The position numbers and the translations under genes were made by a program. The notes beneath the pieces were generated by a model. It did no database searches and had not been told where the DNA came from. It saw only the letters and a list, made by a program, of their open reading frames with translations. This document shows, one piece after another, positions 1 to 64,000 of a stretch of DNA of 64,000 nucleotides. Each line of letters begins with the position of its first letter. The stretch's first letter is position 1. Location of the stretch: assembly GCF_007273535.1 (NCBI RefSeq), contig NZ_RIBP01000001.1:124001-188000 (forward strand), in the 5' to 3' direction. The DNA comes from Niallia circulans (GTDB lineage Bacteria > Bacillota > Bacilli > Bacillales > Cytobacillaceae).

Positions 1-11
1 TAATGACAAAT

Positions 12-39
12 AGGGTTGTAACCTAACGGGCAAAACCTA
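12..39 (+). promoter_or_regulatory. LicT/BglG-type ribonucleic antiterminator (RAT)
   Basis: The leader holds GGGTTGTAACC followed by GGGCAAAACCT, the two conserved halves of the RAT hairpin bound by LicT/SacY/BglG antiterminators. It overlaps the left arm of the terminator at 32-73, as the mechanism requires: folding of the RAT prevents the terminator. The antiterminator gene is not in the window and probably lies just upstream. Confidence 0.85.
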
Positions 40-73
40 AATCAAACAGAAATGTTTTGATTTAGGTTTTTTT
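32..73 (+). terminator. Leader terminator of the beta-glucoside PTS operon
   Basis: A perfect 15-bp stem (32-46 with 56-70) and a 9-nt loop are followed by a T run. It sits 64 nt before the PTS start codon and overlaps the RAT, so it acts as a conditional terminator. Confidence 0.9.
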
Positions 74-118
74 GTTGGAAATTTTTACGTCAATAGGGAA
101 TGAATATAAGTGTTATAA

Positions 119-2002
<1,884 letters not shown>

Positions 2003-2012
2003 ACCAATGTGA

Positions 2013-3506
<1,494 letters not shown>

Positions 3507-3514
3507 TAGTAAGA

Positions 3515-3543
3515 AGCATGGGACTTGGTCTCATGCTTTTTTG
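3515..3543 (+). terminator. Terminator of the bglPH operon
   Basis: An 11-bp stem (AAGCATGGGAC with GTCTCATGCTT) and a 3-nt loop are followed by T residues, 9 bp after the stop codon. Confidence 0.85.
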
Positions 3544-3608
3544 TGTATTCAATAAGTAAACATAAGAAACGAAAAATGGAGGAAAAATAAAAAAAAGGAG
3601 GTTGTTAT

Positions 3609-4403
3609 ATGTTGAAATATTCGGCAGTTATATGGATGCTTATGTTACTTTTTTTTCCTTCTCAGGCTGGGGCGCAGCAACAGGTGCCAATCCTTATATA
3701 TCACTCTATTGATGAATTTAAAGGCCAAGGCTCTAAAGAGCTTTACGTAACACCGGAAAACTTTGAAAAACAAATGCTATATTTACGAGACAATGGTTTT
3801 ACTTTATTAACATTCGAACGATGGCAGGATATTTCAAAGGTAAAAAAGCCAATCTTTCTTACATTTGATGATGGATACAAAAATAATATGAATGTATATT
3901 CTATCTTTGAAAAGTTGAAAACAGAACAATTTCATCCGAGAGCTACTTTTTTCGTTATTTCAGACTTTATCGGCCGTTCCAACCGTTTATCGAAGGCTGA
4001 ATTGAAAAAGCTTGCTGATAGTGGAATGGTCTCTGTCCAATCACATACTGCGACACATCCCGATTTAACGAAGATAACAAATTATACGGAAGAGCTGAAG
4101 GGTGCAAAAGATACTATTCAGAGCATAACAGGAAAACCAGTTATTTCTGTAGCTTATCCTTATGGCAGCTTTAACAGCAAAGTTATCGAGGAAGCGAAAA
4201 AATATTACTCATTCGGATTAAGTACAACACCACAATATTATTTCGAAAATGGTCTTAACAATGAGTTATTTCTGCTGCCGCGTATATATATTAAGTACTC
4301 CACTTCGATGAGTGATTTTGAAAAAATAGTAAACGGTCGACAGATATTATCAAAAAAGCAGATTACGAAAAAACCACTAATGAGTTATTGGAAAATAACG
4401 TGA
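3609..4403 (+). CDS. Secreted polysaccharide deacetylase (NodB domain)
   Basis: An exported 264-residue protein of the carbohydrate esterase 4/NodB family, which removes acetyl groups from cell-wall or other N-acetylated polysaccharides. Residues 1-22 form a signal peptide ending near AGA-QQQ. The NodB motifs are present: TFDDGYKNN (metal-binding DD), SHTATHPDLT (H-x3-H metal ligands) and YPYGSFN. The short, single-domain layout resembles B. subtilis YxkH. An AAAAAAGGAGG ribosome site precedes the ATG. It stands alone after the bglH terminator, and no terminator is visible after it. The substrate cannot be read from the sequence. Confidence 0.82.
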   Translation: MLKYSAVIWMLMLLFFPSQAGAQQQVPILIYHSIDEFKGQGSKELYVTPENFEKQMLYLRDNGFTLLTFERWQDISKVKKPIFLTFDDGYKNNMNVYSIFEKLKTEQFHPRATFFVISDFIGRSNRLSKAELKKLADSGMVSVQSHTATHPDLTKITNYTEELKGAKDTIQSITGKPVISVAYPYGSFNSKVIEEAKKYYSFGLSTTPQYYFENGLNNELFLLPRIYIKYSTSMSDFEKIVNGRQILSKKQITKKPLMSYWKIT

Positions 4404-4505
4404 GATAATTTATGAAAGTTATATGTCATTTTTCCAGATTTTGAGACGCTCCTTCACTATTAGGATATGATAGTAAAAACATGGAATGGGAGAGAGGGTA
4501 ACACA

Positions 4506-5390
4506 ATGAGTATAACTGTTAATATACCTAAACAGGACGACAAGCGTAAAACGCTACGGTTTTTGACAGGGATCATCATTATTGCTTTAGCTGTATTATA
4601 CATAGTTGCCTACTTCAATTTAAAGCATGATGTAGCGAAAGAAAATATGCTCTTAAATACTGTGAAAGGCGCAAATACACAATGGAAAAGCTCAGGTAAG
4701 GAAGTTCATTTGTGGAGTGCGATTTCCTATTTCCAAGCAGAAAAAACGATTGGTGGACAGAAGATTGTTACAAATTCAATGAAGGAGAAGGTTAGTGTTC
4801 TTGGCAACATGGAATCGGTATCAGAAGCTTCAATCCTAGCAAGCAGCAGTTATGAGGATGAGGGAAGCAAAGAGTTGCTTTTTTATGATCCGAAAACAGA
4901 CTATAAGAACCTGCCGCAGGAGCTGAAGATGCTGGCTAACATGGACAGTAATACAATGGCAGAGCTTGCTCTTTCGTTCGATAAAGCATATTCTTTAGCA
5001 GAATTAGAGGAGAAACTTGGCTCCACACATGTTAATTGGCTTTGGGTAGACACAGCAACAGATGCAGAATTAAGTAAAATGAATATATCGCTAAAAGAAG
5101 ATAAAGCTTACGTTGGGGATTCAACAATCGGTTTTCAAGTGAAAGGTGCTGGCTTTGTGAGTCAAGGACAAGTATTTCTTGATAAATTAAAGAAGCTCAG
5201 TGATGATAAAGAATATCAAAAGGAAGCTGAACTTGTTTTAACTGGAATAAACAAGAGTGCTTTTCCGTCCGTAAAAGATATCAAAGTGAGAGGTGCTGTC
5301 GTTTCAGGAACACCAGAACAGTTAGCTGCATTTATGAAAGTTAAAATAATTAAAGCATCGACTATAGGAACAAAAATACACCAGTTATAA
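4506..5390 (+). CDS. Membrane protein with anti-sigma-factor (Sigma_reg_C) C-terminal domain
   Basis: The 294-residue product has a short cytoplasmic N-terminus, one transmembrane helix at about 17-37 (GIIIIALAVLYIVAYF) and a large outer domain. Its second half matches by eye the C-terminal domain of SigM anti-sigma YhdL: ALSFDKAYSLAELEEKL and NWLWVD, then GAVVSGTPEQLAAFMK. The zinc-finger or helical sigma-binding N-terminus of a true anti-sigma factor is too short here, and no ECF sigma gene is adjacent. I use ATG 4506 because GGGAGAGAGGG lies before it and the upstream ATG 4467 overlaps promoter-like sequence (TTGAGA at 4441, TATGAT at 4466). It is followed 16 bp later by the GyrI-like gene. 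Confidence 0.65.
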   Translation: MSITVNIPKQDDKRKTLRFLTGIIIIALAVLYIVAYFNLKHDVAKENMLLNTVKGANTQWKSSGKEVHLWSAISYFQAEKTIGGQKIVTNSMKEKVSVLGNMESVSEASILASSSYEDEGSKELLFYDPKTDYKNLPQELKMLANMDSNTMAELALSFDKAYSLAELEEKLGSTHVNWLWVDTATDAELSKMNISLKEDKAYVGDSTIGFQVKGAGFVSQGQVFLDKLKKLSDDKEYQKEAELVLTGINKSAFPSVKDIKVRGAVVSGTPEQLAAFMKVKIIKASTIGTKIHQL

Positions 5391-5406
5391 AGGAAGGCGG
5401 GAGGCT

Positions 5407-6030
5407 TTGAAACATGAATGGAGAAAGCATGAAAAGAGCTTGTATTTGCCTAAAGCAGCACCAGAGCTTGTCGAGGTACCAGGACACAAGTTTTTAATGA
5501 TAGATGGACAAGGCAATCCCAATGAAGAAGAGTTTGCCGAAAGGGTTAAAGTCTTATATTCAATGGCATATGCTGTTCGTATGATGCCTAAAGGAGGATT
5601 TACTCCTCCTGGTTATGTAGAATATACAGTTTATCCGCTCGAAGGAATATGGAGTTTAACAGAGAAAGGCAGGAAGCTCACAGAACTGAATAAAAATGAA
5701 TTCCTATATACAATCATGATAAGACAGCCGGAGTTTGTGACAAAGGAAGTTGTACTAATGGCTTTAGATAAAGTAACGAAAAAGAATTCTCACCCTTTTT
5801 TAGAGCAAGTGTATTTCCAAACCTCGGATAAAAGCCTTAATGTCCAAATGCTGCATATCGGCCCATATGATGACGAACCGAAAAGCTTTGCCATTATGGA
5901 CGAGTTTGCTAAGGATAATAACCTCCTAAGAATAGAAAAGGAGCACAGAGAAATATACTTGTCTGATGCAAGGAAAGTGGTTCCAGAAAAATTAAAAACC
6001 GTATTAAGATATAAAGTTCAACAAAAATAA
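5407..6030 (+). CDS. GyrI-like small-molecule-binding domain protein
   Basis: A soluble 207-residue protein of the stand-alone GyrI/SOUL-like effector-binding family (the C-terminal domain type of BmrR and Rob). The N-terminal stretch with VEVPGHKFLMIDGQGNPNEE and the C-terminal MLHIGPYDDEPKSFAIMDEF match the typical pattern of the family. It lacks any HTH domain, so it is not a regulator itself; members are thought to bind small ligands. Translation starts at TTG 5407, with AAGGAAGG at 5391-5398 at normal spacing; no in-frame ATG lies nearby. It follows the Sigma_reg_C gene by 16 bp and probably shares its transcript. Confidence 0.75.
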   Translation: MKHEWRKHEKSLYLPKAAPELVEVPGHKFLMIDGQGNPNEEEFAERVKVLYSMAYAVRMMPKGGFTPPGYVEYTVYPLEGIWSLTEKGRKLTELNKNEFLYTIMIRQPEFVTKEVVLMALDKVTKKNSHPFLEQVYFQTSDKSLNVQMLHIGPYDDEPKSFAIMDEFAKDNNLLRIEKEHREIYLSDARKVVPEKLKTVLRYKVQQK

Positions 6031-6038
6031 AGCTATAA

Positions 6039-6067
6039 AAAAGGGAACTTGCTTGAGTTCCCTTTTT
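6039..6067. terminator. Bidirectional terminator
   Basis: An AAAAGGGAACT/AGTTCCCTTTT stem with a 6-nt loop and T or A tails on both sides lies between two convergent genes (stops at 6030 and 6074). Confidence 0.85.
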
Positions 6068-6073
6068 CGGCTG

Positions 6074-6379
6074 CTATTGTGGGATAAAGTCATAAATAAT
6101 TAAAGCAATGGAAAGTAAAGAAATGGTGAAAAAGAGTATAGTATTACCGAAAATCGAGATAATTTTAATCTTTGATTTTTCCCCTTTAAATCCGAAAACA
6201 ACCCCTAATATAGGTGTGATAATCAGAGGTGCGAAAAACAAATATCCTAACCATTCATATCCATTGAAATATGTATTGCCTGTTGGAGTAAATAGACTGC
6301 CAACCATGTATGCCAGTAATGTCCAACCAATTGTTCCTAGGAAGCAATAAAAAGAGAAGGAAGTATAAATATTTTTCAT
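6074..6379 (-). CDS. Small integral membrane protein, unknown function
   Basis: A 101-residue hydrophobic protein with three predicted membrane segments (about 8-28, 42-64 and 74-97) separated by a short NTYFNGYEW loop and a basic GEKSKIK loop. An AAGAGG ribosome site precedes the ATG on the reverse strand. I do not recognise the family. It is a single gene between a bidirectional terminator and a divergent small zinc-ribbon gene. Confidence 0.55.
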   Translation of the reverse strand: MKNIYTSFSFYCFLGTIGWTLLAYMVGSLFTPTGNTYFNGYEWLGYLFFAPLIITPILGVVFGFKGEKSKIKIISIFGNTILFFTISLLSIALIIYDFIPQ

Positions 6380-6532
6380 TAGTAAATAACCTCTTCCAAT
6401 AATTGTCTTGTTGATTCATAATATACAATTAATGGTATCAATAAAAGTGCAATATTACCCGATTGAAGGACAACAAACTAAAAAGGCTATAAGCAAGTTA
6501 GCCTATATCAACACTAAAATGGAGTGATGAAA

Positions 6533-6730
6533 ATGAATGAAACAATATGCCCTCAATGCAACAGCGACAATATAAACAAGGGAGTTATTGCATCTGGAGT
6601 TAACGACTTGCATATGTATGCTTATGATAACAGAAGACGCGGGTCCTCCCCAATTTTGTCTTATTACTGTGGGAAATGTGGCTTTATTATCGGCTCATTT
6701 GTAGAAAATCCGGCTAGACTTACAGACTAG
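6533..6730 (+). CDS. Small zinc-ribbon protein
   Basis: A 65-residue protein with two CxxC pairs, CPQC near the N-terminus and CGKC near residue 49, which suggests one structural zinc. The rest is short and polar, with RRRGSSP between the cysteine pairs. GGAG at 6521-6524 is 8 nt from ATG 6533, favouring this start over GTG 6524 or ATG 6527. Function is unknown; proteins of this size are often annotated only as zinc-ribbon. Confidence 0.6.
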   Translation: MNETICPQCNSDNINKGVIASGVNDLHMYAYDNRRRGSSPILSYYCGKCGFIIGSFVENPARLTD

Positions 6731-6812
6731 TAGGGTCATTGTGATAGATGGAACTCTATCAGCAGAAGCCATCACGAAAAAATTAATAAACAGGATAAGG
6801 AGCAAAACGTAA

Positions 6813-7271
6813 ATGAACGTTAGAATCTCAGCAAAAGCAATTATTATCGACAATGATAGGCTATTGTTAACAAAAAATAAAGACGACGAAGGGTATTTTT
6901 ATTTATTCCCAGGAGGCGGACAGGAGCATGGGGAGACATTACATCATGCGGTGAAAAGGGAGTGCTTAGAAGAAATTGGCGAAGAAGTCGAGATTGGTGA
7001 GCTGTTATTCGCCCGAGATTACATCGGGAAAAATCATGAGCACGCATCCTTTGATTTTAACTTTCATCAAGTCGAGCATTATTTTATATGCCGCTTGATA
7101 AGCGACAATAATATTCTACCAGTAAATCCTGACAGTCACCAAGTTGGGATAGAATGGCTGCCCATTCAACAATTACAAAACTATAGGGTTTATCCGAAAG
7201 AATTGCTTTCGTATCTTATCAAATATATAGAAAAAAGCTCAACTCCAGTATATTTAGGGGATATAAATTAA
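6813..7271 (+). CDS. Nudix hydrolase
   Basis: A 152-residue single-domain enzyme that hydrolyses a nucleoside diphosphate linked to another group. The Nudix box G-x5-E-x7-REUxEExGU is intact at about 36-58 (GGGQEHGE, then RECLEEIGEEV). The ATG is preceded by ATAAGGAGC at good spacing. Substrate cannot be told from the sequence. It stands between the zinc-ribbon gene and the convergent DUF1284 gene. Confidence 0.88.
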   Translation: MNVRISAKAIIIDNDRLLLTKNKDDEGYFYLFPGGGQEHGETLHHAVKRECLEEIGEEVEIGELLFARDYIGKNHEHASFDFNFHQVEHYFICRLISDNNILPVNPDSHQVGIEWLPIQQLQNYRVYPKELLSYLIKYIEKSSTPVYLGDIN

Positions 7272-7313
7272 GCCTGCTAGTCTTTCAGCTTTAGACAAGT
7301 TTAGGAGTTTTCC

Positions 7314-7730
7314 TTACTTAATCTCTCTTAATGGCTTCCCTTCATGAAGTTCCTGAATTCCTTCTTCACATACCCCATAGGAACGCCAGGAGCATGTTTC
7401 ACAAATGATGGGAATATCAGACGGCACAGCATGTGTTAGAATAGCAGCTTCAACCTCCCGCCAATGGATAATATCACCAACATGAAGTCCCAGTTTTTTT
7501 AAAAAAGCAGCATCTCTATCATATATATGACTGTCTAAACAGTGGTACTTTCCTGAGTTAGGATATTTCTCGCATAATTGATCTGGACCGTCTACAATTT
7601 GAACAAATGTTTCAGGATTCTTCCGCAAAGTTTGATGCAGCTTAGTCATGTTTTTTACATACTCTGCCGAATAGCCCATTCCCCGGTATCCTAACAAGCA
7701 GAAAAGATGATGACCCCGAATTTTAAACAT
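7314..7730 (-). CDS. DUF1284 domain protein
   Basis: A 138-residue soluble protein that begins with the signature KIRGHHLFCLLGYRGMGYS of DUF1284. Several conserved cysteines and histidines follow (C-L at about 52 and 64, then CETCSW and GVCEEGI near the end), suggesting a metal or Fe-S site. AGGAGGGG lies 5-6 nt before the ATG. Function is unknown. It is convergent with the Nudix gene. Confidence 0.8.
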   Translation of the reverse strand: MFKIRGHHLFCLLGYRGMGYSAEYVKNMTKLHQTLRKNPETFVQIVDGPDQLCEKYPNSGKYHCLDSHIYDRDAAFLKKLGLHVGDIIHWREVEAAILTHAVPSDIPIICETCSWRSYGVCEEGIQELHEGKPLREIK

Positions 7731-8038
7731 GAAACCCCTCCTGTACTGTTAATATGTAAACTATAATTATCATTTGGTTAACTTATTATTAATATAGCAT
7801 TTATTTCATGCAAGCGTAAATAATTTTCTAGTAGCTAATATTTGGGGAATTGCCACAGGAAATTCTCAAGGATTATATAGTGAATTGTAGAAAAGGCGCC
7901 ATAATCTTAAAGTTAAGTTAGGTGGCGGACTGTTTAACAAAGCTTCCTATTTTCATCTATGTTTTTTATGGATGACTTCCAGAGGTTTAGATGCGAATTA
8001 TAAGGGGCTAGCAACTATGCTAGCCCCGATTTCATATT
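7731..8038. other. AT-rich intergenic stretch
   Basis: This 308-bp gap holds the upstream region of the DUF1284 gene (right next to 7730) and the terminator of the symporter operon near 8004-8027. I see no further open reading frame with a ribosome site and no recognisable RNA element. Confidence 0.5.
8002..8030 (-). terminator. Hairpin after the SDR-kinase-symporter operon
   Basis: Perfect 9-bp stem GGGGCTAGC/GCTAGCCCC (8004-8012, 8019-8027) with a 6-nt loop, just after the symporter stop on the reverse strand. The following U tract is poor, so its efficiency is uncertain. Confidence 0.6.
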
Positions 8039-9397
8039 TTAAATGTTTACGATATTCTCATCGGTATTTTTAGCGGCTAATGCTCGTCTGCGACCGAGTT
8101 CAATATCCATATCTGTCCGCTTCTCATCCAGTTTATAAAAAAACATGGTAATCCCTATCAATACACAAATAACTAATGGAACCCAGATAAAGCTGATCTC
8201 AATATAATGTAAGGCAGTTGTCGATTGGGTGGCATTTGGCACATAACCGCCCAATTTCAAGAACACCCCTACAAGCGCACTGCCGAGACCTAAGCTAACT
8301 TTAACAAAAAAGCCTTGGAAAGCAGCGATCATGCCGGAAATACTGCGATGGTTTTTGTACTCTGAATAATCAATAACGTCTGGCTGAATGGAGAAGGTAG
8401 TGCCGAATATTCCATAAATCCCAAGTCCTGTTATTGTTAAGCCGGCAATCAACAGGGAAGGGGAGGTTTTTCCGAAATAAATAACTAAATCGCCGATAAT
8501 ATAAATGACAGTACTTAAAAGCAATACGGTTTTTTTCGGCATTTTCTTTTGCAGCCATGGTAATAGAAGCAGCATTGGCAGACCAGATAATATCCCGAAT
8601 AGTCCTACAAATGTAAGCCAATCTGTCCTTCCTAGATTATAAGTGAAATAGTAAATGACGGTTGTATTGCGAATAACAAAAAGGCCAAAGTATAGAAAAT
8701 TTAAAATAAAGAAAATAACAGCCGGCCCGGTTAATCCTTTAAAATCCTCTTTAAAGGAAGATTTGCCTGGCTGGACGGTTGGTGGCACAACTTCCTTTGT
8801 ATTGAAGAAGGTAAACACAAATACAAACACAGCTGCGATACCATATATACTCATTGTCACTAAATAACCTTTTTGGTCATCTCCCTGACCGAAGTAATGA
8901 ACCATAGGTGTAGTTATCGTCATAACTAAAGCGCTTCCAATCAACGCGCAAATCATCCTCGTCGAAACTAACCAGTTACGCTCATGATTATCAGAAGTTA
9001 ATCTTGGCACAATGGTATTTAAAGGGATATTAACGACTGTATAAGCAATGTTTAATAAGCAGTATGTGACATATGCCCAGAGAATTTTACCTGACATGCC
9101 GACATCAGGAACAATAAAAGTCATAATCGTAAAGACGGCGAATGGTATTGCTCCAATGATGAAATAAGGTCTACCTTGTCCCCATCTTGTTTTTGTCCTG
9201 TCTACTAATAATCCCATGCCAGTATCTGCAAATGCATCGATGATTTTGGTTACTAACATTAAAGTACCAGCAACCGCTGCACTAATGCCGAACACATCAG
9301 TGTAGAAAAAAAGAAGATAAGACGCCATTGTACTAAATACGAGGTTGCAGGCGAAATCGCCTGCCCCGTATCCAATTCTTTTTTTCCATTTATCCAT
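8039..9397 (-). CDS. GPH-family (glycoside/pentoside/hexuronide) cation symporter
   Basis: A 452-residue membrane transporter with about twelve hydrophobic segments, of the MFS-related GPH family that takes up glycosides, pentosides or hexuronides with Na+ or H+. Typical family sequences are GYGAGDFACNLVFSTMASYL at the N-terminus, the loop DRTKTRWGQGRPYFI, and WLVSTRM after helix 4. AAGGGAG precedes the ATG. It is the last gene of a reverse-strand operon with an FGGY kinase and an SDR dehydrogenase, so its substrate is probably the sugar or polyol those enzymes process. Confidence 0.87.
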   Translation of the reverse strand: MDKWKKRIGYGAGDFACNLVFSTMASYLLFFYTDVFGISAAVAGTLMLVTKIIDAFADTGMGLLVDRTKTRWGQGRPYFIIGAIPFAVFTIMTFIVPDVGMSGKILWAYVTYCLLNIAYTVVNIPLNTIVPRLTSDNHERNWLVSTRMICALIGSALVMTITTPMVHYFGQGDDQKGYLVTMSIYGIAAVFVFVFTFFNTKEVVPPTVQPGKSSFKEDFKGLTGPAVIFFILNFLYFGLFVIRNTTVIYYFTYNLGRTDWLTFVGLFGILSGLPMLLLLPWLQKKMPKKTVLLLSTVIYIIGDLVIYFGKTSPSLLIAGLTITGLGIYGIFGTTFSIQPDVIDYSEYKNHRSISGMIAAFQGFFVKVSLGLGSALVGVFLKLGGYVPNATQSTTALHYIEISFIWVPLVICVLIGITMFFYKLDEKRTDMDIELGRRRALAAKNTDENIVNI

Positions 9398-9431
9398 TTT
9401 GTCACAACTCCCTTTGCAAATAGTTACTTAG

Positions 9432-10961
9432 TCAGCGTGCTGAAATGTTAGTCAGTGTTTTCATATCTGTTTTTAAGTTTTGATAGATTGATTTATACAC
9501 CTTGTAATAGTCATTATATTTACGATGATTTTCTTGATTAGGCATAATTTTATCATCTAACACCTGCCACTTTTTCACATCGTCATAAGTAAGTAGACCT
9601 GTGCCAATACCAGCAAGCATGACATCACCCATATTTGCTTCTACATCATGAATCGGACATACGATTGGATAGCCTGTAACATCTGCGAAAATTTGTCTCC
9701 AAAGCTTCGACTTCGTAACACCGCCGGCAAGGAGAATGTATTCACCTAAATATTCTCCAGTTGCTTCAATTGCATCTCTTAAGCTAAAGGCAACCGCTTC
9801 CAAAAAGGCTCGATACATATGTGCTTTCGTATGTGCCAGCGAAAGGCCGACAATGGTGCCTTTTGCATCAGAATCCCAAATCGGACTTCTTTCCCCCATA
9901 AAGTAGGGGAGTACAACTATGCCATCACTTCCTGCTGGAATGTTAGCGGCCTGTTCATTTAATACATCATAGGCATTTTTGCCACCTGCTTTTTCTGCTT
10001 CCAATTCAAATTGACTTAAAGTTTGCCGAAACCATTTTACAATCGCACCTGCAGTCGCTCCTCCTGCGAAATGGTAGGAAAGACGTTTAGCATCATATAA
10101 ATACGGCCAGACAATTAAGTCTTTTCCTTGCACTGGTTTATCGGAAATCAATGCTGCACACATCGACGTACCAATTGCTGCTGCATATATCCCTGAATCG
10201 AATACACCAAGCCCAATAGTTGCTGCACCGCAGTCAATCCCACTTGCAATAACAGGCATTCCTGCAGTCAGTCCTAGTTCGGCTGCAGCTTCCTTCGTTA
10301 ATCCACCGACAATATCTGTTGATTCGACAATCTTTTCAGGCATCATGGAGACAGGAATATCCATTGCCGCCATCATTTCCTTTGACCATGTTCGATTATT
10401 CATATCGAATATTCCACCAATATTTCCTGCAGAGGAATAATCAATAACAACCTCACCAGTTAATTTATAGATGACATAATCATTTGGCGGTAAGAAGAGT
10501 TTCGTTTTGCTCCAGTTTTCAGGCTCATTATTTTTCATCCACAATATTTTCGTATACCCATAATAAGGATCTGCTCCATTATGAGTAACCTCAAGCAGTT
10601 TCTCTTTTCCCATAGCTTCAAGGGCCCAGTTTGCTTCTTGTTCTGCTCTGCGGTCCATCCAAATCATACAAGGCCTTACAGGCTCCATATTCTCATCCAA
10701 TGGGATACCGGAGCCGCCGTAAAGGCCGCTGACAGCAATTCCACGTATATTCTCAGGGGGGATTCCCGATTTTAATACAGTGTTTTTAATAGATGCTTTC
10801 GCCGCATCAAGCCAAACAGATGGCCATTGCTCTGCCCACAAAGGCTTTGGTGTTAACACATCGTATTCCTGCAGATCTTGAGCAATTAGATTGCCATCTG
10901 TGTCCATTAGTATTGTTTTTGTACCAGATGTGCCAATGTCTGTGCCGAGTAAGTAGTTCAT
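9432..10961 (-). CDS. FGGY-family carbohydrate kinase (xylulokinase-like)
   Basis: A 509-residue cytoplasmic ATP-dependent sugar kinase. The N-terminal phosphate loop LLGTDIGTSGTKTIL, the middle CMIWMDRRA, and the C-terminal GGVTKSKLWRQIFADVTG, which contacts ATP, define the FGGY family. Length and motifs fit xylulokinase or a related ketose kinase. AGGAGG precedes the ATG. It lies 24 bp after the SDR gene and 34 bp before the symporter. The context suggests that the SDR oxidises a polyol (for example an arabitol or xylitol) to a ketose which this kinase phosphorylates; that is inference. Confidence 0.85.
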   Translation of the reverse strand: MNYLLGTDIGTSGTKTILMDTDGNLIAQDLQEYDVLTPKPLWAEQWPSVWLDAAKASIKNTVLKSGIPPENIRGIAVSGLYGGSGIPLDENMEPVRPCMIWMDRRAEQEANWALEAMGKEKLLEVTHNGADPYYGYTKILWMKNNEPENWSKTKLFLPPNDYVIYKLTGEVVIDYSSAGNIGGIFDMNNRTWSKEMMAAMDIPVSMMPEKIVESTDIVGGLTKEAAAELGLTAGMPVIASGIDCGAATIGLGVFDSGIYAAAIGTSMCAALISDKPVQGKDLIVWPYLYDAKRLSYHFAGGATAGAIVKWFRQTLSQFELEAEKAGGKNAYDVLNEQAANIPAGSDGIVVLPYFMGERSPIWDSDAKGTIVGLSLAHTKAHMYRAFLEAVAFSLRDAIEATGEYLGEYILLAGGVTKSKLWRQIFADVTGYPIVCPIHDVEANMGDVMLAGIGTGLLTYDDVKKWQVLDDKIMPNQENHRKYNDYYKVYKSIYQNLKTDMKTLTNISAR

Positions 10962-10985
10962 CGTTCAAAACCTCCTAGGAATCTA

Positions 10986-11762
10986 TTAAATTGCAGTAAA
11001 TGCTCCATCAATGACAAAGTCTGATCCAGTCGTAAAGCTGCTTGTGTCTCCTGCGAGATATACACAAATGGATTGAAGCTCCTCAGGTCTGCCCATACGC
11101 TTAAGCGGTGCCATTTCATTCCATTGTTCGATAAGCGGCTTTAGGCTTGGTGAGTTTAAAGTAAGCTCTGTTCCGATGTAGCCTGGGCTGATGCAGTTAA
11201 CGCGCACATTTCTTGTTGCCCATTCAACTGCAAGTGATTTCGTCAGCTGTATGACACCTGCTTTAGAAGCATTATAGGAGGCCTGTGGCTGCGGTACATT
11301 TACAATATGTCCTGACATGGAGGCTGTATTAATAATGGAGCCGCCGCCTTGTTTTAACATAACCTTTCCAGCAGCTTGAGCTGTCAGGAAAACACCTGTG
11401 AGATTAATATCAATGACTTTCTTCCATTGATCAAAAGTCATTTCCTCTGCAGGTATATTCATGCAGATTCCCGCATTACAAAAAGCAACATCCAAACGGC
11501 CGAAATTTTCCAATACAGTATCAATCATAGCGCTTACATCTTTAGGGTTAGTAACATCTGCTTTAATAGCGATCGCCTTAATCCCATTATTCTCTGCTAA
11601 TTCCTGCGCCGTTTTTGTAGCTTCGTCAATATCTAAATCAACAATGGCGATATCTGCTCCAGCTTCAGCGAAGGCAGTCGCAACGCTTTTGCCAATTCCT
11701 CTTGCACCACCAGTTACAAAGATTTTTTTTCCGTCTAAACGCATTTTTTCAATAATACCCAT
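10986..11762 (-). CDS. SDR-family dehydrogenase, polyol type
   Basis: A 258-residue classical short-chain dehydrogenase/reductase. It has the cofactor motif VTGGARGIGKSVA (TGxxxGxG), the D-x-D acidic end of beta2 (IVDLDIDEA) favouring NAD, CNAG, the catalytic Ser in NTASMSG, YNASK, and the C-terminal PGYIGTEL. I choose the second ATG (11762), which lies 9 nt after AAGGA; the ATG at 11771 overlaps that ribosome site. It is first in the reverse operon with the kinase and symporter and is divergent from the ROK repressor. A sugar alcohol dehydrogenase role is likely but the substrate is open. Confidence 0.85.
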   Translation of the reverse strand: MGIIEKMRLDGKKIFVTGGARGIGKSVATAFAEAGADIAIVDLDIDEATKTAQELAENNGIKAIAIKADVTNPKDVSAMIDTVLENFGRLDVAFCNAGICMNIPAEEMTFDQWKKVIDINLTGVFLTAQAAGKVMLKQGGGSIINTASMSGHIVNVPQPQASYNASKAGVIQLTKSLAVEWATRNVRVNCISPGYIGTELTLNSPSLKPLIEQWNEMAPLKRMGRPEELQSICVYLAGDTSSFTTGSDFVIDGAFTAI

Positions 11763-11787
11763 TGTTATCATTCCTTTTTGTTAATGT

Positions 11788-11811
11788 ATTTTGTAAAACA
11801 ATTTTATAAAA
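11788..11811 (-). promoter_or_regulatory. Candidate ROK-repressor operator, SDR side
   Basis: Read on the reverse strand this 24-nt element starts TTTTATAAAATT and ends AAAAT. It agrees with the element at 11942-11965 at 20 of 24 positions in divergent orientation. It sits just upstream of the SDR start. Confidence 0.5.
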
Positions 11812-11941
11812 TATATTTACATAATAAGTCCTGTTAAGCAAATAGTCAATCATTAGAAAAGAAAAAGTTGGCAGAAGGTTTTTGACAAAGCTGTGATTGT
11901 ATACACATATATGATATATTTAATGTGCTAACATAAAGGTT

Positions 11942-11965
11942 TTTTATAAAATTAGTTTGTAAAAT
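11942..11965 (+). promoter_or_regulatory. Candidate ROK-repressor operator, regulator side
   Basis: The element begins TTTTATAAAATT and ends TTTGTAAAAT, 11 nt before the ROK start codon. It pairs with the copy at 11788-11811. TTGACA at 11882 with AT-rich sequence about 18 nt downstream is a candidate promoter for the regulator. Confidence 0.5.
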
Positions 11966-11976
11966 GGGGTCTTATC

Positions 11977-13101
11977 ATGGAAAATAACATCACATTTAAA
12001 GATATAAAAAAAAGTAATTACTCCTCGATCTATCATCTAATCTATCAGTATGAGAAGCTTTCCAAGCAAGAAGTAGCGAATCAGCTTAATCTAAGCTTGC
12101 CAACAGTTACCCAAAACCTTGTTCGTTTAGAAAATGAAGGACTAATAGAAAAGAGCGGGCAATTTGAATCCTCTGTTGGAAGGCGGGCTGCTGCATATGC
12201 GATTTGCCCGCAAGCAAGAGTCAGCATAGGTGTGGAGATTGAAAAAAAATCGGTGCAAATAGTGGCGATTGATTTGCGTGGACATGCTTTTCAGCAAGAG
12301 AAAATAGTGATGGAATATGCAGAAGAGGAGCATTATTATAAAAGCTTAAGTCAAGCAGTACAGGCCTTTATTTCGAATCTTCAAGTACAGACAGAACAGG
12401 TTCTGGGAATTGGCTTTGCTGTTCAGGGGTTAACATCGACCAATGGACAAAATATTACGTATGGAAAAATATTAATTTCGACAGGATTAAAAATCGACGT
12501 ATTTGCCCAATATCTTCCTTATTCATGTAGTTTTTTGCATGATGCTAAATGTGCTGCAACGACAGAGCTCTGGGTAAGAGACGATATTGGCGATGCTGTC
12601 TATCTTTCAATTGGTCCCCATCTTGGTGGAGCAATAATTATTAATGGACAAATCTATATGGGAAAAGAAGGCCATAGTGGCACTGTTGAGCATATGACAG
12701 TAAATGCTGAGGGTCCCGCCTGCTACTGCGGGAAAAGGGGATGTATGGAAACATATAGCTCTGTTAATGCATTGCTGAAAGAGGAGGAGTCATTACCATT
12801 CTTCTTCGAAAAAGTCCGTTCAAAGGTCCCTGCCTATACAAATAGGTGGGATGCCTTTTTAGAGTATTTAGCCATTTCTATTAACAATATCCACCTTGTC
12901 CTTAATAGAGATTTTATATTAGGAGGACATTTATCAGCTTACTTAACGGAAGAGGATATAAATACTCTACATGAAAAAGCAAATGAAAAAACAGCGTTCC
13001 CAAGCAATGAAGCATTTATATTTATAAGTCGTTCTGCCGCAAACGGTGTACCTGTGGGTGCTGCTATTCCATTCATACAGACATTTTTGAACACAATTTA
13101 G
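11977..13101 (+). CDS. ROK-family transcriptional repressor (XylR/NagC-like)
   Basis: A 374-residue DNA-binding repressor. An N-terminal winged helix-turn-helix (about 13-70, SKQEVANQLNLSLPTVTQNL) is fused to a ROK sugar-kinase-like domain. The zinc motif CYCGKRGCMETY and the preceding GHSGTVEHM are intact, so it probably senses a sugar or sugar phosphate. The ribosome site is weak (ATGGGG). It is divergent from the SDR-kinase-symporter operon, with matching operator-like elements beside each start, which points to local repression and autoregulation. Confidence 0.87.
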   Translation: MENNITFKDIKKSNYSSIYHLIYQYEKLSKQEVANQLNLSLPTVTQNLVRLENEGLIEKSGQFESSVGRRAAAYAICPQARVSIGVEIEKKSVQIVAIDLRGHAFQQEKIVMEYAEEEHYYKSLSQAVQAFISNLQVQTEQVLGIGFAVQGLTSTNGQNITYGKILISTGLKIDVFAQYLPYSCSFLHDAKCAATTELWVRDDIGDAVYLSIGPHLGGAIIINGQIYMGKEGHSGTVEHMTVNAEGPACYCGKRGCMETYSSVNALLKEEESLPFFFEKVRSKVPAYTNRWDAFLEYLAISINNIHLVLNRDFILGGHLSAYLTEEDINTLHEKANEKTAFPSNEAFIFISRSAANGVPVGAAIPFIQTFLNTI

Positions 13102-13109
13102 AAAAAAAC

Positions 13110-13162
13110 AAGACAGCAAGCCAGATACTTCACTGTGTCTAGCCTTCCTGTCTTTTTTTTTG
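13110..13162 (+). terminator. Terminator after the ROK repressor
   Basis: A long imperfect stem (AAGACAG ... CTGTCTT, with an inner AGATAC/GTGTCT segment) is followed by nine T residues. Confidence 0.8.
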
Positions 13163-13560
13163 CATAATGTGCTTGGAAACGCTCTGTTTTAATTCTGCTT
13201 CCTTTAATTTTGGTGTTACCCTTATTATTCTCTTTTAAATTTAACTGATTCCGATTGTCTTGATATTTTTAAAATGTTTATAGGCCTGTTCTCGCAGCAT
13301 TTCTCCATACGAATATCTAAATATTCTTCCTTCAATTTTTTGAGCAATTTAAGAATATCAGTCTCAATATTTTTTTGATTGTTTCCTCATAATCCTCGAA
13401 TGCATTTGCTTGTCCACAACTTTTTTTTTGCCCTCCGTTTCTCGAGATTTCCGTAATATAAATGTCAAAGGATGGGACTTTTCTTGCTTGCGCTTTTGCT
13501 AATTAGTATTAGCGTTTGAGGGTGTTTTGGTAAGATATATGAAAAATTAGAAAACTTTCC
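13163..13560. other. Non-coding or decayed stretch
   Basis: No gene with a ribosome site is seen. On the reverse strand, short open runs in shifting frames (13246-13450) include peptide-like stretches such as REQAYKHFKNIKTIGIS broken by stops. They could be an eroded gene, but I cannot assign a family. Confidence 0.3.
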
Positions 13561-13569
13561 AATCCCTAG

Positions 13570-13598
13570 TTGACAGATGGGTGAAATAAGTATAAATT
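13570..13598 (+). promoter_or_regulatory. Promoter of the sulfate transporter operon
   Basis: TTGACA (13570-13575), a 17-nt spacer and TAAATT (13593-13598) predict transcription from about 13605, giving a leader of some 115 nt that contains a terminator. Confidence 0.55.
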
Positions 13599-13656
13599 AC
13601 GAATTAGAAAACTTAATTTTAAAAATTTTATAATAATGACGCTGATCAGATAACTG

Positions 13657-13698
13657 AAAGCTGCTACCTTTTTCTTAAAAAGTTGGCAGCTTTTTTTT
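13657..13698 (+). terminator. Leader terminator (attenuator) before sbp
   Basis: A stem of about 17 bp (AAAGCTGC... with ...GCAGCTTT, a few mismatches) is followed by a run of eight T residues. It lies between the promoter and the sbp start, with no gene before it to terminate. I see no S-box or T-box sequence, so the controlling signal is unknown. Confidence 0.7.
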
Positions 13699-13722
13699 AT
13701 AAAAAAAGGGGGAGCTCTAACT

Positions 13723-14775
13723 ATGAAAAGAAAAAAGATATCATTTTTTAAGACAACTGCACTAATATTGGCCGTTTTCGTAACCCTTGCTGGGTGCAGC
13801 AGTTCGGAAAGCAGCGGGGAAAGCTTTGATTCCAAAAAAGTAGAATTATTGAATGTTTCCTATGATCCAACGAGAGAGCTGTATGAAGAATATAACAAAG
13901 CGTTTGCAGACTATTGGAATGAAAAAACAGGGCAGGATGTAACCGTTCAACAGTCACATGGCGGATCAGGCAAACAAGCACGAGCTGTCATTGATGGGAT
14001 TGAAGCAGATGTCGTGACATTGGCTCTAGCTGGAGATATTGATGCGATTGTGAAGGAAAGAGGAATTATCTCAGAGGATTGGCAATCGAAGCTGGAGAAT
14101 AACTCGACTCCATATACTTCGACTATCGTGTTTTTAGTAAGAAAGGGTAATCCAAAGAATATTCAAGATTGGGATGACTTAATTAAGGACGATGTTTCTG
14201 TTATTACTCCAAATCCAAAAACATCAGGCGGTGCCCGTTGGAATTATCTTGCAGCATGGGCGTATGCTGACAAACAATTTAATGGAGACGAAACGAAAAT
14301 TAAAGATTTTGTGAAAAAGCTTTTTTCAAATGTCGCAGTTCTTGATTCAGGAGCACGCGATTCAACTAACACATTTGTACAACGGGAGATTGGTGATGTG
14401 TTAATTGCTTGGGAGAACGAAGCGTACTTAGCTATTAATGAATTAGGGAAGGAAAACTTTGAAATTGTTAGCCCATCCTTGAGTATACTAGCAGAGCCGC
14501 CAGTTGCTGTAGTTGATGATATTGCTAAGAAAAAAGGAACAACCGAAGTTGCTACAGAGTACTTAAAATATTTATACAGTGAAACAGGCCAAGAAATTGC
14601 AGCGAAAAACTACTATCGTCCTCGTGATAAGGATGTACTGGCAAAATATGCTGACCAATTTGAAGATATTGATTTAGTGACAATTGATGATGATTTTGGC
14701 GGTTGGACAAAAGCTCAGGAAACACATTTTGCTGATGGAGGCACATTCGACGAAATTTACGTTCCATCAAACTAA
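13723..14775 (+). CDS. sbp: Sulfate ABC transporter substrate-binding lipoprotein
   Basis: A 350-residue lipoprotein that captures sulfate outside the membrane for the CysTWA importer. The signal peptide ends in lipobox LAGC with C25 as the lipidated residue. The mature part follows proteobacterial Sbp almost line by line: [30 protein letters not shown], the sulfate-loop region [25 protein letters not shown], and NYYRPRD near the end. This favours sulfate over thiosulfate, although the families overlap. A strong GGGGGAG ribosome site is present. It is the first gene of a four-gene operon with a conditional-looking terminator in its leader. Confidence 0.93.
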
Positions 14776-14856
14776 TCAATTATCATCATTACCTGTTTCA
14801 CAAGCGTGGAAAGGTAATGATGATTTACGATTCTTTACAATAAAAGAGGTGAGTAA

Positions 14857-15699
14857 ATGAGGAAAGAAACGAAGCAAAGAAAAGTGAAAAGAAGTAATGT
14901 TCTTCCTGGCTTTGGCCTTTCGTTAGGATATACGATGCTATATATAAGCATCCTTGTTATATTGCCATTGTTTATGATATTTTTTAACACCACTAAAATG
15001 GGCTGGAGTGAGTTTTGGGATACTGTCCTTGATCCTCGAGTTGTTGCTTCTTATAAATTAAGCTTCGGAGCATCATTTACAGCTGCATTAATCAATGTTG
15101 TATTCGGTGTTCTCCTTGCATGGGTGCTTGTCCGGTATCCATTTCCGGGGAAAAGAATTGTGGACGGTCTTGTGGATTTACCTTTTGCACTGCCAACAGC
15201 AGTTGCTGGGATTGCTTTGACTACTTTATACGCACCAAATGGATGGATTGGAAGTCTGCTTGGCTTTAAAGTGGCCTTTACGCCTATCGGTGTAACGATT
15301 GCACTGACTTTCATTGGCTTGCCGTTTGTTGTGAGAATGGTTCAGCCAGTTTTGCAAAATCTTGAGCGGGAAGTAGAGGAAGCATCAGCGAGTCTTGGAG
15401 CTTCTAGACTTCAAACCTTTACAAGGGTCATCTTTCCAGAGCTGCTTCCCTCCATTCTGGCAGGTTTCACGTTAGCATTTGCCAGATCTTTAGGAGAATA
15501 TGGATCAGTTGTTTTTATCGCAGGCAATATGCCGATGAAAACGGAAATAACCCCATTACTGATAATTACAAAGCTGGAACAATACGATTATACAGGGGCG
15601 ACAGCAATTGCTTCTGTAATGTTGTTTGTGTCCTTCCTTTTGCTTTTCTTTATAAACCTTTTACAGTGGTGGACAAACAGGAATATGACAGCAAATTAA
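14857..15699 (+). CDS. cysT: Sulfate ABC transporter permease CysT (CysU)
   Basis: A 280-residue inner-membrane permease with six predicted helices. It contains the EAA loop EEASASLGASRLQTFTRVIFPEL, which docks the ATPase, and the FARSLGEYGSVVFIAGNMP sequence typical of CysT/CysU. The ribosome site is AAAGAGGTG. It lies 81 bp after sbp and 16 bp before cysW; the two permeases form a heterodimer channel. Confidence 0.93.
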   Translation: MRKETKQRKVKRSNVLPGFGLSLGYTMLYISILVILPLFMIFFNTTKMGWSEFWDTVLDPRVVASYKLSFGASFTAALINVVFGVLLAWVLVRYPFPGKRIVDGLVDLPFALPTAVAGIALTTLYAPNGWIGSLLGFKVAFTPIGVTIALTFIGLPFVVRMVQPVLQNLEREVEEASASLGASRLQTFTRVIFPELLPSILAGFTLAFARSLGEYGSVVFIAGNMPMKTEITPLLIITKLEQYDYTGATAIASVMLFVSFLLLFFINLLQWWTNRNMTAN

Positions 15700-15715
15700 G
15701 AAAGGAGGAGAAACA

Positions 15716-16594
15716 TTGGCAGGAAATGTACCATTACAACCAAACACAGCACCAGCCTATCAAAAGAAAGCGGCTGCATCAGAGCCAGCTTGGGTGCGAA
15801 CTATTTTAATCACCATATCACTTGTTTTTTTAGGATTGTTTCTAGTTCTTCCATTAATCACTATTTTCATTCAAGCATTTGATCAGGGTGTGCAGGTCTA
15901 TCTTGCTGCAATCACGGATCCTGAAGCAATGTCAGCAATTAAGCTGACATTATTAGTTGTTGTTATTGCAGTCCCTTTGAATGCCATTTTTGGTGTGGCT
16001 GCAGCTTGGGCTGTTTCCAAGTTCCAGTTTAGAGGTAAGAATTTGCTGATTACCATTATCGACTTACCGTTTGCAGTGTCGCCAGTTATTGCTGGTTTAG
16101 TATTTGTCCTGTTATTCAGTACACACGGCTTGTTTGGAGAATGGCTCTATGCTCATGACATTAAAATAATCTTTGCTGTGCCGGGAATTGTTCTTGCTAC
16201 CATTTTTGTAACATTACCATTTGTAGCACGGGAATTGATTCCATTAATGCAAGCTCAAGGGACATCAGAAGAAGAGGCTTCTCTGACACTGGGTGCAAAT
16301 GGCTGGAAAACCTTTTGGTATGTGACCATTCCAAATATAAAATGGGGCTTGCTATATGGAATTATCCTGTGTAACGCAAGGGCGATTGGCGAGTTTGGCG
16401 CAGTATCCGTAGTGTCAGGACATATCAGGGGCTTAACAAATACAATGCCTCTTCATATTGAAATTTTATATGGGGAGTATCAGTTTGCAGCCGCCTTTGC
16501 AGTTGCCACATTAATGTCTATTTTAGCAATTATTACATTGATTATAAAAAGTGTGCTGGAGTGGAAAACAAAAAAACAATTCAGCAATTTGTAA
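15716..16594 (+). CDS. cysW: Sulfate ABC transporter permease CysW
   Basis: A 292-residue second permease of the sulfate importer with six predicted helices. It carries the EAA motif [20 protein letters not shown] and the CysW-type [21 protein letters not shown]. Translation starts at TTG 15716, fixed by AAAGGAGGAG at 15701-15710 at ideal spacing; no ATG is nearby in frame. It sits between cysT and cysA. Confidence 0.92.
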
Positions 16595-16616
16595 AGAAGC
16601 AAAGGGGTGGTTGGAT

Positions 16617-17690
16617 ATGAGTATTGTCATTGATAATGTTTCAAAATCATTTGGCTCTTTTCAAGCATTACAGGATATAGATTTGGAAATCCAAACAGGA
16701 GAGCTTGTCGCATTATTAGGTCCGTCCGGATCTGGGAAGACGTCACTGTTAAGAATTATTGCTGGTTTAGAATATGCCGATGAAGGCTCGATCTATTTTG
16801 GCAGTGATGAAATAACCGATATAAATACTAAAGACAGAAAGGTAGGCTTTGTTTTTCAACATTATGCACTGTTTCGTCATATGAATGTGTTTGATAACAT
16901 TGCCTACGGTTTGAAGGTCAGGCCGAAAAACACAAGACCAGCTAAGAAGGAAATAGAAAAAAAAGTGAATGAACTGCTGCAGCTAGTTAAATTGGAAGAA
17001 CTGGCAAAGCGTTATCCTGCCCAGCTGTCAGGTGGACAGAAGCAGCGTGTTGCTCTTGCACGTGCTTTGGCTGTCGAACCGAAAGTATTGCTTTTGGATG
17101 AACCATTTGGAGCTTTAGATGCAAAGGTCAGAAAGGATTTAAGACGCTGGTTAAGAAATCTTCATAATGAATTCAATATCACCAGTATTTTCGTTACACA
17201 TGATCAAGAGGAAGCGCTTGATGTAGCGGACAGAATTGTCGTGATGAATAACGGGAAGGTGGAACAAATCGGCTCACCTGAGGAAGTGTATGAGCATCCG
17301 AAAAACCCATTTGTATATGATTTCCTTGGAAATGTTAATTTGTTTCATGGCAGACTTGATAACGGAAAGCTAAGTCAAGGTAATGCTCAGTTTCCAGTTC
17401 CAGGAGTTCAGCATGAACAGGACCAGCAAGCAATTGGGTATGTCCGACCACATGATATAAATATAACAAAAGATGAAAGTGGTCAGGATTCTATCAAAGC
17501 AACGATTACACATATTCACGTTGTTGGTCCTATTGTCCATATTGAGTTGAAAAGAACCGACAATGACGAGTTTTTAGAAGCAGAAATAACAAAGGAGCTA
17601 TATCGTACACTTGGCTTGCAAACAAAGGAAAATGTATATGTTAGACCAAGTCAGCTGAAGGTGTTTTTTCCTGACGATTACTCTATATGA
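16617..17690 (+). CDS. cysA: Sulfate ABC transporter ATP-binding protein CysA
   Basis: A 357-residue ATPase that powers the CysTW channel. It has Walker [13 protein letters not shown]-loop FVFQHYALF, signature LSGGQKQR, Walker [12 protein letters not shown] and the switch His in [10 protein letters not shown], then a C-terminal regulatory domain (about 235-357). ATG 16617 is chosen because AAAGGGGTGG precedes it; a longer in-frame reading from 16551 would overlap cysW and lacks a ribosome site. A terminator follows at once, closing the operon. Confidence 0.92.
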
Positions 17691-17698
17691 TAGGATGA

Positions 17699-17720
17699 GG
17701 CTGCATTTTGCAGCTTTTTT
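17699..17720 (+). terminator. Terminator of the sulfate operon
   Basis: A short GGCTGCA/TGCAGCT stem with a run of six T residues lies 9 bp after the cysA stop. Confidence 0.8.
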
Positions 17721-17811
17721 GTTGTGTTAGCTATACTCTTCCTCGATAAAATTGCTCGTTGCTTGTCTGCGTTTTTCCATTAGTCTATTCTTAAAGGAAG
17801 GGGTTGTGATT

Positions 17812-18573
17812 ATGGATAATAATACGAAGTTCAATGGAAAGGCGAAGGTGTATGCAGCATACCGACCAGACTATCCAAAGCAGCTGTTGAATGATTTAAT
17901 CTCCGAGTGTGAGCTAAGTATAAATTCAACAGTAGCTGATATTGGCGCAGGAACCGGGATTCTAACAAAACAGCTTTTAGATTTAGAGCTAACGGTATTT
18001 GCTGTTGAACCAAACGAAGATATGCGGCAAGCTGCGATAGAATTGCTAAAAGACTACAAATGCAATACTTTAGTTAATGGAGCGGCAGAAAACACGACAT
18101 TACCTCCAAATAGTGTTGATCTAGTTACAGCGGCTCAAAGTTTTCATTGGTTTAATAAAGAAGAATTTCATAAAGAATGTCAAAGAATACTTAAGAAGGG
18201 TGGAAAAGTCGCTATAATCGCAAATGAACGGATAGATGAAGCATCAGTGAACTTGGAAATTGCCGATGTATTTAGACGTTATTGTCCAAAATTTAACGGC
18301 TTTTCGAATGGGTTGAATGGTTCACAGGAGGTTTATGACTCTTTCTTTAATAGAAATTACCAGGAAATAATATATGAATATCCGTTAAAGTATAATAAAT
18401 CAACTTTTATTGGCAGACATTTATCCTCATCATTTGCCTTAAAGGAAGGGGATAAGCAATTCTCTATGCTTGTTGAAGCATTAGCCGCTATATTTGACAA
18501 GTATGGCGAAAACGGACTGTTATATATGCCTAATGTAACAAAATGCAGATACGGCGCAATTCTGGCAAAATAG
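17812..18573 (+). CDS. Class I SAM-dependent methyltransferase
   Basis: A 253-residue methyltransferase. Motif I VADIGAGTGILTKQLLD binds S-adenosylmethionine, the acidic end of beta2 is FAVEPNEDMR, and LVTAAQSFHWF and RILKKGGKVAII are the usual motifs IV and V. The AAAGGAAGGGG ribosome site supports ATG 17812. The acceptor substrate is unknown. It converges with the HPr-like gene, only 8 bp apart, and no terminator hairpin is obvious between them. Confidence 0.85.
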   Translation: MDNNTKFNGKAKVYAAYRPDYPKQLLNDLISECELSINSTVADIGAGTGILTKQLLDLELTVFAVEPNEDMRQAAIELLKDYKCNTLVNGAAENTTLPPNSVDLVTAAQSFHWFNKEEFHKECQRILKKGGKVAIIANERIDEASVNLEIADVFRRYCPKFNGFSNGLNGSQEVYDSFFNRNYQEIIYEYPLKYNKSTFIGRHLSSSFALKEGDKQFSMLVEALAAIFDKYGENGLLYMPNVTKCRYGAILAK

Positions 18574-18581
18574 CAAAAAAG

Positions 18582-18857
18582 TCAAGAAATTCTCCAAGTA
18601 TCTATGAGGGCTTTTTCAATTGCCTGTATTGCTTGCTGCTCATCCGCACCATCTGCCCAAATCTTAAAGGTTGTGCCAGGTTTTATTTCCAAAGACATGA
18701 CGTCCATAATTGCTGCGGGCGAATTTTTGAGACAAACAGATCGACCTTTATATTCTAAATAGATACTGGATTGGAACAAGGACGCTGTGTTAATTAATAA
18801 GCATGTAGGCCGGGCAAATCCCGTGATGGCAATAATGTTAAATCGCATTTCGGTCAA
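18582..18857 (-). CDS. Degenerate HPr-like protein lacking both phosphorylation sites
   Basis: A 91-residue protein with the HPr/Crh fold: the sequence follows B. subtilis HPr through TGFARPTCLLINTAS, YLEYKGRSV, IMDVMSLEI and GADEQQAIQAIEKAL. The catalytic His15 of HPr (GIHARP) is replaced by Phe in GFARP. The residue before IMxVMSL, regulatory Ser46 in HPr, is Ala and is preceded by a four-residue insertion (NSPA). It therefore should neither carry PTS phosphate nor act as a P-Ser co-repressor for CcpA. Translation starts at TTG, with AGGAGG 9 nt upstream. Role unknown; ligand-binding or decoy functions are possible. Confidence 0.75.
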   Translation of the reverse strand: MTEMRFNIIAITGFARPTCLLINTASLFQSSIYLEYKGRSVCLKNSPAAIMDVMSLEIKPGTTFKIWADGADEQQAIQAIEKALIDTWRIS

Positions 18858-19025
18858 TTTCTAGTTCCTCCTGTTATTATGTTAATTATTATTTTCATTA
18901 TCGTATAGGATAAAAGGAAAGTGATAACCCATTTATCGCAAAAGGTTGCCTATTACTATCACAGCTATTATCGAATCGTAGTAAATCCTTTATAATGCAA
19001 GTAGTTAAATGAAAAGGAGACAGTT

Positions 19026-19943
19026 ATGACAGTGCAAACGACAAATCAATTGAGTGAATTAGGCAAGCTTGTTGAGCGTTTTACAAAGGAAGAAGGTTTA
19101 AATAATACTGCTGTGCCGTCTTTGTTTTTTATTCGCGAGTCTCAAGTTACAGAGCCAATACATGCAGTCTTTAAGCCATCGATTTGTATTATTCTTCAAG
19201 GCGAAAAAGAGGTCCTGCTTGCTCAGGAACGCTTTCAGTACGGACCACAGGATTATATTGTTTCATCTGTTCATTTACCTGTTGTTGGGCAAGTAATCAA
19301 GGCTGCTAAAGATGCTCCGTATTTAGCCTTCAAGCTTGAGTTCACAGCGAGAGATATATTTGGCTTGATAAGCGATCCTAACAGCCAATTGGAAAGAAAG
19401 AAGAATATGAATAGAGCCATGTATATTAGCAAGGCAGACCATTCATTGTTAGATGCAGCAACAAGGCTTGGCCAATTGTTGGAAAAACCAGAGCATATAC
19501 CAGTGCTTGCGCCATTATACAAAAAAGAAATATTGTATCTGGTCTTACAAGGTCCACATGGAGCCACCCTGCGGCAAATGGCGATAGAAGGCAGCCAAAC
19601 GTATCGAATCAGCGAAGTGATTGACCATATTAAGCTAAATTATGTCAGTGCCTTTCGCATAGAAGATCTTGCAGATAAGGCAAACATGAGTGTGGCAACA
19701 CTTCATCGTTACTTTAAACAGGTGACAGCAATGAGTCCGATACAATTTCAAAAGAACCTAAGGCTGCAGGAAGCAAGGCGAAGATTACTGGCAGAATCTA
19801 CCGACGCAGCCGAAGTAGCATTTCAAGTTGGCTATGAAAGCCCGTCCCAATTCAGTCGTGAATATTCGAGGATGTTTGGACTTCCGCCAAAAGAAGATAT
19901 AAAACAGTTAAGAGCGAATCCTGTCCAAAGTAAAAATGCATAA
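19026..19943 (+). CDS. AraC-family regulator with N-terminal AraC_N domain
   Basis: A 305-residue transcriptional regulator. The N-terminal half (about 25-180) is the AraC_N effector domain with the typical PSICIILQGEKEVLL. The C-terminal part is an AraC double helix-turn-helix (about 205-300): FRIEDLADKANMSVATLHRYFK, then AAEVAFQVGYESPSQFSREY. AAAAGGAGA precedes the ATG. It may regulate its downstream neighbour, an efflux pump, but a terminator separates them and the pump carries a TetR-type operator. Confidence 0.85.
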   Translation: MTVQTTNQLSELGKLVERFTKEEGLNNTAVPSLFFIRESQVTEPIHAVFKPSICIILQGEKEVLLAQERFQYGPQDYIVSSVHLPVVGQVIKAAKDAPYLAFKLEFTARDIFGLISDPNSQLERKKNMNRAMYISKADHSLLDAATRLGQLLEKPEHIPVLAPLYKKEILYLVLQGPHGATLRQMAIEGSQTYRISEVIDHIKLNYVSAFRIEDLADKANMSVATLHRYFKQVTAMSPIQFQKNLRLQEARRRLLAESTDAAEVAFQVGYESPSQFSREYSRMFGLPPKEDIKQLRANPVQSKNA

Positions 19944-19952
19944 GTCATACAA

Positions 19953-19989
19953 AAAATGTGGAGAATATTCATTCAACCACATTTTTTTT
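19953..19989 (+). terminator. Terminator after the AraC regulator
   Basis: AAAATGTGG/CCACATTTT arms (19953-19961, 19977-19985) are followed by a T run. Confidence 0.8.
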
Positions 19990-20019
19990 GTATTTGCTTC
20001 CCTTTATAGGTAATAATAA

Positions 20020-20067
20020 TTGCCGAAAACACTATAATTTGGTATGATAACTAACGACCGTTCGTTA
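20020..20067 (+). promoter_or_regulatory. Promoter with overlapping TetR-type operator
   Basis: TTGCCG (20020-20025), a 17-nt spacer and TATGAT (20043-20048) form a promoter for the efflux gene. Immediately downstream, TAACGA and TCGTTA (20052-20067) form an inverted repeat with a 4-bp centre, the look of a TetR-family operator placed at the start of transcription. No TetR gene is in the window. Confidence 0.65.
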
Positions 20068-20120
20068 AGGTGGGTCGCGACAAAAATAATGATTTCATCA
20101 TTTTAGGGAAGTGAGTTCAC

Positions 20121-21338
20121 ATGCAAAAACCAATTAAGGAACAAAAAATGGTATTAATCATTTTATTAAGTAATCTTTTCATCGTATTTTTAGGAATTGG
20201 TTTAATCATTCCAGTAATGCCTTCATTCATGAACATGATGCATATAACAGGAAGTACGATGGGCTATCTTGTTGCTGTATTTGCTTTTGCCCAGTTGATT
20301 GTGTCTCCGTTTGCAGGCAGATGGGTAGATAGTATTGGCAGAAAGAAGATGATTGTTTTTGGTTTAGTGATATTTGGAATCTCAGAGTTGATTTTCGGAC
20401 TGGGAACCAATGTTTCCGTGTTATATATATCAAGAATACTAGGCGGAATCAGTGCTGCCTTCATCATGCCTGCTGTAACAGCATATGTAGCCGATATTAC
20501 GACAATACAAGATAGGTCAAAAGCGATGGGCTATGTTTCTGCCGCCATCAGCACTGGGTTTATCATAGGACCAGGTGCAGGGGGCTTTATCGCTGATTTT
20601 GGAATCCGCGTGCCGTTTTTCTTCGCAGCAGTGATTGCCTTTTTAGCAGCGTTCACCTCTGTCTTTATCTTAAAAGAACCATTGTCTAAGAGTGAGCTTG
20701 CAGAACTTGCCGCAAATACGCAGAAGTCTAATTTCTTTAAAGACTTAAAGAAATCGACTCAACCGATTTATTTAATTGCTTTTATTATTGTCTTTGTCCT
20801 AGCCTTTGGTTTATCAGCCTATGAAACAGTGTTTAGCCTGTTTTCTGATCATAAGTTTGGATTTACACCGAAGGATATTGCCACAATTATTACAATCAGT
20901 TCAATATTTGCTGTTATTGTGCAGATTCTTTGGTTCGGAAAATTGGTAAATAAGCTTGGAGAGAAAGCAGTCATCCAGCTTTGCTTAATCATCGGTGCTG
21001 TTTTAGCGTTTGCATCAACGATTATGTCTGGATTTATTGCTGTTTTGCTTGTTACCTGCTTTATCTTCCTGGCCTTTGATTTGCTGCGGCCAGCTCTGAC
21101 GACTTTTCTGTCAAAAACAGCGGGTAAACAACAAGGCTTTGTGGCAGGAATGAACTCAACCTACACAAGTTTAGGAACAATTTTCGGTCCAGCACTTGGT
21201 GGAATATTATTTGATATCAATATCAATTTTCCATTCCTGTTTGCAGGTGTTGTAATGATTGTTGGCTTGGGTCTTACGATGATTTGGAAAGAGAAAGCCG
21301 ATGGTGTAGTTTACGATGTTTCGAATAATACTGATTAA
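20121..21338 (+). CDS. MFS drug efflux transporter (NorA/Bmr/Blt-like)
   Basis: A 405-residue 12-helix major facilitator of the DHA1 drug:H+ antiporter type. The N-terminus (IPVMPSFMNMMHITGSTMG), motif A GRWVDSIGRKKMIVFGL, R-ILGGISAAFIMPAVTAYV, and motif C GFIIGPGAGGFIADFG resemble NorA, Bmr and Blt. The ribosome site is GGGAAGTGAG. It is expected to expel lipophilic cations or fluoroquinolone-like compounds. A palindrome over its promoter suggests repression by a TetR-family protein encoded elsewhere. Confidence 0.85.
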   Translation: MQKPIKEQKMVLIILLSNLFIVFLGIGLIIPVMPSFMNMMHITGSTMGYLVAVFAFAQLIVSPFAGRWVDSIGRKKMIVFGLVIFGISELIFGLGTNVSVLYISRILGGISAAFIMPAVTAYVADITTIQDRSKAMGYVSAAISTGFIIGPGAGGFIADFGIRVPFFFAAVIAFLAAFTSVFILKEPLSKSELAELAANTQKSNFFKDLKKSTQPIYLIAFIIVFVLAFGLSAYETVFSLFSDHKFGFTPKDIATIITISSIFAVIVQILWFGKLVNKLGEKAVIQLCLIIGAVLAFASTIMSGFIAVLLVTCFIFLAFDLLRPALTTFLSKTAGKQQGFVAGMNSTYTSLGTIFGPALGGILFDININFPFLFAGVVMIVGLGLTMIWKEKADGVVYDVSNNTD

Positions 21339-21368
21339 ACCTCCGCTTTTGTAGTGGAGGTTTTTTTT
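21338..21368 (+). terminator. Terminator of the efflux gene
   Basis: AACCTCC/GGAGGTT arms with eight T residues overlap the stop codon. Confidence 0.85.
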
Positions 21369-21496
21369 ATAATTAGAGAATGTAAAAGAGAGTGGTTAAT
21401 AGCCTTTTTAAGCTGAAATTGCCAGAAATAAATTAGAAAATATAAATATTATTGCTCATCTATTTACAAATATATACTGAATCAAGAAAAGGATAG

Positions 21497-21536
21497 GAGC
21501 AGGTTTCATTGCTAAAAATGTGACCTGCTCTTTTTT
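21497..21536 (+). terminator. Orphan intrinsic terminator
   Basis: GAGCAGGT/ACCTGCTC arms (21497-21504, 21523-21530) are followed by six T residues. No gene precedes it within 120 bp; it could end a small RNA. Confidence 0.75.
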
Positions 21537-21640
21537 CATGGATTAATATTAGATACACTGTAAAATCCATAGAACTTACTTCCAAGCTATTGCCCTTAAA
21601 TCCAGGAGGATTAAAATGAAAGAAAAGCAAATATAATAAA

Positions 21641-21656
21641 ATGGCAGCGTTTTCTT
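21641..21656 (+). promoter_or_regulatory. Candidate CcpA cre site before the GH38-GH125 operon
   Basis: ATGGCAGCGTTTTCTT matches the 16-nt degenerate cre pattern at 14 positions and begins 4 bp after TATAAT (21632-21637), so it overlaps the predicted transcription start. Binding there would block transcription when glucose is plentiful. Confidence 0.45.
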
Positions 21657-21689
21657 TATGCTGGTATATAGAAAGGCGGGTAAGATTAA

Positions 21690-24395
21690 ATGAAAAAAAC
21701 GGCGCATATTATCTCCCACACCCATTGGGACAGGGAATGGTACCTGCCTTTTGAACAGCATCGTTATTATTTCATAAATTTGATGAATAATTTGTTAGAG
21801 CAGTTTAAACAAGAGGGAAATGCATTTCAGTCATTCCATCTTGATGGCCAAACTGTTCTGTTGGAGGATTATTTTGCTGTTCATCCGGAAAATCGGGAGT
21901 CTGTTACACAATTAATTAACGAAGGAAAGCTGCATATTGGGCCATGGTATGTTCTGCAGGATGCGTTTTTAACAAGCTCAGAAGCAAATGTGCGAAACCT
22001 GCAAATCGGGTTACATGATGCGAAACAGTACGGGCATGTATCAAAAATCGGCTATTTCCCTGACACCTTTGGCATATACGGGCAAGCACCACAGCTTTTA
22101 AAGCAAGCGGGGATTGATACGGCTGCCTTTGGAAGAGGAGTAAAACCAACTGGCTTTGATAATATGGTGTCAGATTCTCCAAACTTTGAATCACCTTATT
22201 CAGAGATGATTTGGAAATCACCAGATGGCTCCAATGTCTTGGGGATTTTATTTGCTAATTGGTATTCAAACGGAAATGAAATACCTGTTGTTGAAGAGGA
22301 AGCGAAAATATACTGGAACCGAAAATTACAGGATGCCGAAAAGTATGCTTCCACCAATCAGTTATTGTTTATGAACGGATGTGATCACCAGCCGCTCCAA
22401 CATACAATTCCGCAGGCCATTAATGCTGCCGAGTCTCTTTTTCCTGATTATACCTTTAAGCATTCAAGCTTTGATGAATATATAACAGCTTTAAAAGAAA
22501 ACCTGCCTGAGCAGCTGCAGGTCATAGAAGGTGAATTGCGCAATCAAAGGACAGATGGATGGTCCACTCTTGTTAATACGGCGTCCAGCCGAATTTACTT
22601 AAAACAGTGGAATAATCGCTGCCAAACACTTTTAGAAAAGATTGCCGAACCACTTGCTGTGATGGACTTTTTAGCAGGGGGGAAATACCCAAGGGAATAT
22701 TTGCGCTTTATGTGGAAATCATTGATGAAAAATCATCCGCATGACAGTATCTGCGGCTGCAGTATTGATGAAGTGCACCGTGAGATGGTGACTAGATTTG
22801 AAACAGTAGCGCAAATGGGAGAGATATTTGTACAGAAGCATGCAGCACAGCTTGCTGATAAAGTTGATACCTCAGGCGGTCCAGAGGGCGGAATTCCCCT
22901 TATCGTTTTGAATACAACAGGCTGGGATAAAAACGAAGTTGTTACGAAAACAGTCGATTTGAAAGTAGTGTATTTCTCGGAAATGCATTTTGAACAAATT
23001 CCAGCCTATCTTAAAGAGGAAGAGATGTCAGCTTACAGACTTGTTGATGAAGCTGGCGATAATATCGATTGTTTTATGGAGGAACCAATTGTCGAGTTCG
23101 GGTACGACTTACCGGATGATAAATTCCGCCAGCCGTATTTTGCCAAACGAGCAAAGCTGTCTTTTTTTGCGGAGGAAATACCTGCATTCGGATACAAAAC
23201 ATTCTATCTTGTTCCGCATGAGCAGTCTGTTGGGGTGATGCAAGCACATTCCGTTAATAACGAAATGGATATGGAGAATGAATATGTTCACATCTTATTT
23301 CACGAAGATGGTACATATGATTTAACAGACAAAGCAACAGGAAAGACCTTAACTAAGCTTGGTATTTACGAAAATACTGGTGATGTTGGCAATGAATATA
23401 TGTTTAAGGAAGCAAATAACCATCCTCCGATAACGACAAAGGGTGTTCGAGCCGAGTTCCAACTCATTGAACGATCAGCTCTTAGAACAGTGCTTGAATT
23501 TACACATACTTTAACAATCCCTGCTGCAGCAGATGAGCAACTTGAGATAGAGAGGAACAGCTTGATTTGGCATAAGGAAAGGCAAGCAGGCAGATCTTCC
23601 GAAACAAAAACCATCACATTAAGGACAACAGCAACGCTCGAAAAAGGAATGAAGGGCCCAATATTTAAGCTGATAATTGATAATCAAGCAGCAGATCATC
23701 GTTTACGTGTTCTTTTTTCAACAAATTTGAAAACGGATACACACTATGCGGATAGTATTTTTGAAATTGCATCACGCCCAAATACACCGGATTCAGAATG
23801 GGAAAATCCAAGCTTTTGTCATCATCAGCAGCGTTTTGCCAGCATAGCAGATAACGAGGTCGGTTTAACCGTGGCAACGGATGGACTTCAAGAATATGAA
23901 ATCTTACAAGCAGATGGAACGCTTGCGGTCACAGTCTTACGTTCGGTTGCAGAATTGGGTGACTGGGGTCATTTTCCGACACCTGAGGCGCAATGTTTAG
24001 GTATTCAAGCAGCTGAGTGGCAAGTACTCTTGCATGAAAAGGATGTAATAACCGCGAAGGCATATGTTGATGCGTATCAATATAAGGTTCCCCTTCAGGT
24101 TATTCAAACAAATGCACATAAAGGAGCATTGCCAAGGAAATACAGATTTGTGAAGTGGGAGTCAGAGGGACTTGCATGGACGTCAATGAAAGTGGCAGAA
24201 GATAGTGATGATGTGATGGTGCGTTGGTATAACCCCGCCTCGTCAAGTGTACATCTGAAAGCATCCTTAGATTCAGCTGCCAATTCCTATCAGAGTACGA
24301 TTATCGAAGAACAAAGCAATCATACTAGCAATCAGTATGATGTTGCTGGCTATGAAATTATAACAATTGGCTTTCAAAAAGGAGAGAGACTATGA
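21690..24395 (+). CDS. GH38 alpha-mannosidase, 901-residue (streptococcal SpGH38/MngB-like) type
   Basis: A cytoplasmic retaining alpha-mannosidase without signal peptide. The zinc-site motif SHTHWDREWY gives ligands H12 and D14, and the likely nucleophile is D125 in GYFPDTFGIYGQ. KNHPHDSICGCSIDEVHREM is the conserved middle motif, and a GH38 C-terminal beta domain follows. Sequence type and exact length recall Streptococcus pyogenes SpGH38, an alpha-1,3-mannosidase, and E. coli MngB. It overlaps the GH125 gene by 4 bp (ATGA), indicating translational coupling; GH125 removes alpha-1,6-mannose, so the pair could strip both arms of the N-glycan core. The ribosome site is AAAGGCGGG. First gene of the operon. 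Confidence 0.9.
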   Translation: MKKTAHIISHTHWDREWYLPFEQHRYYFINLMNNLLEQFKQEGNAFQSFHLDGQTVLLEDYFAVHPENRESVTQLINEGKLHIGPWYVLQDAFLTSSEANVRNLQIGLHDAKQYGHVSKIGYFPDTFGIYGQAPQLLKQAGIDTAAFGRGVKPTGFDNMVSDSPNFESPYSEMIWKSPDGSNVLGILFANWYSNGNEIPVVEEEAKIYWNRKLQDAEKYASTNQLLFMNGCDHQPLQHTIPQAINAAESLFPDYTFKHSSFDEYITALKENLPEQLQVIEGELRNQRTDGWSTLVNTASSRIYLKQWNNRCQTLLEKIAEPLAVMDFLAGGKYPREYLRFMWKSLMKNHPHDSICGCSIDEVHREMVTRFETVAQMGEIFVQKHAAQLADKVDTSGGPEGGIPLIVLNTTGWDKNEVVTKTVDLKVVYFSEMHFEQIPAYLKEEEMSAYRLVDEAGDNIDCFMEEPIVEFGYDLPDDKFRQPYFAKRAKLSFFAEEIPAFGYKTFYLVPHEQSVGVMQAHSVNNEMDMENEYVHILFHEDGTYDLTDKATGKTLTKLGIYENTGDVGNEYMFKEANNHPPITTKGVRAEFQLIERSALRTVLEFTHTLTIPAAADEQLEIERNSLIWHKERQAGRSSETKTITLRTTATLEKGMKGPIFKLIIDNQAADHRLRVLFSTNLKTDTHYADSIFEIASRPNTPDSEWENPSFCHHQQRFASIADNEVGLTVATDGLQEYEILQADGTLAVTVLRSVAELGDWGHFPTPEAQCLGIQAAEWQVLLHEKDVITAKAYVDAYQYKVPLQVIQTNAHKGALPRKYRFVKWESEGLAWTSMKVAEDSDDVMVRWYNPASSSVHLKASLDSAANSYQSTIIEEQSNHTSNQYDVAGYEIITIGFQKGERL

Positions 24396-25723
24396 CAAGC
24401 GCAATTCCAGAATCATTACAAAAATTAATCCAACATGTAAAGGACTATTTTCCTGAGGATGAGAAGCTTCACAAGATGTTTGAACAATGCTTTGTTAATA
24501 CGTATACAACGACTTTAAAAAAGCAGGCAGACGGAAAAACCTTTGTTGTAACAGGAGATATTCCGGCAATGTGGTTAAGAGATTCGGCTGCGCAAGTGCG
24601 TCCATACTTGCTTGCAGCTGAAGATGATGAAGAGCTAGCTGATTTACTCGAAGGTGTCATCCGTCAGCAATTTGCCTTTATTCTGCATGATCCATATGCA
24701 AATGCGTTTAATGAAAGCGCAAACGGCAGGGGGCACCAAACAGACCATACCGATATGACACCACATATTTGGGAACGAAAGTACGAAATTGATTCCTTAT
24801 GTTATCCAATCCAGCTTGCTTATTTATTTTGGAAGTCGACTGGACGTACGGTATTTTTAAAGGAAAGTCTTCAGGAAGTGCTCGAAACTGTTATCCGTGT
24901 CTGGCGAACGGAGCAGGATCATGAGAATAACTCTGCCTATTTGTTTGAAAGGGCAGATGTACGTCAATCCGATACATTAGTTCGCCAAGGAAAAGGAGGC
25001 CTTGTCGTTCCCACTGGCATGACTTGGAGTGCTTTCCGTCCAAGTGATGATGCCTGCACATACGGCTACCTTGTGCCTGCCAATATGTTCGCTGTTGTTG
25101 TGCTTGGATATGCTGCAGAGATTTGTGAAGAGGTGCTGCAGAACGCTTCCTTGAAAGAAGAATCCTTAAAACTGCAGGAGGAAATCAAGAAGGGCATCGA
25201 GCAATATGCAAAATTGGAGCATCCCATTTATGGAGAAATGTATGTGTATGAAACAGATGGAAAAGGCGGTGTCCATTTAATGGATGATGCCAATGTGCCA
25301 AGCTTGCTGGCAGCACCGTATTTAGGATTCCAACCATTTAATGACCCAACGTATCTCAACACAAGAGATTTTCTGTTAAGCAGGGATAATCCCTATTATT
25401 ATGAAGGGAAATTCGCGAATGGTATTGGCAGTCCGCATACACCAGACCACTATATTTGGCATATAGCTTTGGCGATTCAAGGAATGACTGCGGTTAGTGA
25501 AGAAGAGAAACAGCAAATTTTAACAGCATTCAAAAATACAGACGGCGGTACGCACTTTATGCATGAAGGCTTTAATGCAGATTGTCCTGAGGAATTTACG
25601 AGAGATTGGTTTGCGTGGGCTAACACGATGTTCAGCGAATTTGTCCTCAGTTTAACAGGCAAAGCCGTGAAAGGAAGTCCCCTGTATCAACAATTGCAAC
25701 AAAATACTAGTAAACAATCATAA
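24392..25723 (+). CDS. GH125 exo-alpha-1,6-mannosidase
   Basis: A cytoplasmic 443-residue inverting glycosidase of family GH125 (formerly DUF1237). Family hallmarks are VTGDIPAMWLRDSAAQVRPY, the block GRGHQTDHTDMTPHIWERKYE, and RPSDDACTYGYLVPANMFA. D220 and E392 stand where the acid and base lie in the pneumococcal enzyme, as far as I recall. The family removes alpha-1,6-linked mannose from N-glycans. Its ATG overlaps the stop of the GH38 gene, exactly as the two activities are linked in streptococci. It is followed 27 bp later by the DUF624 gene. Confidence 0.93.
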   Translation: MTSAIPESLQKLIQHVKDYFPEDEKLHKMFEQCFVNTYTTTLKKQADGKTFVVTGDIPAMWLRDSAAQVRPYLLAAEDDEELADLLEGVIRQQFAFILHDPYANAFNESANGRGHQTDHTDMTPHIWERKYEIDSLCYPIQLAYLFWKSTGRTVFLKESLQEVLETVIRVWRTEQDHENNSAYLFERADVRQSDTLVRQGKGGLVVPTGMTWSAFRPSDDACTYGYLVPANMFAVVVLGYAAEICEEVLQNASLKEESLKLQEEIKKGIEQYAKLEHPIYGEMYVYETDGKGGVHLMDDANVPSLLAAPYLGFQPFNDPTYLNTRDFLLSRDNPYYYEGKFANGIGSPHTPDHYIWHIALAIQGMTAVSEEEKQQILTAFKNTDGGTHFMHEGFNADCPEEFTRDWFAWANTMFSEFVLSLTGKAVKGSPLYQQLQQNTSKQS

Positions 25724-25750
25724 GCTGTTCTTAAGAAAGGGTGGTGCCGA

Positions 25751-26374
25751 ATGAAAAAAGAACCATGGATGATTGTTGGTTGTGAATGGTTATGGCGGGG
25801 CATCTTTGTCAATTTATGCTGGATAGCCTTTACTGCTTTAGGATTAGGAGTTTTTGGGTTTTTTCCTGCTTCTGTTGCCCTGTTTACAATAGTCCGGAAA
25901 TGGCTGAGAAAAGAATCAGATTTCTCTGTATGGAAAACGTTTAAGGAAGTGTATATGAAAGAGTGGAAGCGAACGAATGGAATAGGCCTTGTGTTTTATA
26001 GCATTGGCCTGTTTCTTTATTTGGATCTGAGAATTATTGATAGCTTTATGTCCGGCATGCTTGCAAGCTTTCTCTCTACCATAATATCAATAATGATGCT
26101 GTTTTTGTTATTAGTTGTGTGCTATTTCTTCGCCGTCTATGTTCATTATGAGTTATCCAATAAAGAATATATTAAACAATCGCTTCTGTTCACGCTAACA
26201 AGTTTACCATCAACAATAGGAATTGCTGCCGGCCTTTTTGTTATTGGCAGCATGATAAATCAGATGCCTGGACTGATCCCGTTTATTTCTGCGGTGGCAC
26301 CGGCTTTTTGGATGATGAAGGTTTGCCTCAGCAGATTTACCTTTTTAGAAAAAAGGCTGCAACAGCAGTATTAA
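25751..26374 (+). CDS. DUF624 (YesL-like) membrane protein
   Basis: A 207-residue integral membrane protein with about five hydrophobic helices and the DUF624 signature (WLWRGIFVNLCWIAFTALG, then GFFPASVALFTIVRKW). These proteins, such as B. subtilis YesL, commonly accompany complex-carbohydrate ABC importers and YesM/YesN regulators, but their role is not known. Ribosome site AAAGGGTGG. It lies between the GH125 and GH20 genes in an unbroken operon, so it is probably involved in uptake or signalling of glycan fragments. Confidence 0.85.
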   Translation: MKKEPWMIVGCEWLWRGIFVNLCWIAFTALGLGVFGFFPASVALFTIVRKWLRKESDFSVWKTFKEVYMKEWKRTNGIGLVFYSIGLFLYLDLRIIDSFMSGMLASFLSTIISIMMLFLLLVVCYFFAVYVHYELSNKEYIKQSLLFTLTSLPSTIGIAAGLFVIGSMINQMPGLIPFISAVAPAFWMMKVCLSRFTFLEKRLQQQY

Positions 26375-26408
26375 CCAAATTATCTTTTGAAAGAAGGAGG
26401 GAACTTTT

Positions 26409-28289
26409 GTGGAACTGTTCTTAAAAGGCGACACAGCAAATGTCGCTGCAGGTTTAGAATGTATGGCAAAACGATTAAAGGTGGAGCTGACTGCTAATGG
26501 TTATCCGATTGACGTGAAGCAGCAGAGGGGACCATTAAGGGTTGTCAATAAAAGTGGTGTTGGTGTAATTACGTTTGAAAAGCCTATCCATTTTTTTCGG
26601 GCATTAGGATTATGGCTGGAAAACTATCAAAAAAGCAAGGAGTTCGACAAACAGGAGACGCCACAATTTAAGATGAGCGGTGTCATGCTTGATGCATCGA
26701 GAAACGCGGTGCCAACAGTTAACGAAGTGAAAAAGCTGCTAGAACATATGGCGCTCATTGGTCTTGATACGTTAATGCTTTATACAGAGGATACATATGA
26801 GGTAAAGGAGTATCCTTATTTTGGATATATGCGGGGAAGATACACTCGTAATGAGCTCAAGGAGTGTGATCTATATGCGGAGATGCTTGGAATTGACATG
26901 ATACCTTGTATTCAAACATTAGGCCATATGCGGGAGGCCATCAAATGGAATTATGCTTCCACGATCAAAGATACAGACGATATCCTCCTTGTTGATGAAC
27001 CGAGCACCTATCAGTTTTTAGAAAACTGTCTTAAGGCTGTATCAGAGCCATTTCGCACAAACCGGATTCATATCGGCATGGACGAGACATTTCAGCTCGG
27101 CTTAGGGAAATTTTTAGAGAAGCATGGCTATGAACATCATATTGATTTAATGACCCGTCATCTCAAACAGGTTGTTGCGATAACAAACAAGCTTGGGTTA
27201 AAACCAATGATCTGGAGCGATATGTATTATCCCTTGTTTGCTGACAACAGCCCGTATATGGATGAGGATGGCAACATTCGGAAAGATATTCTAAGGGATA
27301 TTCCTGACGTGGAGTATGTTTATTGGAATTATTACCGCAAAGAACAGGAAGTGTATGAAGAGGATATTTACAAGCATAAGCTGCTTGGCGCAAAGCCAAT
27401 TTTTGCGGGAGGGGCATGGACTTGGAACGGACTTGCGCCAAACTACGGCAAGGCGATTGTTACAACAAATGCAGCACTTCCTGCCTGTAAAAAGGAAGGG
27501 ATTGATGAAATCTTTGTGACATTATGGGGTGATAACGGAGCAGAAACACCAATTTCAACCGCTTATCCAATGCTGCAACTATTTGCCGAGCACACTTACT
27601 GCAAGGATGTGACGATGGATGAAGTAGCAGAGCGTTTCGCCTTTTGCGGTGCAGGAGATTTTGAGGATTTTATGAATTTGAAATTATTAGATGAAACACC
27701 TGGTGTTATGGAAGATAACTTGAATTGCTCGATGACATCAAAAGTGCTGCTTTATCAAGATATTTTAATAGGTTTATACGATGAGAATATTCGTAGTCTA
27801 TCTCTTGGAAAGCACTATCAGCGCGTTATGGAAATGCTCAATAAAGGCAAACAGAAGAACCCGAACTGGGAAGCTTTATTTGATTTTTATGAACAGCTTG
27901 CTGCGGTTTTAGCGGACAAAGCCGAAATCGGTATTCAAGTGAAGGCTGCATATGAACATAAAGATTATGAAGAGATGAAGGCACTTCTGCTTATCTTGGA
28001 TAAAATAAGTGCGAATGTTGACCTGTTAAGACAAAAGCATCGCAGTCTTTGGTTTCAGGCAAACAAGCCATTTGGCTGGGAAGTAATAGATGTTCGTTAT
28101 GGCGGTGTTTTGGCTCGAATCGCTTCCGCTAAATTCCGATTGCAGGAGTGGATTAATGGGCGGATTTCTTTCATAGAGGAGTTAGAGGAAGTAAGAATGA
28201 CTCATGAAGGGCCATGGGAAATGGCTGATGGGATAGTCGGCGGCAATGTTTATCATCGTATCGTCACTGCCGGCAGCTTTTCCATTTAA
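26409..28289 (+). CDS. GH20 beta-N-acetylhexosaminidase, GH20C type
   Basis: A cytoplasmic 626-residue exo-beta-N-acetylglucosaminidase resembling pneumococcal GH20C. The N-terminal domain (about 1-85) is followed by the TIM barrel. The catalytic pair is D225-E226 in IHIGMDETFQLG, preceded by MIPCIQTLGHM, and MIWSDMYYP follows. No signal peptide is seen, so it acts on imported oligosaccharides, removing GlcNAc from trimmed or complex antennae. Translation starts at GTG 26409, fixed by AAGGAGG at 26394-26400. In pneumococcus GH20C is also encoded beside ROK, GH38 and GH125 genes. Confidence 0.87.
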   Translation: MELFLKGDTANVAAGLECMAKRLKVELTANGYPIDVKQQRGPLRVVNKSGVGVITFEKPIHFFRALGLWLENYQKSKEFDKQETPQFKMSGVMLDASRNAVPTVNEVKKLLEHMALIGLDTLMLYTEDTYEVKEYPYFGYMRGRYTRNELKECDLYAEMLGIDMIPCIQTLGHMREAIKWNYASTIKDTDDILLVDEPSTYQFLENCLKAVSEPFRTNRIHIGMDETFQLGLGKFLEKHGYEHHIDLMTRHLKQVVAITNKLGLKPMIWSDMYYPLFADNSPYMDEDGNIRKDILRDIPDVEYVYWNYYRKEQEVYEEDIYKHKLLGAKPIFAGGAWTWNGLAPNYGKAIVTTNAALPACKKEGIDEIFVTLWGDNGAETPISTAYPMLQLFAEHTYCKDVTMDEVAERFAFCGAGDFEDFMNLKLLDETPGVMEDNLNCSMTSKVLLYQDILIGLYDENIRSLSLGKHYQRVMEMLNKGKQKNPNWEALFDFYEQLAAVLADKAEIGIQVKAAYEHKDYEEMKALLLILDKISANVDLLRQKHRSLWFQANKPFGWEVIDVRYGGVLARIASAKFRLQEWINGRISFIEELEEVRMTHEGPWEMADGIVGGNVYHRIVTAGSFSI

Positions 28290-28313
28290 TCTTGTTATGT
28301 AGGGGTGAAAAAT

Positions 28314-31300
28314 ATGTTTTTAGTAGAAAGAAAGTTTGAAGAGCGCATAAAAGAACTGGCAGGTTACCGCTATCGAGACTTTACAGAAATCTCTTCATTT
28401 CACATACAGGAGGATGATGGGGAAATCGGTGCTTATCCGCCAACAAGCTATAATAGTCAAAAAAAGATGAATATCGGTGACTATTGGCAAGGACGCGATC
28501 GTTATCTTTGGCTTCATGCAGAGATTGATACTCATCTGCCATTTGCCGATCAACAGGTCGCAGGTCTGTTTTCATTTGGAAAAACTGGCGGCGGAAATAA
28601 CTCCGGCTTTGAATCTTTGTTATTTGTTAATGGCAAGCCTTATCAAGGTGTTGATTCCAATCATGAAGAGGTTCTTTTCGATGAAGAGACAGCAAAAGAA
28701 CCGATTATGTTAGATTTCCGGCTTTGGTCAGGGCTTGAAGGTGGAGGCGTTCCTGTTCAAAATGAATTTAAGCTCGAAAATGCTGCGATTGGCTGGCTAG
28801 ATCGCCGTGTAGATAACTTATATTACACACTTCTAGCGGCATTTGAGGTGCTAACAGAAACAAGTGAATCAGATTCGGCTTATACTATCTTAAAAAAATT
28901 GATTTCTGATGCACTTAAGCAAATTGATTGGACAGAGCCAGGCAGCAATGAGTTTTACCAGTCTTGTTATGCGGCAGACGAAAGTGTTACTGAGGCGCTG
29001 CAATCTATAGATAAAACTTCTGATATCACCATTCATACTGTCGGTCATACCCATATTGATGTAGCATGGCTTTGGCGTTTAAAGAATACGAGGGAGAAAT
29101 CTGCTCGTTCGTTTTCAACGGTATTGCATTTGATGAAGCAGTTTCCTGATTACTTATTCCTGCAAACACAGCCACAGCTCTATGACTATCTAAAATGCGA
29201 TTATCCTGATATTTACGCTCAAATTAAAGAAAGAGTTACAGATGGCAAATGGGAAGCAGGCGGGGCGATGTGGCTGGAGGCGGATTGTAATATTCCGAGC
29301 GGAGAATCGCTTGTCCGCCAAATCCTCCACGGCAAAAATTATTTCAAAGAAGAGTTTGGTGTTGACTGTGAATACTTATGGCTGCCAGATGTGTTTGGCT
29401 ATAGCTGGGCATTGCCGCAGATTTTGATAAAATCGGGCATCAAAACAATGATGACGACGAAAATCAGCTGGAACCAATATAACCGCATGCCTCATGATAC
29501 CTTTTATTGGAAAGGCATGGATGGCACGGAAATCTTAACCCATTTCATTACTACACCAGAGCCGTGGAATTCTGCCGATTCATGGTTCTATACCTATAAT
29601 GGCTTTATAACAGCGAAAACAGTAAGTGGTGCTTGGAAAGGGTACCGAGACAAGGAGTTATCAAAGGATTTGCTGCTTTCCTATGGCTATGGTGATGGCG
29701 GTGGCGGCGTTAATCGTCATATGCTTGAAATGCGCCGGCGTTTTGATAAGCTGCCAGGTATGCCGAACGTGAAAACATCCACAGCAGGAGAATTTTTTGA
29801 AAAGCTGCACCAAAATGTAGCGGAAGCGGATGGCTATATTCATAAATGGGATGGTGAGCTATACCTGGAATATCATCGCGGTACCTATACGAGCCAGGCA
29901 TTTATGAAGCAGATGAATCGGAAATTAGAGCTGTCATACAGACGAGCCGAATTCCTGACAGCTTGGCTTTCGGAAAGTGGTCAGTGGTACGGAAGGGAAG
30001 AGCTTAACGATGGCTGGAAAATCATCCTGCGTAATCAATTCCATGATATTATTCCTGGCTCCTCCATTCATGAAGTATATGAGGATGCTAGAGAAGAATA
30101 CAAGGAAGCACAAGAGATAGTTCAGAATGTAGAAGCCAATATAATGGATCGGAGCATGGAGAGAAATGACCATTCTGTTGTGTTAGTTAATGCAGCCGGA
30201 AGCATTGGAAAAAGAAATGTAAAGATCCCTTCTATTACTGGTGTTAAAGAAGGTGTTTGGAAAAACAGCAAAGGCGACATCGTACCGCAGCAAAAACAAA
30301 ATAATGGCTGGATGATTGAGGTTAATAACCTGCCATCCTTTGGTGCAATGAACTTATATTTTGAGGAAAATACAGTTCCGGAGAAAAAATCGAACTTCTT
30401 CTATCAAAATCGAAAACTAGAAACACAGTATTATACAGTGGAGTGGAATGAGTATGGTCAAATAACGTCCTTGTTTGATAAGCAGGCAAATCGCCAAGTG
30501 CTTAGCAGTGGTCAAAAGGGAAATGTGCTGCAAATATTTGAGGATAAGCCACTCGCCCATGACGCTTGGGATATTGATATTTTTTATCAAGAAAAAATGG
30601 AAGAAATCCGTCATTTAGATGAGTTTGAGGTAGTCGAAAATGATGAACTGTCGTTTGCTATTAATGCGAAGTGGTCCTATCATCATTCTGACATTTCCCA
30701 GCGCATCGTCTTTTATCACAATGATCGCCGAATTGATTTTGAAACAACAGTTAATTGGCATGAAAAGCGAAAATTACTGAAAAGTGCCTTCCCTGTTGAT
30801 ATTCGGGCAACAGAGGCAACCTATGATATACAATTTGGCAATGTGAAGCGACCAACCCATTGGAATACTAGCTGGGATATGGCTAAATTTGAGACGGTCG
30901 GTCATCAGTGGGCAGACCTGTCAGAGCCGGATTATGGGGTCAGTCTGCTGAACGATTCTAAATATGGCTATGACATTAAAGAAAATACGATGCGAATTAC
31001 GTTACTAAAAGCAGCCATACATCCAGATCCCCATGCAGATCAAGGGACACATTCGTTTGTGTATTCACTTTACCCTCATATTGGTGATTGGCGCGAAGCA
31101 AGGACCGTGGAGAAAGCATATGATTTGAACGACCCTGTAAAGGTATTTGCAGGTACGGAGACGAAAGAAGCGTCCTTTTTAGAAATGGATGCCAATCATG
31201 TTTGGATAGATGCGATTAAACCAGCATACGATGGCAACGGAATGATTATTCGTCTGCATGAATACGAAGGGCGAAGAGGCAATGTGACACTAAATGTCTT

Positions 31301-31421
31301 AAAGAACCATTTGTCTTGGGTTGAAACGGATTTGATGGAGGAACCGATTGGAGAATATGCTGTCACTCCTATTAAGTTTGACATCAAGCCATATGAGATT
31401 AAAACCTTTAGAATTTTATAA
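28314..31421 (+). CDS. GH38 alpha-mannosidase, long cytosolic (MAN2C1-like) type
   Basis: A 1035-residue cytoplasmic alpha-mannosidase. An N-terminal beta domain (about 1-235) precedes the catalytic domain, with zinc motif GHTHIDVAWLW (H247, D249) and likely nucleophile D359 in WLPDVFGYSWALPQI. YGYGDGGGGVNRHM and QFHDIIPGSSIHEVYEDA are typical of the MAN2C1/AMS1 branch, which digests free high-mannose oligosaccharides in the cytosol. ATG 28314 fits AGGGG at 28301-28305; a GTG at 28305 overlaps that site. It ends the first glycosidase operon, with a strong terminator after it. Confidence 0.9.
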   Translation: MFLVERKFEERIKELAGYRYRDFTEISSFHIQEDDGEIGAYPPTSYNSQKKMNIGDYWQGRDRYLWLHAEIDTHLPFADQQVAGLFSFGKTGGGNNSGFESLLFVNGKPYQGVDSNHEEVLFDEETAKEPIMLDFRLWSGLEGGGVPVQNEFKLENAAIGWLDRRVDNLYYTLLAAFEVLTETSESDSAYTILKKLISDALKQIDWTEPGSNEFYQSCYAADESVTEALQSIDKTSDITIHTVGHTHIDVAWLWRLKNTREKSARSFSTVLHLMKQFPDYLFLQTQPQLYDYLKCDYPDIYAQIKERVTDGKWEAGGAMWLEADCNIPSGESLVRQILHGKNYFKEEFGVDCEYLWLPDVFGYSWALPQILIKSGIKTMMTTKISWNQYNRMPHDTFYWKGMDGTEILTHFITTPEPWNSADSWFYTYNGFITAKTVSGAWKGYRDKELSKDLLLSYGYGDGGGGVNRHMLEMRRRFDKLPGMPNVKTSTAGEFFEKLHQNVAEADGYIHKWDGELYLEYHRGTYTSQAFMKQMNRKLELSYRRAEFLTAWLSESGQWYGREELNDGWKIILRNQFHDIIPGSSIHEVYEDAREEYKEAQEIVQNVEANIMDRSMERNDHSVVLVNAAGSIGKRNVKIPSITGVKEGVWKNSKGDIVPQQKQNNGWMIEVNNLPSFGAMNLYFEENTVPEKKSNFFYQNRKLETQYYTVEWNEYGQITSLFDKQANRQVLSSGQKGNVLQIFEDKPLAHDAWDIDIFYQEKMEEIRHLDEFEVVENDELSFAINAKWSYHHSDISQRIVFYHNDRRIDFETTVNWHEKRKLLKSAFPVDIRATEATYDIQFGNVKRPTHWNTSWDMAKFETVGHQWADLSEPDYGVSLLNDSKYGYDIKENTMRITLLKAAIHPDPHADQGTHSFVYSLYPHIGDWREARTVEKAYDLNDPVKVFAGTETKEASFLEMDANHVWIDAIKPAYDGNGMIIRLHEYEGRRGNVTLNVLKNHLSWVETDLMEEPIGEYAVTPIKFDIKPYEIKTFRIL

Positions 31422-31429
31422 ATGCATAG

Positions 31430-31466
31430 AAATGGCCGGCATGAGTACAAAAGCCGGCCATTTTTG
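31430..31466 (+). terminator. Terminator after the first glycosidase operon
   Basis: AAATGGCCGGC/GCCGGCCATTT (31430-31440, 31453-31463) forms a perfect 11-bp stem with a T tail. Confidence 0.9.
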
Positions 31467-31576
31467 TGTTATATTGTCTAATTATTGAATAATTTTTTAA
31501 AAATTCTTAGATTTTTGCACTTAATCCTAAATTAGTCAACTATCCTTGAAACAATTTTCCCTATAAAATAAGATTA

Positions 31577-31590
31577 TGTAAGTGCTTACA
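31577..31590 (+). promoter_or_regulatory. CcpA cre site before the glycan ABC transporter
   Basis: TGTAAGTGCTTACA matches the 14-nt cre consensus at 13 positions and is nearly palindromic. It lies 24 bp before the first permease start codon, where CcpA binding would repress uptake in the presence of preferred sugars. Confidence 0.65.
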
Positions 31591-31613
31591 TTAATAGAGG
31601 GAGGAGGGGAAAT

Positions 31614-32543
31614 ATGAAAAGTGTATTAAAAGACCTTTATAAAAATCGAATCTGGCTGCTTATGGTTTTACCAGGAACAATTTGGCTGCTGTTATTTTCC
31701 TATCTTCCGATGTTCGGGCAAGTGCTGGCTTTTAAAAAGTTCCGAATAGATCCTGATGGCTTTTTTGCAAGCGTCATAAACAGTGAATGGGTCGGCTTTG
31801 ACAACTTTACCTATCTATTCAGTACGAATGACGCTTGGATTATCACAAGAAATACTATACTCTATAACCTTGTCTTTATTGTATTGGGGCTAGTGACTGC
31901 AGTTGCAACAGCGGTCCTGCTCAATGAGTTAATTAATAAACGGCTATCAAAGGTCTACCAGACGTCTATTCTGTTTCCTCATTTTATTTCATGGGTTATC
32001 GGCAGTTACTTTGTTTTCACGTTTTTGAGTACAGAGCATGGCTTGTTAAATATGATTCTCGGCTGGTTTAATGCTGACCCTGTTTCTTGGTATAACGAGT
32101 CGAAATATTGGCCGTTTATTCTGGTCATCATGAGCATTTGGAAGGGCGTGGGGTACGGAAGTATCGTTTACTTAGCCTCCATTGTCGGGATTGACAAAAC
32201 ATATTATGAGGCAGCAATGATAGACGGTGCTTCGAAATGGAAGCAGATAAAACATGTTACTTTACCAATGCTTAAGCCGTTGATGATTATCTTAACAATC
32301 ATGAATATTGGCCGCATTTTCAACTCCGATTTTGGATTGTTTTATCAAGTTCCAAGAGATTCAGGTTCCTTGTATGGGGTAACAAACGTTATTGATACAT
32401 TTGTTTATCGAGGACTCATGAATTTAGGGGATATCGGGATGAGTACGGCAGCGGGTCTTTATCAATCGGCAGTTGGATTTATCCTCGTTATGATTACTAA
32501 CTACATTGTGCGTAAAGTAGATGAGGAAAGTGCACTGTTTTAA
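31614..32543 (+). CDS. Oligosaccharide ABC transporter permease, LplB type
   Basis: A 309-residue membrane permease with six predicted helices, of the LplB/CUT1 family that moves large oligosaccharides. The N-terminus (WLLMVLPGTIWLLLFSYLPMFG) and the EAA loop YYEAAMIDGASKWKQIKHVTLP are typical. Ribosome site GGGAGGAGGGG. It opens the transporter operon and pairs with the next gene. The closest functional parallel is NgtP1 of the pneumococcal N-glycan importer. No ATP-binding protein is encoded here; such importers usually share a general MsmK-type ATPase. Confidence 0.88.
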   Translation: MKSVLKDLYKNRIWLLMVLPGTIWLLLFSYLPMFGQVLAFKKFRIDPDGFFASVINSEWVGFDNFTYLFSTNDAWIITRNTILYNLVFIVLGLVTAVATAVLLNELINKRLSKVYQTSILFPHFISWVIGSYFVFTFLSTEHGLLNMILGWFNADPVSWYNESKYWPFILVIMSIWKGVGYGSIVYLASIVGIDKTYYEAAMIDGASKWKQIKHVTLPMLKPLMIILTIMNIGRIFNSDFGLFYQVPRDSGSLYGVTNVIDTFVYRGLMNLGDIGMSTAAGLYQSAVGFILVMITNYIVRKVDEESALF

Positions 32544-32591
32544 CATTCATTTCTTTATGAAGGGAGGAAAAGTCGCCCTGCGGCTAAATAT

Positions 32592-33575
32592 ATGCCAAAA
32601 CTAGACCAAACAGAATCAACGCTTGAAATAGCCTCGACACAAGGAATAAAAAAGGGAAAGACTAACTTCTCCAAAAAGTTTCGGGATCCTCATGCCATAC
32701 ATCCGGCAGCTAATGCCGTAATTAGTGTACTGCTTGGAATCCTCGCGTTTTCATGTGTCTTTCCTTTTATATATGTCATCATCATTTCCTTTACAGGAGA
32801 GGAAAGCATTGTAAGAAATGGGTTTGAGCTTATTCCAAAGGAATGGAGTATCGATGCCTATAGGTATTTATGGGGTATGAAGGAAGCATTATTCCGCTCA
32901 TATGGTGTTACAATCCTTGTAACCATTTTGGGGACTGTCATCAGTGTATTTATGATAACCTTTTATGCCTATGCAATCTCAAGACCTCAATTTAAATATC
33001 GAAGATTCTTCACATTTCTTGCGTTTTTCACGATGCTGTTCAGCGGCGGGCTCGTGCCGACATATATCGTTGTCACACAATTTTTGCATCTAAAGAATTC
33101 GATATGGGCTTTGATTTTACCGCTTGCTATGAACGCTTTTTACATTATCATCATGAGAACTTTCTTTCTGAAGTCTGTTTCTGAATCCATTTTAGAATCT
33201 GCAAGAATGGATGGGGCAAGTGAATGGAGAATATTCTTTCAAATCATCTTCCCGCTTTCCTTGCCGGGAATTGCCACAATAGCCCTGTTTAGTACACTAG
33301 GCTATTGGAATGATTGGTTTACAGCCTTGCTGTATATAGATAACCCCAATCTCGTTCCGCTCCAGGCTTTACTCATGAAAATAGAGGCAAACCTTGAATT
33401 TATGAGAAAAAATATGGATGTTGCCATCCTGCAGAAAAGTTTATTCGATACGATACCGCAAGAATCAGCCAAAATGGCAATGGTAGTAATCGCCACATTG
33501 CCAATTGCAGTCTCCTATCCATTTTTCCAAAAGTACTTTATTAGTGGACTGACAATTGGTGGCGTTAAAGAATAA
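32592..33575 (+). CDS. Oligosaccharide ABC transporter permease, YtcP type
   Basis: A 327-residue second permease, YtcP/CUT1 type, with a 40-residue polar N-terminus and six helices. The EAA loop is ESARMDGASEWRIFFQIIFPLSLPG, and the end FFQKYFISGLTIGGVKE is family-typical. The only good ribosome site (AGGGAGG, 32561-32567) is 24 nt before ATG 32592, unusually far; a small GCC/GGC hairpin (32575-32584) between them could shorten the effective distance. No in-frame alternative start lies closer. It corresponds to NgtP2 in the pneumococcal system. Confidence 0.87.
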   Translation: MPKLDQTESTLEIASTQGIKKGKTNFSKKFRDPHAIHPAANAVISVLLGILAFSCVFPFIYVIIISFTGEESIVRNGFELIPKEWSIDAYRYLWGMKEALFRSYGVTILVTILGTVISVFMITFYAYAISRPQFKYRRFFTFLAFFTMLFSGGLVPTYIVVTQFLHLKNSIWALILPLAMNAFYIIIMRTFFLKSVSESILESARMDGASEWRIFFQIIFPLSLPGIATIALFSTLGYWNDWFTALLYIDNPNLVPLQALLMKIEANLEFMRKNMDVAILQKSLFDTIPQESAKMAMVVIATLPIAVSYPFFQKYFISGLTIGGVKE

Positions 33576-33596
33576 TCAAAGAAAGAGGGAAAAGCG

Positions 33597-35051
33597 ATGA
33601 AGAAGAAGAAATTAGGTCTTATGCTAGCATCCGTTTTGGCAGCTGGAGCAATTCTGTCTGCCTGTAGTAAGGACAGTTCTACAGATGGTAGCGGTGCTGA
33701 TGGTGACAAGCCATATGAAATCAAATGGTACACGATTGGAACACCACAAAAGGATACAGATAAAGTTTTTGAAGAGGTGAATAAATATACAAAAGAAAAA
33801 ATCAACGCTACAGTCAAAATGACGCAAATTGACTGGGGTGATTGGGACCAAAAATCACAGGTGATGATTAATTCTGGTGAATCGTTTGATATAATCTTTA
33901 CAAATGGTACCGCTTACGTTCAAAATGCCCAAAAGGGTGCATTCCTAGCTGTTGATGATCTGTTAGAAAAAGAAGGTAAAGCACTTAAAGACGTAATCAA
34001 TCCTGATTTGCTTGAAGGAAATAAGGTCGACGGAAAACTTTATGGTATACCTTCAAACAAAGAGGTTGCCAGACAGGATGTTTATACATTTAACAAACGT
34101 CTTGCAGACGAATATGGTTTTGATCTTTCAAAGGTTAAAACATTGCAAGACCTTGAACCAATGCTGAAAACAATTAAAGAAAATGAACCTGGAATCACAC
34201 CGATGGCAACATTTAAAGCACCTTTACGTTACGACTATGTTGTTAATAATGAAATGCCTTTTGCGTTCCCGTTTGAAGGAGACACAGACAAGGTTATTAA
34301 TCCATTTGATACGGATGATGCGATGCAGCAATATAAAACAATGCGGAAATACTATCAAGCAGGCTACTTAAAAGAAGATGCAGCAACAAGCAAAGACAGC
34401 TGGCCGATGGATGTGGAAAACTGGTTTGTCCGTATGGGCGGTTCCCAGCCGTATGCTGATTTACTATGGTCACGTTCTGCTAAGTATGAAGTAGTGTCTG
34501 TTCCTTCTGAAGAGCCGACAATTATTAATGATTCTGTATCTGGTTCGATTCAGGCAATTTCTGCAACATCAAAAAATCCGGAAAAAGCGATGGAGTTTTT
34601 AACACTGCTTAATACAGACCCATATCTTCGCAACCTTGTCGATAAAGGAATTGAAGGAACTCATTACAAAAAGAATGATGACGGCACGATTGAAGATTTA
34701 CCAGCACGTATCGACGGATATAACATGCCATCGTATTCTTTAGGCAATCACTTTATTTTAGATTTGTATAAAGATGATCCAAAAGATAAATGGGAGAAAT
34801 TCAAGGAATTTAACGCTTCTGCTGTAAAAGCTCCGTCACTAGGATTTAAGTTTAATAGTGATCCAGTGCGGTCAGAGCTTGCGGCGATTACTAACATTTC
34901 ACAAGAATTTTATCCAGCCTTGGCAACAGGCTCTGTGGACCCAGAAGAATACTTGCCGAAATTCAATGGAAAATTGAAGGAAGCAGGCTTGGAGAAGGTG
35001 CTAACAGAAATTCAAAAGCAATATGATGACTGGAAAAGCTCACAGCAATAA
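33597..35051 (+). CDS. Glycan-binding lipoprotein of the ABC transporter, copy 1
   Basis: A 484-residue extracellular solute-binding lipoprotein of the family-1 extracellular binding-protein class (LplA/NgtS-like). The signal peptide ends with lipobox LSAC, lipidated at C23. The body begins EIKWYTIGTPQKDTDKVFEEV. Family length (about 480-490 residues) suits large oligosaccharides. It follows the two permeases by 21 bp and is followed by a near-copy. Positions that differ between the copies (FTNGTAYVQ here, FTFGNNYVQ there; MGGSQPYADLL versus MGYYQPYAELL) are plausible ligand contacts. Confidence 0.88.
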   Translation: MKKKKLGLMLASVLAAGAILSACSKDSSTDGSGADGDKPYEIKWYTIGTPQKDTDKVFEEVNKYTKEKINATVKMTQIDWGDWDQKSQVMINSGESFDIIFTNGTAYVQNAQKGAFLAVDDLLEKEGKALKDVINPDLLEGNKVDGKLYGIPSNKEVARQDVYTFNKRLADEYGFDLSKVKTLQDLEPMLKTIKENEPGITPMATFKAPLRYDYVVNNEMPFAFPFEGDTDKVINPFDTDDAMQQYKTMRKYYQAGYLKEDAATSKDSWPMDVENWFVRMGGSQPYADLLWSRSAKYEVVSVPSEEPTIINDSVSGSIQAISATSKNPEKAMEFLTLLNTDPYLRNLVDKGIEGTHYKKNDDGTIEDLPARIDGYNMPSYSLGNHFILDLYKDDPKDKWEKFKEFNASAVKAPSLGFKFNSDPVRSELAAITNISQEFYPALATGSVDPEEYLPKFNGKLKEAGLEKVLTEIQKQYDDWKSSQQ

Positions 35052-35060
35052 GAAAATATT

Positions 35061-35095
35061 CAAGCTGGATTAATACTTCCAGCTTGTCCTGTTTT
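35061..35095 (+). repeat. Hairpin between the two binding-protein genes
   Basis: CAAGCTGGA/TCCAGCTTG (35061-35069, 35078-35086) forms a stem followed by only a weak T tract. It may protect the upstream mRNA or partly terminate transcription, as is common after binding-protein genes. Confidence 0.6.
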
Positions 35096-35259
35096 CATCT
35101 ATATAGTTATATGACTTCGATCCTTCCTATTGTATAAACCATGAACTGTTACCTTAAAATAGCGGGGGGATTGGAACTAAAAACACCACAATCATCTGAC
35201 TCAATTAGCATAGTTGATTGCTGGCAATACAAATAATCAATAGGAAGAGGAGAAGTGAA

Positions 35260-36714
35260 GTGAAGAAAAAACGTTTAGGCCTTATTTTATCTGCTGTTCT
35301 GGCAGTCGGAACCCTTTTATCTGCCTGCAGTAAAGATAATGGCGCACAAAGTAGCAGCGGTAGCGAAAATCAACCCTATGAAATTAAATGGTACACACTT
35401 GGAACACCGCAAAAAGATACCGAAAAAGTATTCGAAGAGGTTAACAAGTATACGAAGGAAAAAATAAATGCCACAGTCAAAATGACGCAAATTGATTGGG
35501 GAGACTGGGATCAAAAATCGCAAGTAATGATTAATTCCGGTGAAGAATTTGATATAATTTTTACATTTGGTAATAATTATGTTCAAAATGCGCAAAAAGG
35601 TGCATTCTTAGCAATTGATGATTTGTTGGAAAAGGAAGGGAAGGCACTTAAAGACCTAATTAATCCTGTTCTGCTGGAAGGGAATATGGTGGACGGAAAA
35701 TTATATGGTATTCCTGCTAATAAAGAGGTTGCTAAACAAAATGTTTATACGTTTAACAAACGGCTTGTTGACAAATACAAGTTTGACCTTTCCAAGGTAA
35801 AAACCTTGCAGGATCTTGAACCAATGCTGAAAATAATGAAAGAAAATGAATCTAGCATAACGCCAATAGCGACATTTATGGCACCAGTGCGCTATGACAT
35901 TGTGTTCAATGGTGAAATGCCTTTTGCCTTCCCATTTGAAGGAGAAACAGACAAAGTTATTAATCATTTTGAAACAGATGATGCAATGAAGCAATTTAAA
36001 ACAATGCATGAGTACTATAAAGCAGGCTATTTAAAGGAAGATGCAGCAGTAAGCAAAGAAAATTGGCCAATGGATGTCGAAAACTGGTTTGTTCGTATGG
36101 GCTATTACCAGCCTTATGCCGAGTTATTATGGTCACGTGAAGCAGAGTATGAAGTAGTGTCCATTCCTGCCGAACCAGCAGCGATTGTCAATGATTCTGT
36201 ATCTGGTTCGATTCAAGCAATTTCTGCAACATCAAAAAACCCGCAGAAAGCTATGGAATTTTTAACACTGCTTAACACAGATCCGTATGTTCGCAACCTT
36301 ATTGATAAAGGAATCGAAGGAACTCATTACACAAAAAATGAAGACGGTACCATTGAAGATTTGCCTGCACGTATTGAAGGCTATAACATCCCATCCTATA
36401 CTTTAGGAAACAACTATATACTAGATCTATATAAAGGTGATCCAAAGGATAAATGGGATAAGTTTGTGGAATTTAATGATTCTGCAGTCAGAGGACCGTC
36501 ACTTGGCTTCAAATTTACCAGTGATCCTGTACGCTCAGAGCTTGCCGCAATTACAAACATTACAAAAGAATTCTACCCAGCCATAGCAACAGGTTCTGTA
36601 GACCCTGAAAACTACTTGCCGAAATTTAATAAAAAATTAAAAGAAGCAGGAGTGGACAAGGTGTTAACAGAAATTCAGAAGCAATTTGATGAGTGGAAAA
36701 GCACTCAGAATTAA
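35260..36714 (+). CDS. Glycan-binding lipoprotein of the ABC transporter, copy 2
   Basis: A second 484-residue binding lipoprotein, by eye about three-quarters identical to copy 1, with lipobox LSAC. GTG 35260 is chosen because AAGAGGAG at 35244-35251 fits and because it gives exactly the same length and signal peptide as copy 1; a longer reading from 35218 has no ribosome site. The long conserved tract NDSVSGSIQAISATSKNP shows a recent tandem duplication, while probable pocket residues have changed. This suggests two glycan specificities or affinities served by one pair of permeases. Confidence 0.88.
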   Translation: MKKKRLGLILSAVLAVGTLLSACSKDNGAQSSSGSENQPYEIKWYTLGTPQKDTEKVFEEVNKYTKEKINATVKMTQIDWGDWDQKSQVMINSGEEFDIIFTFGNNYVQNAQKGAFLAIDDLLEKEGKALKDLINPVLLEGNMVDGKLYGIPANKEVAKQNVYTFNKRLVDKYKFDLSKVKTLQDLEPMLKIMKENESSITPIATFMAPVRYDIVFNGEMPFAFPFEGETDKVINHFETDDAMKQFKTMHEYYKAGYLKEDAAVSKENWPMDVENWFVRMGYYQPYAELLWSREAEYEVVSIPAEPAAIVNDSVSGSIQAISATSKNPQKAMEFLTLLNTDPYVRNLIDKGIEGTHYTKNEDGTIEDLPARIEGYNIPSYTLGNNYILDLYKGDPKDKWDKFVEFNDSAVRGPSLGFKFTSDPVRSELAAITNITKEFYPAIATGSVDPENYLPKFNKKLKEAGVDKVLTEIQKQFDEWKSTQN

Positions 36715-36854
36715 AGGAGCAACTTTCAGGCTGAGTAATGGATATTCTGTTTCCAAGCGAATTTATTTGTATCAGCAGAGAAAATATTCTCGTCTTCGAT
36801 CCTTAACCATTTAATAACTAAAACTGAAAACTTAACATAATTGAGGGATTGAAA

Positions 36855-38645
36855 ATGAAGTTGAAGCAGAATAGCCGCTTTCATGAAAAAATATTTAATA
36901 AATTGTTTTTAACGTCATCTATCACTATTGTTGTAACCGTTATCATATTGATTGTAACAATTACTAACTATTATTCTGAAATAATTATTCAAAAGGAAGT
37001 CAATGTTACTACAAGAACGATTGAAAGGGTAGAGGATTACTTCTCTACTAAAGATTCAGTTATTAATAAAGCAATAAGTGATATTTATGTGCAAGGCGAT
37101 TTAATCGATGATATCTCTTTTGCACTTCATAATGGCTATGGAAAATATTTAGAATACCGCCTTGATCGATTTACAGAGGAACAATCTTATTTTCCTAGTA
37201 ATCTTGATACGTATTTTAATGGCTTTTTTAGTCAGGATAGTGATATTAATGCCATTAGTTTGCGCTCATTAGATAGTGCCGGAGTTGAATATTTGCTCAT
37301 TAATAATTACCTGCGCTGGAATAATAGTATTAATGAAGAAAAAGCAACAGATACCTTGCAGGAAGGGGACACTAACTTAAGTGAGGCAGGTCTTCCAAAA
37401 GGACGGATATTAAAAGATACAATCACAAAAAGGGTTGTCATTAATAACCCCGTCACATTGGAGAAAATAGGTGAAATTTCCATCTATTATTCTACGGACC
37501 ATTTAAATAAGATGGTTAAAAAGAATGAAGGAGCACCTGCCTCTTTCTTTTTAATTGATGCAGAAGGACAAATTATTTATTCTCATAATGAAGGAGTGCC
37601 TCCCGCAATAGTTGATCAATTGCGGCAAGAAACAAATGAAACAAAAACGAGTTATAAATCTAAAAAATTTTATATAAATACTGTTGCGAATAAGGGTGAC
37701 TATACGTTTGTCAGCGTCATAACAGATGAAGGCTGGCAAAAGCTATCTATTGTTAGAGGAACAATGTGGGTCGTTATCATCCTGCTTATAGTAGCAGCGA
37801 TTTTAATGTCTTATACGTTTATGCGCAATTATTCGCAGCGGATTAATAAGATTGTTTCAACGATTCGTCAAGTAGAAAAGGGCAATCTTGCTGCACGTGT
37901 TCCAGAATCCAAAGATGAAGATGAGTTAGCTCAGATTGCCTTAAATATGAACACGATGCTAGATGAATTGAATACTTACATTGAACAATTTTATCTACTG
38001 ACTATGAAGCAGCAGCAGGCGGAACTAAAAGCACTTCAAGCACAGATTAATCCCCACTTTTTATTTAATACGCTCGAAGCAATCCGCATGGTTGCAGTTT
38101 TGGAGGGCTCCAAAACCTCCAGCAAAATGATCGTCCATTTAGCAAAGCTATTCCGCTATTCATTGGAATCGAAAGATATTGTACCGTTCTACACCGAAAT
38201 TGAATATGTCAAACAATATTTAACCTTAATGCAGTTTAAACATCCTGATAAGCTGAAGATACAGTTCCATATTCCAGATGAATTAGAACAGACACCTGTT
38301 CAAAAGCTAATCCTTCAGCCGATTATTGAGAATTATTTTGTCCATGGCTTTAAAAAGGATCGTTCCGACAATGAGTTAATTATTCATGCGGAGAATCACC
38401 GAGGAAAAATCGAAATATGTATTGAGGATAACGGCAAGGGAATGTCTGAGGAAGAACTGGCCAACATTGTTCAACATATTAATTGTGAAGAGGGCGATGG
38501 AATGAAGTCAATTGGATTGAGGAATATTCATCAGCGTTTGAAGCTTAAATACGGGGAGCAGTATGGACTCTCAGTAGAGAGTAACAAAATTACAGGAACA
38601 AAGGTTACCTTGTCTATTCCTGTTCAGGGGATTTCCCATGTATAA
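36855..38645 (+). CDS. Sensor histidine kinase, YesM-like
   Basis: A 596-residue membrane sensor kinase. A first helix (about 19-40), an extracellular sensing region of some 260 residues, a second helix (about 302-322) and a HAMP linker precede the His_kinase domain, with phospho-His H401 in QAQINPHFLFNTLEA. The HATPase N box is PIIENYFVHG and the G box EDNGKGMSEEEL. ATG 36855 fits GAGGG upstream. Its last codons overlap the start of the response regulator by 8 bp. YesM-type kinases in such loci usually sense the extracellular oligosaccharide, sometimes with the binding protein, and activate the importer genes. Confidence 0.9.
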   Translation: MKLKQNSRFHEKIFNKLFLTSSITIVVTVIILIVTITNYYSEIIIQKEVNVTTRTIERVEDYFSTKDSVINKAISDIYVQGDLIDDISFALHNGYGKYLEYRLDRFTEEQSYFPSNLDTYFNGFFSQDSDINAISLRSLDSAGVEYLLINNYLRWNNSINEEKATDTLQEGDTNLSEAGLPKGRILKDTITKRVVINNPVTLEKIGEISIYYSTDHLNKMVKKNEGAPASFFLIDAEGQIIYSHNEGVPPAIVDQLRQETNETKTSYKSKKFYINTVANKGDYTFVSVITDEGWQKLSIVRGTMWVVIILLIVAAILMSYTFMRNYSQRINKIVSTIRQVEKGNLAARVPESKDEDELAQIALNMNTMLDELNTYIEQFYLLTMKQQQAELKALQAQINPHFLFNTLEAIRMVAVLEGSKTSSKMIVHLAKLFRYSLESKDIVPFYTEIEYVKQYLTLMQFKHPDKLKIQFHIPDELEQTPVQKLILQPIIENYFVHGFKKDRSDNELIIHAENHRGKIEICIEDNGKGMSEEELANIVQHINCEEGDGMKSIGLRNIHQRLKLKYGEQYGLSVESNKITGTKVTLSIPVQGISHV

Positions 38646-40143
38646 GGTGTTACTTGCGGACGATGAACCGATCATCACTAAAGGACTGTCAGCCATACTC
38701 GATTGGGAAGATTACGGATTTGAAATTGTGCATACCGCTGAAAGCGGTGAGGAAGCACTTGCCTATATTAAACAACATTCAATCGACATTTTAATATCAG
38801 ATATATTAATGGGCGAAATGTCTGGTCTTGACTTAATACAAGAGGTGAAAGCCCTTCGGTCCGAGATAAAAAGCATTGTTTTAACTGGGTACCAAGAGTT
38901 TGATTATCTTAAACGAGGGCTGTTATTAGGGATTGAAAACTATTTGGTTAAACCTGTTGATGAAGAAGAATTATTGAAAACGCTTCAAGCAGTGGGGATG
39001 AAGTTAAAGATTGCTACGGCAAATAGCAGGACAAAGGAATCAACCACAATGCTGGATAATACAATGTGGAGCTATTTGACTGGAGAAATAGATAAACATG
39101 ATTGTCTAGAGCGTTTAGCATTATACAATATTCACTTAAACCAGCCATTTTACAATGTGTCTATCTTAAATATTGAACATTTTCAACAACAAGATGTTGT
39201 TAACGACGTTCGTCACTTCATTGAAGCGAAGTACTCTACTTTATGTGTTAAAAATCCTAGTGAGGAATTAGTGATTATTTTTGGCGGTGCAAGTGAGGAA
39301 GAACTAATCATTCATAATCAGCGCTTAGTGGAGGATCTTCGGCAAGATGATAGAGAGATTGGCTCCTTTTATTTAACAATGGGAAAGCCAGTACGTGTGA
39401 TAGATGAATTGGAAGATAGTTTTACATTAGCAAGAGATTACAGCACAATGCAGTTATATATAGAGCCGAATATACTTATTTCCAATAAACTGACTATTGA
39501 TCGACAAGAAGAGCAAAAAAAGCAGCAGCAATTAAAAGAATGTATTGTAAAAAAGCTCATAAACGCAGAGGAAGAATCATTAGAACTGATTGACTTATAT
39601 TTTAAGAATTTAACAGCGAAGAACAATATCATTTCACCGCAAGTGGCGAAAAAATATACATTTGATTTGATTTCCTATATTCATCACTCCCTGCAAACAG
39701 AGGAGCTTTGTTTATATTCAGCTGTTGTGGAACGGATTGTATACAGTTCAGATATTAGGCAGATGAGAGATATATTGATGGAATATTGTTATGAGTTAAT
39801 CCTTACCATTCATGACCATGTTCATTTACGAAGTCCAATTGTGCAAAATGTCCTAACATTTATCCATACTCACTTTGACCAAGGATTGTCCTTAAAGACA
39901 CTAGGGCAGCAATTTCATGTTAATGCCATTTACTTAGGACAATTATTTCAAAAAGAGGTTGGAGTCGTCTTCTCCGAATATATAAATCGATACCGCTTAG
40001 AGAAAGCGAAGGAACTGTTAAAAACAACTCATTATCGAGCAGGAGATATCGGCAAAAAAGTAGGGTATTCTGACACAACTTATTTCTATAAGCAATTTAA
40101 AAAAATCGTAGGTACAACACCGAGTGAGTGGCGGAAAATTTAA
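38638..40143 (+). CDS. AraC-type response regulator, YesN-like
   Basis: A 501-residue partner of the upstream kinase. The receiver domain (1-120) has acidic D8/D9 in LLADDEP, phospho-acceptor D55 in ILISDILMGE, and K105 in YLVKPVD. A central linker domain follows, and the C-terminal AraC double helix-turn-helix (about 400-500) has FHVNAIYLGQLFQKEVG and AGDIGKKVGYSDTTYFYKQF. It is translationally coupled to the kinase (8-bp overlap) and probably activates the surrounding glycan operons; no binding site could be identified by eye. Confidence 0.9.
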   Translation: MYKVLLADDEPIITKGLSAILDWEDYGFEIVHTAESGEEALAYIKQHSIDILISDILMGEMSGLDLIQEVKALRSEIKSIVLTGYQEFDYLKRGLLLGIENYLVKPVDEEELLKTLQAVGMKLKIATANSRTKESTTMLDNTMWSYLTGEIDKHDCLERLALYNIHLNQPFYNVSILNIEHFQQQDVVNDVRHFIEAKYSTLCVKNPSEELVIIFGGASEEELIIHNQRLVEDLRQDDREIGSFYLTMGKPVRVIDELEDSFTLARDYSTMQLYIEPNILISNKLTIDRQEEQKKQQQLKECIVKKLINAEEESLELIDLYFKNLTAKNNIISPQVAKKYTFDLISYIHHSLQTEELCLYSAVVERIVYSSDIRQMRDILMEYCYELILTIHDHVHLRSPIVQNVLTFIHTHFDQGLSLKTLGQQFHVNAIYLGQLFQKEVGVVFSEYINRYRLEKAKELLKTTHYRAGDIGKKVGYSDTTYFYKQFKKIVGTTPSEWRKI

Positions 40144-40159
40144 GAAAGAAGTGATGATG

Positions 40160-41551
40160 ATGAAAATAGATTATCCTTTTCCTGAGAAATTTTGGTGGGG
40201 CAGTGCAGCATCAGGTCCACAAACGGAAGGTGCAGCGCTTATTGATGGCAGAAAGCAAAGTATATGGGATTATTGGTACAGCATTGAGCCTGAAAGCTTT
40301 CATAATGGTGTCGGTCCAGAGCAGACATCGGATTTTTACAACAGGTTTAAAGAAGATATCCAATTAATGAAACAAACAGGACACAACTCCTTTCGAACCT
40401 CTATTCAGTGGTCACGATTAATTCCAGACGGCACTGGACAAGTAAATGAGAAAGCGATTCACTTCTACAACCAAGTTATTGATGAGCTGCTGGCAAATAA
40501 TATTGAACCATTTATCAATCTTTACCACTTTGATATGCCAATGTGTATGCAGGAAAAAGGCGGCTGGGAATCTCGCGAAGTAATCGATGCTTATGTCCAA
40601 TATGCGAAAGTCTGCTTTCGTTTATTTGGCGATCGCGTCAAGTATTGGTTCACATTTAATGAACCAATTGTTCCTGTTGAAGCCAGTTATTTATACAATT
40701 TGCATTATCCACATATCGTAGATTTCAAACGGGCTGCCACTGTTGCGCATCATACGATCGTTGCACACGCAAGAGCTGTTGAGGCATTTAAGGAATCGAA
40801 TGCCCTTGGCCAAATCGGTATCATCCTCAACTTAACGCCTTCTTATCCAAGAAGCGAGGATAAAGAGGATTTTGCTGCAGCCCATATTGCGGATTTATTT
40901 TTCAACCGCAGCTTTCTTGATCCTGTTACAAAGGGGGAATACCCTACTGAATTGGTTGATATTTTAGCAGAAAAAGAGCTGCTTCCAAGTGTCGAAGCAG
41001 GTGATTTGGAAGTAATTCGTAATAACCCGATTGACCTGTTAGGTGTGAACTATTATCAGCCCCGCCGTGTCAAAGCAAAAGAGAATCCTGAGCCGGAAAA
41101 TGCACCGTTTATGCCAGAACATTTATTTGATCCTTATATTATGCCAGGAAGGAAAATAAACCCCCATCGCGGCTGGGAAATTGCAGAGGAGGCTGTCTAT
41201 GATATTATGGTCGACCTTCGTGACCATTATCATAATATCCCCTTTTTTATTTCGGAAAACGGCATGGGGGTGGAAGGAGAAGAGAAGTTCCGCAACGTAG
41301 AGGGCTTTATTGAAGATGATTACAGAATTGAATTTGTGAAGGAGCACTTAAAATGGGTGCATAAAGGCATACAGGAAGGTGCCAATTGTCTTGGGTACCA
41401 TATATGGACATTCATGGACAATTGGTCTTGGGCAAACGCTTATAAGAATCGCTACGGATTAGTGGAAGTAGATTTAAAGAATGACAGGAAACGAACTGTA
41501 AAGAAATCGGGGCAATGGTATAAGCAGCTCGCAGAGAATAATGGATTTTAA
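40160..41551 (+). CDS. GH1 beta-glycosidase of the N-glycan locus
   Basis: A cytoplasmic 463-residue GH1 enzyme with acid/base E168 (FTFNEPI) and nucleophile E366 (FISENG). The aglycone-side signature is MDNWSWANAYKNRYG: Ser423 replaces the Glu seen in ordinary beta-glucosidases, as in 6-phospho-enzymes, but the phosphate-binding Lys position is Asn430 (Lys429 is adjacent) and Tyr432 is kept. No PTS is nearby, so a phosphorylated substrate is doubtful. In this context it is a candidate for splitting Man-beta-1,4-GlcNAc, the last disaccharide of the core. AAGAAAGAAG supports ATG 40160; ATG 40154 and 40157 are alternatives. It follows the regulator by 16 bp. Confidence 0.82.
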   Translation: MKIDYPFPEKFWWGSAASGPQTEGAALIDGRKQSIWDYWYSIEPESFHNGVGPEQTSDFYNRFKEDIQLMKQTGHNSFRTSIQWSRLIPDGTGQVNEKAIHFYNQVIDELLANNIEPFINLYHFDMPMCMQEKGGWESREVIDAYVQYAKVCFRLFGDRVKYWFTFNEPIVPVEASYLYNLHYPHIVDFKRAATVAHHTIVAHARAVEAFKESNALGQIGIILNLTPSYPRSEDKEDFAAAHIADLFFNRSFLDPVTKGEYPTELVDILAEKELLPSVEAGDLEVIRNNPIDLLGVNYYQPRRVKAKENPEPENAPFMPEHLFDPYIMPGRKINPHRGWEIAEEAVYDIMVDLRDHYHNIPFFISENGMGVEGEEKFRNVEGFIEDDYRIEFVKEHLKWVHKGIQEGANCLGYHIWTFMDNWSWANAYKNRYGLVEVDLKNDRKRTVKKSGQWYKQLAENNGF

Positions 41552-41574
41552 ACAGACTGGAGAGTGAGAAGCAG

Positions 41575-42471
41575 ATGGAAGCCTTTATGGTAATAGATAT
41601 TGGCGGCACCTTTATCAAGTATGCTGTTATGGATGAAACGGCAAACAAACTGAGAAGCGGCAAACTAGCAACACCTAAGGACGGATTGGACAGTTTCTTG
41701 CTGACTGTCCAAAAAGTCGTCGAGGAAAACGCCGCTGACTTTAATCTTCAAGGATTAGCGGTAAGCTCTCCAGGCGCCGTTGATGTTAAAACAGGTTATA
41801 TAGGTGGAGCAAGTGCAATTCCCTACATACATGGAGTTAACATGACTGGACTCATCAAGGAGATGACGGGACTCGAGACAACGATTGAAAATGACGCAAA
41901 TTGCGCAGCCTTAGCAGAAGGATGGCTAGGAGCAGCAAAAGACATTGATTATTATATTTGTATAGTGATAGGAACAGGCATTGGCGGCAGCATCGTCCTT
42001 AACAAAACAATCCTCCGCGGTGCTTCCCTTCATGGCGGAGAATTCGGCTGCATGATTATGGGCACCTCCTTTAACGAACCACTTCAAGCAACATGGAGCC
42101 TTAACGCTTCAACCAATGCACTTGTGCAAGCGGTGAAAAATAACCATTCATTCAGGGAAGAACCACTTAATGGAGAAGACGTATTCAAAATGGCTGAAGA
42201 AGGCGACCCAATTGCCCAACAAGCTTTCACCAACTTTTATAAAAGGCTTGCAATCGGAATTTACAATTTACAATACGCAATCGACCCAGCGAAAATCCTG
42301 ATTGGCGGCGGTATCAGTTCCCGTAAGGATGTCATAGCCGGAATTAACCAAGAATTACAGAAATTACGAAATGATGTTTCTTCTTTAAAGATAGAGGTAG
42401 AAGCATGTCAATTTGGTAATGATGCTAATTTAGTTGGAGCTTTGTTTCATTTTTTGAATTCTAAGTATTGA
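41575..42471 (+). CDS. ROK-family sugar kinase
   Basis: A 298-residue cytoplasmic kinase of the ROK family without a DNA-binding domain. The phosphate-1 motif MVIDIGGTFIKYAV, IENDANCAALAEGWLG, VIGTGIGGSIVLN and the C-terminal ILIGGGISS are present. The ROK zinc motif CxCGxxGC is missing, which is usual for part of the kinase branch. It likely phosphorylates mannose, glucose or GlcNAc released in the cytoplasm; a ROK gene also stands between GH20C and GH38 in pneumococcus. GAGAGTGAG is upstream of the ATG. It ends this operon. Confidence 0.87.
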   Translation: MEAFMVIDIGGTFIKYAVMDETANKLRSGKLATPKDGLDSFLLTVQKVVEENAADFNLQGLAVSSPGAVDVKTGYIGGASAIPYIHGVNMTGLIKEMTGLETTIENDANCAALAEGWLGAAKDIDYYICIVIGTGIGGSIVLNKTILRGASLHGGEFGCMIMGTSFNEPLQATWSLNASTNALVQAVKNNHSFREEPLNGEDVFKMAEEGDPIAQQAFTNFYKRLAIGIYNLQYAIDPAKILIGGGISSRKDVIAGINQELQKLRNDVSSLKIEVEACQFGNDANLVGALFHFLNSKY

Positions 42472-42510
42472 TTAGATTTGGGTAAAACATTCCCTCATAA
42501 ATGTGCAAGC

Positions 42511-42547
42511 GAAAATCCACCTTTTATAGGTGGGTTTTCTTTTTTAT
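42511..42547 (+). terminator. Terminator after the ROK kinase
   Basis: GAAAATCCACC/GGTGGGTTTTC (42511-42521, 42529-42539) plus a T run ends the kinase-GH1-ROK transcript. Confidence 0.88.
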
Positions 42548-42699
42548 AGATATGATATTAGAAAATCCAAAAACATAGGAAACAAACAATGAAAAGAGGC
42601 ATTCTAAAACATGATAGACTTAAATCCTCATCATTCGTGATAGGTTATATTCAATAAAACGATGCTCACAATATAGAGTAGAGATTAGTAGGGGTTATT

Positions 42700-43155
42700 A
42701 TGGAAGAACATACATTTAACCATTTAACAGATGAAGAGAAAGTACTCTTTTTTATTTTGCTATCAAAAGAAATTTTAAACGACTTTTCACAACTTGAAGA
42801 TAGACAGCTAGCACAAAATGCTATTTCAAAAAGTTTGGAATGGGTTAAAAACGAAGAAGAAATTGGTTACGAACTTTATGATCTATTGGATGATGAAGAG
42901 AATGGAATCACAATTATTCAAGAGATGTCCGATAATGAGAAAGATATCGCTGCATGGAATTGTATTATTGACACAGTTGCTTATACAAGTCGAAAAGCAA
43001 TGGAAAAGGAGGGTGTAGAGTACTTTCCAGAACCAATTGCTCTAGTGGATGATTCATTAGTGGAACATTTTATTAGTTCTATGGAACAAGTTAAAGATAA
43101 TTCTACTCTCCTAATAGAGAAGACATACGAGCAACTTTTATCAAATTTAGACTAA
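42700..43155 (+). CDS. Imm6-like immunity protein (tentative)
   Basis: An acidic, all-helical 151-residue cytoplasmic protein. The pattern EKVLFFILLSKEILNDF, SKSLEWVKNEEEIGYELYDL, DIAAWNCIIDTVAYT and YFPEPIALVDDSLVEHF matches my recollection of the Imm6 family, whose members (B. subtilis YxxD) protect against LXG polymorphic toxins. The start has AGTAGGGG upstream. No toxin gene is adjacent, so it would be an orphan immunity gene. It sits between two halves of the N-glycan locus, in a region that looks eroded. The family call needs a profile search. Confidence 0.55.
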   Translation: MEEHTFNHLTDEEKVLFFILLSKEILNDFSQLEDRQLAQNAISKSLEWVKNEEEIGYELYDLLDDEENGITIIQEMSDNEKDIAAWNCIIDTVAYTSRKAMEKEGVEYFPEPIALVDDSLVEHFISSMEQVKDNSTLLIEKTYEQLLSNLD

Positions 43156-43192
43156 GTATAAAAACAATAATATTATTTCTTTCTTTTTAAGG

Positions 43193-43223
43193 ATGCCGAT
43201 ACATTGTATGTTGGCATTTTTTT
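43193..43223 (+). terminator. Terminator after the Imm6-like gene
   Basis: An ATGCC...GGCAT stem with an inner TACA/TGTA pair is followed by seven T residues. Confidence 0.65.
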
Positions 43224-43302
43224 AATTACTTCCCTAAAGAAAGAGAATATGAGGAATGAAGAAAAGACTTGGAGTTATAAAATAATCCTGTTGTTTTTTT
43301 CA

Positions 43303-43665
43303 TTAACTAATTAATGAATTTGAATCTTCCTCAAAAGTATGTAGCATCTTTATAGAAATCACAGAATTGAAGTGGCTTTTTAATGAAGACCAATAATCTG
43401 GATAAATGTAAATAAAGTCATTCATAACTTCTTGGGAGTAATATAGCAGATAATCTACTTTCGTTATTTCGAATTTTTCCAAATCGTATAAAAGTGCGTG
43501 GTGGATGGTGTAATAATCATTAATTTGATAGAGATTTGGTTTAACAATATTAAGGTTATTTGTTTGGATATAATTTAACAAATGCTCTTTTTGAAGGCTT
43601 ACACTATCTTCTTTCGATAACCCCTCTATGGATATCCGTTCATTTATAAAATAAATAGCATTCAT
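43303..43665 (-). CDS. Small protein resembling a serine-recombinase N-terminal domain
   Basis: A 120-residue protein. NERISIEGLSKEDSVSLQKE aligns by eye with the start of resolvase/invertase catalytic domains (RVSTEEQ...), including a serine at the catalytic position, and DLEKFEITKVDYLLYYS resembles the central strand. The essential DRLSR arginines are absent and there is no DNA-binding domain, so it should not recombine DNA. A good GGAGG ribosome site precedes the ATG on the reverse strand. Similar stand-alone proteins exist in Bacillus, but I do not know a function. It lies next to the Imm6-like gene and decayed sequence. Confidence 0.45.
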   Translation of the reverse strand: MNAIYFINERISIEGLSKEDSVSLQKEHLLNYIQTNNLNIVKPNLYQINDYYTIHHALLYDLEKFEITKVDYLLYYSQEVMNDFIYIYPDYWSSLKSHFNSVISIKMLHTFEEDSNSLIS

Positions 43666-43799
43666 ACATTTCCTCCGTAATGGTTGTTATAACAAGGATT
43701 GACAGAGTTTGTATGAAATATTCTTTTATTAGAAGGGAAAGGAATTTTTATTAAACAAATCCGAAGAAGACCAATTAATACATAATGGTTCGATGATAG

Positions 43800-43991
43800 C
43801 AACTGCTTTATGTAGGTGACCAGGATAATAAATTTGAAATTGAGATTCCTGTTGTTTTCCAGGGGGGAATTGGTGATGATGTAATTGATATTGTAAATGA
43901 TACAGGCGTAGAAACTAATAATGAATACAAGTTGGAATTAAATGACCTTTCTGAAGAAGAATTCAACACAGATTTGACTAACCTTAGTTAG
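43800..43991 (+). pseudogene. Remnant of an unknown coding sequence
   Basis: An open frame of 63 codons runs to a TAG at 43989 without a start codon and directly follows two stops (TGA TAG). Its translation is protein-like and acidic: KFEIEIPVVFQGGIGDDVID, then ELNDLSEEEFNTDL. This is probably the C-terminal part of a broken gene. Family unknown; given the Imm6-like neighbour it might be another immunity or effector gene. Confidence 0.4.
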
Positions 43992-44148
43992 TACCAATGC
44001 TAGTAAAGATAATGAATATTTCACTGATTATTTCTTGGGAGGCTCGTCAAGAATACGATTACCCAATTTAAAAAGGATATAAATACAGTCGGAAATATGG
44101 GATGTTTAAGGTGCTATTAGAAGAAGGTGTATAAAAGTATTAAACTAA

Positions 44149-44188
44149 AAGAACTTTGGTAGAAAGAAGTCTTTGTACCAAAGTTCTT
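44149..44188. repeat. Perfect 13-bp inverted repeat
   Basis: AAGAACTTTGGTA (44149-44161) and TACCAAAGTTCTT (44176-44188) enclose a 14-nt loop. There is no T tract, so it may be a weak terminator or a leftover of mobile DNA. Confidence 0.5.
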
Positions 44189-44773
44189 AAACTAGAGATG
44201 TAAATAGACGCAAGTTCATCGGCGTAAACGCAATAGTTTGAGCTTTAAAAACGTTATCTCCAATTAATACAATTGTTTCGAGTATTCTAATTTGTCCATC
44301 AGTCCTGCTCTCTTGATTATTAGCTATAGGTATGCAAAAGGGAAAATCAAAAAAGAGTAGGTGGTATCTACTTAAATATCATTATTTTAGTTACATATCA
44401 GTTTGTAAAGTTAATCATTAGAGTGGAGTATACACAAAAAAAGAACGATTGTTCGTATGATTTTGATTATATGATTTATCATCATCTTACTCTAAATTCT
44501 CATCTCTAGTTTTCTTAAGTCCTAATGTTATAGTTGCTAACTAGATATTGTCCCTACTGCTTAAGTCGTCTAACATTTCAAACGGGTACACAATATAAAG
44601 TAGAAAGTATAATTTATGCATTACGCCTATTGTTAAACAAATAACCTATCTCAGTGTCAGAGTCAGCGGGCACTTTTTTTTGTGATTCCGTTTCAAGTAA
44701 AACTGTTCTTTATTTTAACCAATGAATCTATGCTTTTACCAATAGGATGCGAAGATTATGCCTGATAAAATAA

Positions 44774-44787
44774 TGGAAGGGCTTACA
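44774..44787 (+). promoter_or_regulatory. Candidate cre site before GH85
   Basis: TGGAAGGGCTTACA matches the cre consensus at 12 of 14 positions, with an intact right half identical to the cre before the ABC transporter (GCTTACA). It lies 158 bp before the GH85 start. Confidence 0.35.
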
Positions 44788-44944
44788 TTTTGCCTGTTTT
44801 ATAGCTGGTGTAAACAATATGTGTGAATGGAGGTGAAGCGATCACTCATTCAATCTTAATGGGCAGCTATTGATTAATGCAGAAAGCAATCCTTAACTTC
44901 TTTTGTTATTACATACATTCGTTACAAATAAGGGAGGCATATGG

Positions 44945-47944
44945 ATGTTTTCGAAATGGAGAAAAACGAAAAAGACACTAATCGTCACGGTTATAATGCT
45001 GTTTATGCTGCAGGCAGGCTTGTCTCCGGCATTGGCGGGGGATACATTTCCATTTACTGGTGAAAGTGCAACTGGTTTGAATCAGCCGACACAGCATGGA
45101 TATACGGTGAATCACATTTTAGATTGGACACCAGAAACAGATAAAAATGCTGACATGCTTAGGTCGAGAGTGCCGTTACAAGAGCGAAATCAAGCATTTG
45201 CTGCTACACAGGCAAACCCGGAGATAAGCGCGGATACGCAAATGTTTAATCTTGCTGGTGACTATGGGAATGCTTTTTTGGACAGTACGGCATATACGAA
45301 TAAGTTTGGTCAATATACGTTTCCGTACTGGCAGTATGTCGATTATTATTCGTATTGGCATGGAACAGCGTCAGCAGATGTTCCAGATTATTTATATAAT
45401 CCGAGCCTTCCATGGTATGAAAGATGGTTTGAATTTGGGGCATTAAATATTCCAAATCCTGCTTATACGAATGCAGCCCATAAAAACGGGGTTAAATCAC
45501 TCGCGGTTATTTTCTTCTCAGATAATGATAGGGGACCACAGACATATTCACAAATGTTTGTTAAAGACAAGGACGGCAAATTCCCTGTTGCTGAAAAGCT
45601 CGTTGAAATGGCGGAATACTATGGGTATGATGGTTATTTCTTTAATCAGGAGGAAGCAAGTGCAGGGGTTGCTGTTAAGGATATTCCTGTATATAAAGAG
45701 TTTTTAAAGGCAATTAAACAAAGCGGCCTATATGTGCAGTGGTACGATTCAGTTGATAATACAACAGGCAAAACAAGATATGAGAACGAATTCACGGCTG
45801 TCAATAGTCCGTTTGTCAAGGATTCAAAATACGGCACTTTGACTGACTCAATTTTCTTAAACTATCTTTGGAATAAACAAAAGCTGGAGAAGTCTAAAGC
45901 CCATGCAGAAAGCTTAGGATTAGATCCTTTACAAACTGTGTTTGCAGGTGTTGAAGCAGGTGGAGACAGATTTAATAAACAGCGCAATGATTTACGAAAT
46001 AATTTGGACAGCAACAAAAAGCCGATGAATAGTATTGCTATGCTCGGATCTGACTTTACTCATCATGCCTTGGATGAGGATCTGGGCGGAGAAGATACGA
46101 ATCGACGTAATAACAGTGACTACCAATGGATGTCTTTTATTCGTGACAGAGCATGGTGGAGCGGTCCTAATCTTGACCCAACAAACCCAGGCAGAAACGC
46201 AGATGCTAAGCTTACAGATGTTGCAGCAAAAGGAGATAACTGGGACGGTGTTGCTTCCTATATAGCTGAGCGCAGTGTCATTCAAGGCTCTAACTTTGTG
46301 TCCAACTTTAACATGGGCCGAGGCTTAGATTACTATGTAAATGGCAAGCTAAGCAATAAAGATGAATGGTCAAATATTAATATTCAAGACATTCCGGTCA
46401 CATGGCAATGGTGGATGGATACAACTGGAACACCGCTGCAGGCAGATTTTGATTTTGGTCCTGATTACAATACAGGGGCAAGATACAGCTATCAAAAGGT
46501 TGGTGCCTTTAATGGCGGAAGCTCGCTTGTTGTGAATGGTTCATTGGATGCCGAAAACCTATTGCATCTTTATAAAACCGATTTACAAGTGAAAAAGAGC
46601 TCGAAGTTTTCAATTACCTATAACAAACCATCTGAAGATGATTCATCAGTTATGAGTATCGGCTTATTCTTTAAAGATAATCCTGAAAAGGCAGTGAAAG
46701 TGGAAGTGCCTAATTCCGGTAAAAAAACGAATGGCTGGGTAACAGCAAATCTTGACCTGTCCAAATATGCAGGCAAAGAGCTTGCTGCATTTGGGATTGT
46801 GTTTGCGAATGGAGAACAAGAACAGATAGCTGATTATCAGATGAATATCGGGCAAGTGAAAATAAGTGATGGCTCGATAAAAAAACCGAAGGCTCCGACT
46901 GAGCTTAAAATAACAGAAGCATTAAGTGACTCGAATGAAATGTATATCGCTTGGAAGCTGGAAAACTATGAGAATGTGAAGCAATACAATGTCTATAACA
47001 ATGGAGTTTTTGTTGGCGGCGTTTATGACGAAGTATTTTACATCAAAAACTTGCAGAATTTATCTGGTGATATTTCTCTGACAGCTGTTAGCCAAGACGG
47101 TCAAGAAAGTGCACCTGCTGTTGTGAAATATGATTTAACAAAGGGTGTACAAAACATTAAAGCAACTCAAGCAGATAATGGTGATATGGTCGTTTCATGG
47201 CAAAATCCCAAAAATGTGGATGGGAAAATTACCGTGAATATTGCAACAGAGTTCGACTATGCAAAGAAAGTGAATAAAACGGTCACCGTAAAAAACGGCA
47301 AAACAGAGGTGACGCTCCCTAATATGCCGCTAAATGGAGATAAATATCAGCTTAAAATAAGAATCGGCAGCCAAAACTGGATTAGCTATCGCAGTACGTT
47401 TTTTGACAAAACGATAGAAGCGTATCCAGCAGAAAAGGTCACTATTGATGGGAATTCTGTTAAGTGGAATTTACCTAATACGAGAGATTGGCACCATATA
47501 TATGTATATGAAAATGGCGAAGCCAAAACATTTGATACGACCTACAGTCAAGGCAAAAGGCCTTATATTGTGCGAGGGCGCACGCATTTAAAGGAGCTCA
47601 CCTTCCAAACGAAAGCAACAGACAGCATCCTTGAATTTGTGATAGAGGATTATTCAGGTAATAAAGCGACAACAGTAATCAGAATGAACTTAGACGATCT
47701 TTATAGTAAAATCAATGATTTTGTTGCTAGTGGTGAATTGACTGAGTCAGCTGGAAAGCAATTAACAAAAGTCTTGAACGCTGCCAAGAAGCATTATGAA
47801 GAAGATCGTTTAAAGCAAGCAGCAACCCAAATGAAGAAATTTAAGGATGAAATAAACAGTAAGCAAATGAAGGATATGGCAGACGGCGCAAAAACTACAT
47901 TAATAGCGAGTGCCGATTATTTCCTAAGAAATATGTCGAAGTAA
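44945..47944 (+). CDS. Secreted GH85 endo-beta-N-acetylglucosaminidase with FIMAH domain
   Basis: A 999-residue exported enzyme that cuts N-glycans between the two core GlcNAc residues, releasing the glycan from glycoprotein. A signal peptide (about 1-31, ending SPALA) leads to the GH85 barrel (about 120-500), with the catalytic Asn-x-Glu N234/E236 in DGYFFNQEEASAG, as in EndoD and Endo-A. Beta-sandwich and fibronectin-like domains follow (about 500-915). The last 80 residues (INDFVASGELTESAG, QLTKVLNAAKKHYEEDRLKQ) look like a FIMAH domain; there is no LPxTG anchor. ATG 44945 fits GGGAGG at 44932-44937. It is the only secreted glycosidase of the locus, so it starts the pathway outside the cell. 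Confidence 0.92.
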   Translation: MFSKWRKTKKTLIVTVIMLFMLQAGLSPALAGDTFPFTGESATGLNQPTQHGYTVNHILDWTPETDKNADMLRSRVPLQERNQAFAATQANPEISADTQMFNLAGDYGNAFLDSTAYTNKFGQYTFPYWQYVDYYSYWHGTASADVPDYLYNPSLPWYERWFEFGALNIPNPAYTNAAHKNGVKSLAVIFFSDNDRGPQTYSQMFVKDKDGKFPVAEKLVEMAEYYGYDGYFFNQEEASAGVAVKDIPVYKEFLKAIKQSGLYVQWYDSVDNTTGKTRYENEFTAVNSPFVKDSKYGTLTDSIFLNYLWNKQKLEKSKAHAESLGLDPLQTVFAGVEAGGDRFNKQRNDLRNNLDSNKKPMNSIAMLGSDFTHHALDEDLGGEDTNRRNNSDYQWMSFIRDRAWWSGPNLDPTNPGRNADAKLTDVAAKGDNWDGVASYIAERSVIQGSNFVSNFNMGRGLDYYVNGKLSNKDEWSNINIQDIPVTWQWWMDTTGTPLQADFDFGPDYNTGARYSYQKVGAFNGGSSLVVNGSLDAENLLHLYKTDLQVKKSSKFSITYNKPSEDDSSVMSIGLFFKDNPEKAVKVEVPNSGKKTNGWVTANLDLSKYAGKELAAFGIVFANGEQEQIADYQMNIGQVKISDGSIKKPKAPTELKITEALSDSNEMYIAWKLENYENVKQYNVYNNGVFVGGVYDEVFYIKNLQNLSGDISLTAVSQDGQESAPAVVKYDLTKGVQNIKATQADNGDMVVSWQNPKNVDGKITVNIATEFDYAKKVNKTVTVKNGKTEVTLPNMPLNGDKYQLKIRIGSQNWISYRSTFFDKTIEAYPAEKVTIDGNSVKWNLPNTRDWHHIYVYENGEAKTFDTTYSQGKRPYIVRGRTHLKELTFQTKATDSILEFVIEDYSGNKATTVIRMNLDDLYSKINDFVASGELTESAGKQLTKVLNAAKKHYEEDRLKQAATQMKKFKDEINSKQMKDMADGAKTTLIASADYFLRNMSK

Positions 47945-47966
47945 ACCACTAACTAGCAATTAGGAG

Positions 47967-48000
47967 GATGGCAGATAGATTGCTGTTTGCCATCTTTTTT
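47967..48000 (+). terminator. Terminator between GH85 and the third GH38
   Basis: GATGGCAGATAG pairs imperfectly with CTGTTTGCCATC and is followed by a T run. Read-through into the next gene is likely because no clear promoter follows within the 38-bp gap. Confidence 0.7.
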
Positions 48001-48037
48001 ATAATTTTTAAGAATACTAACTTAGGAGGGAAAGACA

Positions 48038-51000
48038 TTGTCACTGGAAAGAATACAGCGATTTATTCAGCACTTAGGGAAGTTTGAAGTTTTAGAATCG
48101 ATTCAAATGAAGGATTGGCAGGCAAAACGTGGAGTTTATGTGGAGCCGGGTAAATATGAATTTAACTCAAATGAAACAGTTCTAATTAATGAAGGTGATT
48201 GGCTGATTGATGCTGGTGCCACGATGTTTTTGGAAAAGGAAGTTTCGATTCCAGCCAACTGGAGAAATCGTCCATTCGGTCTGACGTTCCATTCCAGTGC
48301 AGAGGGGCGCCGAACTCTTCATGAGGGGCTCGTTTCTATTAATGGCATGCCACATCATGGAATTGACCGTAACCGCAATTACGTCCCTTTCCCAGAAGAT
48401 TCGCGAAATTTAGAAAAAATTACCATTATAATCGAATTATATAATTATGCCGGCCAAACCCTTGATGAGTTAAATTATCAAAATGAACCAGCAGAATTTG
48501 ATCCGCCACCGTTAACCCTTTTACAAAGCAGTCTTGATTTAGTTAATAGCGCTGTGCAAAGTTTGCTTGCAACAGTGAAGTGTTACTTTGAAACAGCGAA
48601 ACTACTGCCTGAAGGTAATATAGACAAATCCACTATCATCACGGCTTTGACAGAGGTGGAACGGAAAATATTGTCCGCAAAGCCAGCAGCGTTAACAGAT
48701 ATTTCGTTGGTTGCAGAAATAGAAGAAACTTTAATGGAAAGGCTTGCAGATTTGTCTGACAGCACGAACGGACAAATGCTGATGGTAGGTCAGTCTCATA
48801 TTGATTTGGCTTGGCTTTGGCCTGTTAAGGAAGCAATCCGTAAGTGCAGCAGAACCTTCTCAACAATGAGCACACTACTCGAGGAGAATCCGAATTTTAC
48901 TTATGCACAAAGCCAGCCCCAAGCGTATGCCTTTGTTAAAGAGCATTACCCTGACATCTATGAAAGGGTGAAAAAGCATATTGCCGATGGACGCTGGGAG
49001 GTTGTCGGTGGAATGTGGGTGGAGCCTGATTTAAATATGCCGTCAGGTGAAGCTTTGGTTCGTCAGCTGCTGTATGGCATGAAGTTTTATAAGGAGGAAT
49101 TCGGCGTTCAGCCAAGAATTGAATGGCTTCCAGATACATTCGGCTATTGTGCGTCACTGCCACAATTGTTAAAGGGAGCTGGAATTGATTACTTTATGAC
49201 ATCAAAAATGAATTGGAATGATACGAACCCTTTTCCGTTTGATTTATTTTATTGGGAAGGAATCGACGGCACGAGAATCCTGTCCTTTTTGAATCATGGC
49301 TTAAATGAATATACACATCCACAAGAAATTCAAAGCCATTGGGATAGTTATAAGCAAAAAAACATCCATCCGCACCAAATGCTGCTTTACGGCCATGGAG
49401 ATGGCGGCGGCGGAGTTACGCAGGAAATGATTGATTATGTTGATCGGTCTGCTTCCTTGCCTGGCTTACCTTCTGTCGTCAACAGTACCGCACATGAATT
49501 TTTTGATGGAATCACAGCGAAAAATCCGCCCTTGCCAGCATGGGTTGGTGATATGTACTTAGAGCTTCACCGCGGAACATATACAACACATGCCCGCAAC
49601 AAAAGATGGAATCGGAAAGCAGAGGTTCTTTACCGAGATGCGGAAATTTGGGAAAGCGTCGCTGCAAACTTTGCAGGTGCAAACCATGATTCTTCATTGG
49701 AGCATGGCTGGAAGCTGCTTCTGCTCAATCAATTTCATGATATTATTCCTGGATCATCCATTCCAGAGGTATATATTGATTCGGAGTCTGATTATAAAGA
49801 GATTTTTGTATGCGGGGAAAAGGTAAGAAATGCTGCATTACAGGAGCTGGAACAGCAAATTAACACAGAAGGCGACGGGATACCTTTTGTGATCTTTAAC
49901 AGCCTGTCATGGGAGAGGGCTGAAACAGTTAGCATCACTGGAGGGTTAGAATTGGCAGGCAAAGGTGCCGTCAATCAAGATGGCGAAGTGTTGCCAACAG
50001 AGATAATTCAAAAGGAAGATGGTCAATTGGAGCTATCTGTTTATGTTCCAGCCATCCCAGAAATGGGCTATAAGGTCATTTGGCTGCAGGATTTGGAGAA
50101 TATCCAAAGTAATAAACAAGAGCAAGCTGCACGCGATTGGGAAACAGATTATTATCTTGTGGAATGGAACGAACTCGGAGAAATTACTCGTTTATATGAC
50201 AAAAACTTACGACGAGAGGTATTGAATGATGGAGCTTGCGGAAATCAGTTCCAGCTTTTCCATGACAGACCGATGCTGTGGGATGCATGGGATATCGATC
50301 CGAACTTTGCAGAACAGCAAGCAGAAACGATTAGCCTTTTAGAGCAGAGCAGCACTAAGGGTGCAACGAAGGATATCATTTGCTTTAAATGGCAGCTTGG
50401 TCAATCAGTTATTGAACAAGATATGATTTTATATCACCACAATAAACGAATTGATTTTCAAACGAAAGTCGATTGGCACGAACAGCATAAATTATTAAAG
50501 GTTGCTTTTCCAGTTGATGTGATGAGCAGCAAAGCAACATATGAAATTCCGTTTGGAACGGTAGAGAGAGCGACACATTCAAACACAAGCTGGGAGCAAG
50601 CACAGTTTGAAGTATGTGGACACAGATTCGCTGACCTGTCTGAAGCAGGGTACGGTGTCAGCTTGCTGAATGACTGCAAATATGGCTATGATGTGAAACA
50701 AAATGTATTGCGTTTATCCTTATTGCGGGCACCAAAATGGCCTGACAAGGGAGCAGATATTGGCCTTCATGAATTCACCTATTCCCTTTTCCCGCATGAA
50801 GGGGAATGGAGAGAAGCTGAAGTAGTGAAGCAAGGCTATGAACTGAACCACCCTGTTGTCGTTTTAAAGTCGACAGCACATCTTGGAAGTCTTCCAAATT
50901 CGTATTCCTTCATAAAAACTGAAGCTAAACAAGTTATTCTTGATACGGTGAAACAATCTGAGAATGGCAATGGTCTTACGCTAAGAATGTACGAAACGAG

Positions 51001-51163
51001 TGGTGGCAGAGAGCAAATTCAGCTTTCTTTGGCTGAGCAGGTTCATTCTGCATATGAAACAAATTTGTTGGAAGAGAAACAAGCAGATATTTCTCTGGAA
51101 GGCAATAAGCTGTCGGCAGCATTAAAGCCATATGAAGTAAAAACAATTGTCGTAAACCTGTAG
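48038..51163 (+). CDS. GH38 alpha-mannosidase, long cytosolic type, second copy
   Basis: A 1041-residue cytoplasmic alpha-mannosidase of the same branch as the one at 28314, clearly related but diverged. The zinc motif is GQSHIDLAWLW (H254, D256; Gln replaces His in the first position of the GHTH form), nucleophile D366 is in WLPDTFGY, and YGHGDGGGGV and NQFHDIIPGSSIPEVY are conserved. There is no signal peptide. Translation starts at TTG 48038, fixed by TAGGAGGG at 48023-48030. It stands between GH85 and GH3 and probably takes a different alpha-mannosidic linkage from its paralogue. Confidence 0.9.
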   Translation: MSLERIQRFIQHLGKFEVLESIQMKDWQAKRGVYVEPGKYEFNSNETVLINEGDWLIDAGATMFLEKEVSIPANWRNRPFGLTFHSSAEGRRTLHEGLVSINGMPHHGIDRNRNYVPFPEDSRNLEKITIIIELYNYAGQTLDELNYQNEPAEFDPPPLTLLQSSLDLVNSAVQSLLATVKCYFETAKLLPEGNIDKSTIITALTEVERKILSAKPAALTDISLVAEIEETLMERLADLSDSTNGQMLMVGQSHIDLAWLWPVKEAIRKCSRTFSTMSTLLEENPNFTYAQSQPQAYAFVKEHYPDIYERVKKHIADGRWEVVGGMWVEPDLNMPSGEALVRQLLYGMKFYKEEFGVQPRIEWLPDTFGYCASLPQLLKGAGIDYFMTSKMNWNDTNPFPFDLFYWEGIDGTRILSFLNHGLNEYTHPQEIQSHWDSYKQKNIHPHQMLLYGHGDGGGGVTQEMIDYVDRSASLPGLPSVVNSTAHEFFDGITAKNPPLPAWVGDMYLELHRGTYTTHARNKRWNRKAEVLYRDAEIWESVAANFAGANHDSSLEHGWKLLLLNQFHDIIPGSSIPEVYIDSESDYKEIFVCGEKVRNAALQELEQQINTEGDGIPFVIFNSLSWERAETVSITGGLELAGKGAVNQDGEVLPTEIIQKEDGQLELSVYVPAIPEMGYKVIWLQDLENIQSNKQEQAARDWETDYYLVEWNELGEITRLYDKNLRREVLNDGACGNQFQLFHDRPMLWDAWDIDPNFAEQQAETISLLEQSSTKGATKDIICFKWQLGQSVIEQDMILYHHNKRIDFQTKVDWHEQHKLLKVAFPVDVMSSKATYEIPFGTVERATHSNTSWEQAQFEVCGHRFADLSEAGYGVSLLNDCKYGYDVKQNVLRLSLLRAPKWPDKGADIGLHEFTYSLFPHEGEWREAEVVKQGYELNHPVVVLKSTAHLGSLPNSYSFIKTEAKQVILDTVKQSENGNGLTLRMYETSGGREQIQLSLAEQVHSAYETNLLEEKQADISLEGNKLSAALKPYEVKTIVVNL

Positions 51164-51202
51164 TTTATGCAACCAATAAAATGATAAGAGTCAGGTGGGA
51201 AA

Positions 51203-53485
51203 ATGGTTCATTTTAATCAAGCGCACGAAACGGAAAAAAGCCAAGTTGAAGCATTATTAGCTAAAATGACATTAAAGGAAAAGGTTGGCCAGGTTAATCA
51301 AAAGCTGTATGGCTGGGAGGTCTACGAAAAAACAGACACTGGCTATGTTCTAACGGAAAAGTTTAAAGAACATGTACAGCGATGGGATGGAATTGGTGTT
51401 CTTTATGGTTTATTCCGTTCTGATCCATGGTCTGCCATTCATTTTGACAATGGCATAACAGAGGATGCGAGTGCTGAAGTAGCCAATATGATCCAGCAAT
51501 ATGTCAAGGATAATACAAGACTAGGCATACCAGTTCTGTTATCAGAAGAATGCTCCCACGGTCATCAAGGCTTAGATAGTATGATAACACCTGTCAATTT
51601 AGGAGTTGGTGCAACGTGGAATCCAGAGCTGCATCAGAAACTAATGGCAGCTGTTGCAGAGGAAGTCCGTGCAAAAGGGGCTCATCTTGCACTCGTCTCG
51701 ACATTGGATATTTTGCGTGATCCGCGCTGGGGTAGATCAGAGGAATGCTTTAGTGAGGATCCTTTTCTTGCCTCAGAGCTAACAAAGGCTGTCGTTAAAG
51801 GGATGCAAGGGAAGCAAGCTGAGTTTATTGAAGAGGGGAAAATGATTGCAGTATTAAAGCATTTCGCGGCACAGGGAAACGGTACGGGTGGCAAAAATGC
51901 CGCACCGGCTTCCATTGGCGAAAGAGAATTGAGGGAAATTCATTTGCCGCCGATGAAAACGGCTATCCAATCAGGTGCCCTTGCCTGCATGGCCGCCTAT
52001 AATGAAATTGATGGCATTCCCTGCCATGCTAACGGTTATCTCCTTCAGCAAATTTTGAGAGAGGAATTGGGGTTTAATGGTGCAGTTATGGCTGACGGCT
52101 GCGCACTCGATAATTTAGTTGCCTTAACGGAAAGCACGGAAAAGGCAGCAGCTTTAGCACTTGAAAGTGGTGTAGACATAAGCCTGTGGGATGATGTGTA
52201 TATTGCTTTAGATTCTGCAGTTGAATTAGGGCTTGTTAGTGAGGAAAAGCTGAATGATGCTGTAAGAAGAGTGCTGACACTTAAATACAAAATGGGGTTG
52301 TTTGCAAATCCTTTCGTGGAAGAGAAACCACAGAGAGATGAGGAACAGGCAGACAAAATTAATCTGGAATCAGCTCGACAATCGATTGTGCTGTTAAAAA
52401 ACAATGGTATTCTCCCATTGAAAAAGGAGTTAAAAAGAATTGCGGTCATTGGACCGAATGCAGATGCCAGTTATAATCAGCTTGGTGATTATACACCGTT
52501 TCAAAGGGAAAGCAGAGTCAGCACCGTCTTCAAGGGGATTGCTTCATTGGTAAAAGACGCAGAGGTGGTGTATGAACAGGGTTGCGGCATTCGTTCTGGC
52601 AACGAGGAAGGACTGGAAAAAGCGGTTCGTCTTGCCAGAAGCTCAGATGTTGCTGTTGTTGTTTTAGGCGGTTCAAGTGCAAGGGATTTTACTGCCCAGT
52701 TTGATTTGAACGGTGCTGTTATTAATACAACTGGTGAGGAAGAGATGGATTGCGGCGAAAATGTCGATACTGCCGATTTGGAGCTTGGTGGTCTGCAGCT
52801 AAAGCTTTTGCAAAGGGTAATGGAAACAGGGACACCTGTTGTCGTGGTACTGATTTCTGGCAGACCTCATGCGATTCCGTGGATTGCAGAACATGCTCCA
52901 GCAATCTTAAGCGCATGGTACCCAGGGCAAATGGGCGGTCAGGCCATTGCGGAAATTTTATTTGGAAAAGTAAACCCGAGCGGAAGATTGCCTGTCTCCA
53001 TCCCAAGGTCTGCCATGCAGCTGCCTGTTTTTTATAATTACAAGGATGGAGGATACAAGAAGGACTATTTTGATATGTCTGGTAATGCTTTATATCCGTT
53101 TGGTTTTGGACTTTCTTATACAGATTTCGTATATGATAATCTCCAGATTACAAGACCAGCAATTACAGCAGAAAGGCTAGCGGCTGGGGAAAAGTTCTGT
53201 ATCTCTGTTAAGGTTACAAATGTTGGAAATAATGACGGTTATGACGTGCTTCAGCTTTATATAAAAGGGAAGGCTGGTAGTATTATCAGGAGAGTTAAGG
53301 AATTAAAAGGCTTTAAGAAGGTATGGCTTGCGGCAGGAGAAACAAAAGAAGTTTGCTTTGAGCTTGGAGCAGAGGAGTTACAAGTGTTCAGCAGCCAAAA
53401 CACTTATAAGGTGGAACAGGGGGAGATTGAAATAGAGGTTGGTAATCCTCGCAGCTGCTTAAATGCTGTCTTAAATGTCAGTTGA
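51203..53485 (+). CDS. GH3 beta-glycosidase of the N-glycan locus
   Basis: A cytoplasmic 760-residue GH3 enzyme with the usual order: TIM barrel (about 15-370), alpha/beta sandwich with KNNGILPLKK and GPNAD (about 375-620), and a C-terminal fibronectin-III domain. The nucleophile is D298 in GAVMADGCALDN; the common SDW triad is here ADG, an unusual variant that changes the +1 side of the pocket. KH-FAAQGNGTGGKN is the substrate loop and is not the NagZ histidine motif, so a beta-N-acetylglucosaminidase is unlikely. It may act on the beta-mannosyl core bond or another beta-glycoside. GGTGGG precedes the ATG. Confidence 0.88.
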   Translation: MVHFNQAHETEKSQVEALLAKMTLKEKVGQVNQKLYGWEVYEKTDTGYVLTEKFKEHVQRWDGIGVLYGLFRSDPWSAIHFDNGITEDASAEVANMIQQYVKDNTRLGIPVLLSEECSHGHQGLDSMITPVNLGVGATWNPELHQKLMAAVAEEVRAKGAHLALVSTLDILRDPRWGRSEECFSEDPFLASELTKAVVKGMQGKQAEFIEEGKMIAVLKHFAAQGNGTGGKNAAPASIGERELREIHLPPMKTAIQSGALACMAAYNEIDGIPCHANGYLLQQILREELGFNGAVMADGCALDNLVALTESTEKAAALALESGVDISLWDDVYIALDSAVELGLVSEEKLNDAVRRVLTLKYKMGLFANPFVEEKPQRDEEQADKINLESARQSIVLLKNNGILPLKKELKRIAVIGPNADASYNQLGDYTPFQRESRVSTVFKGIASLVKDAEVVYEQGCGIRSGNEEGLEKAVRLARSSDVAVVVLGGSSARDFTAQFDLNGAVINTTGEEEMDCGENVDTADLELGGLQLKLLQRVMETGTPVVVVLISGRPHAIPWIAEHAPAILSAWYPGQMGGQAIAEILFGKVNPSGRLPVSIPRSAMQLPVFYNYKDGGYKKDYFDMSGNALYPFGFGLSYTDFVYDNLQITRPAITAERLAAGEKFCISVKVTNVGNNDGYDVLQLYIKGKAGSIIRRVKELKGFKKVWLAAGETKEVCFELGAEELQVFSSQNTYKVEQGEIEIEVGNPRSCLNAVLNVS

Positions 53486-53517
53486 TTTTAGGTGTATAAA
53501 TTTTATTACATGTAATG

Positions 53518-53560
53518 AGCGGACTAAACTTAAGGCTGTTTAGTCCGCTTTTTATTTTTT
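53518..53560 (+). terminator. Terminator after GH3
   Basis: AGCGGACTAAAC/GTTTAGTCCGCT (53518-53529, 53538-53549), a perfect 12-bp stem, is followed by an interrupted T tract and closes the N-glycan locus. Confidence 0.9.
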
Positions 53561-53671
53561 GGTTCAGAGGATATAGATTGAGGTCTTCTGCAATTGAATT
53601 TCACCTCATGTAAAGAAACTTGCAGATAAACACGTACTTTATAAAGTTTCCGCTTTTGTTCCTGAAAGCGG

Positions 53672-53700
53672 TTGAATTTGGGTGGTGTTTTTGTTATGCT
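53672..53700 (+). promoter_or_regulatory. Promoter of the leader peptide-MFS transcript
   Basis: TTGAAT (53672-53677), a 17-nt spacer and TATGCT (53695-53700) place the transcript start near 53707, about 15 nt before the leader ribosome site. Confidence 0.65.
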
Positions 53701-53734
53701 AAAAGCAACTTTACAGGAAATGGAGGTTTTCCTT

Positions 53735-53779
53735 TTGACGGCATCCATGAGATTAAGATTCTCACCATTCATTCGTTAA
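53735..53779 (+). CDS. Macrolide-responsive leader peptide MTASMRLRFSPFIR
   Basis: A 14-codon frame that starts at TTG with GGAGG (53722-53726) at 8-nt spacing and ends in TAA. Its product begins MTASMRLR, the same as the regulatory leader of streptococcal mef(A)/mef(E), and is one or two residues away from the ErmD leader (MTHSMRLR). In those systems a macrolide-bound ribosome stalls at the Arg-Leu-Arg motif. A terminator lies 89 nt downstream and a Mef-like efflux gene after it, so this probably controls the pump by attenuation. Confidence 0.82.
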   Translation: MTASMRLRFSPFIR

Positions 53780-53867
53780 TTGAATACGTATGAAGCTCTG
53801 CCTATGTTTTAGAGTAGGGGAATGGTCTGTCTATTATTAAGGGAGCCTTTATTTGACGGGTAGTTTT

Positions 53868-53897
53868 AAAGAGGGAATAGTCTGCCCTCTTTTTTGC
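53868..53897 (+). terminator. Attenuator terminator before the Mef-like gene
   Basis: AAGAGGG/CCCTCTT arms with a 9-nt loop and six T residues lie between the leader peptide and the efflux gene. There is no other gene for it to terminate. Confidence 0.8.
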
Positions 53898-53984
53898 TGT
53901 CTTTTATAGTAAGGACAGAGGCCTTTCTAAGGTTGTAGGTGAAGCACCATTTCTAAAAATATAAGATGAAATGAGTGGGGAAAT

Positions 53985-55232
53985 ATGAACTTAGTTAATA
54001 ACCAGCAAAATGAATCTTGGCTAAGAAACATCGTACTGTTTTTAAGCAGCCAGACGATTTCGCTTTTTGGATCATCTCTTGTTCAGTATGCGATCATGTG
54101 GCATATCACATTAACAACAGAATCAGGAATGATGATGACATTGTATATCATCTGTGGGTTTATTCCGACATTTATTCTGTCTCCAATCGCAGGAGTTTGG
54201 GCAGACAGGTATAATCGAAAGATATTGATTGTATTATCTGATGGGCTCATCGCCTTTGCTACATTAATCCTGGCCATTCTGTTTATAATGGGGTTTGATT
54301 CCATTTGGCTCTTATTTGTTATGGCGGCGATTCGTGCTTTTGGGGCGGGAATTCAAACACCTGCTGTTGGTGCCATCTTGCCACAAGTTGTTCCAAAGGA
54401 AAAGTTGACAAAGGTTAATGGAGTGAATGGCAGCATTCAGGCTATCATCATGTTCGTATCACCGATGGTAAGTGCTGCATTATTGGCAACTACAGCCATT
54501 GAAATCATCTTCTTTATAGATGTCATTACCGCAGCAATTGCGATTGTTACAATGCTTTCCTTTGTGAAAATTTCTGTACATGAAAAGGCAGCGGAAAAAC
54601 AGACAACAAGCTATTTTGCCGATTTTAAAGAGGGCTTGAGCTATGTGAACAGCCACAGTTTTCTTAAGTCGTTTTTCGTGTTCTTTGCGATTTTCTTTGT
54701 ATTAATGGCACCGGCGGCATTTCTGACACCGCTCCAGGTTACCCGCAGCTTTGGCAGTGACGTATGGCGGTTGACAGCAGTCGAACTTGCCTTTTCTATT
54801 GGGATGATTGCAGGAGGCGGTATCATTGCAGCATGGGGCGGCTTCCGTAATAAGATTAGCACGATGACGCTTGCGAGTGTCATTATGGGGGTATGTACAT
54901 TAACACTCGGAATTGCGCCGTCATTTTGGCTCTATTTAATCTTCATGGGAGTTTTCGGCATTGCCATGCCGATTTTTAACACACCAACTACTGTACTTTT
55001 GCAGGAGAAAATCTCTGAGGAATATTTAGGAAGAGTTTTTGGCGTGTTAGGAATGATTTCTACCTCGATGATGCCAATCGGCATGCTTATTTTCGGTCCA
55101 CTCGCAGATATTATTAGAATCGAATGGCTGCTAATAGGTACTGGATTATTCATGCTTGTGCTAACGGTTTTCTTAAGCCGCAATAAGGCGTTAATTGAAG
55201 CAGGGGAGCCTGCTGTGGTTACTGAATCATAA
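53985..55232 (+). CDS. Mef-like MFS efflux transporter
   Basis: A 415-residue 12-helix major facilitator of the Mef/MFS_3 type. It has the family layout of macrolide efflux proteins: SQTISLFGSSLVQYAIMWHI in helix 1, the loop AGVWADRYNRKILIVLSDG, RAFGAGIQTPAVGAILPQVV, and KLTKVNGVNGSIQAI between helices 4 and 5. The ribosome site (GTGGGG) is weak. The upstream MTASMRLR leader peptide and terminator strongly suggest macrolide-inducible expression. Substrate is inferred from family and leader; other MFS_3 members export peptides or siderophores. Confidence 0.82.
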   Translation: MNLVNNQQNESWLRNIVLFLSSQTISLFGSSLVQYAIMWHITLTTESGMMMTLYIICGFIPTFILSPIAGVWADRYNRKILIVLSDGLIAFATLILAILFIMGFDSIWLLFVMAAIRAFGAGIQTPAVGAILPQVVPKEKLTKVNGVNGSIQAIIMFVSPMVSAALLATTAIEIIFFIDVITAAIAIVTMLSFVKISVHEKAAEKQTTSYFADFKEGLSYVNSHSFLKSFFVFFAIFFVLMAPAAFLTPLQVTRSFGSDVWRLTAVELAFSIGMIAGGGIIAAWGGFRNKISTMTLASVIMGVCTLTLGIAPSFWLYLIFMGVFGIAMPIFNTPTTVLLQEKISEEYLGRVFGVLGMISTSMMPIGMLIFGPLADIIRIEWLLIGTGLFMLVLTVFLSRNKALIEAGEPAVVTES

Positions 55233-55283
55233 TGTATCTATTTAAGTAACAGCTAATTAATGAACGCCTGAAGTATCCAGCTA

Positions 55284-55318
55284 AAAAATCTGTTGTCGAG
55301 GAGACAGCAGGTTTTTCA
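55284..55318 (+). terminator. Terminator after the Mef-like gene
   Basis: AAAAATCTGTTGTC pairs with GACAGCAGGTTTTT (55284-55297, 55303-55316), a 14-bp stem with a built-in T tract. Confidence 0.8.
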
Positions 55319-55359
55319 GCTTGTTAATATAGGACAATGTTTGCGATAGGGGAAGGGAC

Positions 55360-55899
55360 ATGACAGTATCTATTGTTGAATTACATCCATACAATCCTGA
55401 CTGGGAATCTAAATTTGAATGGGAGAAAACAAGGATTTTAAAGGCACTAAGAGATATAACATTAGCAATTGAACATATAGGCAGCACATCCATAAAAGGA
55501 TTAGCGGCTAAGCCAATTATCGATATAATGATTGGAGTTCAAAATCTTAACCAAGTAGCTGACTGGATACCCTCCTTACTCGATATTGAGTACGAATATG
55601 TACCTAAACCAGAATTTACAGATAGAAGATTTTTTAGGAAAGGTCCATGGGGGCAGGGAATTTGTCATCTGCATATTTTTGAATACGATAGTGTTGAATG
55701 GCAAGATAAAATACTCTTTCGCGACTATCTCCGATTACATCCTGAAGCTTTAGGAGAATACGCTTGTCTAAAAGAAGAACTTGCCCTAATACATAAATTA
55801 GATCGATATGCATACACGGAGAGAAAAGGACCTTTCATTAGGAGAATAATAGAAACTGCTAGAATAGAGAAAGAGAACATATTATCAGAAGAAAAATAA
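55360..55899 (+). CDS. GrpB/UPF0157 nucleotidyltransferase-fold protein
   Basis: A 179-residue protein of the GrpB family, which has a nucleotidyltransferase fold. Family hallmarks are the start VELHPYNPDWESKFEWEK, the IEHIGSTSIKGLAAKPIIDIMIGV block with the acidic DI pair, and CHLHIFE followed by FRDYLR. GGGGAAGGG precedes the ATG. Function is uncertain; members occur alone or fused to dephospho-CoA kinase. It is convergent with the alkaline phosphatase gene. Confidence 0.88.
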   Translation: MTVSIVELHPYNPDWESKFEWEKTRILKALRDITLAIEHIGSTSIKGLAAKPIIDIMIGVQNLNQVADWIPSLLDIEYEYVPKPEFTDRRFFRKGPWGQGICHLHIFEYDSVEWQDKILFRDYLRLHPEALGEYACLKEELALIHKLDRYAYTERKGPFIRRIIETARIEKENILSEEK

Positions 55900-55930
55900 G
55901 CATTTAACGCTCACCTTTGTTAATAAACCA

Positions 55931-55962
55931 AAAAATGCTCCCAGAATTCAGGAGCATTTAAT
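55931..55962 (-). terminator. Terminator shared by GrpB and alkaline phosphatase genes
   Basis: AATGCTCC/GGAGCATT arms lie between the two convergent stops. The reverse strand has six T residues, so it mainly ends the phosphatase transcript. Confidence 0.8.
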
Positions 55963-55971
55963 TATCTCAGC

Positions 55972-57606
55972 TTATTTACCTTTTTTCACGATATTAACAG
56001 CTTCCTGTGACACATAAAACTTGCCATTGCTTTGAACGGTTACGGTTTTTAACTCTTTATCCTTGCCTTTAATAGTGACAATATTTTTATTTACTGGAAT
56101 TTCTGCTGTAGTTTTGCCTTTTTTGACTACTAGGACAGGGTTCGTTTTGTCAGATGAATCAATGCTGACTTTTGCTCCAATTTTTTTGAATGCACTTTCT
56201 GCTTCCACGAATACCTCTTTATCCACTTTGCCTAAGCTGAAGCCTAATGCAGTCGCAGTAGATTTAGCAACATCGGTATTTTCGATTAAACCAGTCGGCT
56301 TGCCTGGTCCATATGAATACATGAAAAGGTCTTCTCCAGTATGTCCACCTGTTGTAAAGCCAAGATTTGCGCGGTTTGCAAGGAGCTGGACAAGTGTTTT
56401 ACTTAAGTTTGTAGATGAGTTTAATGCTTTTGTTTCGTCTGCAGTAGGATTAGTAATTCCGTATAATGCTGCTACTTCCAAAACATTTGAATTGTCTTTC
56501 TTGAGCTGCTTTAATGCACCCTCTAATGTCATTTCCGCTTCTTTCAATGGGTCAATATAAGCGGAAACTGGCGTAGCAGGGTAAGAAGAATTTGTATTTT
56601 GGTTACCGATCGAAATTCCGCTGTTTCCATGATCCGATACGGCAATAACTAATGTATTTTTATCTCTTTTCGCAAAAGCGACAGCTTCTTTGACAGCTTC
56701 ATCAAAAGCTAGTGTATCACTGATCATTCCGATTGGATCATTGGCATGTGCTGCCCAGTCTGGCTTGCTTCCTTCAACAAATAAGAAGAATCCGTCCTTA
56801 TCCTTTGAAAGTGTGGAGATTCCTTTTTTTGTCATTTCCGCAAGTGTTGGTTCATCTGGATTTGTTTGCGAACGGTCCATATCATATGCTAATGCTGCTG
56901 GTGCGAAAGTACCCCATAGCTTGTTTGATTTTGACTTCAATAATTCATCACGTGTTTCAATTATGTCATAGCCTTTATCCTCAATAACATCAACAAGGTT
57001 TTCACCGTCTTTACGGTTCTTAGCTTCCAGTGAGTTTTTTCCACCGCCTAACACAACATCTATATTTTGATAGACTTGTTGCTCAGCGATACTATCATAA
57101 TCAGTACGGTGTGTTGCGTGTGAAGAAAAAGCTGCCGGTGTTGCGTGCTGTATTTCTGATGTAGCAATAATCCCAGTTGCTTTCCCTTTAAGCTTGGCCC
57201 CCTCCAATACGTTCGCAACAGGTTTTAGCGGATCATCTGCAAGGGAGGCATCAACTCCAGGTGATGCTATCTTTTCTGGTAGTACTCCGACGAATTTGTC
57301 GTTTGATTTATTACCTGTTGCCATCGCTGTTCCAGCTGGAGCAGAGTCAGTGACAGCCGATTCAGCAGAATATGTACGCACACCGCCAGACATGATTTCG
57401 TCCATCGCAAGCGGCTCCCCTTTATACCATCTTGCAAGTGTAGTAGTTGTTGAACTGACTCCATCCTTGACAAGGACAATAACATTTTTAGCTTGCTGTG
57501 ATTCTTTTTTCGCTTCAACTTTCTCATTTGCTGATGTATATGCAAGTGATCCAATTGCTAAAGAGCTTGCTAGAGTGATTCCCATAACCTTTTTATTTAT
57601 TTTCAT
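55972..57606 (-). CDS. Secreted alkaline phosphatase
   Basis: A 544-residue exported alkaline phosphatase that frees phosphate from organic esters. A signal peptide (about 1-27) is followed by the catalytic domain, with nucleophile S88 in AVTDSAPAGTAMATG and metal-site motifs VLVKDGVS, FFLFVEGSKPDWAAHAND, AVSDHGNSG and TTGGHTGEDLFMYSYGP. The last 85 residues form an extra beta-rich domain (TVTVQSNGKFYVSQEAVN), probably for wall or surface attachment. ATG 57606 is preceded by AAGGGG; the upstream ATG 57627 has no ribosome site. Three PhoP-type repeats lie 120-150 bp upstream. Confidence 0.92.
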   Translation of the reverse strand: MKINKKVMGITLASSLAIGSLAYTSANEKVEAKKESQQAKNVIVLVKDGVSSTTTTLARWYKGEPLAMDEIMSGGVRTYSAESAVTDSAPAGTAMATGNKSNDKFVGVLPEKIASPGVDASLADDPLKPVANVLEGAKLKGKATGIIATSEIQHATPAAFSSHATHRTDYDSIAEQQVYQNIDVVLGGGKNSLEAKNRKDGENLVDVIEDKGYDIIETRDELLKSKSNKLWGTFAPAALAYDMDRSQTNPDEPTLAEMTKKGISTLSKDKDGFFLFVEGSKPDWAAHANDPIGMISDTLAFDEAVKEAVAFAKRDKNTLVIAVSDHGNSGISIGNQNTNSSYPATPVSAYIDPLKEAEMTLEGALKQLKKDNSNVLEVAALYGITNPTADETKALNSSTNLSKTLVQLLANRANLGFTTGGHTGEDLFMYSYGPGKPTGLIENTDVAKSTATALGFSLGKVDKEVFVEAESAFKKIGAKVSIDSSDKTNPVLVVKKGKTTAEIPVNKNIVTIKGKDKELKTVTVQSNGKFYVSQEAVNIVKKGK

Positions 57607-57727
57607 GTTAACCGTTTCCCCTTTCATTTCTAAAAGTTAGCTATGATTTCTGCTATGTTGACTAGGACTATCAGAATTAGTACATCACTCCTTTAATCAT
57701 CAATTGCCTCTTAGTATAAAGTGACTA

Positions 57728-57755
57728 AGTTAATAGATTGTAAAGAATGTGTAAA
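57728..57755 (-). promoter_or_regulatory. PhoP box
   Basis: On the reverse strand, TTTACA (57750-57755), TTTACA (57739-57744) and TTAACT (57728-57733) repeat at exact 11-bp spacing. This is the pattern of PhoP binding sites in Bacillus Pho-regulon promoters. A fourth, weak copy (ACTTTA) lies at 57717-57722. Confidence 0.75.
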
Positions 57756-57810
57756 CATTTGCGAGGAAAGGGGAAAATAGGAATAATTACTCAAATGTAT
57801 GAACGCGCTC

Positions 57811-58161
57811 TCATTTTAAGGAAGGTGTTATTTCCTGGAGGATTATTTCTTTAGTAAGTTGCTCCTCGCTGGAAATGGTTATGTTCCCAGATAATATATA
57901 GATATCATCCATTTTCTTAATTTGTAAATCACAAGTGCCGCTGGAAAAAGTAGAATCTGTGCAGAATAAATTCATAATTACATGTAGAATCCCCGTCTTG
58001 TTAACTAAACCCACGAGCTCCCCATAACAAATGCTTTTACTATAAAAGGTTGCAGACACAATGTCATTGTCCTGCGTAAAGTGAAAGATGGTATTGTTTA
58101 ATAATTCCTGTGCATTATCATGGTGTATAGACAAAAAAACTTTTCCGTTTATATTTTCCAT
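57811..58161 (-). CDS. Hypothetical protein
   Basis: A 116-residue protein without a signal peptide or membrane helix. It is predicted to be beta-rich with a regular alternation of hydrophobic residues (GKVFLSIHHDNAQELLNNTI, SATFYSKSICYGEL, DIYILSGNITISSEEQL). The ribosome site AGGAAGG lies rather far from the ATG. I do not recognise the family. It is monocistronic, between the alkaline phosphatase control region and a small membrane peptide gene. Confidence 0.5.
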   Translation of the reverse strand: MENINGKVFLSIHHDNAQELLNNTIFHFTQDNDIVSATFYSKSICYGELVGLVNKTGILHVIMNLFCTDSTFSSGTCDLQIKKMDDIYILSGNITISSEEQLTKEIILQEITPSLK

Positions 58162-58251
58162 GTAGGGGACCCAGCCTTCCTGTTTTTGTCTTAAGAATAA
58201 ATTATGGAACGCATTTCAAGTCAATAAGACTTTTATACTTTAAATTTGTGT

Positions 58252-58273
58252 TTGACCTGGTACTCGTTTCATA
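58252..58273 (+). promoter_or_regulatory. Duplicated promoter/operator element, copy 1
   Basis: TTGACCTGGTAC followed by TCGTTTCATA; the same 22 nt recur at 58507 with one change. TACAAT follows 19 nt after TTGACC. Position fits a promoter and operator for the small gene at 58315. Confidence 0.55.
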
Positions 58274-58314
58274 AATTACAATTTAAGCAAATGATAAGAA
58301 GGTGAGGGAATGAT

Positions 58315-58461
58315 ATGTTGGCACTCATTTTACTTTGTTTCATTATTTTTTGCGGCACATATGCTTGTATAAAAACATCAGGAGGAACAACAGAAGTTAC
58401 TCCAATTGAATCATTTGATGATTATTTTATGGATTCAAATACAAAACCTAACAAACGATAA
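58315..58461 (+). CDS. Small membrane peptide, 48 residues
   Basis: A short gene with AAGGTGAGG (58300-58307) before its ATG. The product starts with a hydrophobic helix (LALILLCFIIFCGTYACI, about 2-19) containing three cysteines, and continues with a polar, acidic tail (IESFDDYFMDSNTKPNKR). It looks like a single-pass membrane peptide. No family is recognised. It shares a duplicated promoter/operator with the following LacI regulator and may be its target. Confidence 0.55.
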   Translation: MLALILLCFIIFCGTYACIKTSGGTTEVTPIESFDDYFMDSNTKPNKR

Positions 58462-58474
58462 AATTCTTTTTAGC

Positions 58475-58500
58475 AAAAGGCCTGTTCGGGGTCTTTTTTT
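58475..58500 (+). terminator. Terminator after the small membrane peptide
   Basis: An imperfect AAAAGGCC/GGGGTCTTTT stem is followed by seven T residues. Confidence 0.5.
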
Positions 58501-58506
58501 AATGAA

Positions 58507-58528
58507 TTGACCTGGTACCCGTTTCATA
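58507..58528 (+). promoter_or_regulatory. Duplicated promoter/operator element, copy 2
   Basis: TTGACCTGGTAC followed by CCGTTTCATA, with TAGTAT 19 nt after TTGACC. It lies 45 bp before the LacI-type regulator, suggesting autoregulation. The part TGGTACCCGTTTCA is LacI-operator or cre-like. Confidence 0.55.
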
Positions 58529-58573
58529 CGTTAGTATCGTAATAAAGTATATTGAAGTAAATAAGGTGAGGAA

Positions 58574-59533
58574 ATGACAAACATTAAGGATTTGGCAAAA
58601 ATGTCAGGAGTATCTGTCTCGACGGTATCTCGTGTTTTAAATAACCACCCATATGTAAGCGCTGAAAAAAGAACAGCAGTTTTGAAAGCGGTTGAATTTA
58701 CCAACTATAACAGAAATATCAATGCAGTTCATTTAAGCAGGGGAAAGACACAACTTATGGGTGTCGTGCTGCCTGTCACTGACACGCCCTATTTTGCATT
58801 GCTGCTTAAAGGGATTGCTAAAAGGGCTTTAGAAAACGATTATAAGCTCGTATTGTTTCAAACAGATTATGCAGAAGATAAGGAAATTGAGGCATTACAG
58901 ATGCTAAAGCAAAAGCAAATAGATTCCTTGATTATTTGTTCAAGAAAACTTGATTTAGCTCTTATTCAAGAACATATGCAATATGGAACGATTGTTCTTT
59001 GTGAAAAGACTGCCGAAAAAAGCCTTCCCTCAGTGTTTATCAATCATTATGAAATTTTCTTTCAAGCACTAGAGTATTTGTATAGAAAGGGTCATAAAAG
59101 TATCGGCTATAGTGTTGGAAGAAAAACTGGTTCGAATAGTTCTTTGCGTGAGCAAGCATACAGGGCCTTTTTGAAAAAAAATAAGCTTCCGTTCTATTCT
59201 GATTACATTATGGATGAATGCTTGTATTTCGAGGACGGAGAAAAGGTGATGCAGAGACTGAAAAGCATGGATATCCAACCAACCGCACTAATTATTACAA
59301 GTGACCAAGTGGCTGCAGGCATTATGATAGCGTGCCAAAAGGAGGGGATATCAATCCCAGAACAACTTGCAATTATTGGATTCAATAATGAGCCTATTGC
59401 TAAAATGATGAATATTACTACTATTGATATACCGCTTGTTGAATTAGGAGGAGATTTATTTTTACAGGCATTTTACGGATATAATTCAAATAAGCAAATC
59501 TCTGTTAAATTAATAGAAAGAGAAACTGTTTAG
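58574..59533 (+). CDS. LacI-family transcriptional regulator
   Basis: A 319-residue regulator. The N-terminal LacI helix-turn-helix (1-60) has NIKDLAKMSGVSVSTVSRVL and the hinge INAVHLSRGKT. The periplasmic-binding-protein-like ligand domain (about 60-315) includes IGVVLPVTDTPYFALLLKG-type and ALIITSDQVAAGIM sequences. The ribosome site is AAGGTGAGG. Ligand unknown. It probably binds the duplicated element at 58252 and 58507, repressing itself and the small membrane peptide gene. A strong terminator follows. Confidence 0.87.
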   Translation: MTNIKDLAKMSGVSVSTVSRVLNNHPYVSAEKRTAVLKAVEFTNYNRNINAVHLSRGKTQLMGVVLPVTDTPYFALLLKGIAKRALENDYKLVLFQTDYAEDKEIEALQMLKQKQIDSLIICSRKLDLALIQEHMQYGTIVLCEKTAEKSLPSVFINHYEIFFQALEYLYRKGHKSIGYSVGRKTGSNSSLREQAYRAFLKKNKLPFYSDYIMDECLYFEDGEKVMQRLKSMDIQPTALIITSDQVAAGIMIACQKEGISIPEQLAIIGFNNEPIAKMMNITTIDIPLVELGGDLFLQAFYGYNSNKQISVKLIERETV

Positions 59534-59570
59534 AACTTAAGGATCTGCACATCCTTAAGTTCTTTTCTTT
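59533..59570 (+). terminator. Terminator after the LacI regulator
   Basis: GAACTTAAGGAT/ATCCTTAAGTTC (59533-59544, 59551-59562), a perfect 12-bp stem, is followed by T-rich sequence. Confidence 0.9.
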
Positions 59571-59649
59571 ATGTACAGCTTGCAGAGAAACGAAACTTAT
59601 TGGCCAAGTAACCGTACATTACATAAAAGGATCAATTGAGGTGATATAG

Positions 59650-60114
59650 ATGAGTGACGACAAACCATTTAAGCAAGAGACGCTTCGAACAAAAGTAATG
59701 ATTATCGCTATAATCTCCGTTATTATAATTACTGTGCTAGGGGTGATAACCGCTGGTTACTTCTTTGGCATCATAGGCCTATTCCGGCTGTTGGGTGTTC
59801 AATACGATTCCTTTGGTTCCTTACTATGGTTTATTGTTGGATATTTACTAATAGGAGGAATTGGTGAGCTCTTCACTAATGTCATACGGATATTAATGCC
59901 AAAAGCGCAAAAATGGCGCGAGTCGCAAATCAAAGCAGCCTTTGTTTTATTATCCTTTCTAGTAAATCTTATTATTATCTCATTTTTAGACAATGTGATG
60001 AATTCAATTGAAATGCAGGCAATCACTAGGGTAATAGTTTCATTCATTCTAGCGTTAGCAGATTATGTAATGGATGCAAATATCAGCAGCAATCAGGAAG
60101 AAAAACAAATGTGA
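59650..60114 (+). CDS. YrvL-like membrane protein
   Basis: A 154-residue integral membrane protein with four predicted helices (about 16-38, 53-75, 92-112 and 120-142). FRLLGVQYDSFGSLLWFIVGYLLIGG matches the conserved part of the YrvL family as I remember it; B. subtilis YrvL is a small membrane regulator linked to oxalate decarboxylase stress. A GAGGTGATA ribosome site precedes the ATG. It stands alone, and the family call is moderate. Confidence 0.55.
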   Translation: MSDDKPFKQETLRTKVMIIAIISVIIITVLGVITAGYFFGIIGLFRLLGVQYDSFGSLLWFIVGYLLIGGIGELFTNVIRILMPKAQKWRESQIKAAFVLLSFLVNLIIISFLDNVMNSIEMQAITRVIVSFILALADYVMDANISSNQEEKQM

Positions 60115-60201
60115 CGGCAGTTCAAATATTAATTGCCAACATCAGTCATAATGAACTACAATTAAATTAAATGGAATTATATTATAATTTTGGAGGTTAT
60201 T

Positions 60202-60456
60202 ATGTCAATTAAACAAGTAACTCTCGCTTCTGAATGGAATTTGATTTTTCATGAAAAATATTCATTATTTGTTGAAATCGAATCTAAGCATAAATACAAC
60301 ATCATTGACGTTGATAATGATTTAATTGCCATTTTCACACTAGATGATGCATCAGTAGCCTTCCAGCACAGTGTTTATAATTTGCAGCATACAATAGATT
60401 TTGCCACTAAAACAATTGAAATTAAACATAAACCGTATGAGGAGGAGGGAGAATAA
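60202..60456 (+). CDS. Small hypothetical protein
   Basis: An 84-residue acidic soluble protein. ATG 60202 is used because TGGAGG (60191-60195) lies just before it; the possible TTG at 60190 overlaps that site. The sequence is beta-rich (NIIDVDNDLIAIFTLDDASV), with a C-terminal IEIKHKPYEEEGE. No family recognised. Confidence 0.5.
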   Translation: MSIKQVTLASEWNLIFHEKYSLFVEIESKHKYNIIDVDNDLIAIFTLDDASVAFQHSVYNLQHTIDFATKTIEIKHKPYEEEGE

Positions 60457-60502
60457 GATTCCCTGGCCTTCTATGATTTGTGTTAGATCCTTTACTAATT
60501 GA

Positions 60503-60658
60503 AAGGAGCTATTTTTATTAGGTAAAGGTGTGGAATCCTTAGCCAATAAAATGAACTTGCAGGAAGAAAAATTTTTATTACATAAACAAGAATTATTGAA
60601 ATCAAGGTATTTAGGTAAGAACTTAGAACAAAAAAATCGGAGGTATACATGGCATTAG
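60503..60658 (+). pseudogene. Possible broken small ORF
   Basis: A good AAAGGAG site (60502-60508) is followed by an open frame (VESLANKMNLQEEKFLLHKQ onward) that has no start codon at the proper distance; GTG 60530 is the first usable one. It overlaps the start of the methyltransferase remnant by 10 bp and may be an eroded neighbour gene. Confidence 0.3.
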
Positions 60659-61130
60659 AGCACGACTTTTATCTTATTTCTAAACCAACAGATGTAAGAT
60701 GCTTTTGGCAGCATACAAGTGATAACAGTAAATAGCATGTTATCCTTAATGATGATTTTATACAATATATAACAGACACCTTAAAATGGATACCAACAAA
60801 AAAAACTGGAATACATGCAATCACTGCTGAAATTGGAATTAATTATCATGGTGTCACACTGTTGGATAAACAATCAGCAGTACCATTTGATACTGTCACT
60901 GCTTTCCAAACACATTATTTCTGGCAAAATATAAAGCATAGTGTAAAGAAATCAATAGAGTATTAAAACAAGAGGGACGCTGCTTAATTGTTGAGGGGTT
61001 TATAAAATGAACTATCATATGACTGCTTATAAAACAAATGAATAAGCTGCTAAGAGAAGCTGGTTTCACAGTTGTTGAGTTTTTTTGAAATGAGCAAAAA
61101 AAATGGATTGGAATAATGGGTACGAAATAA
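60649..61130 (+). pseudogene. SAM-dependent methyltransferase pseudogene
   Basis: ATG 60649 with GGAGG upstream opens a frame interrupted by TAG at 60733 and shifted near 60955 and again further on. Joined across the frames it gives AVPFDTVTAFQTHYFW, INRVLKQEGRCLIVEGFIK and LLREAGFTVVEFFEMSKKKW, the C-terminal motifs of a small methyltransferase. The N-terminal SAM-binding glycine motif is missing. At least one in-frame stop and two frameshifts make it non-functional. Confidence 0.7.
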
Positions 61131-61217
61131 TATTAAACATGTTTTTTAGACCGAATAAGTTACACCATAATATAGTTTTACATGATTCTCAACCCATTTT
61201 GCAAACACAAAAAGCTT

Positions 61218-61586
61218 CTACAATTCACCCATTTTTCTAATATTATTCTGCATTCTCTTAGTTAACTTCCCAAATATCAATTCATAGGAACAGCCAATAA
61301 GCTTTTGAATAAATTCCACAGATAAATCCGATTCATAATAAACAGTAATCCAATGCGTTTTATTCATGTGGTAACCTGGAATAATACTTCCTTTATATAC
61401 CTCTTGTAATTCTTCAGATTCAACTGGATCACATTTTAATGTGATGTATTTTTGGCTGTTTTGATTGGAGCTTAACATCGCAAAAATTTTCCCGCCAACG
61501 TGAAAACGGTCTGCGTTCCAGTCTACTTGAAAATCATATGTTGCTCCCAATAAACTTTTACAATATTCCTTTAAGATGTCTTCCAT
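61218..61586 (-). CDS. MmcQ/YjbR family protein
   Basis: A 122-residue protein of the MmcQ/YjbR (CyaY-like fold) family. DFQVDWNADRFHVGGKIFAM, YITLKCDP, GYHMNKTHWITVYYESDLS and the ending with paired basic residues follow the family pattern. ATG 61586 is preceded by GGGAAGG; the longer reading to 61604 overlaps that site. Members are small DNA-binding-annotated proteins of unclear function. Confidence 0.78.
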   Translation of the reverse strand: MEDILKEYCKSLLGATYDFQVDWNADRFHVGGKIFAMLSSNQNSQKYITLKCDPVESEELQEVYKGSIIPGYHMNKTHWITVYYESDLSVEFIQKLIGCSYELIFGKLTKRMQNNIRKMGEL

Positions 61587-61604
61587 ATTAAACCTTCCCA
61601 TCAA

Positions 61605-61921
61605 TTTTATTATCCGAGAAAGGGAACTTTATTACAACAAATTAACCTGAAAATGCATCTATAGGTAGGATTTCAGCTGCTTTTAGCCAAGTAATATTTT
61701 GGATTTGTGGTATTAGAGTTATTATAGGATTAGTGGAGATAACCTAATATTCGTGCGTGCAGAATTTTTTAAATGTACAAATAAAGGAATTTTAGTAAAC
61801 TTATTATTGAAGAAGTGAACTTGGAAGGTACTTGTAAACAGAGTTACTATAAGGCTTTTTAAATATGCTTTTTTAACAATTTAATGAATAAATAAGTGAT
61901 GCAAAATGAGAGGAGAGAACG
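61605..61921. other. Intergenic stretch without features
   Basis: About 315 bp of AT-rich sequence between divergent genes. Apart from presumed promoters and the AGAGGAGAG ribosome site of the DUF2691 gene I see no frame, hairpin or repeat worth naming. Confidence 0.4.
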
Positions 61922-62377
61922 ATGAAACGAGGGATAATATTTGAAATTCCCAATGCACATGGGAAATTTCTTGGTGATATATTAAAGCCTTTAGATATTG
62001 CTTCCTTCAATTGGAAGATAGAAGGGGAATCTTATATAGTTGAAAATGGAGAACTGGCAGATACACTTTTTCCAGAAGAGGTAATGAATGGTTCTACCCT
62101 TGCTAAAAGGATACAAGACAATGTGTATTATTGTATTTGTGCGGATTTAAAAGCTTTTTTGAAAGACCAAGTGGTACATGACATTGAAACATATGAACAA
62201 TTTATAGAAAGTAATTGTCTATTTGTACTTTTAGTAGTTGATTGCACTTATGCTACCATTTATTGCAAGGATCTTGATAAGCTTGAATGTTTATATGAGC
62301 ATGCGAAAACGCAAGGCTTTACTAGTTTAGATTATGTTAGCGATGAAACGGATGAAAGAACTAGTTTGTCTTTTTGA
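61922..62377 (+). CDS. DUF2691 family protein
   Basis: A 151-residue soluble protein that starts with the DUF2691 signature MKRGIIFEIPNAHGKFLGDI, then LKPLDIASFNWKIEGESYIV, and VVDCTYATIYCKD in the second half. GAGGAGAG precedes the ATG. The family is found mainly in Bacillus and relatives and has no known function. Confidence 0.8.
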   Translation: MKRGIIFEIPNAHGKFLGDILKPLDIASFNWKIEGESYIVENGELADTLFPEEVMNGSTLAKRIQDNVYYCICADLKAFLKDQVVHDIETYEQFIESNCLFVLLVVDCTYATIYCKDLDKLECLYEHAKTQGFTSLDYVSDETDERTSLSF

Positions 62378-62456
62378 AAAGTGCTAAATTTTTCTGTTAA
62401 GTATTATTTCATAACAACCTCTTTTTAAGGAACACTAAGCCATGGAGGTGAAGACA

Positions 62457-62588
62457 GTGTCAAACAGAAAAGCTGATCCATCAACAATTGGTTTAGGTGC
62501 AACAGAGGTGCAAGGACAAGGTACGACGATGAAAGAAACGGGGAACAGAAAGTCTGATTCCTCAAACAAAAAGCAAAAAAAATCCTGA
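62457..62588 (+). CDS. YuzL-like small basic protein
   Basis: A 43-residue gene starting at GTG, with GGAGGTG (62444-62450) 6 nt upstream. The product is highly polar (NRKADPSTIGLGATEVQGQG, then NRKSDSSNKKQKKS) and resembles YuzL-type or small spore-protein-like peptides of Bacillus. Function unknown. A strong terminator follows. Confidence 0.6.
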   Translation: MSNRKADPSTIGLGATEVQGQGTTMKETGNRKSDSSNKKQKKS

Positions 62589-62605
62589 TAAAGTGTTAGT
62601 AAGGT

Positions 62606-62638
62606 AAAAACAGGCGGATCAATATGCCGCCTGTTTTT
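62606..62638. terminator. Bidirectional terminator
   Basis: AAAAACAGGCGG/CCGCCTGTTTTT (62606-62617, 62627-62638), a perfect 12-bp stem, lies between the YuzL-like and RsbR-like genes, which converge. Confidence 0.9.
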
Positions 62639-62639
62639 A

Positions 62640-63476
62640 TTAGATTTTAGCTAGCTTGATTGAATTCGCAAGAGAGGAATTCACTTCTATGTTATCGAAC
62701 TTCAAACCGAGTTGAATCGCGGTTTGAGCTACCTCTGGGCGGATGCCAGAAAGATTTGTTTTTACACCAATTAATGATAATGCTTCAATTAGCTGAAATA
62801 TTTGGTGTGCAACCATTGTATCGATGATTACTACACCAGAAAGGTCAAGCAAAAGTCTATTTACACCAAGTCGATTGCATTGTTCTAATGTTTTTTCGAG
62901 TAAGATTTTTGCGCGGGCTGTGTCTATTTCTCCGACTAATGGTAATAAAGCTGTCTTTTTATTTAAAGCGATAACAGGTGTGCTTAATTCAAGTATTAAT
63001 TCCTGTTGGGCATGAAGTCTTTTTTCGGAGCTTTTATTATACTCCTTTGTAAACCATTCGATTACATAACCCATCGTATCTGTGATTGTTTGATATATCG
63101 TATGTACTTCTTCGACAGTGATGCTGTCTTTATTTTGGTCCAAAAAAGCAGTCATTAATTGAAGGTACTGATGCTGAGTTCTGTGAAATTCCCGGATAAT
63201 GAAGTGTATCGGTGTTTGTGCATGTTCCTGATCTTGGGCCACCTTTAAAATCCATTGTTCAAAATCGGCTAAAAAGCTTTCCTTTTCTTTCGTAAAAACC
63301 TCTGCGAAATTTTCATGAAACTCATAGTTCTGTTGCTTCACTGCTTGAATTACTTCCGGGTCATTTGAAGCATACACTCCGCTTGTAGTTGTTTTATCTA
63401 AATTTTTATACCAGTTTTCTGTTAGCTGCCATGTCTGTTCAACAAAAAAATGATAAAGTTCTTTATTCGAGTACAC
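62640..63476 (-). CDS. RsbR-like stressosome protein (STAS domain)
   Basis: A 278-residue cytoplasmic protein of the RsbR family, which with RsbS and RsbT forms the stressosome that triggers sigma-B. The N-terminal half (about 1-150) is the helical, globin-like sensor domain; the C-terminal STAS domain (about 165-278) has LPLVGEIDTARAK and LLLDLSGVVIIDTMVAHQIF. Both threonines phosphorylated by RsbT in RsbRA (T171 and T205 there) are conserved. GTG 63476 is fixed by CAGGAGG; a longer reading to 63557 lacks a ribosome site. A second STAS gene lies upstream on the same strand. Confidence 0.87.
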   Translation of the reverse strand: MYSNKELYHFFVEQTWQLTENWYKNLDKTTTSGVYASNDPEVIQAVKQQNYEFHENFAEVFTKEKESFLADFEQWILKVAQDQEHAQTPIHFIIREFHRTQHQYLQLMTAFLDQNKDSITVEEVHTIYQTITDTMGYVIEWFTKEYNKSSEKRLHAQQELILELSTPVIALNKKTALLPLVGEIDTARAKILLEKTLEQCNRLGVNRLLLDLSGVVIIDTMVAHQIFQLIEALSLIGVKTNLSGIRPEVAQTAIQLGLKFDNIEVNSSLANSIKLAKI

Positions 63477-63597
63477 TCTCAATCCTCCTGTTGATGCATA
63501 AGTATTATTTGTCCATACAAATTTTACACTAAAAAATGTAATTCGTCTAAGATTCATTCATTCTAAGTGCATAAGCTTCTTTTTTAATGTAAAAATA

Positions 63598-63649
63598 CCT
63601 CCAAATAAAGTAACTACCACAAATTAGATGTCGTTACTCTCTTTGGAGG
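63598..63649 (-). terminator. Terminator between the two STAS genes
   Basis: CCTCCAAA/TTTGGAGG arms with an inner AGTAAC/GTTACT pair; T-rich sequence follows on the reverse strand. It separates the two STAS transcripts. Confidence 0.7.
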
Positions 63650-63657
63650 AAAAAATT

Positions 63658-64000
63658 TTATAAAAATGCCTTTAATGTATCTTGAAGTGTGCCTCTAGTT
63701 TCAGCATCTTTTTCAAAACGAATTCCAGCATGAACCATTTTTTTGACAAGCTCAGGTCTAAGACCAGTCAGTATCGCTTTACATCCCATCATGGAGATTC
63801 CAGCTAATATCTTCTCAAAATAATCAATAACATCCATTTCCATTACCGCAATGCCTGAAAGGTCGATAATTAATGTTTGTATTCTTGATTCTGCAATATC
63901 ATTTAATACTTTTTCCTCAATGACTCTAATCCGATAGGAGTCGATTGCGCCAATTAATGGCAAAACGGAAACAGATTGCTTCACAGGGATTATCGGAACA
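63658..64000 (-). CDS. STAS-domain protein, RsbR-like, 5' end outside the window
   Basis: An open frame that continues through the window edge; the visible 114 residues begin VPIIPVKQSVSVLPLIGAID, the typical entry into an RsbR-type STAS domain, and end with GLRPELVKKMVHAGIRFEK. Because this junction normally follows a sensor domain, the gene is probably longer than seen. At the first RsbR phospho-threonine it has Ser (GAIDS), and at the second Met (VMEMDVID), so its control by RsbT should differ from that of its neighbour. Confidence 0.8.
   Translation of the reverse strand, partial: VPIIPVKQSVSVLPLIGAIDSYRIRVIEEKVLNDIAESRIQTLIIDLSGIAVMEMDVIDYFEKILAGISMMGCKAILTGLRPELVKKMVHAGIRFEKDAETRGTLQDTLKAFL

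Follow-up and report, generated by a model that had tools for sequence, protein, structure and literature searches.

Does a 32-kb block of glycosidase, importer and regulator genes in Niallia circulans provide everything needed to use eukaryotic N-glycans, which N-glycans would it serve, and how would the last disaccharide of the glycan core be broken down? The block lies in a stretch of 64,000 nucleotides, hereafter the window, and its reach into related bacilli was followed as well.

Organisation of the locus

In a profile search of the window proteins, GH85, GH125, GH20, GH1, GH3, ROK and DUF624 all scored above their Pfam cut-offs and all lie on the + strand. Also above cut-off were three GH38 genes, starting at 21690, 28305 and 48038, and the domains of the transporter and regulators, i.e. 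two BPD permeases, two solute-binding proteins with DUF3502, His_kinase and Response_reg/AraC. Every gene named in an earlier, sequence-only reading of the block was therefore found on the + strand at the coordinates claimed, each family above its Pfam cut-off. That reading had also described a consecutive same-strand run: the common strand of the named genes is borne out, but the run is interrupted at ~42.5-44.9 kb by unrelated small genes, an Imm6 gene (42700-43155) and an open reading frame of 120 amino acids on the - strand that has no Pfam match. The Imm6 gene is an intruder, outside the pathway. It was not seen at the equivalent place in genomes G002, G005, G006 and G011, and the Niallia genome G005 carries a different insert there. 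The gene order is common to four other genomes of the genus, the contig of G011 stopping at the binding-protein genes.

25751..26374, + strand: DUF624 (YesL-type) membrane protein (PF04854)
42700..43155, + strand: Imm6 immunity-like gene (PF14434, E 1e-19)

We consider it very likely that the block constitutes a complete locus for the catabolism of eukaryotic N-glycans. The foraging role first proposed for it is well supported at the level of sequence by its families (a GH85 with an N-x-E motif, GH38A, GH125 and GH20C), by the NgtS-type binding proteins and by the YesMN-type regulatory pair.

Probable release and import of the glycan

44903..47944, + strand: GH85 endo-beta-N-acetylglucosaminidase with a C-terminal FIMAH domain (PF03644, E 1.6e-67; FIMAH, 2.5e-17)

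The GH85 catalytic domain scores 228.6 bits against a Pfam cut-off of 22.2, and the start of the protein, judged by eye, resembles a signal peptide. Residues N248-Q-E250 include the Asn-x-Glu that we take to be the catalytic pair of the family; N-x-E is found in 61 of 63 aligned GH85 sequences, the remaining two not covering the site. Going by its family, the apparently secreted enzyme would carry out the first step, releasing the glycan from glycoproteins by a cut that parts the two GlcNAc units of the core.

31614..32543, + strand: ABC permease 1, NgtP-like by context (PF00528)
32592..33575, + strand: ABC permease 2, NgtP-like by context (PF00528)
33597..35051, + strand: solute-binding lipoprotein 1 (SBP1), NgtS homologue with lipobox LSAC (PDB 5swa/5suo/5mlt, E 3e-88 to 2e-86)
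35218..36714, + strand: solute-binding lipoprotein 2 (SBP2), NgtS homologue (PF01547 and DUF3502; aligned with SBP1), whose translation probably begins further downstream than the listed TTG

SBP1 keeps Trp81 of NgtS and has Tyr380 in place of NgtS Trp386. Among 23 aligned binding proteins, the first position is Trp in all and the second is Tyr or Phe in all. Homology of the binding proteins to NgtS (E 3e-88) makes import of the Man(n)GlcNAc released by GH85 the best reading, and the second step would be its uptake by the two lipoproteins and two permeases. No ATPase gene for the importer was found within the block, from which we infer that a shared ATPase must serve it.

Predicted trimming of the imported glycan

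21690..24395, + strand: GH38A, SpyGH38-like cytosolic alpha-mannosidase, probably alpha-1,3 (Pfam GH38 domains)
24392..25723, + strand: GH125 exo-alpha-1,6-mannosidase (PF06824, E 2e-155)
26409..28289, + strand: GH20C exo-beta-N-acetylhexosaminidase, cytosolic (GH20 with GH20C_C, PF18088, E 1e-61)
28305..31421, + strand: GH38B, long-form alpha-mannosidase of 1038 amino acids (GH38 domains, the same domain set as GH38C)
48038..51163, + strand: GH38C, Ams1-like long alpha-mannosidase (GH38 domains)

The nearest PDB entries to GH38A are 3lvt (E 5e-254) and 2wyh (E 6e-246), the latter presumably SpyGH38. GH38C matches Ams1 (7vqo, E 2e-152; 6lz1, E 1e-139), and GH20C matches 2epk (6e-107) and the GH20C enzyme 5a69 (2e-100). 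In the third step, cytosolic GH20C is predicted to trim any antennary GlcNAc, while the three GH38 enzymes and GH125 would strip the alpha-mannoses. The absence of GH92 noted earlier for the block holds for the whole genome (no PF07971 match at E 0.001). The reported lack of sialidase, galactosidase and fucosidase likewise agrees with our scan, in which none of these families, GH29 standing for the fucosidases, occurred among the 20 window proteins searched with Pfam.

Could the food be another mannan, such as yeast alpha-mannan or a mannosylated polysaccharide, or a beta-glycan? Plant glycans are also substrates of the GH3 and GH1 families, and three relatives have GH38C-GH3 next to GH29 fucosidases rather than GH85, one of them with a sulfatase nearby as well. 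Against this, the GH85 enzymes characterised so far have N-glycans as their sole substrates, according to a review (PMC10154615), the binding proteins are of the NgtS type, and GH85 accompanies 40 of 47 core loci. An alpha-mannan locus was rejected, given that no GH76, GH99 or GH92 model matched among the 20 scanned window proteins and that GH92 is missing genome-wide. Any such alternative diet is thus highly improbable, and N-glycans remain our preferred substrate.

A possible module for plant-type N-glycans

51203..53485, + strand: GH3, beta-xylosidase-like, proposed beta-1,2-xylosidase, no signal peptide by eye (PDB 7zb3, E 5e-153)

High-mannose or hybrid glycans had been favoured as the food. 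They are one fit but not the sole one, as the GH85-GH38C-GH3 part of the locus suggests xylosylated, plant-type N-glycans. The present type of GH85 travels with GH38C and GH3 in 10 of 10 genomes, GH3 being found in 3 of 183 others, and it is this association with a xylosidase-like enzyme that points to xylosylated substrates. The best PDB match of GH3 is the beta-xylosidase 7zb3 at 514 bits, the next other enzyme scoring 418. Its EEC/EES motif has Glu in 16 of 16 sequences where the beta-glucosidase 3u48 has Asp, a residue that we take to be significant for GH3 specificity. A Gracilibacillus locus strings together GH38A, GH125, GH29, GH3, GH38C and a GH2 with mannosidase Ig domains, which is the set that plant N-glycans would need.

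GH3 may instead be a beta-glucosidase or other exo-enzyme, in which case the GH38C-GH3 cassette would merely widen mannosidase capacity. GH3 falls under all NCBIfam cut-offs (524.8 bits against 1050 for the curated xylosidase model, with the beta-glucosidase model BglX second at 476), several of its further PDB matches are named beta-glucosidases, the Glu-for-Asp change is shared by 5z87 (EmGH1), an enzyme not labelled as a xylosidase, and GH3 specificity is not fixed by sequence alone. The margin of the xylosidase match, the invariant Glu and the Gracilibacillus gene set speak against it, and we give this alternative almost even chances. On the xylosidase reading, GH3 would probably remove beta-1,2-xylose, where present, during the third step. 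A GH3 beta-1,2-xylosidase acting after removal of the alpha-1,3-mannose belongs to the plant N-glycan pathway of Bacteroides massiliensis, as described in PMC9522356; the likeness is one of family, and there PNGase releases the glycan and GH92 takes off the mannoses, whereas GH85 and GH38 are the corresponding families here. The 2023 review knows of no GH85 for xylosylated plant-type N-glycans (PMC10154615).

A proposed kinase-first route for the core disaccharide

The sequence-only reading had assigned no role to GH1, ROK or GH3. After trimming, the first two genes would face Man-beta1,4-GlcNAc.

40124..41551, + strand: GH1, proposed 6-phospho-beta-mannosidase on phosphorylated Man-beta1,4-GlcNAc (PDB 4b3k/5foo, E 1e-156)
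41575..42471, + strand: ROK kinase of the A type, proposed to act on Man-beta1,4-GlcNAc (nearest in the PDB the beta-glucoside kinase 4htl, E 3e-47, and next 2gup)

In the proposed fourth step, ROK would phosphorylate the remaining disaccharide on its mannose, GH1 would split the product into mannose-6-phosphate and GlcNAc, and ManA would carry the mannose-6-phosphate into glycolysis. This proposal, for which we claim somewhat less than an even chance up to an even one, is based on the likeness of GH1 to 6-phospho-beta-glycosidases, that of ROK to a beta-glucoside kinase, and the PTS linkage of a GH1 paralogue. The nearest solved relatives of GH1 are 5foo, deposited as a 6-phospho-beta-D-glycosidase, and the nearly identical 4b3k, deposited as a beta-glucosidase. 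Both are SPy1599 of Streptococcus pyogenes, which makes it the nearest GH1 by sequence; its GH38 neighbour is presumably 2wyh, which resembles GH38A. We know of no activity of SPy1599 on phosphomannosides, nor of a GH85 in its cluster or an assigned physiological substrate. The motif DNWSW.N.[YF]KNRYG is kept in 49 of 49 rows of the GH1 clade (47 distinct sequences), including the PTS-linked paralogue; its Ser and Tyr we take to be the phosphate site, and its Lys precedes by one position that of LacG-type enzymes. The paralogue, at L215 in the same genome and 65% identical, is preceded by a gene for a lactose/cellobiose EIIC (591 bits, cut-off 434), and no PTS genes were found among the scanned window proteins. 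SPy1599 has been cited as a 6-phospho-beta-glucosidase.

The same N-glycan locus could, however, end in an ordinary mannose or GlcNAc kinase (ROK) and a plain beta-mannosidase (GH1) acting on the unphosphorylated disaccharide. Beta-mannosidases are known within GH1 (PMC6160142), and the free mannose from GH38 and GH125 needs a kinase. GH1 falls under all NCBIfam cut-offs, scoring 355.7 against 610 and 305.5 against 561 bits with the 6-phospho models and best with the beta-glucosidase model BGL (431 against 478); the PTS-linked paralogue is also under the 6-phospho cut-off (382 against 610). ROK matches glucokinase and GlcNAc kinase models, all under cut-off, its best model being BglK (NF042998, 177 bits against 550). 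On the other side stand the Ser/Tyr motif in every row, shared with the PTS-linked paralogue, and the second, B-type ROK of many relatives, whose top-scoring models are monosaccharide kinases, that of the A type being BglK. ROK has GEFGC in place of the glucokinase ExGH, as in the GEFG[CY] of 4htl and 2gup, whereas 3vov, 3vgk and 5nck keep the His. The A type is without this histidine in 15 of 15 sequences, though the B type also lacks it beside GE.G (Asn there in 7 of 9). We regard the plain kinase and mannosidase as possible but rather doubtful.

Does the kinase-first pair stay together? Among 46 GH1 clade loci (52 rows minus six repeats of the same gene), a ROK lies within 2.6 kb in 32 (A type in 29), an EIIC in 5, both in 1 and neither in 8. 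Five of these eight loci contain a ROK at another place (L098, L099, L108, L130, as seen in L211, and L210), and none is shown in L151, L096 and L147. As most of the 46 loci come from genomes picked by GH125, the GH1-ROK link is partly a link to the locus. A manA gene occurs in the loci of four relatives, with the Pfam type I PMI domain in 4 of 4 and a score above the TIGR00218 cut-off in the two that were scanned; the manA search missed it with PF01238 and found it with TIGR00218.

Two other core enzymes were considered. The genome's own GH130 was rejected, being a beta-1,2-mannobiose phosphorylase by NCBIfam (620 against 550 bits). GH2 is weakened as a candidate: of four PF02836 matches in the genome, the two scanned (L121, L122) have no mannosidase Ig domains. 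The Gracilibacillus GH2 that has these domains is itself without a PF02836 match; since such an enzyme can be missed in this way (L101), a GH2 beta-mannosidase may remain elsewhere in the genome.

In searches of open-licence papers, the term "6-phospho-beta-mannosidase" was not found, nor, by title or abstract start, was any paper with such a disaccharide-kinase step. Robb et al. 2017 give the fate of Man1GlcNAc as unknown, with no beta-1,4-mannosidase candidate in S. pneumoniae, and a 2018 paper (PMC6160142) repeats this gap.

Regulation

36849..38645, + strand: YesM-type sensor kinase (PF06580, HAMP)
38638..40143, + strand: YesN-type AraC response regulator (PF00072, PF12833)
31577..31590, + strand: cre-like sequence TGTAAGTGCTTACA, promoter of the transporter genes
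44774..44787, + strand: cre-like sequence TGGAAGGGCTTACA, promoter of the GH85 gene

The YesMN pair would sense a product and switch the locus on. Catabolite repression is suggested by the cre-like sites in these two promoters, of the transporter and of GH85. At least 12 of 14 cre consensus positions are matched in 20 of 33 regions upstream of permease 1 against 3 of 188 controls, which were regions upstream of other genes in the same loci, many of them inside operons. A stricter cre pattern has two matches in the window, about the expected number, neither of them at these promoters. Pairwise 16-mer comparison of five upstream regions gave no response-regulator motif shared by all promoters. 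Two pairs reached 14 of 16 positions: permease 1 and GH85 through a palindrome, GH38A and GH85 through an A/T-rich stretch.

Spread and comparison with known systems

The core gene set recurs across many Bacillus-like genera, and the system is not special to the present organism. Of 47 loci having GH38A, GH125 and GH38B, 40 have a GH85 no more than 10 kb away, and yet GH85 is over cut-off in only 14 of 299 genomes drawn from the order (strong in 8, E 6e-56 or better, the present genome counted); this association is thus more than chance. GH1 was near GH125 in a raw 33 of 44 cases, including two false pairs (G331 and G361, where the contigs differ) and a doubtful one (G357); for the remaining 30, same-contig agreement covers 22 and coordinates alone 8. 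The pairing was directly seen in 13 further cases, one of them (L102) as two fragments. GH1 was absent at E 1e-130 in 6 of 43 genomes searched, including G367 (Shouchella shacheensis), which has GH85 and the transporter.

The system of S. pneumoniae (CPL, EndoD, NgtS-P1-P2 and TCS07) has GH85, GH38, GH125, GH20C, ROK and a two-component regulator in common with the locus, the latter alike by domain type to the YesMN-type pair, and both NgtS-type importers are without their own ATPase. Here there is one locus, with three GH38 genes instead of one and an added GH3. The claim that it is larger than its streptococcal counterpart stands for mannosidases, GH1 and GH3, but not for GH92, absent from the genome, nor for GH29, sialidase and galactosidase families, absent from the 20 scanned window proteins. 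GH85 looks secreted, whereas EndoD is wall-anchored. The TCS07 regulon includes the GH1 BglA3 and ManA. In S. gordonii, S. cristatus and S. iniae, tcs07 is directly followed by bglA3, and inheritance of bglA3 with tcs07 is not strict (PMC7075642). The high-mannose operon of Bifidobacterium longum also combines three GH38 and one GH125 in family composition at one locus, with demannosylation after import; the families known for the core beta-mannose bond are GH2, GH5_18 and GH130, unlike the GH1 and ROK proposed here (PMC10154615).

The locus is a free-living variant of the streptococcal N-glycan system, so that free-living bacilli widely possess a system whose study has mostly concerned host-adapted streptococci. 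We tentatively put forward, as a joint reading that falls short of an even chance, a Firmicutes kinase-first finish to N-glycan breakdown (ROK, then a GH1 6-phospho-beta-mannosidase, the pneumococcal CPL ROK and BglA3 acting alike), together with a GH85-GH38C-GH3 module for xylosylated plant-type N-glycans. With the GH3 cassette, the use of plant N-glycans by an organism that has GH85 becomes testable, and the cassette may offer enzymes for glycoprotein editing. Since GH1 and ROK mostly remain together with the N-glycan genes in the Bacillus-like loci, the pneumococcal gap becomes a two-enzyme assay and, if the proposal is true, the CPL ROK and BglA3 would close the Man1GlcNAc gap in that pathway.

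Composition of the N-glycan block

The sequence-only reading had described an N-glycan foraging locus in this 5.46 Mb genome, and a Pfam profile search of the window proteins bore out its gene set: every named family is present and exceeds its Pfam cut-off. The three GH38 genes are termed GH38A, GH38B and GH38C in order.

21690-53485, + strand: N-glycan block
Block, part 1, + strand: GH38A, GH125, DUF624, GH20C, GH38B, two ABC permeases, two binding lipoproteins
Block, part 2, + strand: YesM/YesN pair, GH1, ROK, gap, GH85, GH38C, GH3
Gap between ROK and GH85: Imm6-like gene and 120-aa ORF

Two MFS genes flank the block. N-glycan use, as had been claimed, is our reading of the locus; it is predicted from families and context, and is well supported. 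GH38A is nearest to PDB entries 3lvt and 2wyh, GH38C to Ams1, and GH20C resembles the pneumococcal enzyme. In Streptococcus pneumoniae, GH92 is thought to work extracellularly, ahead of the GH85 EndoD, whereas the profile search found no GH92 (PF07971-type) match in the whole genome studied here, extending the claim of its absence beyond the locus. Thus, either GH85 would accept alpha-1,2-mannosylated glycans directly, with GH38B and GH38C trimming intracellularly as described for GH38 demannosylation in B. longum (PMC10154615), or it would be restricted to small glycans.

Conservation and spread

Block order is kept in four further genomes of the genus (protein identity 76-100%; in one, G011, the contig stops at the binding-protein genes), and GH85 is present in 5 of the 13 genomes of the genus sample. 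Among 299 genomes drawn from the order, GH85 is over the cut-off in 14 and strong in 8. Scanning named genomes for GH125 yielded 63 loci, mostly from Bacillus-like genera going by their names, the nearest named relative being Niallia taxi (GH125 98% identical). GH38A, GH125 and GH38B, the core locus, occur together in 47 of the 58 loci of at least 18 kb. GH85 is within the same view in 40 of these 47; the seven others include N. taxi, whose GH85 is outside the viewed stretch. Two GH85 types are found together in 5 of the 58 long loci, and three different types in the N-glycan locus of Neobacillus drentensis JC05 (L051, L159). One and the same core thus works with distinct GH85 lineages, an argument for N-glycan release being the function that stays constant across loci.

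Uptake, expression and an apparent insertion hotspot

The binding proteins match structures of NgtS, the S. pneumoniae N-glycan-binding lipoprotein (5swa, 5suo, 5mlt; E 3e-88 to 2e-86). NgtS was determined with Man1GlcNAc and with Man5GlcNAc (PMC5215778); its Trp81 touches the terminal alpha-1,6 mannose and its Trp386 stacks on the Man-GlcNAc core. Carrying residue numbers over with an offset of 23, which fits both tryptophans, we found Trp at the first position and Tyr or Phe at the second in 23/23 aligned homologues. The two NgtS-like proteins lie in tandem (33597-36714), have a single permease pair in common, and perhaps take different glycan sizes. No ATPase gene for the importer was found within the block.

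A cre-like palindrome lies 5’ of permease 1 and 5’ of GH85. The permease 1 site scores at least 12/14 in 20 of 33 relatives versus 3 of 188 control upstream regions (5’ of other genes in the same loci, many inside operons); neither site was among the matches of a strict cre consensus scan.

The ROK-GH85 interval (42472-44902) is an apparent insertion hotspot. In the window, the Imm6-like immunity gene found there with the 120-aa ORF is an orphan; in Niallia genome G005 (L030), the interval holds a ThiF-family protein, two ABC ATPases, an ABC-2 permease and a GHKL kinase, a cassette that we read as RiPP/bacteriocin-like. In genome G006, about 340 bp separate ROK and GH85.

A proposed kinase-first route for the last linkage

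Once the alpha-mannoses are off, Man-beta1,4-GlcNAc would remain. Enzymes for this bond are known from GH2, GH5_18 and GH130 (PMC10154615), and its fate in S. pneumoniae is stated as unknown by Robb et al. (2017). In the locus, GH1 and ROK are spaced by 23 bp. The closest solved relatives of GH1 are 4b3k, deposited as a beta-glucosidase, and 5foo, a 6-phospho-beta-D-glycosidase (E 1e-156). The motif DNWSW.N.[YF]KNRYG is kept in 49/49 GH1 clade rows (47 distinct sequences); we take its Ser and Tyr to be the phosphate-binding positions of 6-phospho enzymes, which are Glu and Phe in beta-glucosidases. A paralogue in the same genome, 65% identical and with the same motif, is downstream of a lactose/cellobiose-family PTS EIIC, which at 591 bits clears the cut-off of 434. 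Across 46 clade loci (52 rows minus six repeats, mostly reached via GH125, so that the draw is not unbiased), ROK is found within 2.6 kb in 32 (29 of the window’s type), EIIC in 5, both in 1 and neither in 8, five of which carry ROK elsewhere in the same locus.

ROK is nearest to the beta-glucoside kinase 4htl, and also to 2gup, and is without the ExGH-motif histidine that 5nck and the glucokinases 3vov and 3vgk retain. The second ROK of many relatives likewise has no such histidine, and scores highest to glucokinase/ManNAc kinase models. manA is inside the locus in four relatives; the window’s genome has one manA, elsewhere. The S. pneumoniae regulon of the two-component regulator TCS07 includes the GH1 BglA3, ROK and ManA, and bglA3 adjoins tcs07 in three other streptococci (PMC7075642).

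Together, the relatives and motif of GH1, its PTS-linked paralogue, the type and company of ROK, manA and the streptococcal regulon favour a route in which ROK would phosphorylate Man-beta1,4-GlcNAc before GH1 cleaves it to Man6P and GlcNAc. Against this route, GH1 and ROK both fall under every NCBIfam cut-off, and a GH1 match at 1e-130 is absent from 6 of 43 GH125-bearing genomes, one of which (L090, Shouchella shacheensis) yet has GH85 and the transporter.

Elsewhere in the window’s genome, a GH130 scoring as beta-1,2-mannobiose phosphorylase (L216, G000:C3:648000-662000; 620 vs 550 bits) neighbours a DUF1861 gene, a sugar-binding protein and a LacI regulator. The whole genome has 26 GH1 matches; the last two, partial and close together, are perhaps one gene in pieces. 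GH1 is in two pieces in Caldalkalibacillus mannanilyticus (L102) and GH38A is short in the S. shacheensis locus, reflecting either decay or draft errors.

A second unit of GH85, GH38C and GH3

Window-type GH85 (at least 73% identity) occurs in 10 of 193 genomes of the family, and GH38C and GH3 adjoin it in all 10; GH3 (E 1e-200) occurs in 13 of the 193 (co-occurrence Fisher p = 2e-14, uncorrected for relatedness). The other three GH3 genes adjoin GH38C and GH29 alpha-L-fucosidases (L206, L207, L208), the first also near a sulfatase, a possible separate pathway for fucosylated or sulfated glycans. The Sediminibacillus halophilus locus has GH3 and GH38C directly after its binding-protein gene; a 45% identical GH85 comes next, on the opposite strand. 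Gracilibacillus dipsosauri has GH38A-GH125-GH29-GH3-GH38C, a GH2 with mannosidase Ig domains and an importer of a different type from the window’s; GH1 and ROK were not seen at this locus, and its clade GH1 is elsewhere in the genome, behind EIIC (L150).

The nearest PDB match of GH3 is a beta-xylosidase. Where the beta-glucosidase-like 3u48 has Asp, GH3 has Glu, as do 16/16 relatives; 5z87 (EmGH1) shares this Glu. The B. massiliensis GH3 takes beta-1,2-xylose off plant N-glycans after loss of the alpha-1,3 mannose (PMC9522356), and we propose that the window’s GH3 acts likewise. This precedent, the xylosidase-like GH3 and the linkage of GH38C and GH3 to GH85 suggest that the cassette serves xylosylated plant-type N-glycans; given the copies beside fucosidases and a sulfatase, GH38C-GH3 may serve further glycans besides.

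The locus is a free-living, enlarged form of an N-glycan system already known in kind; the new, testable points are the proposed kinase-first step on the glycan core and the suggested xylose cassette.
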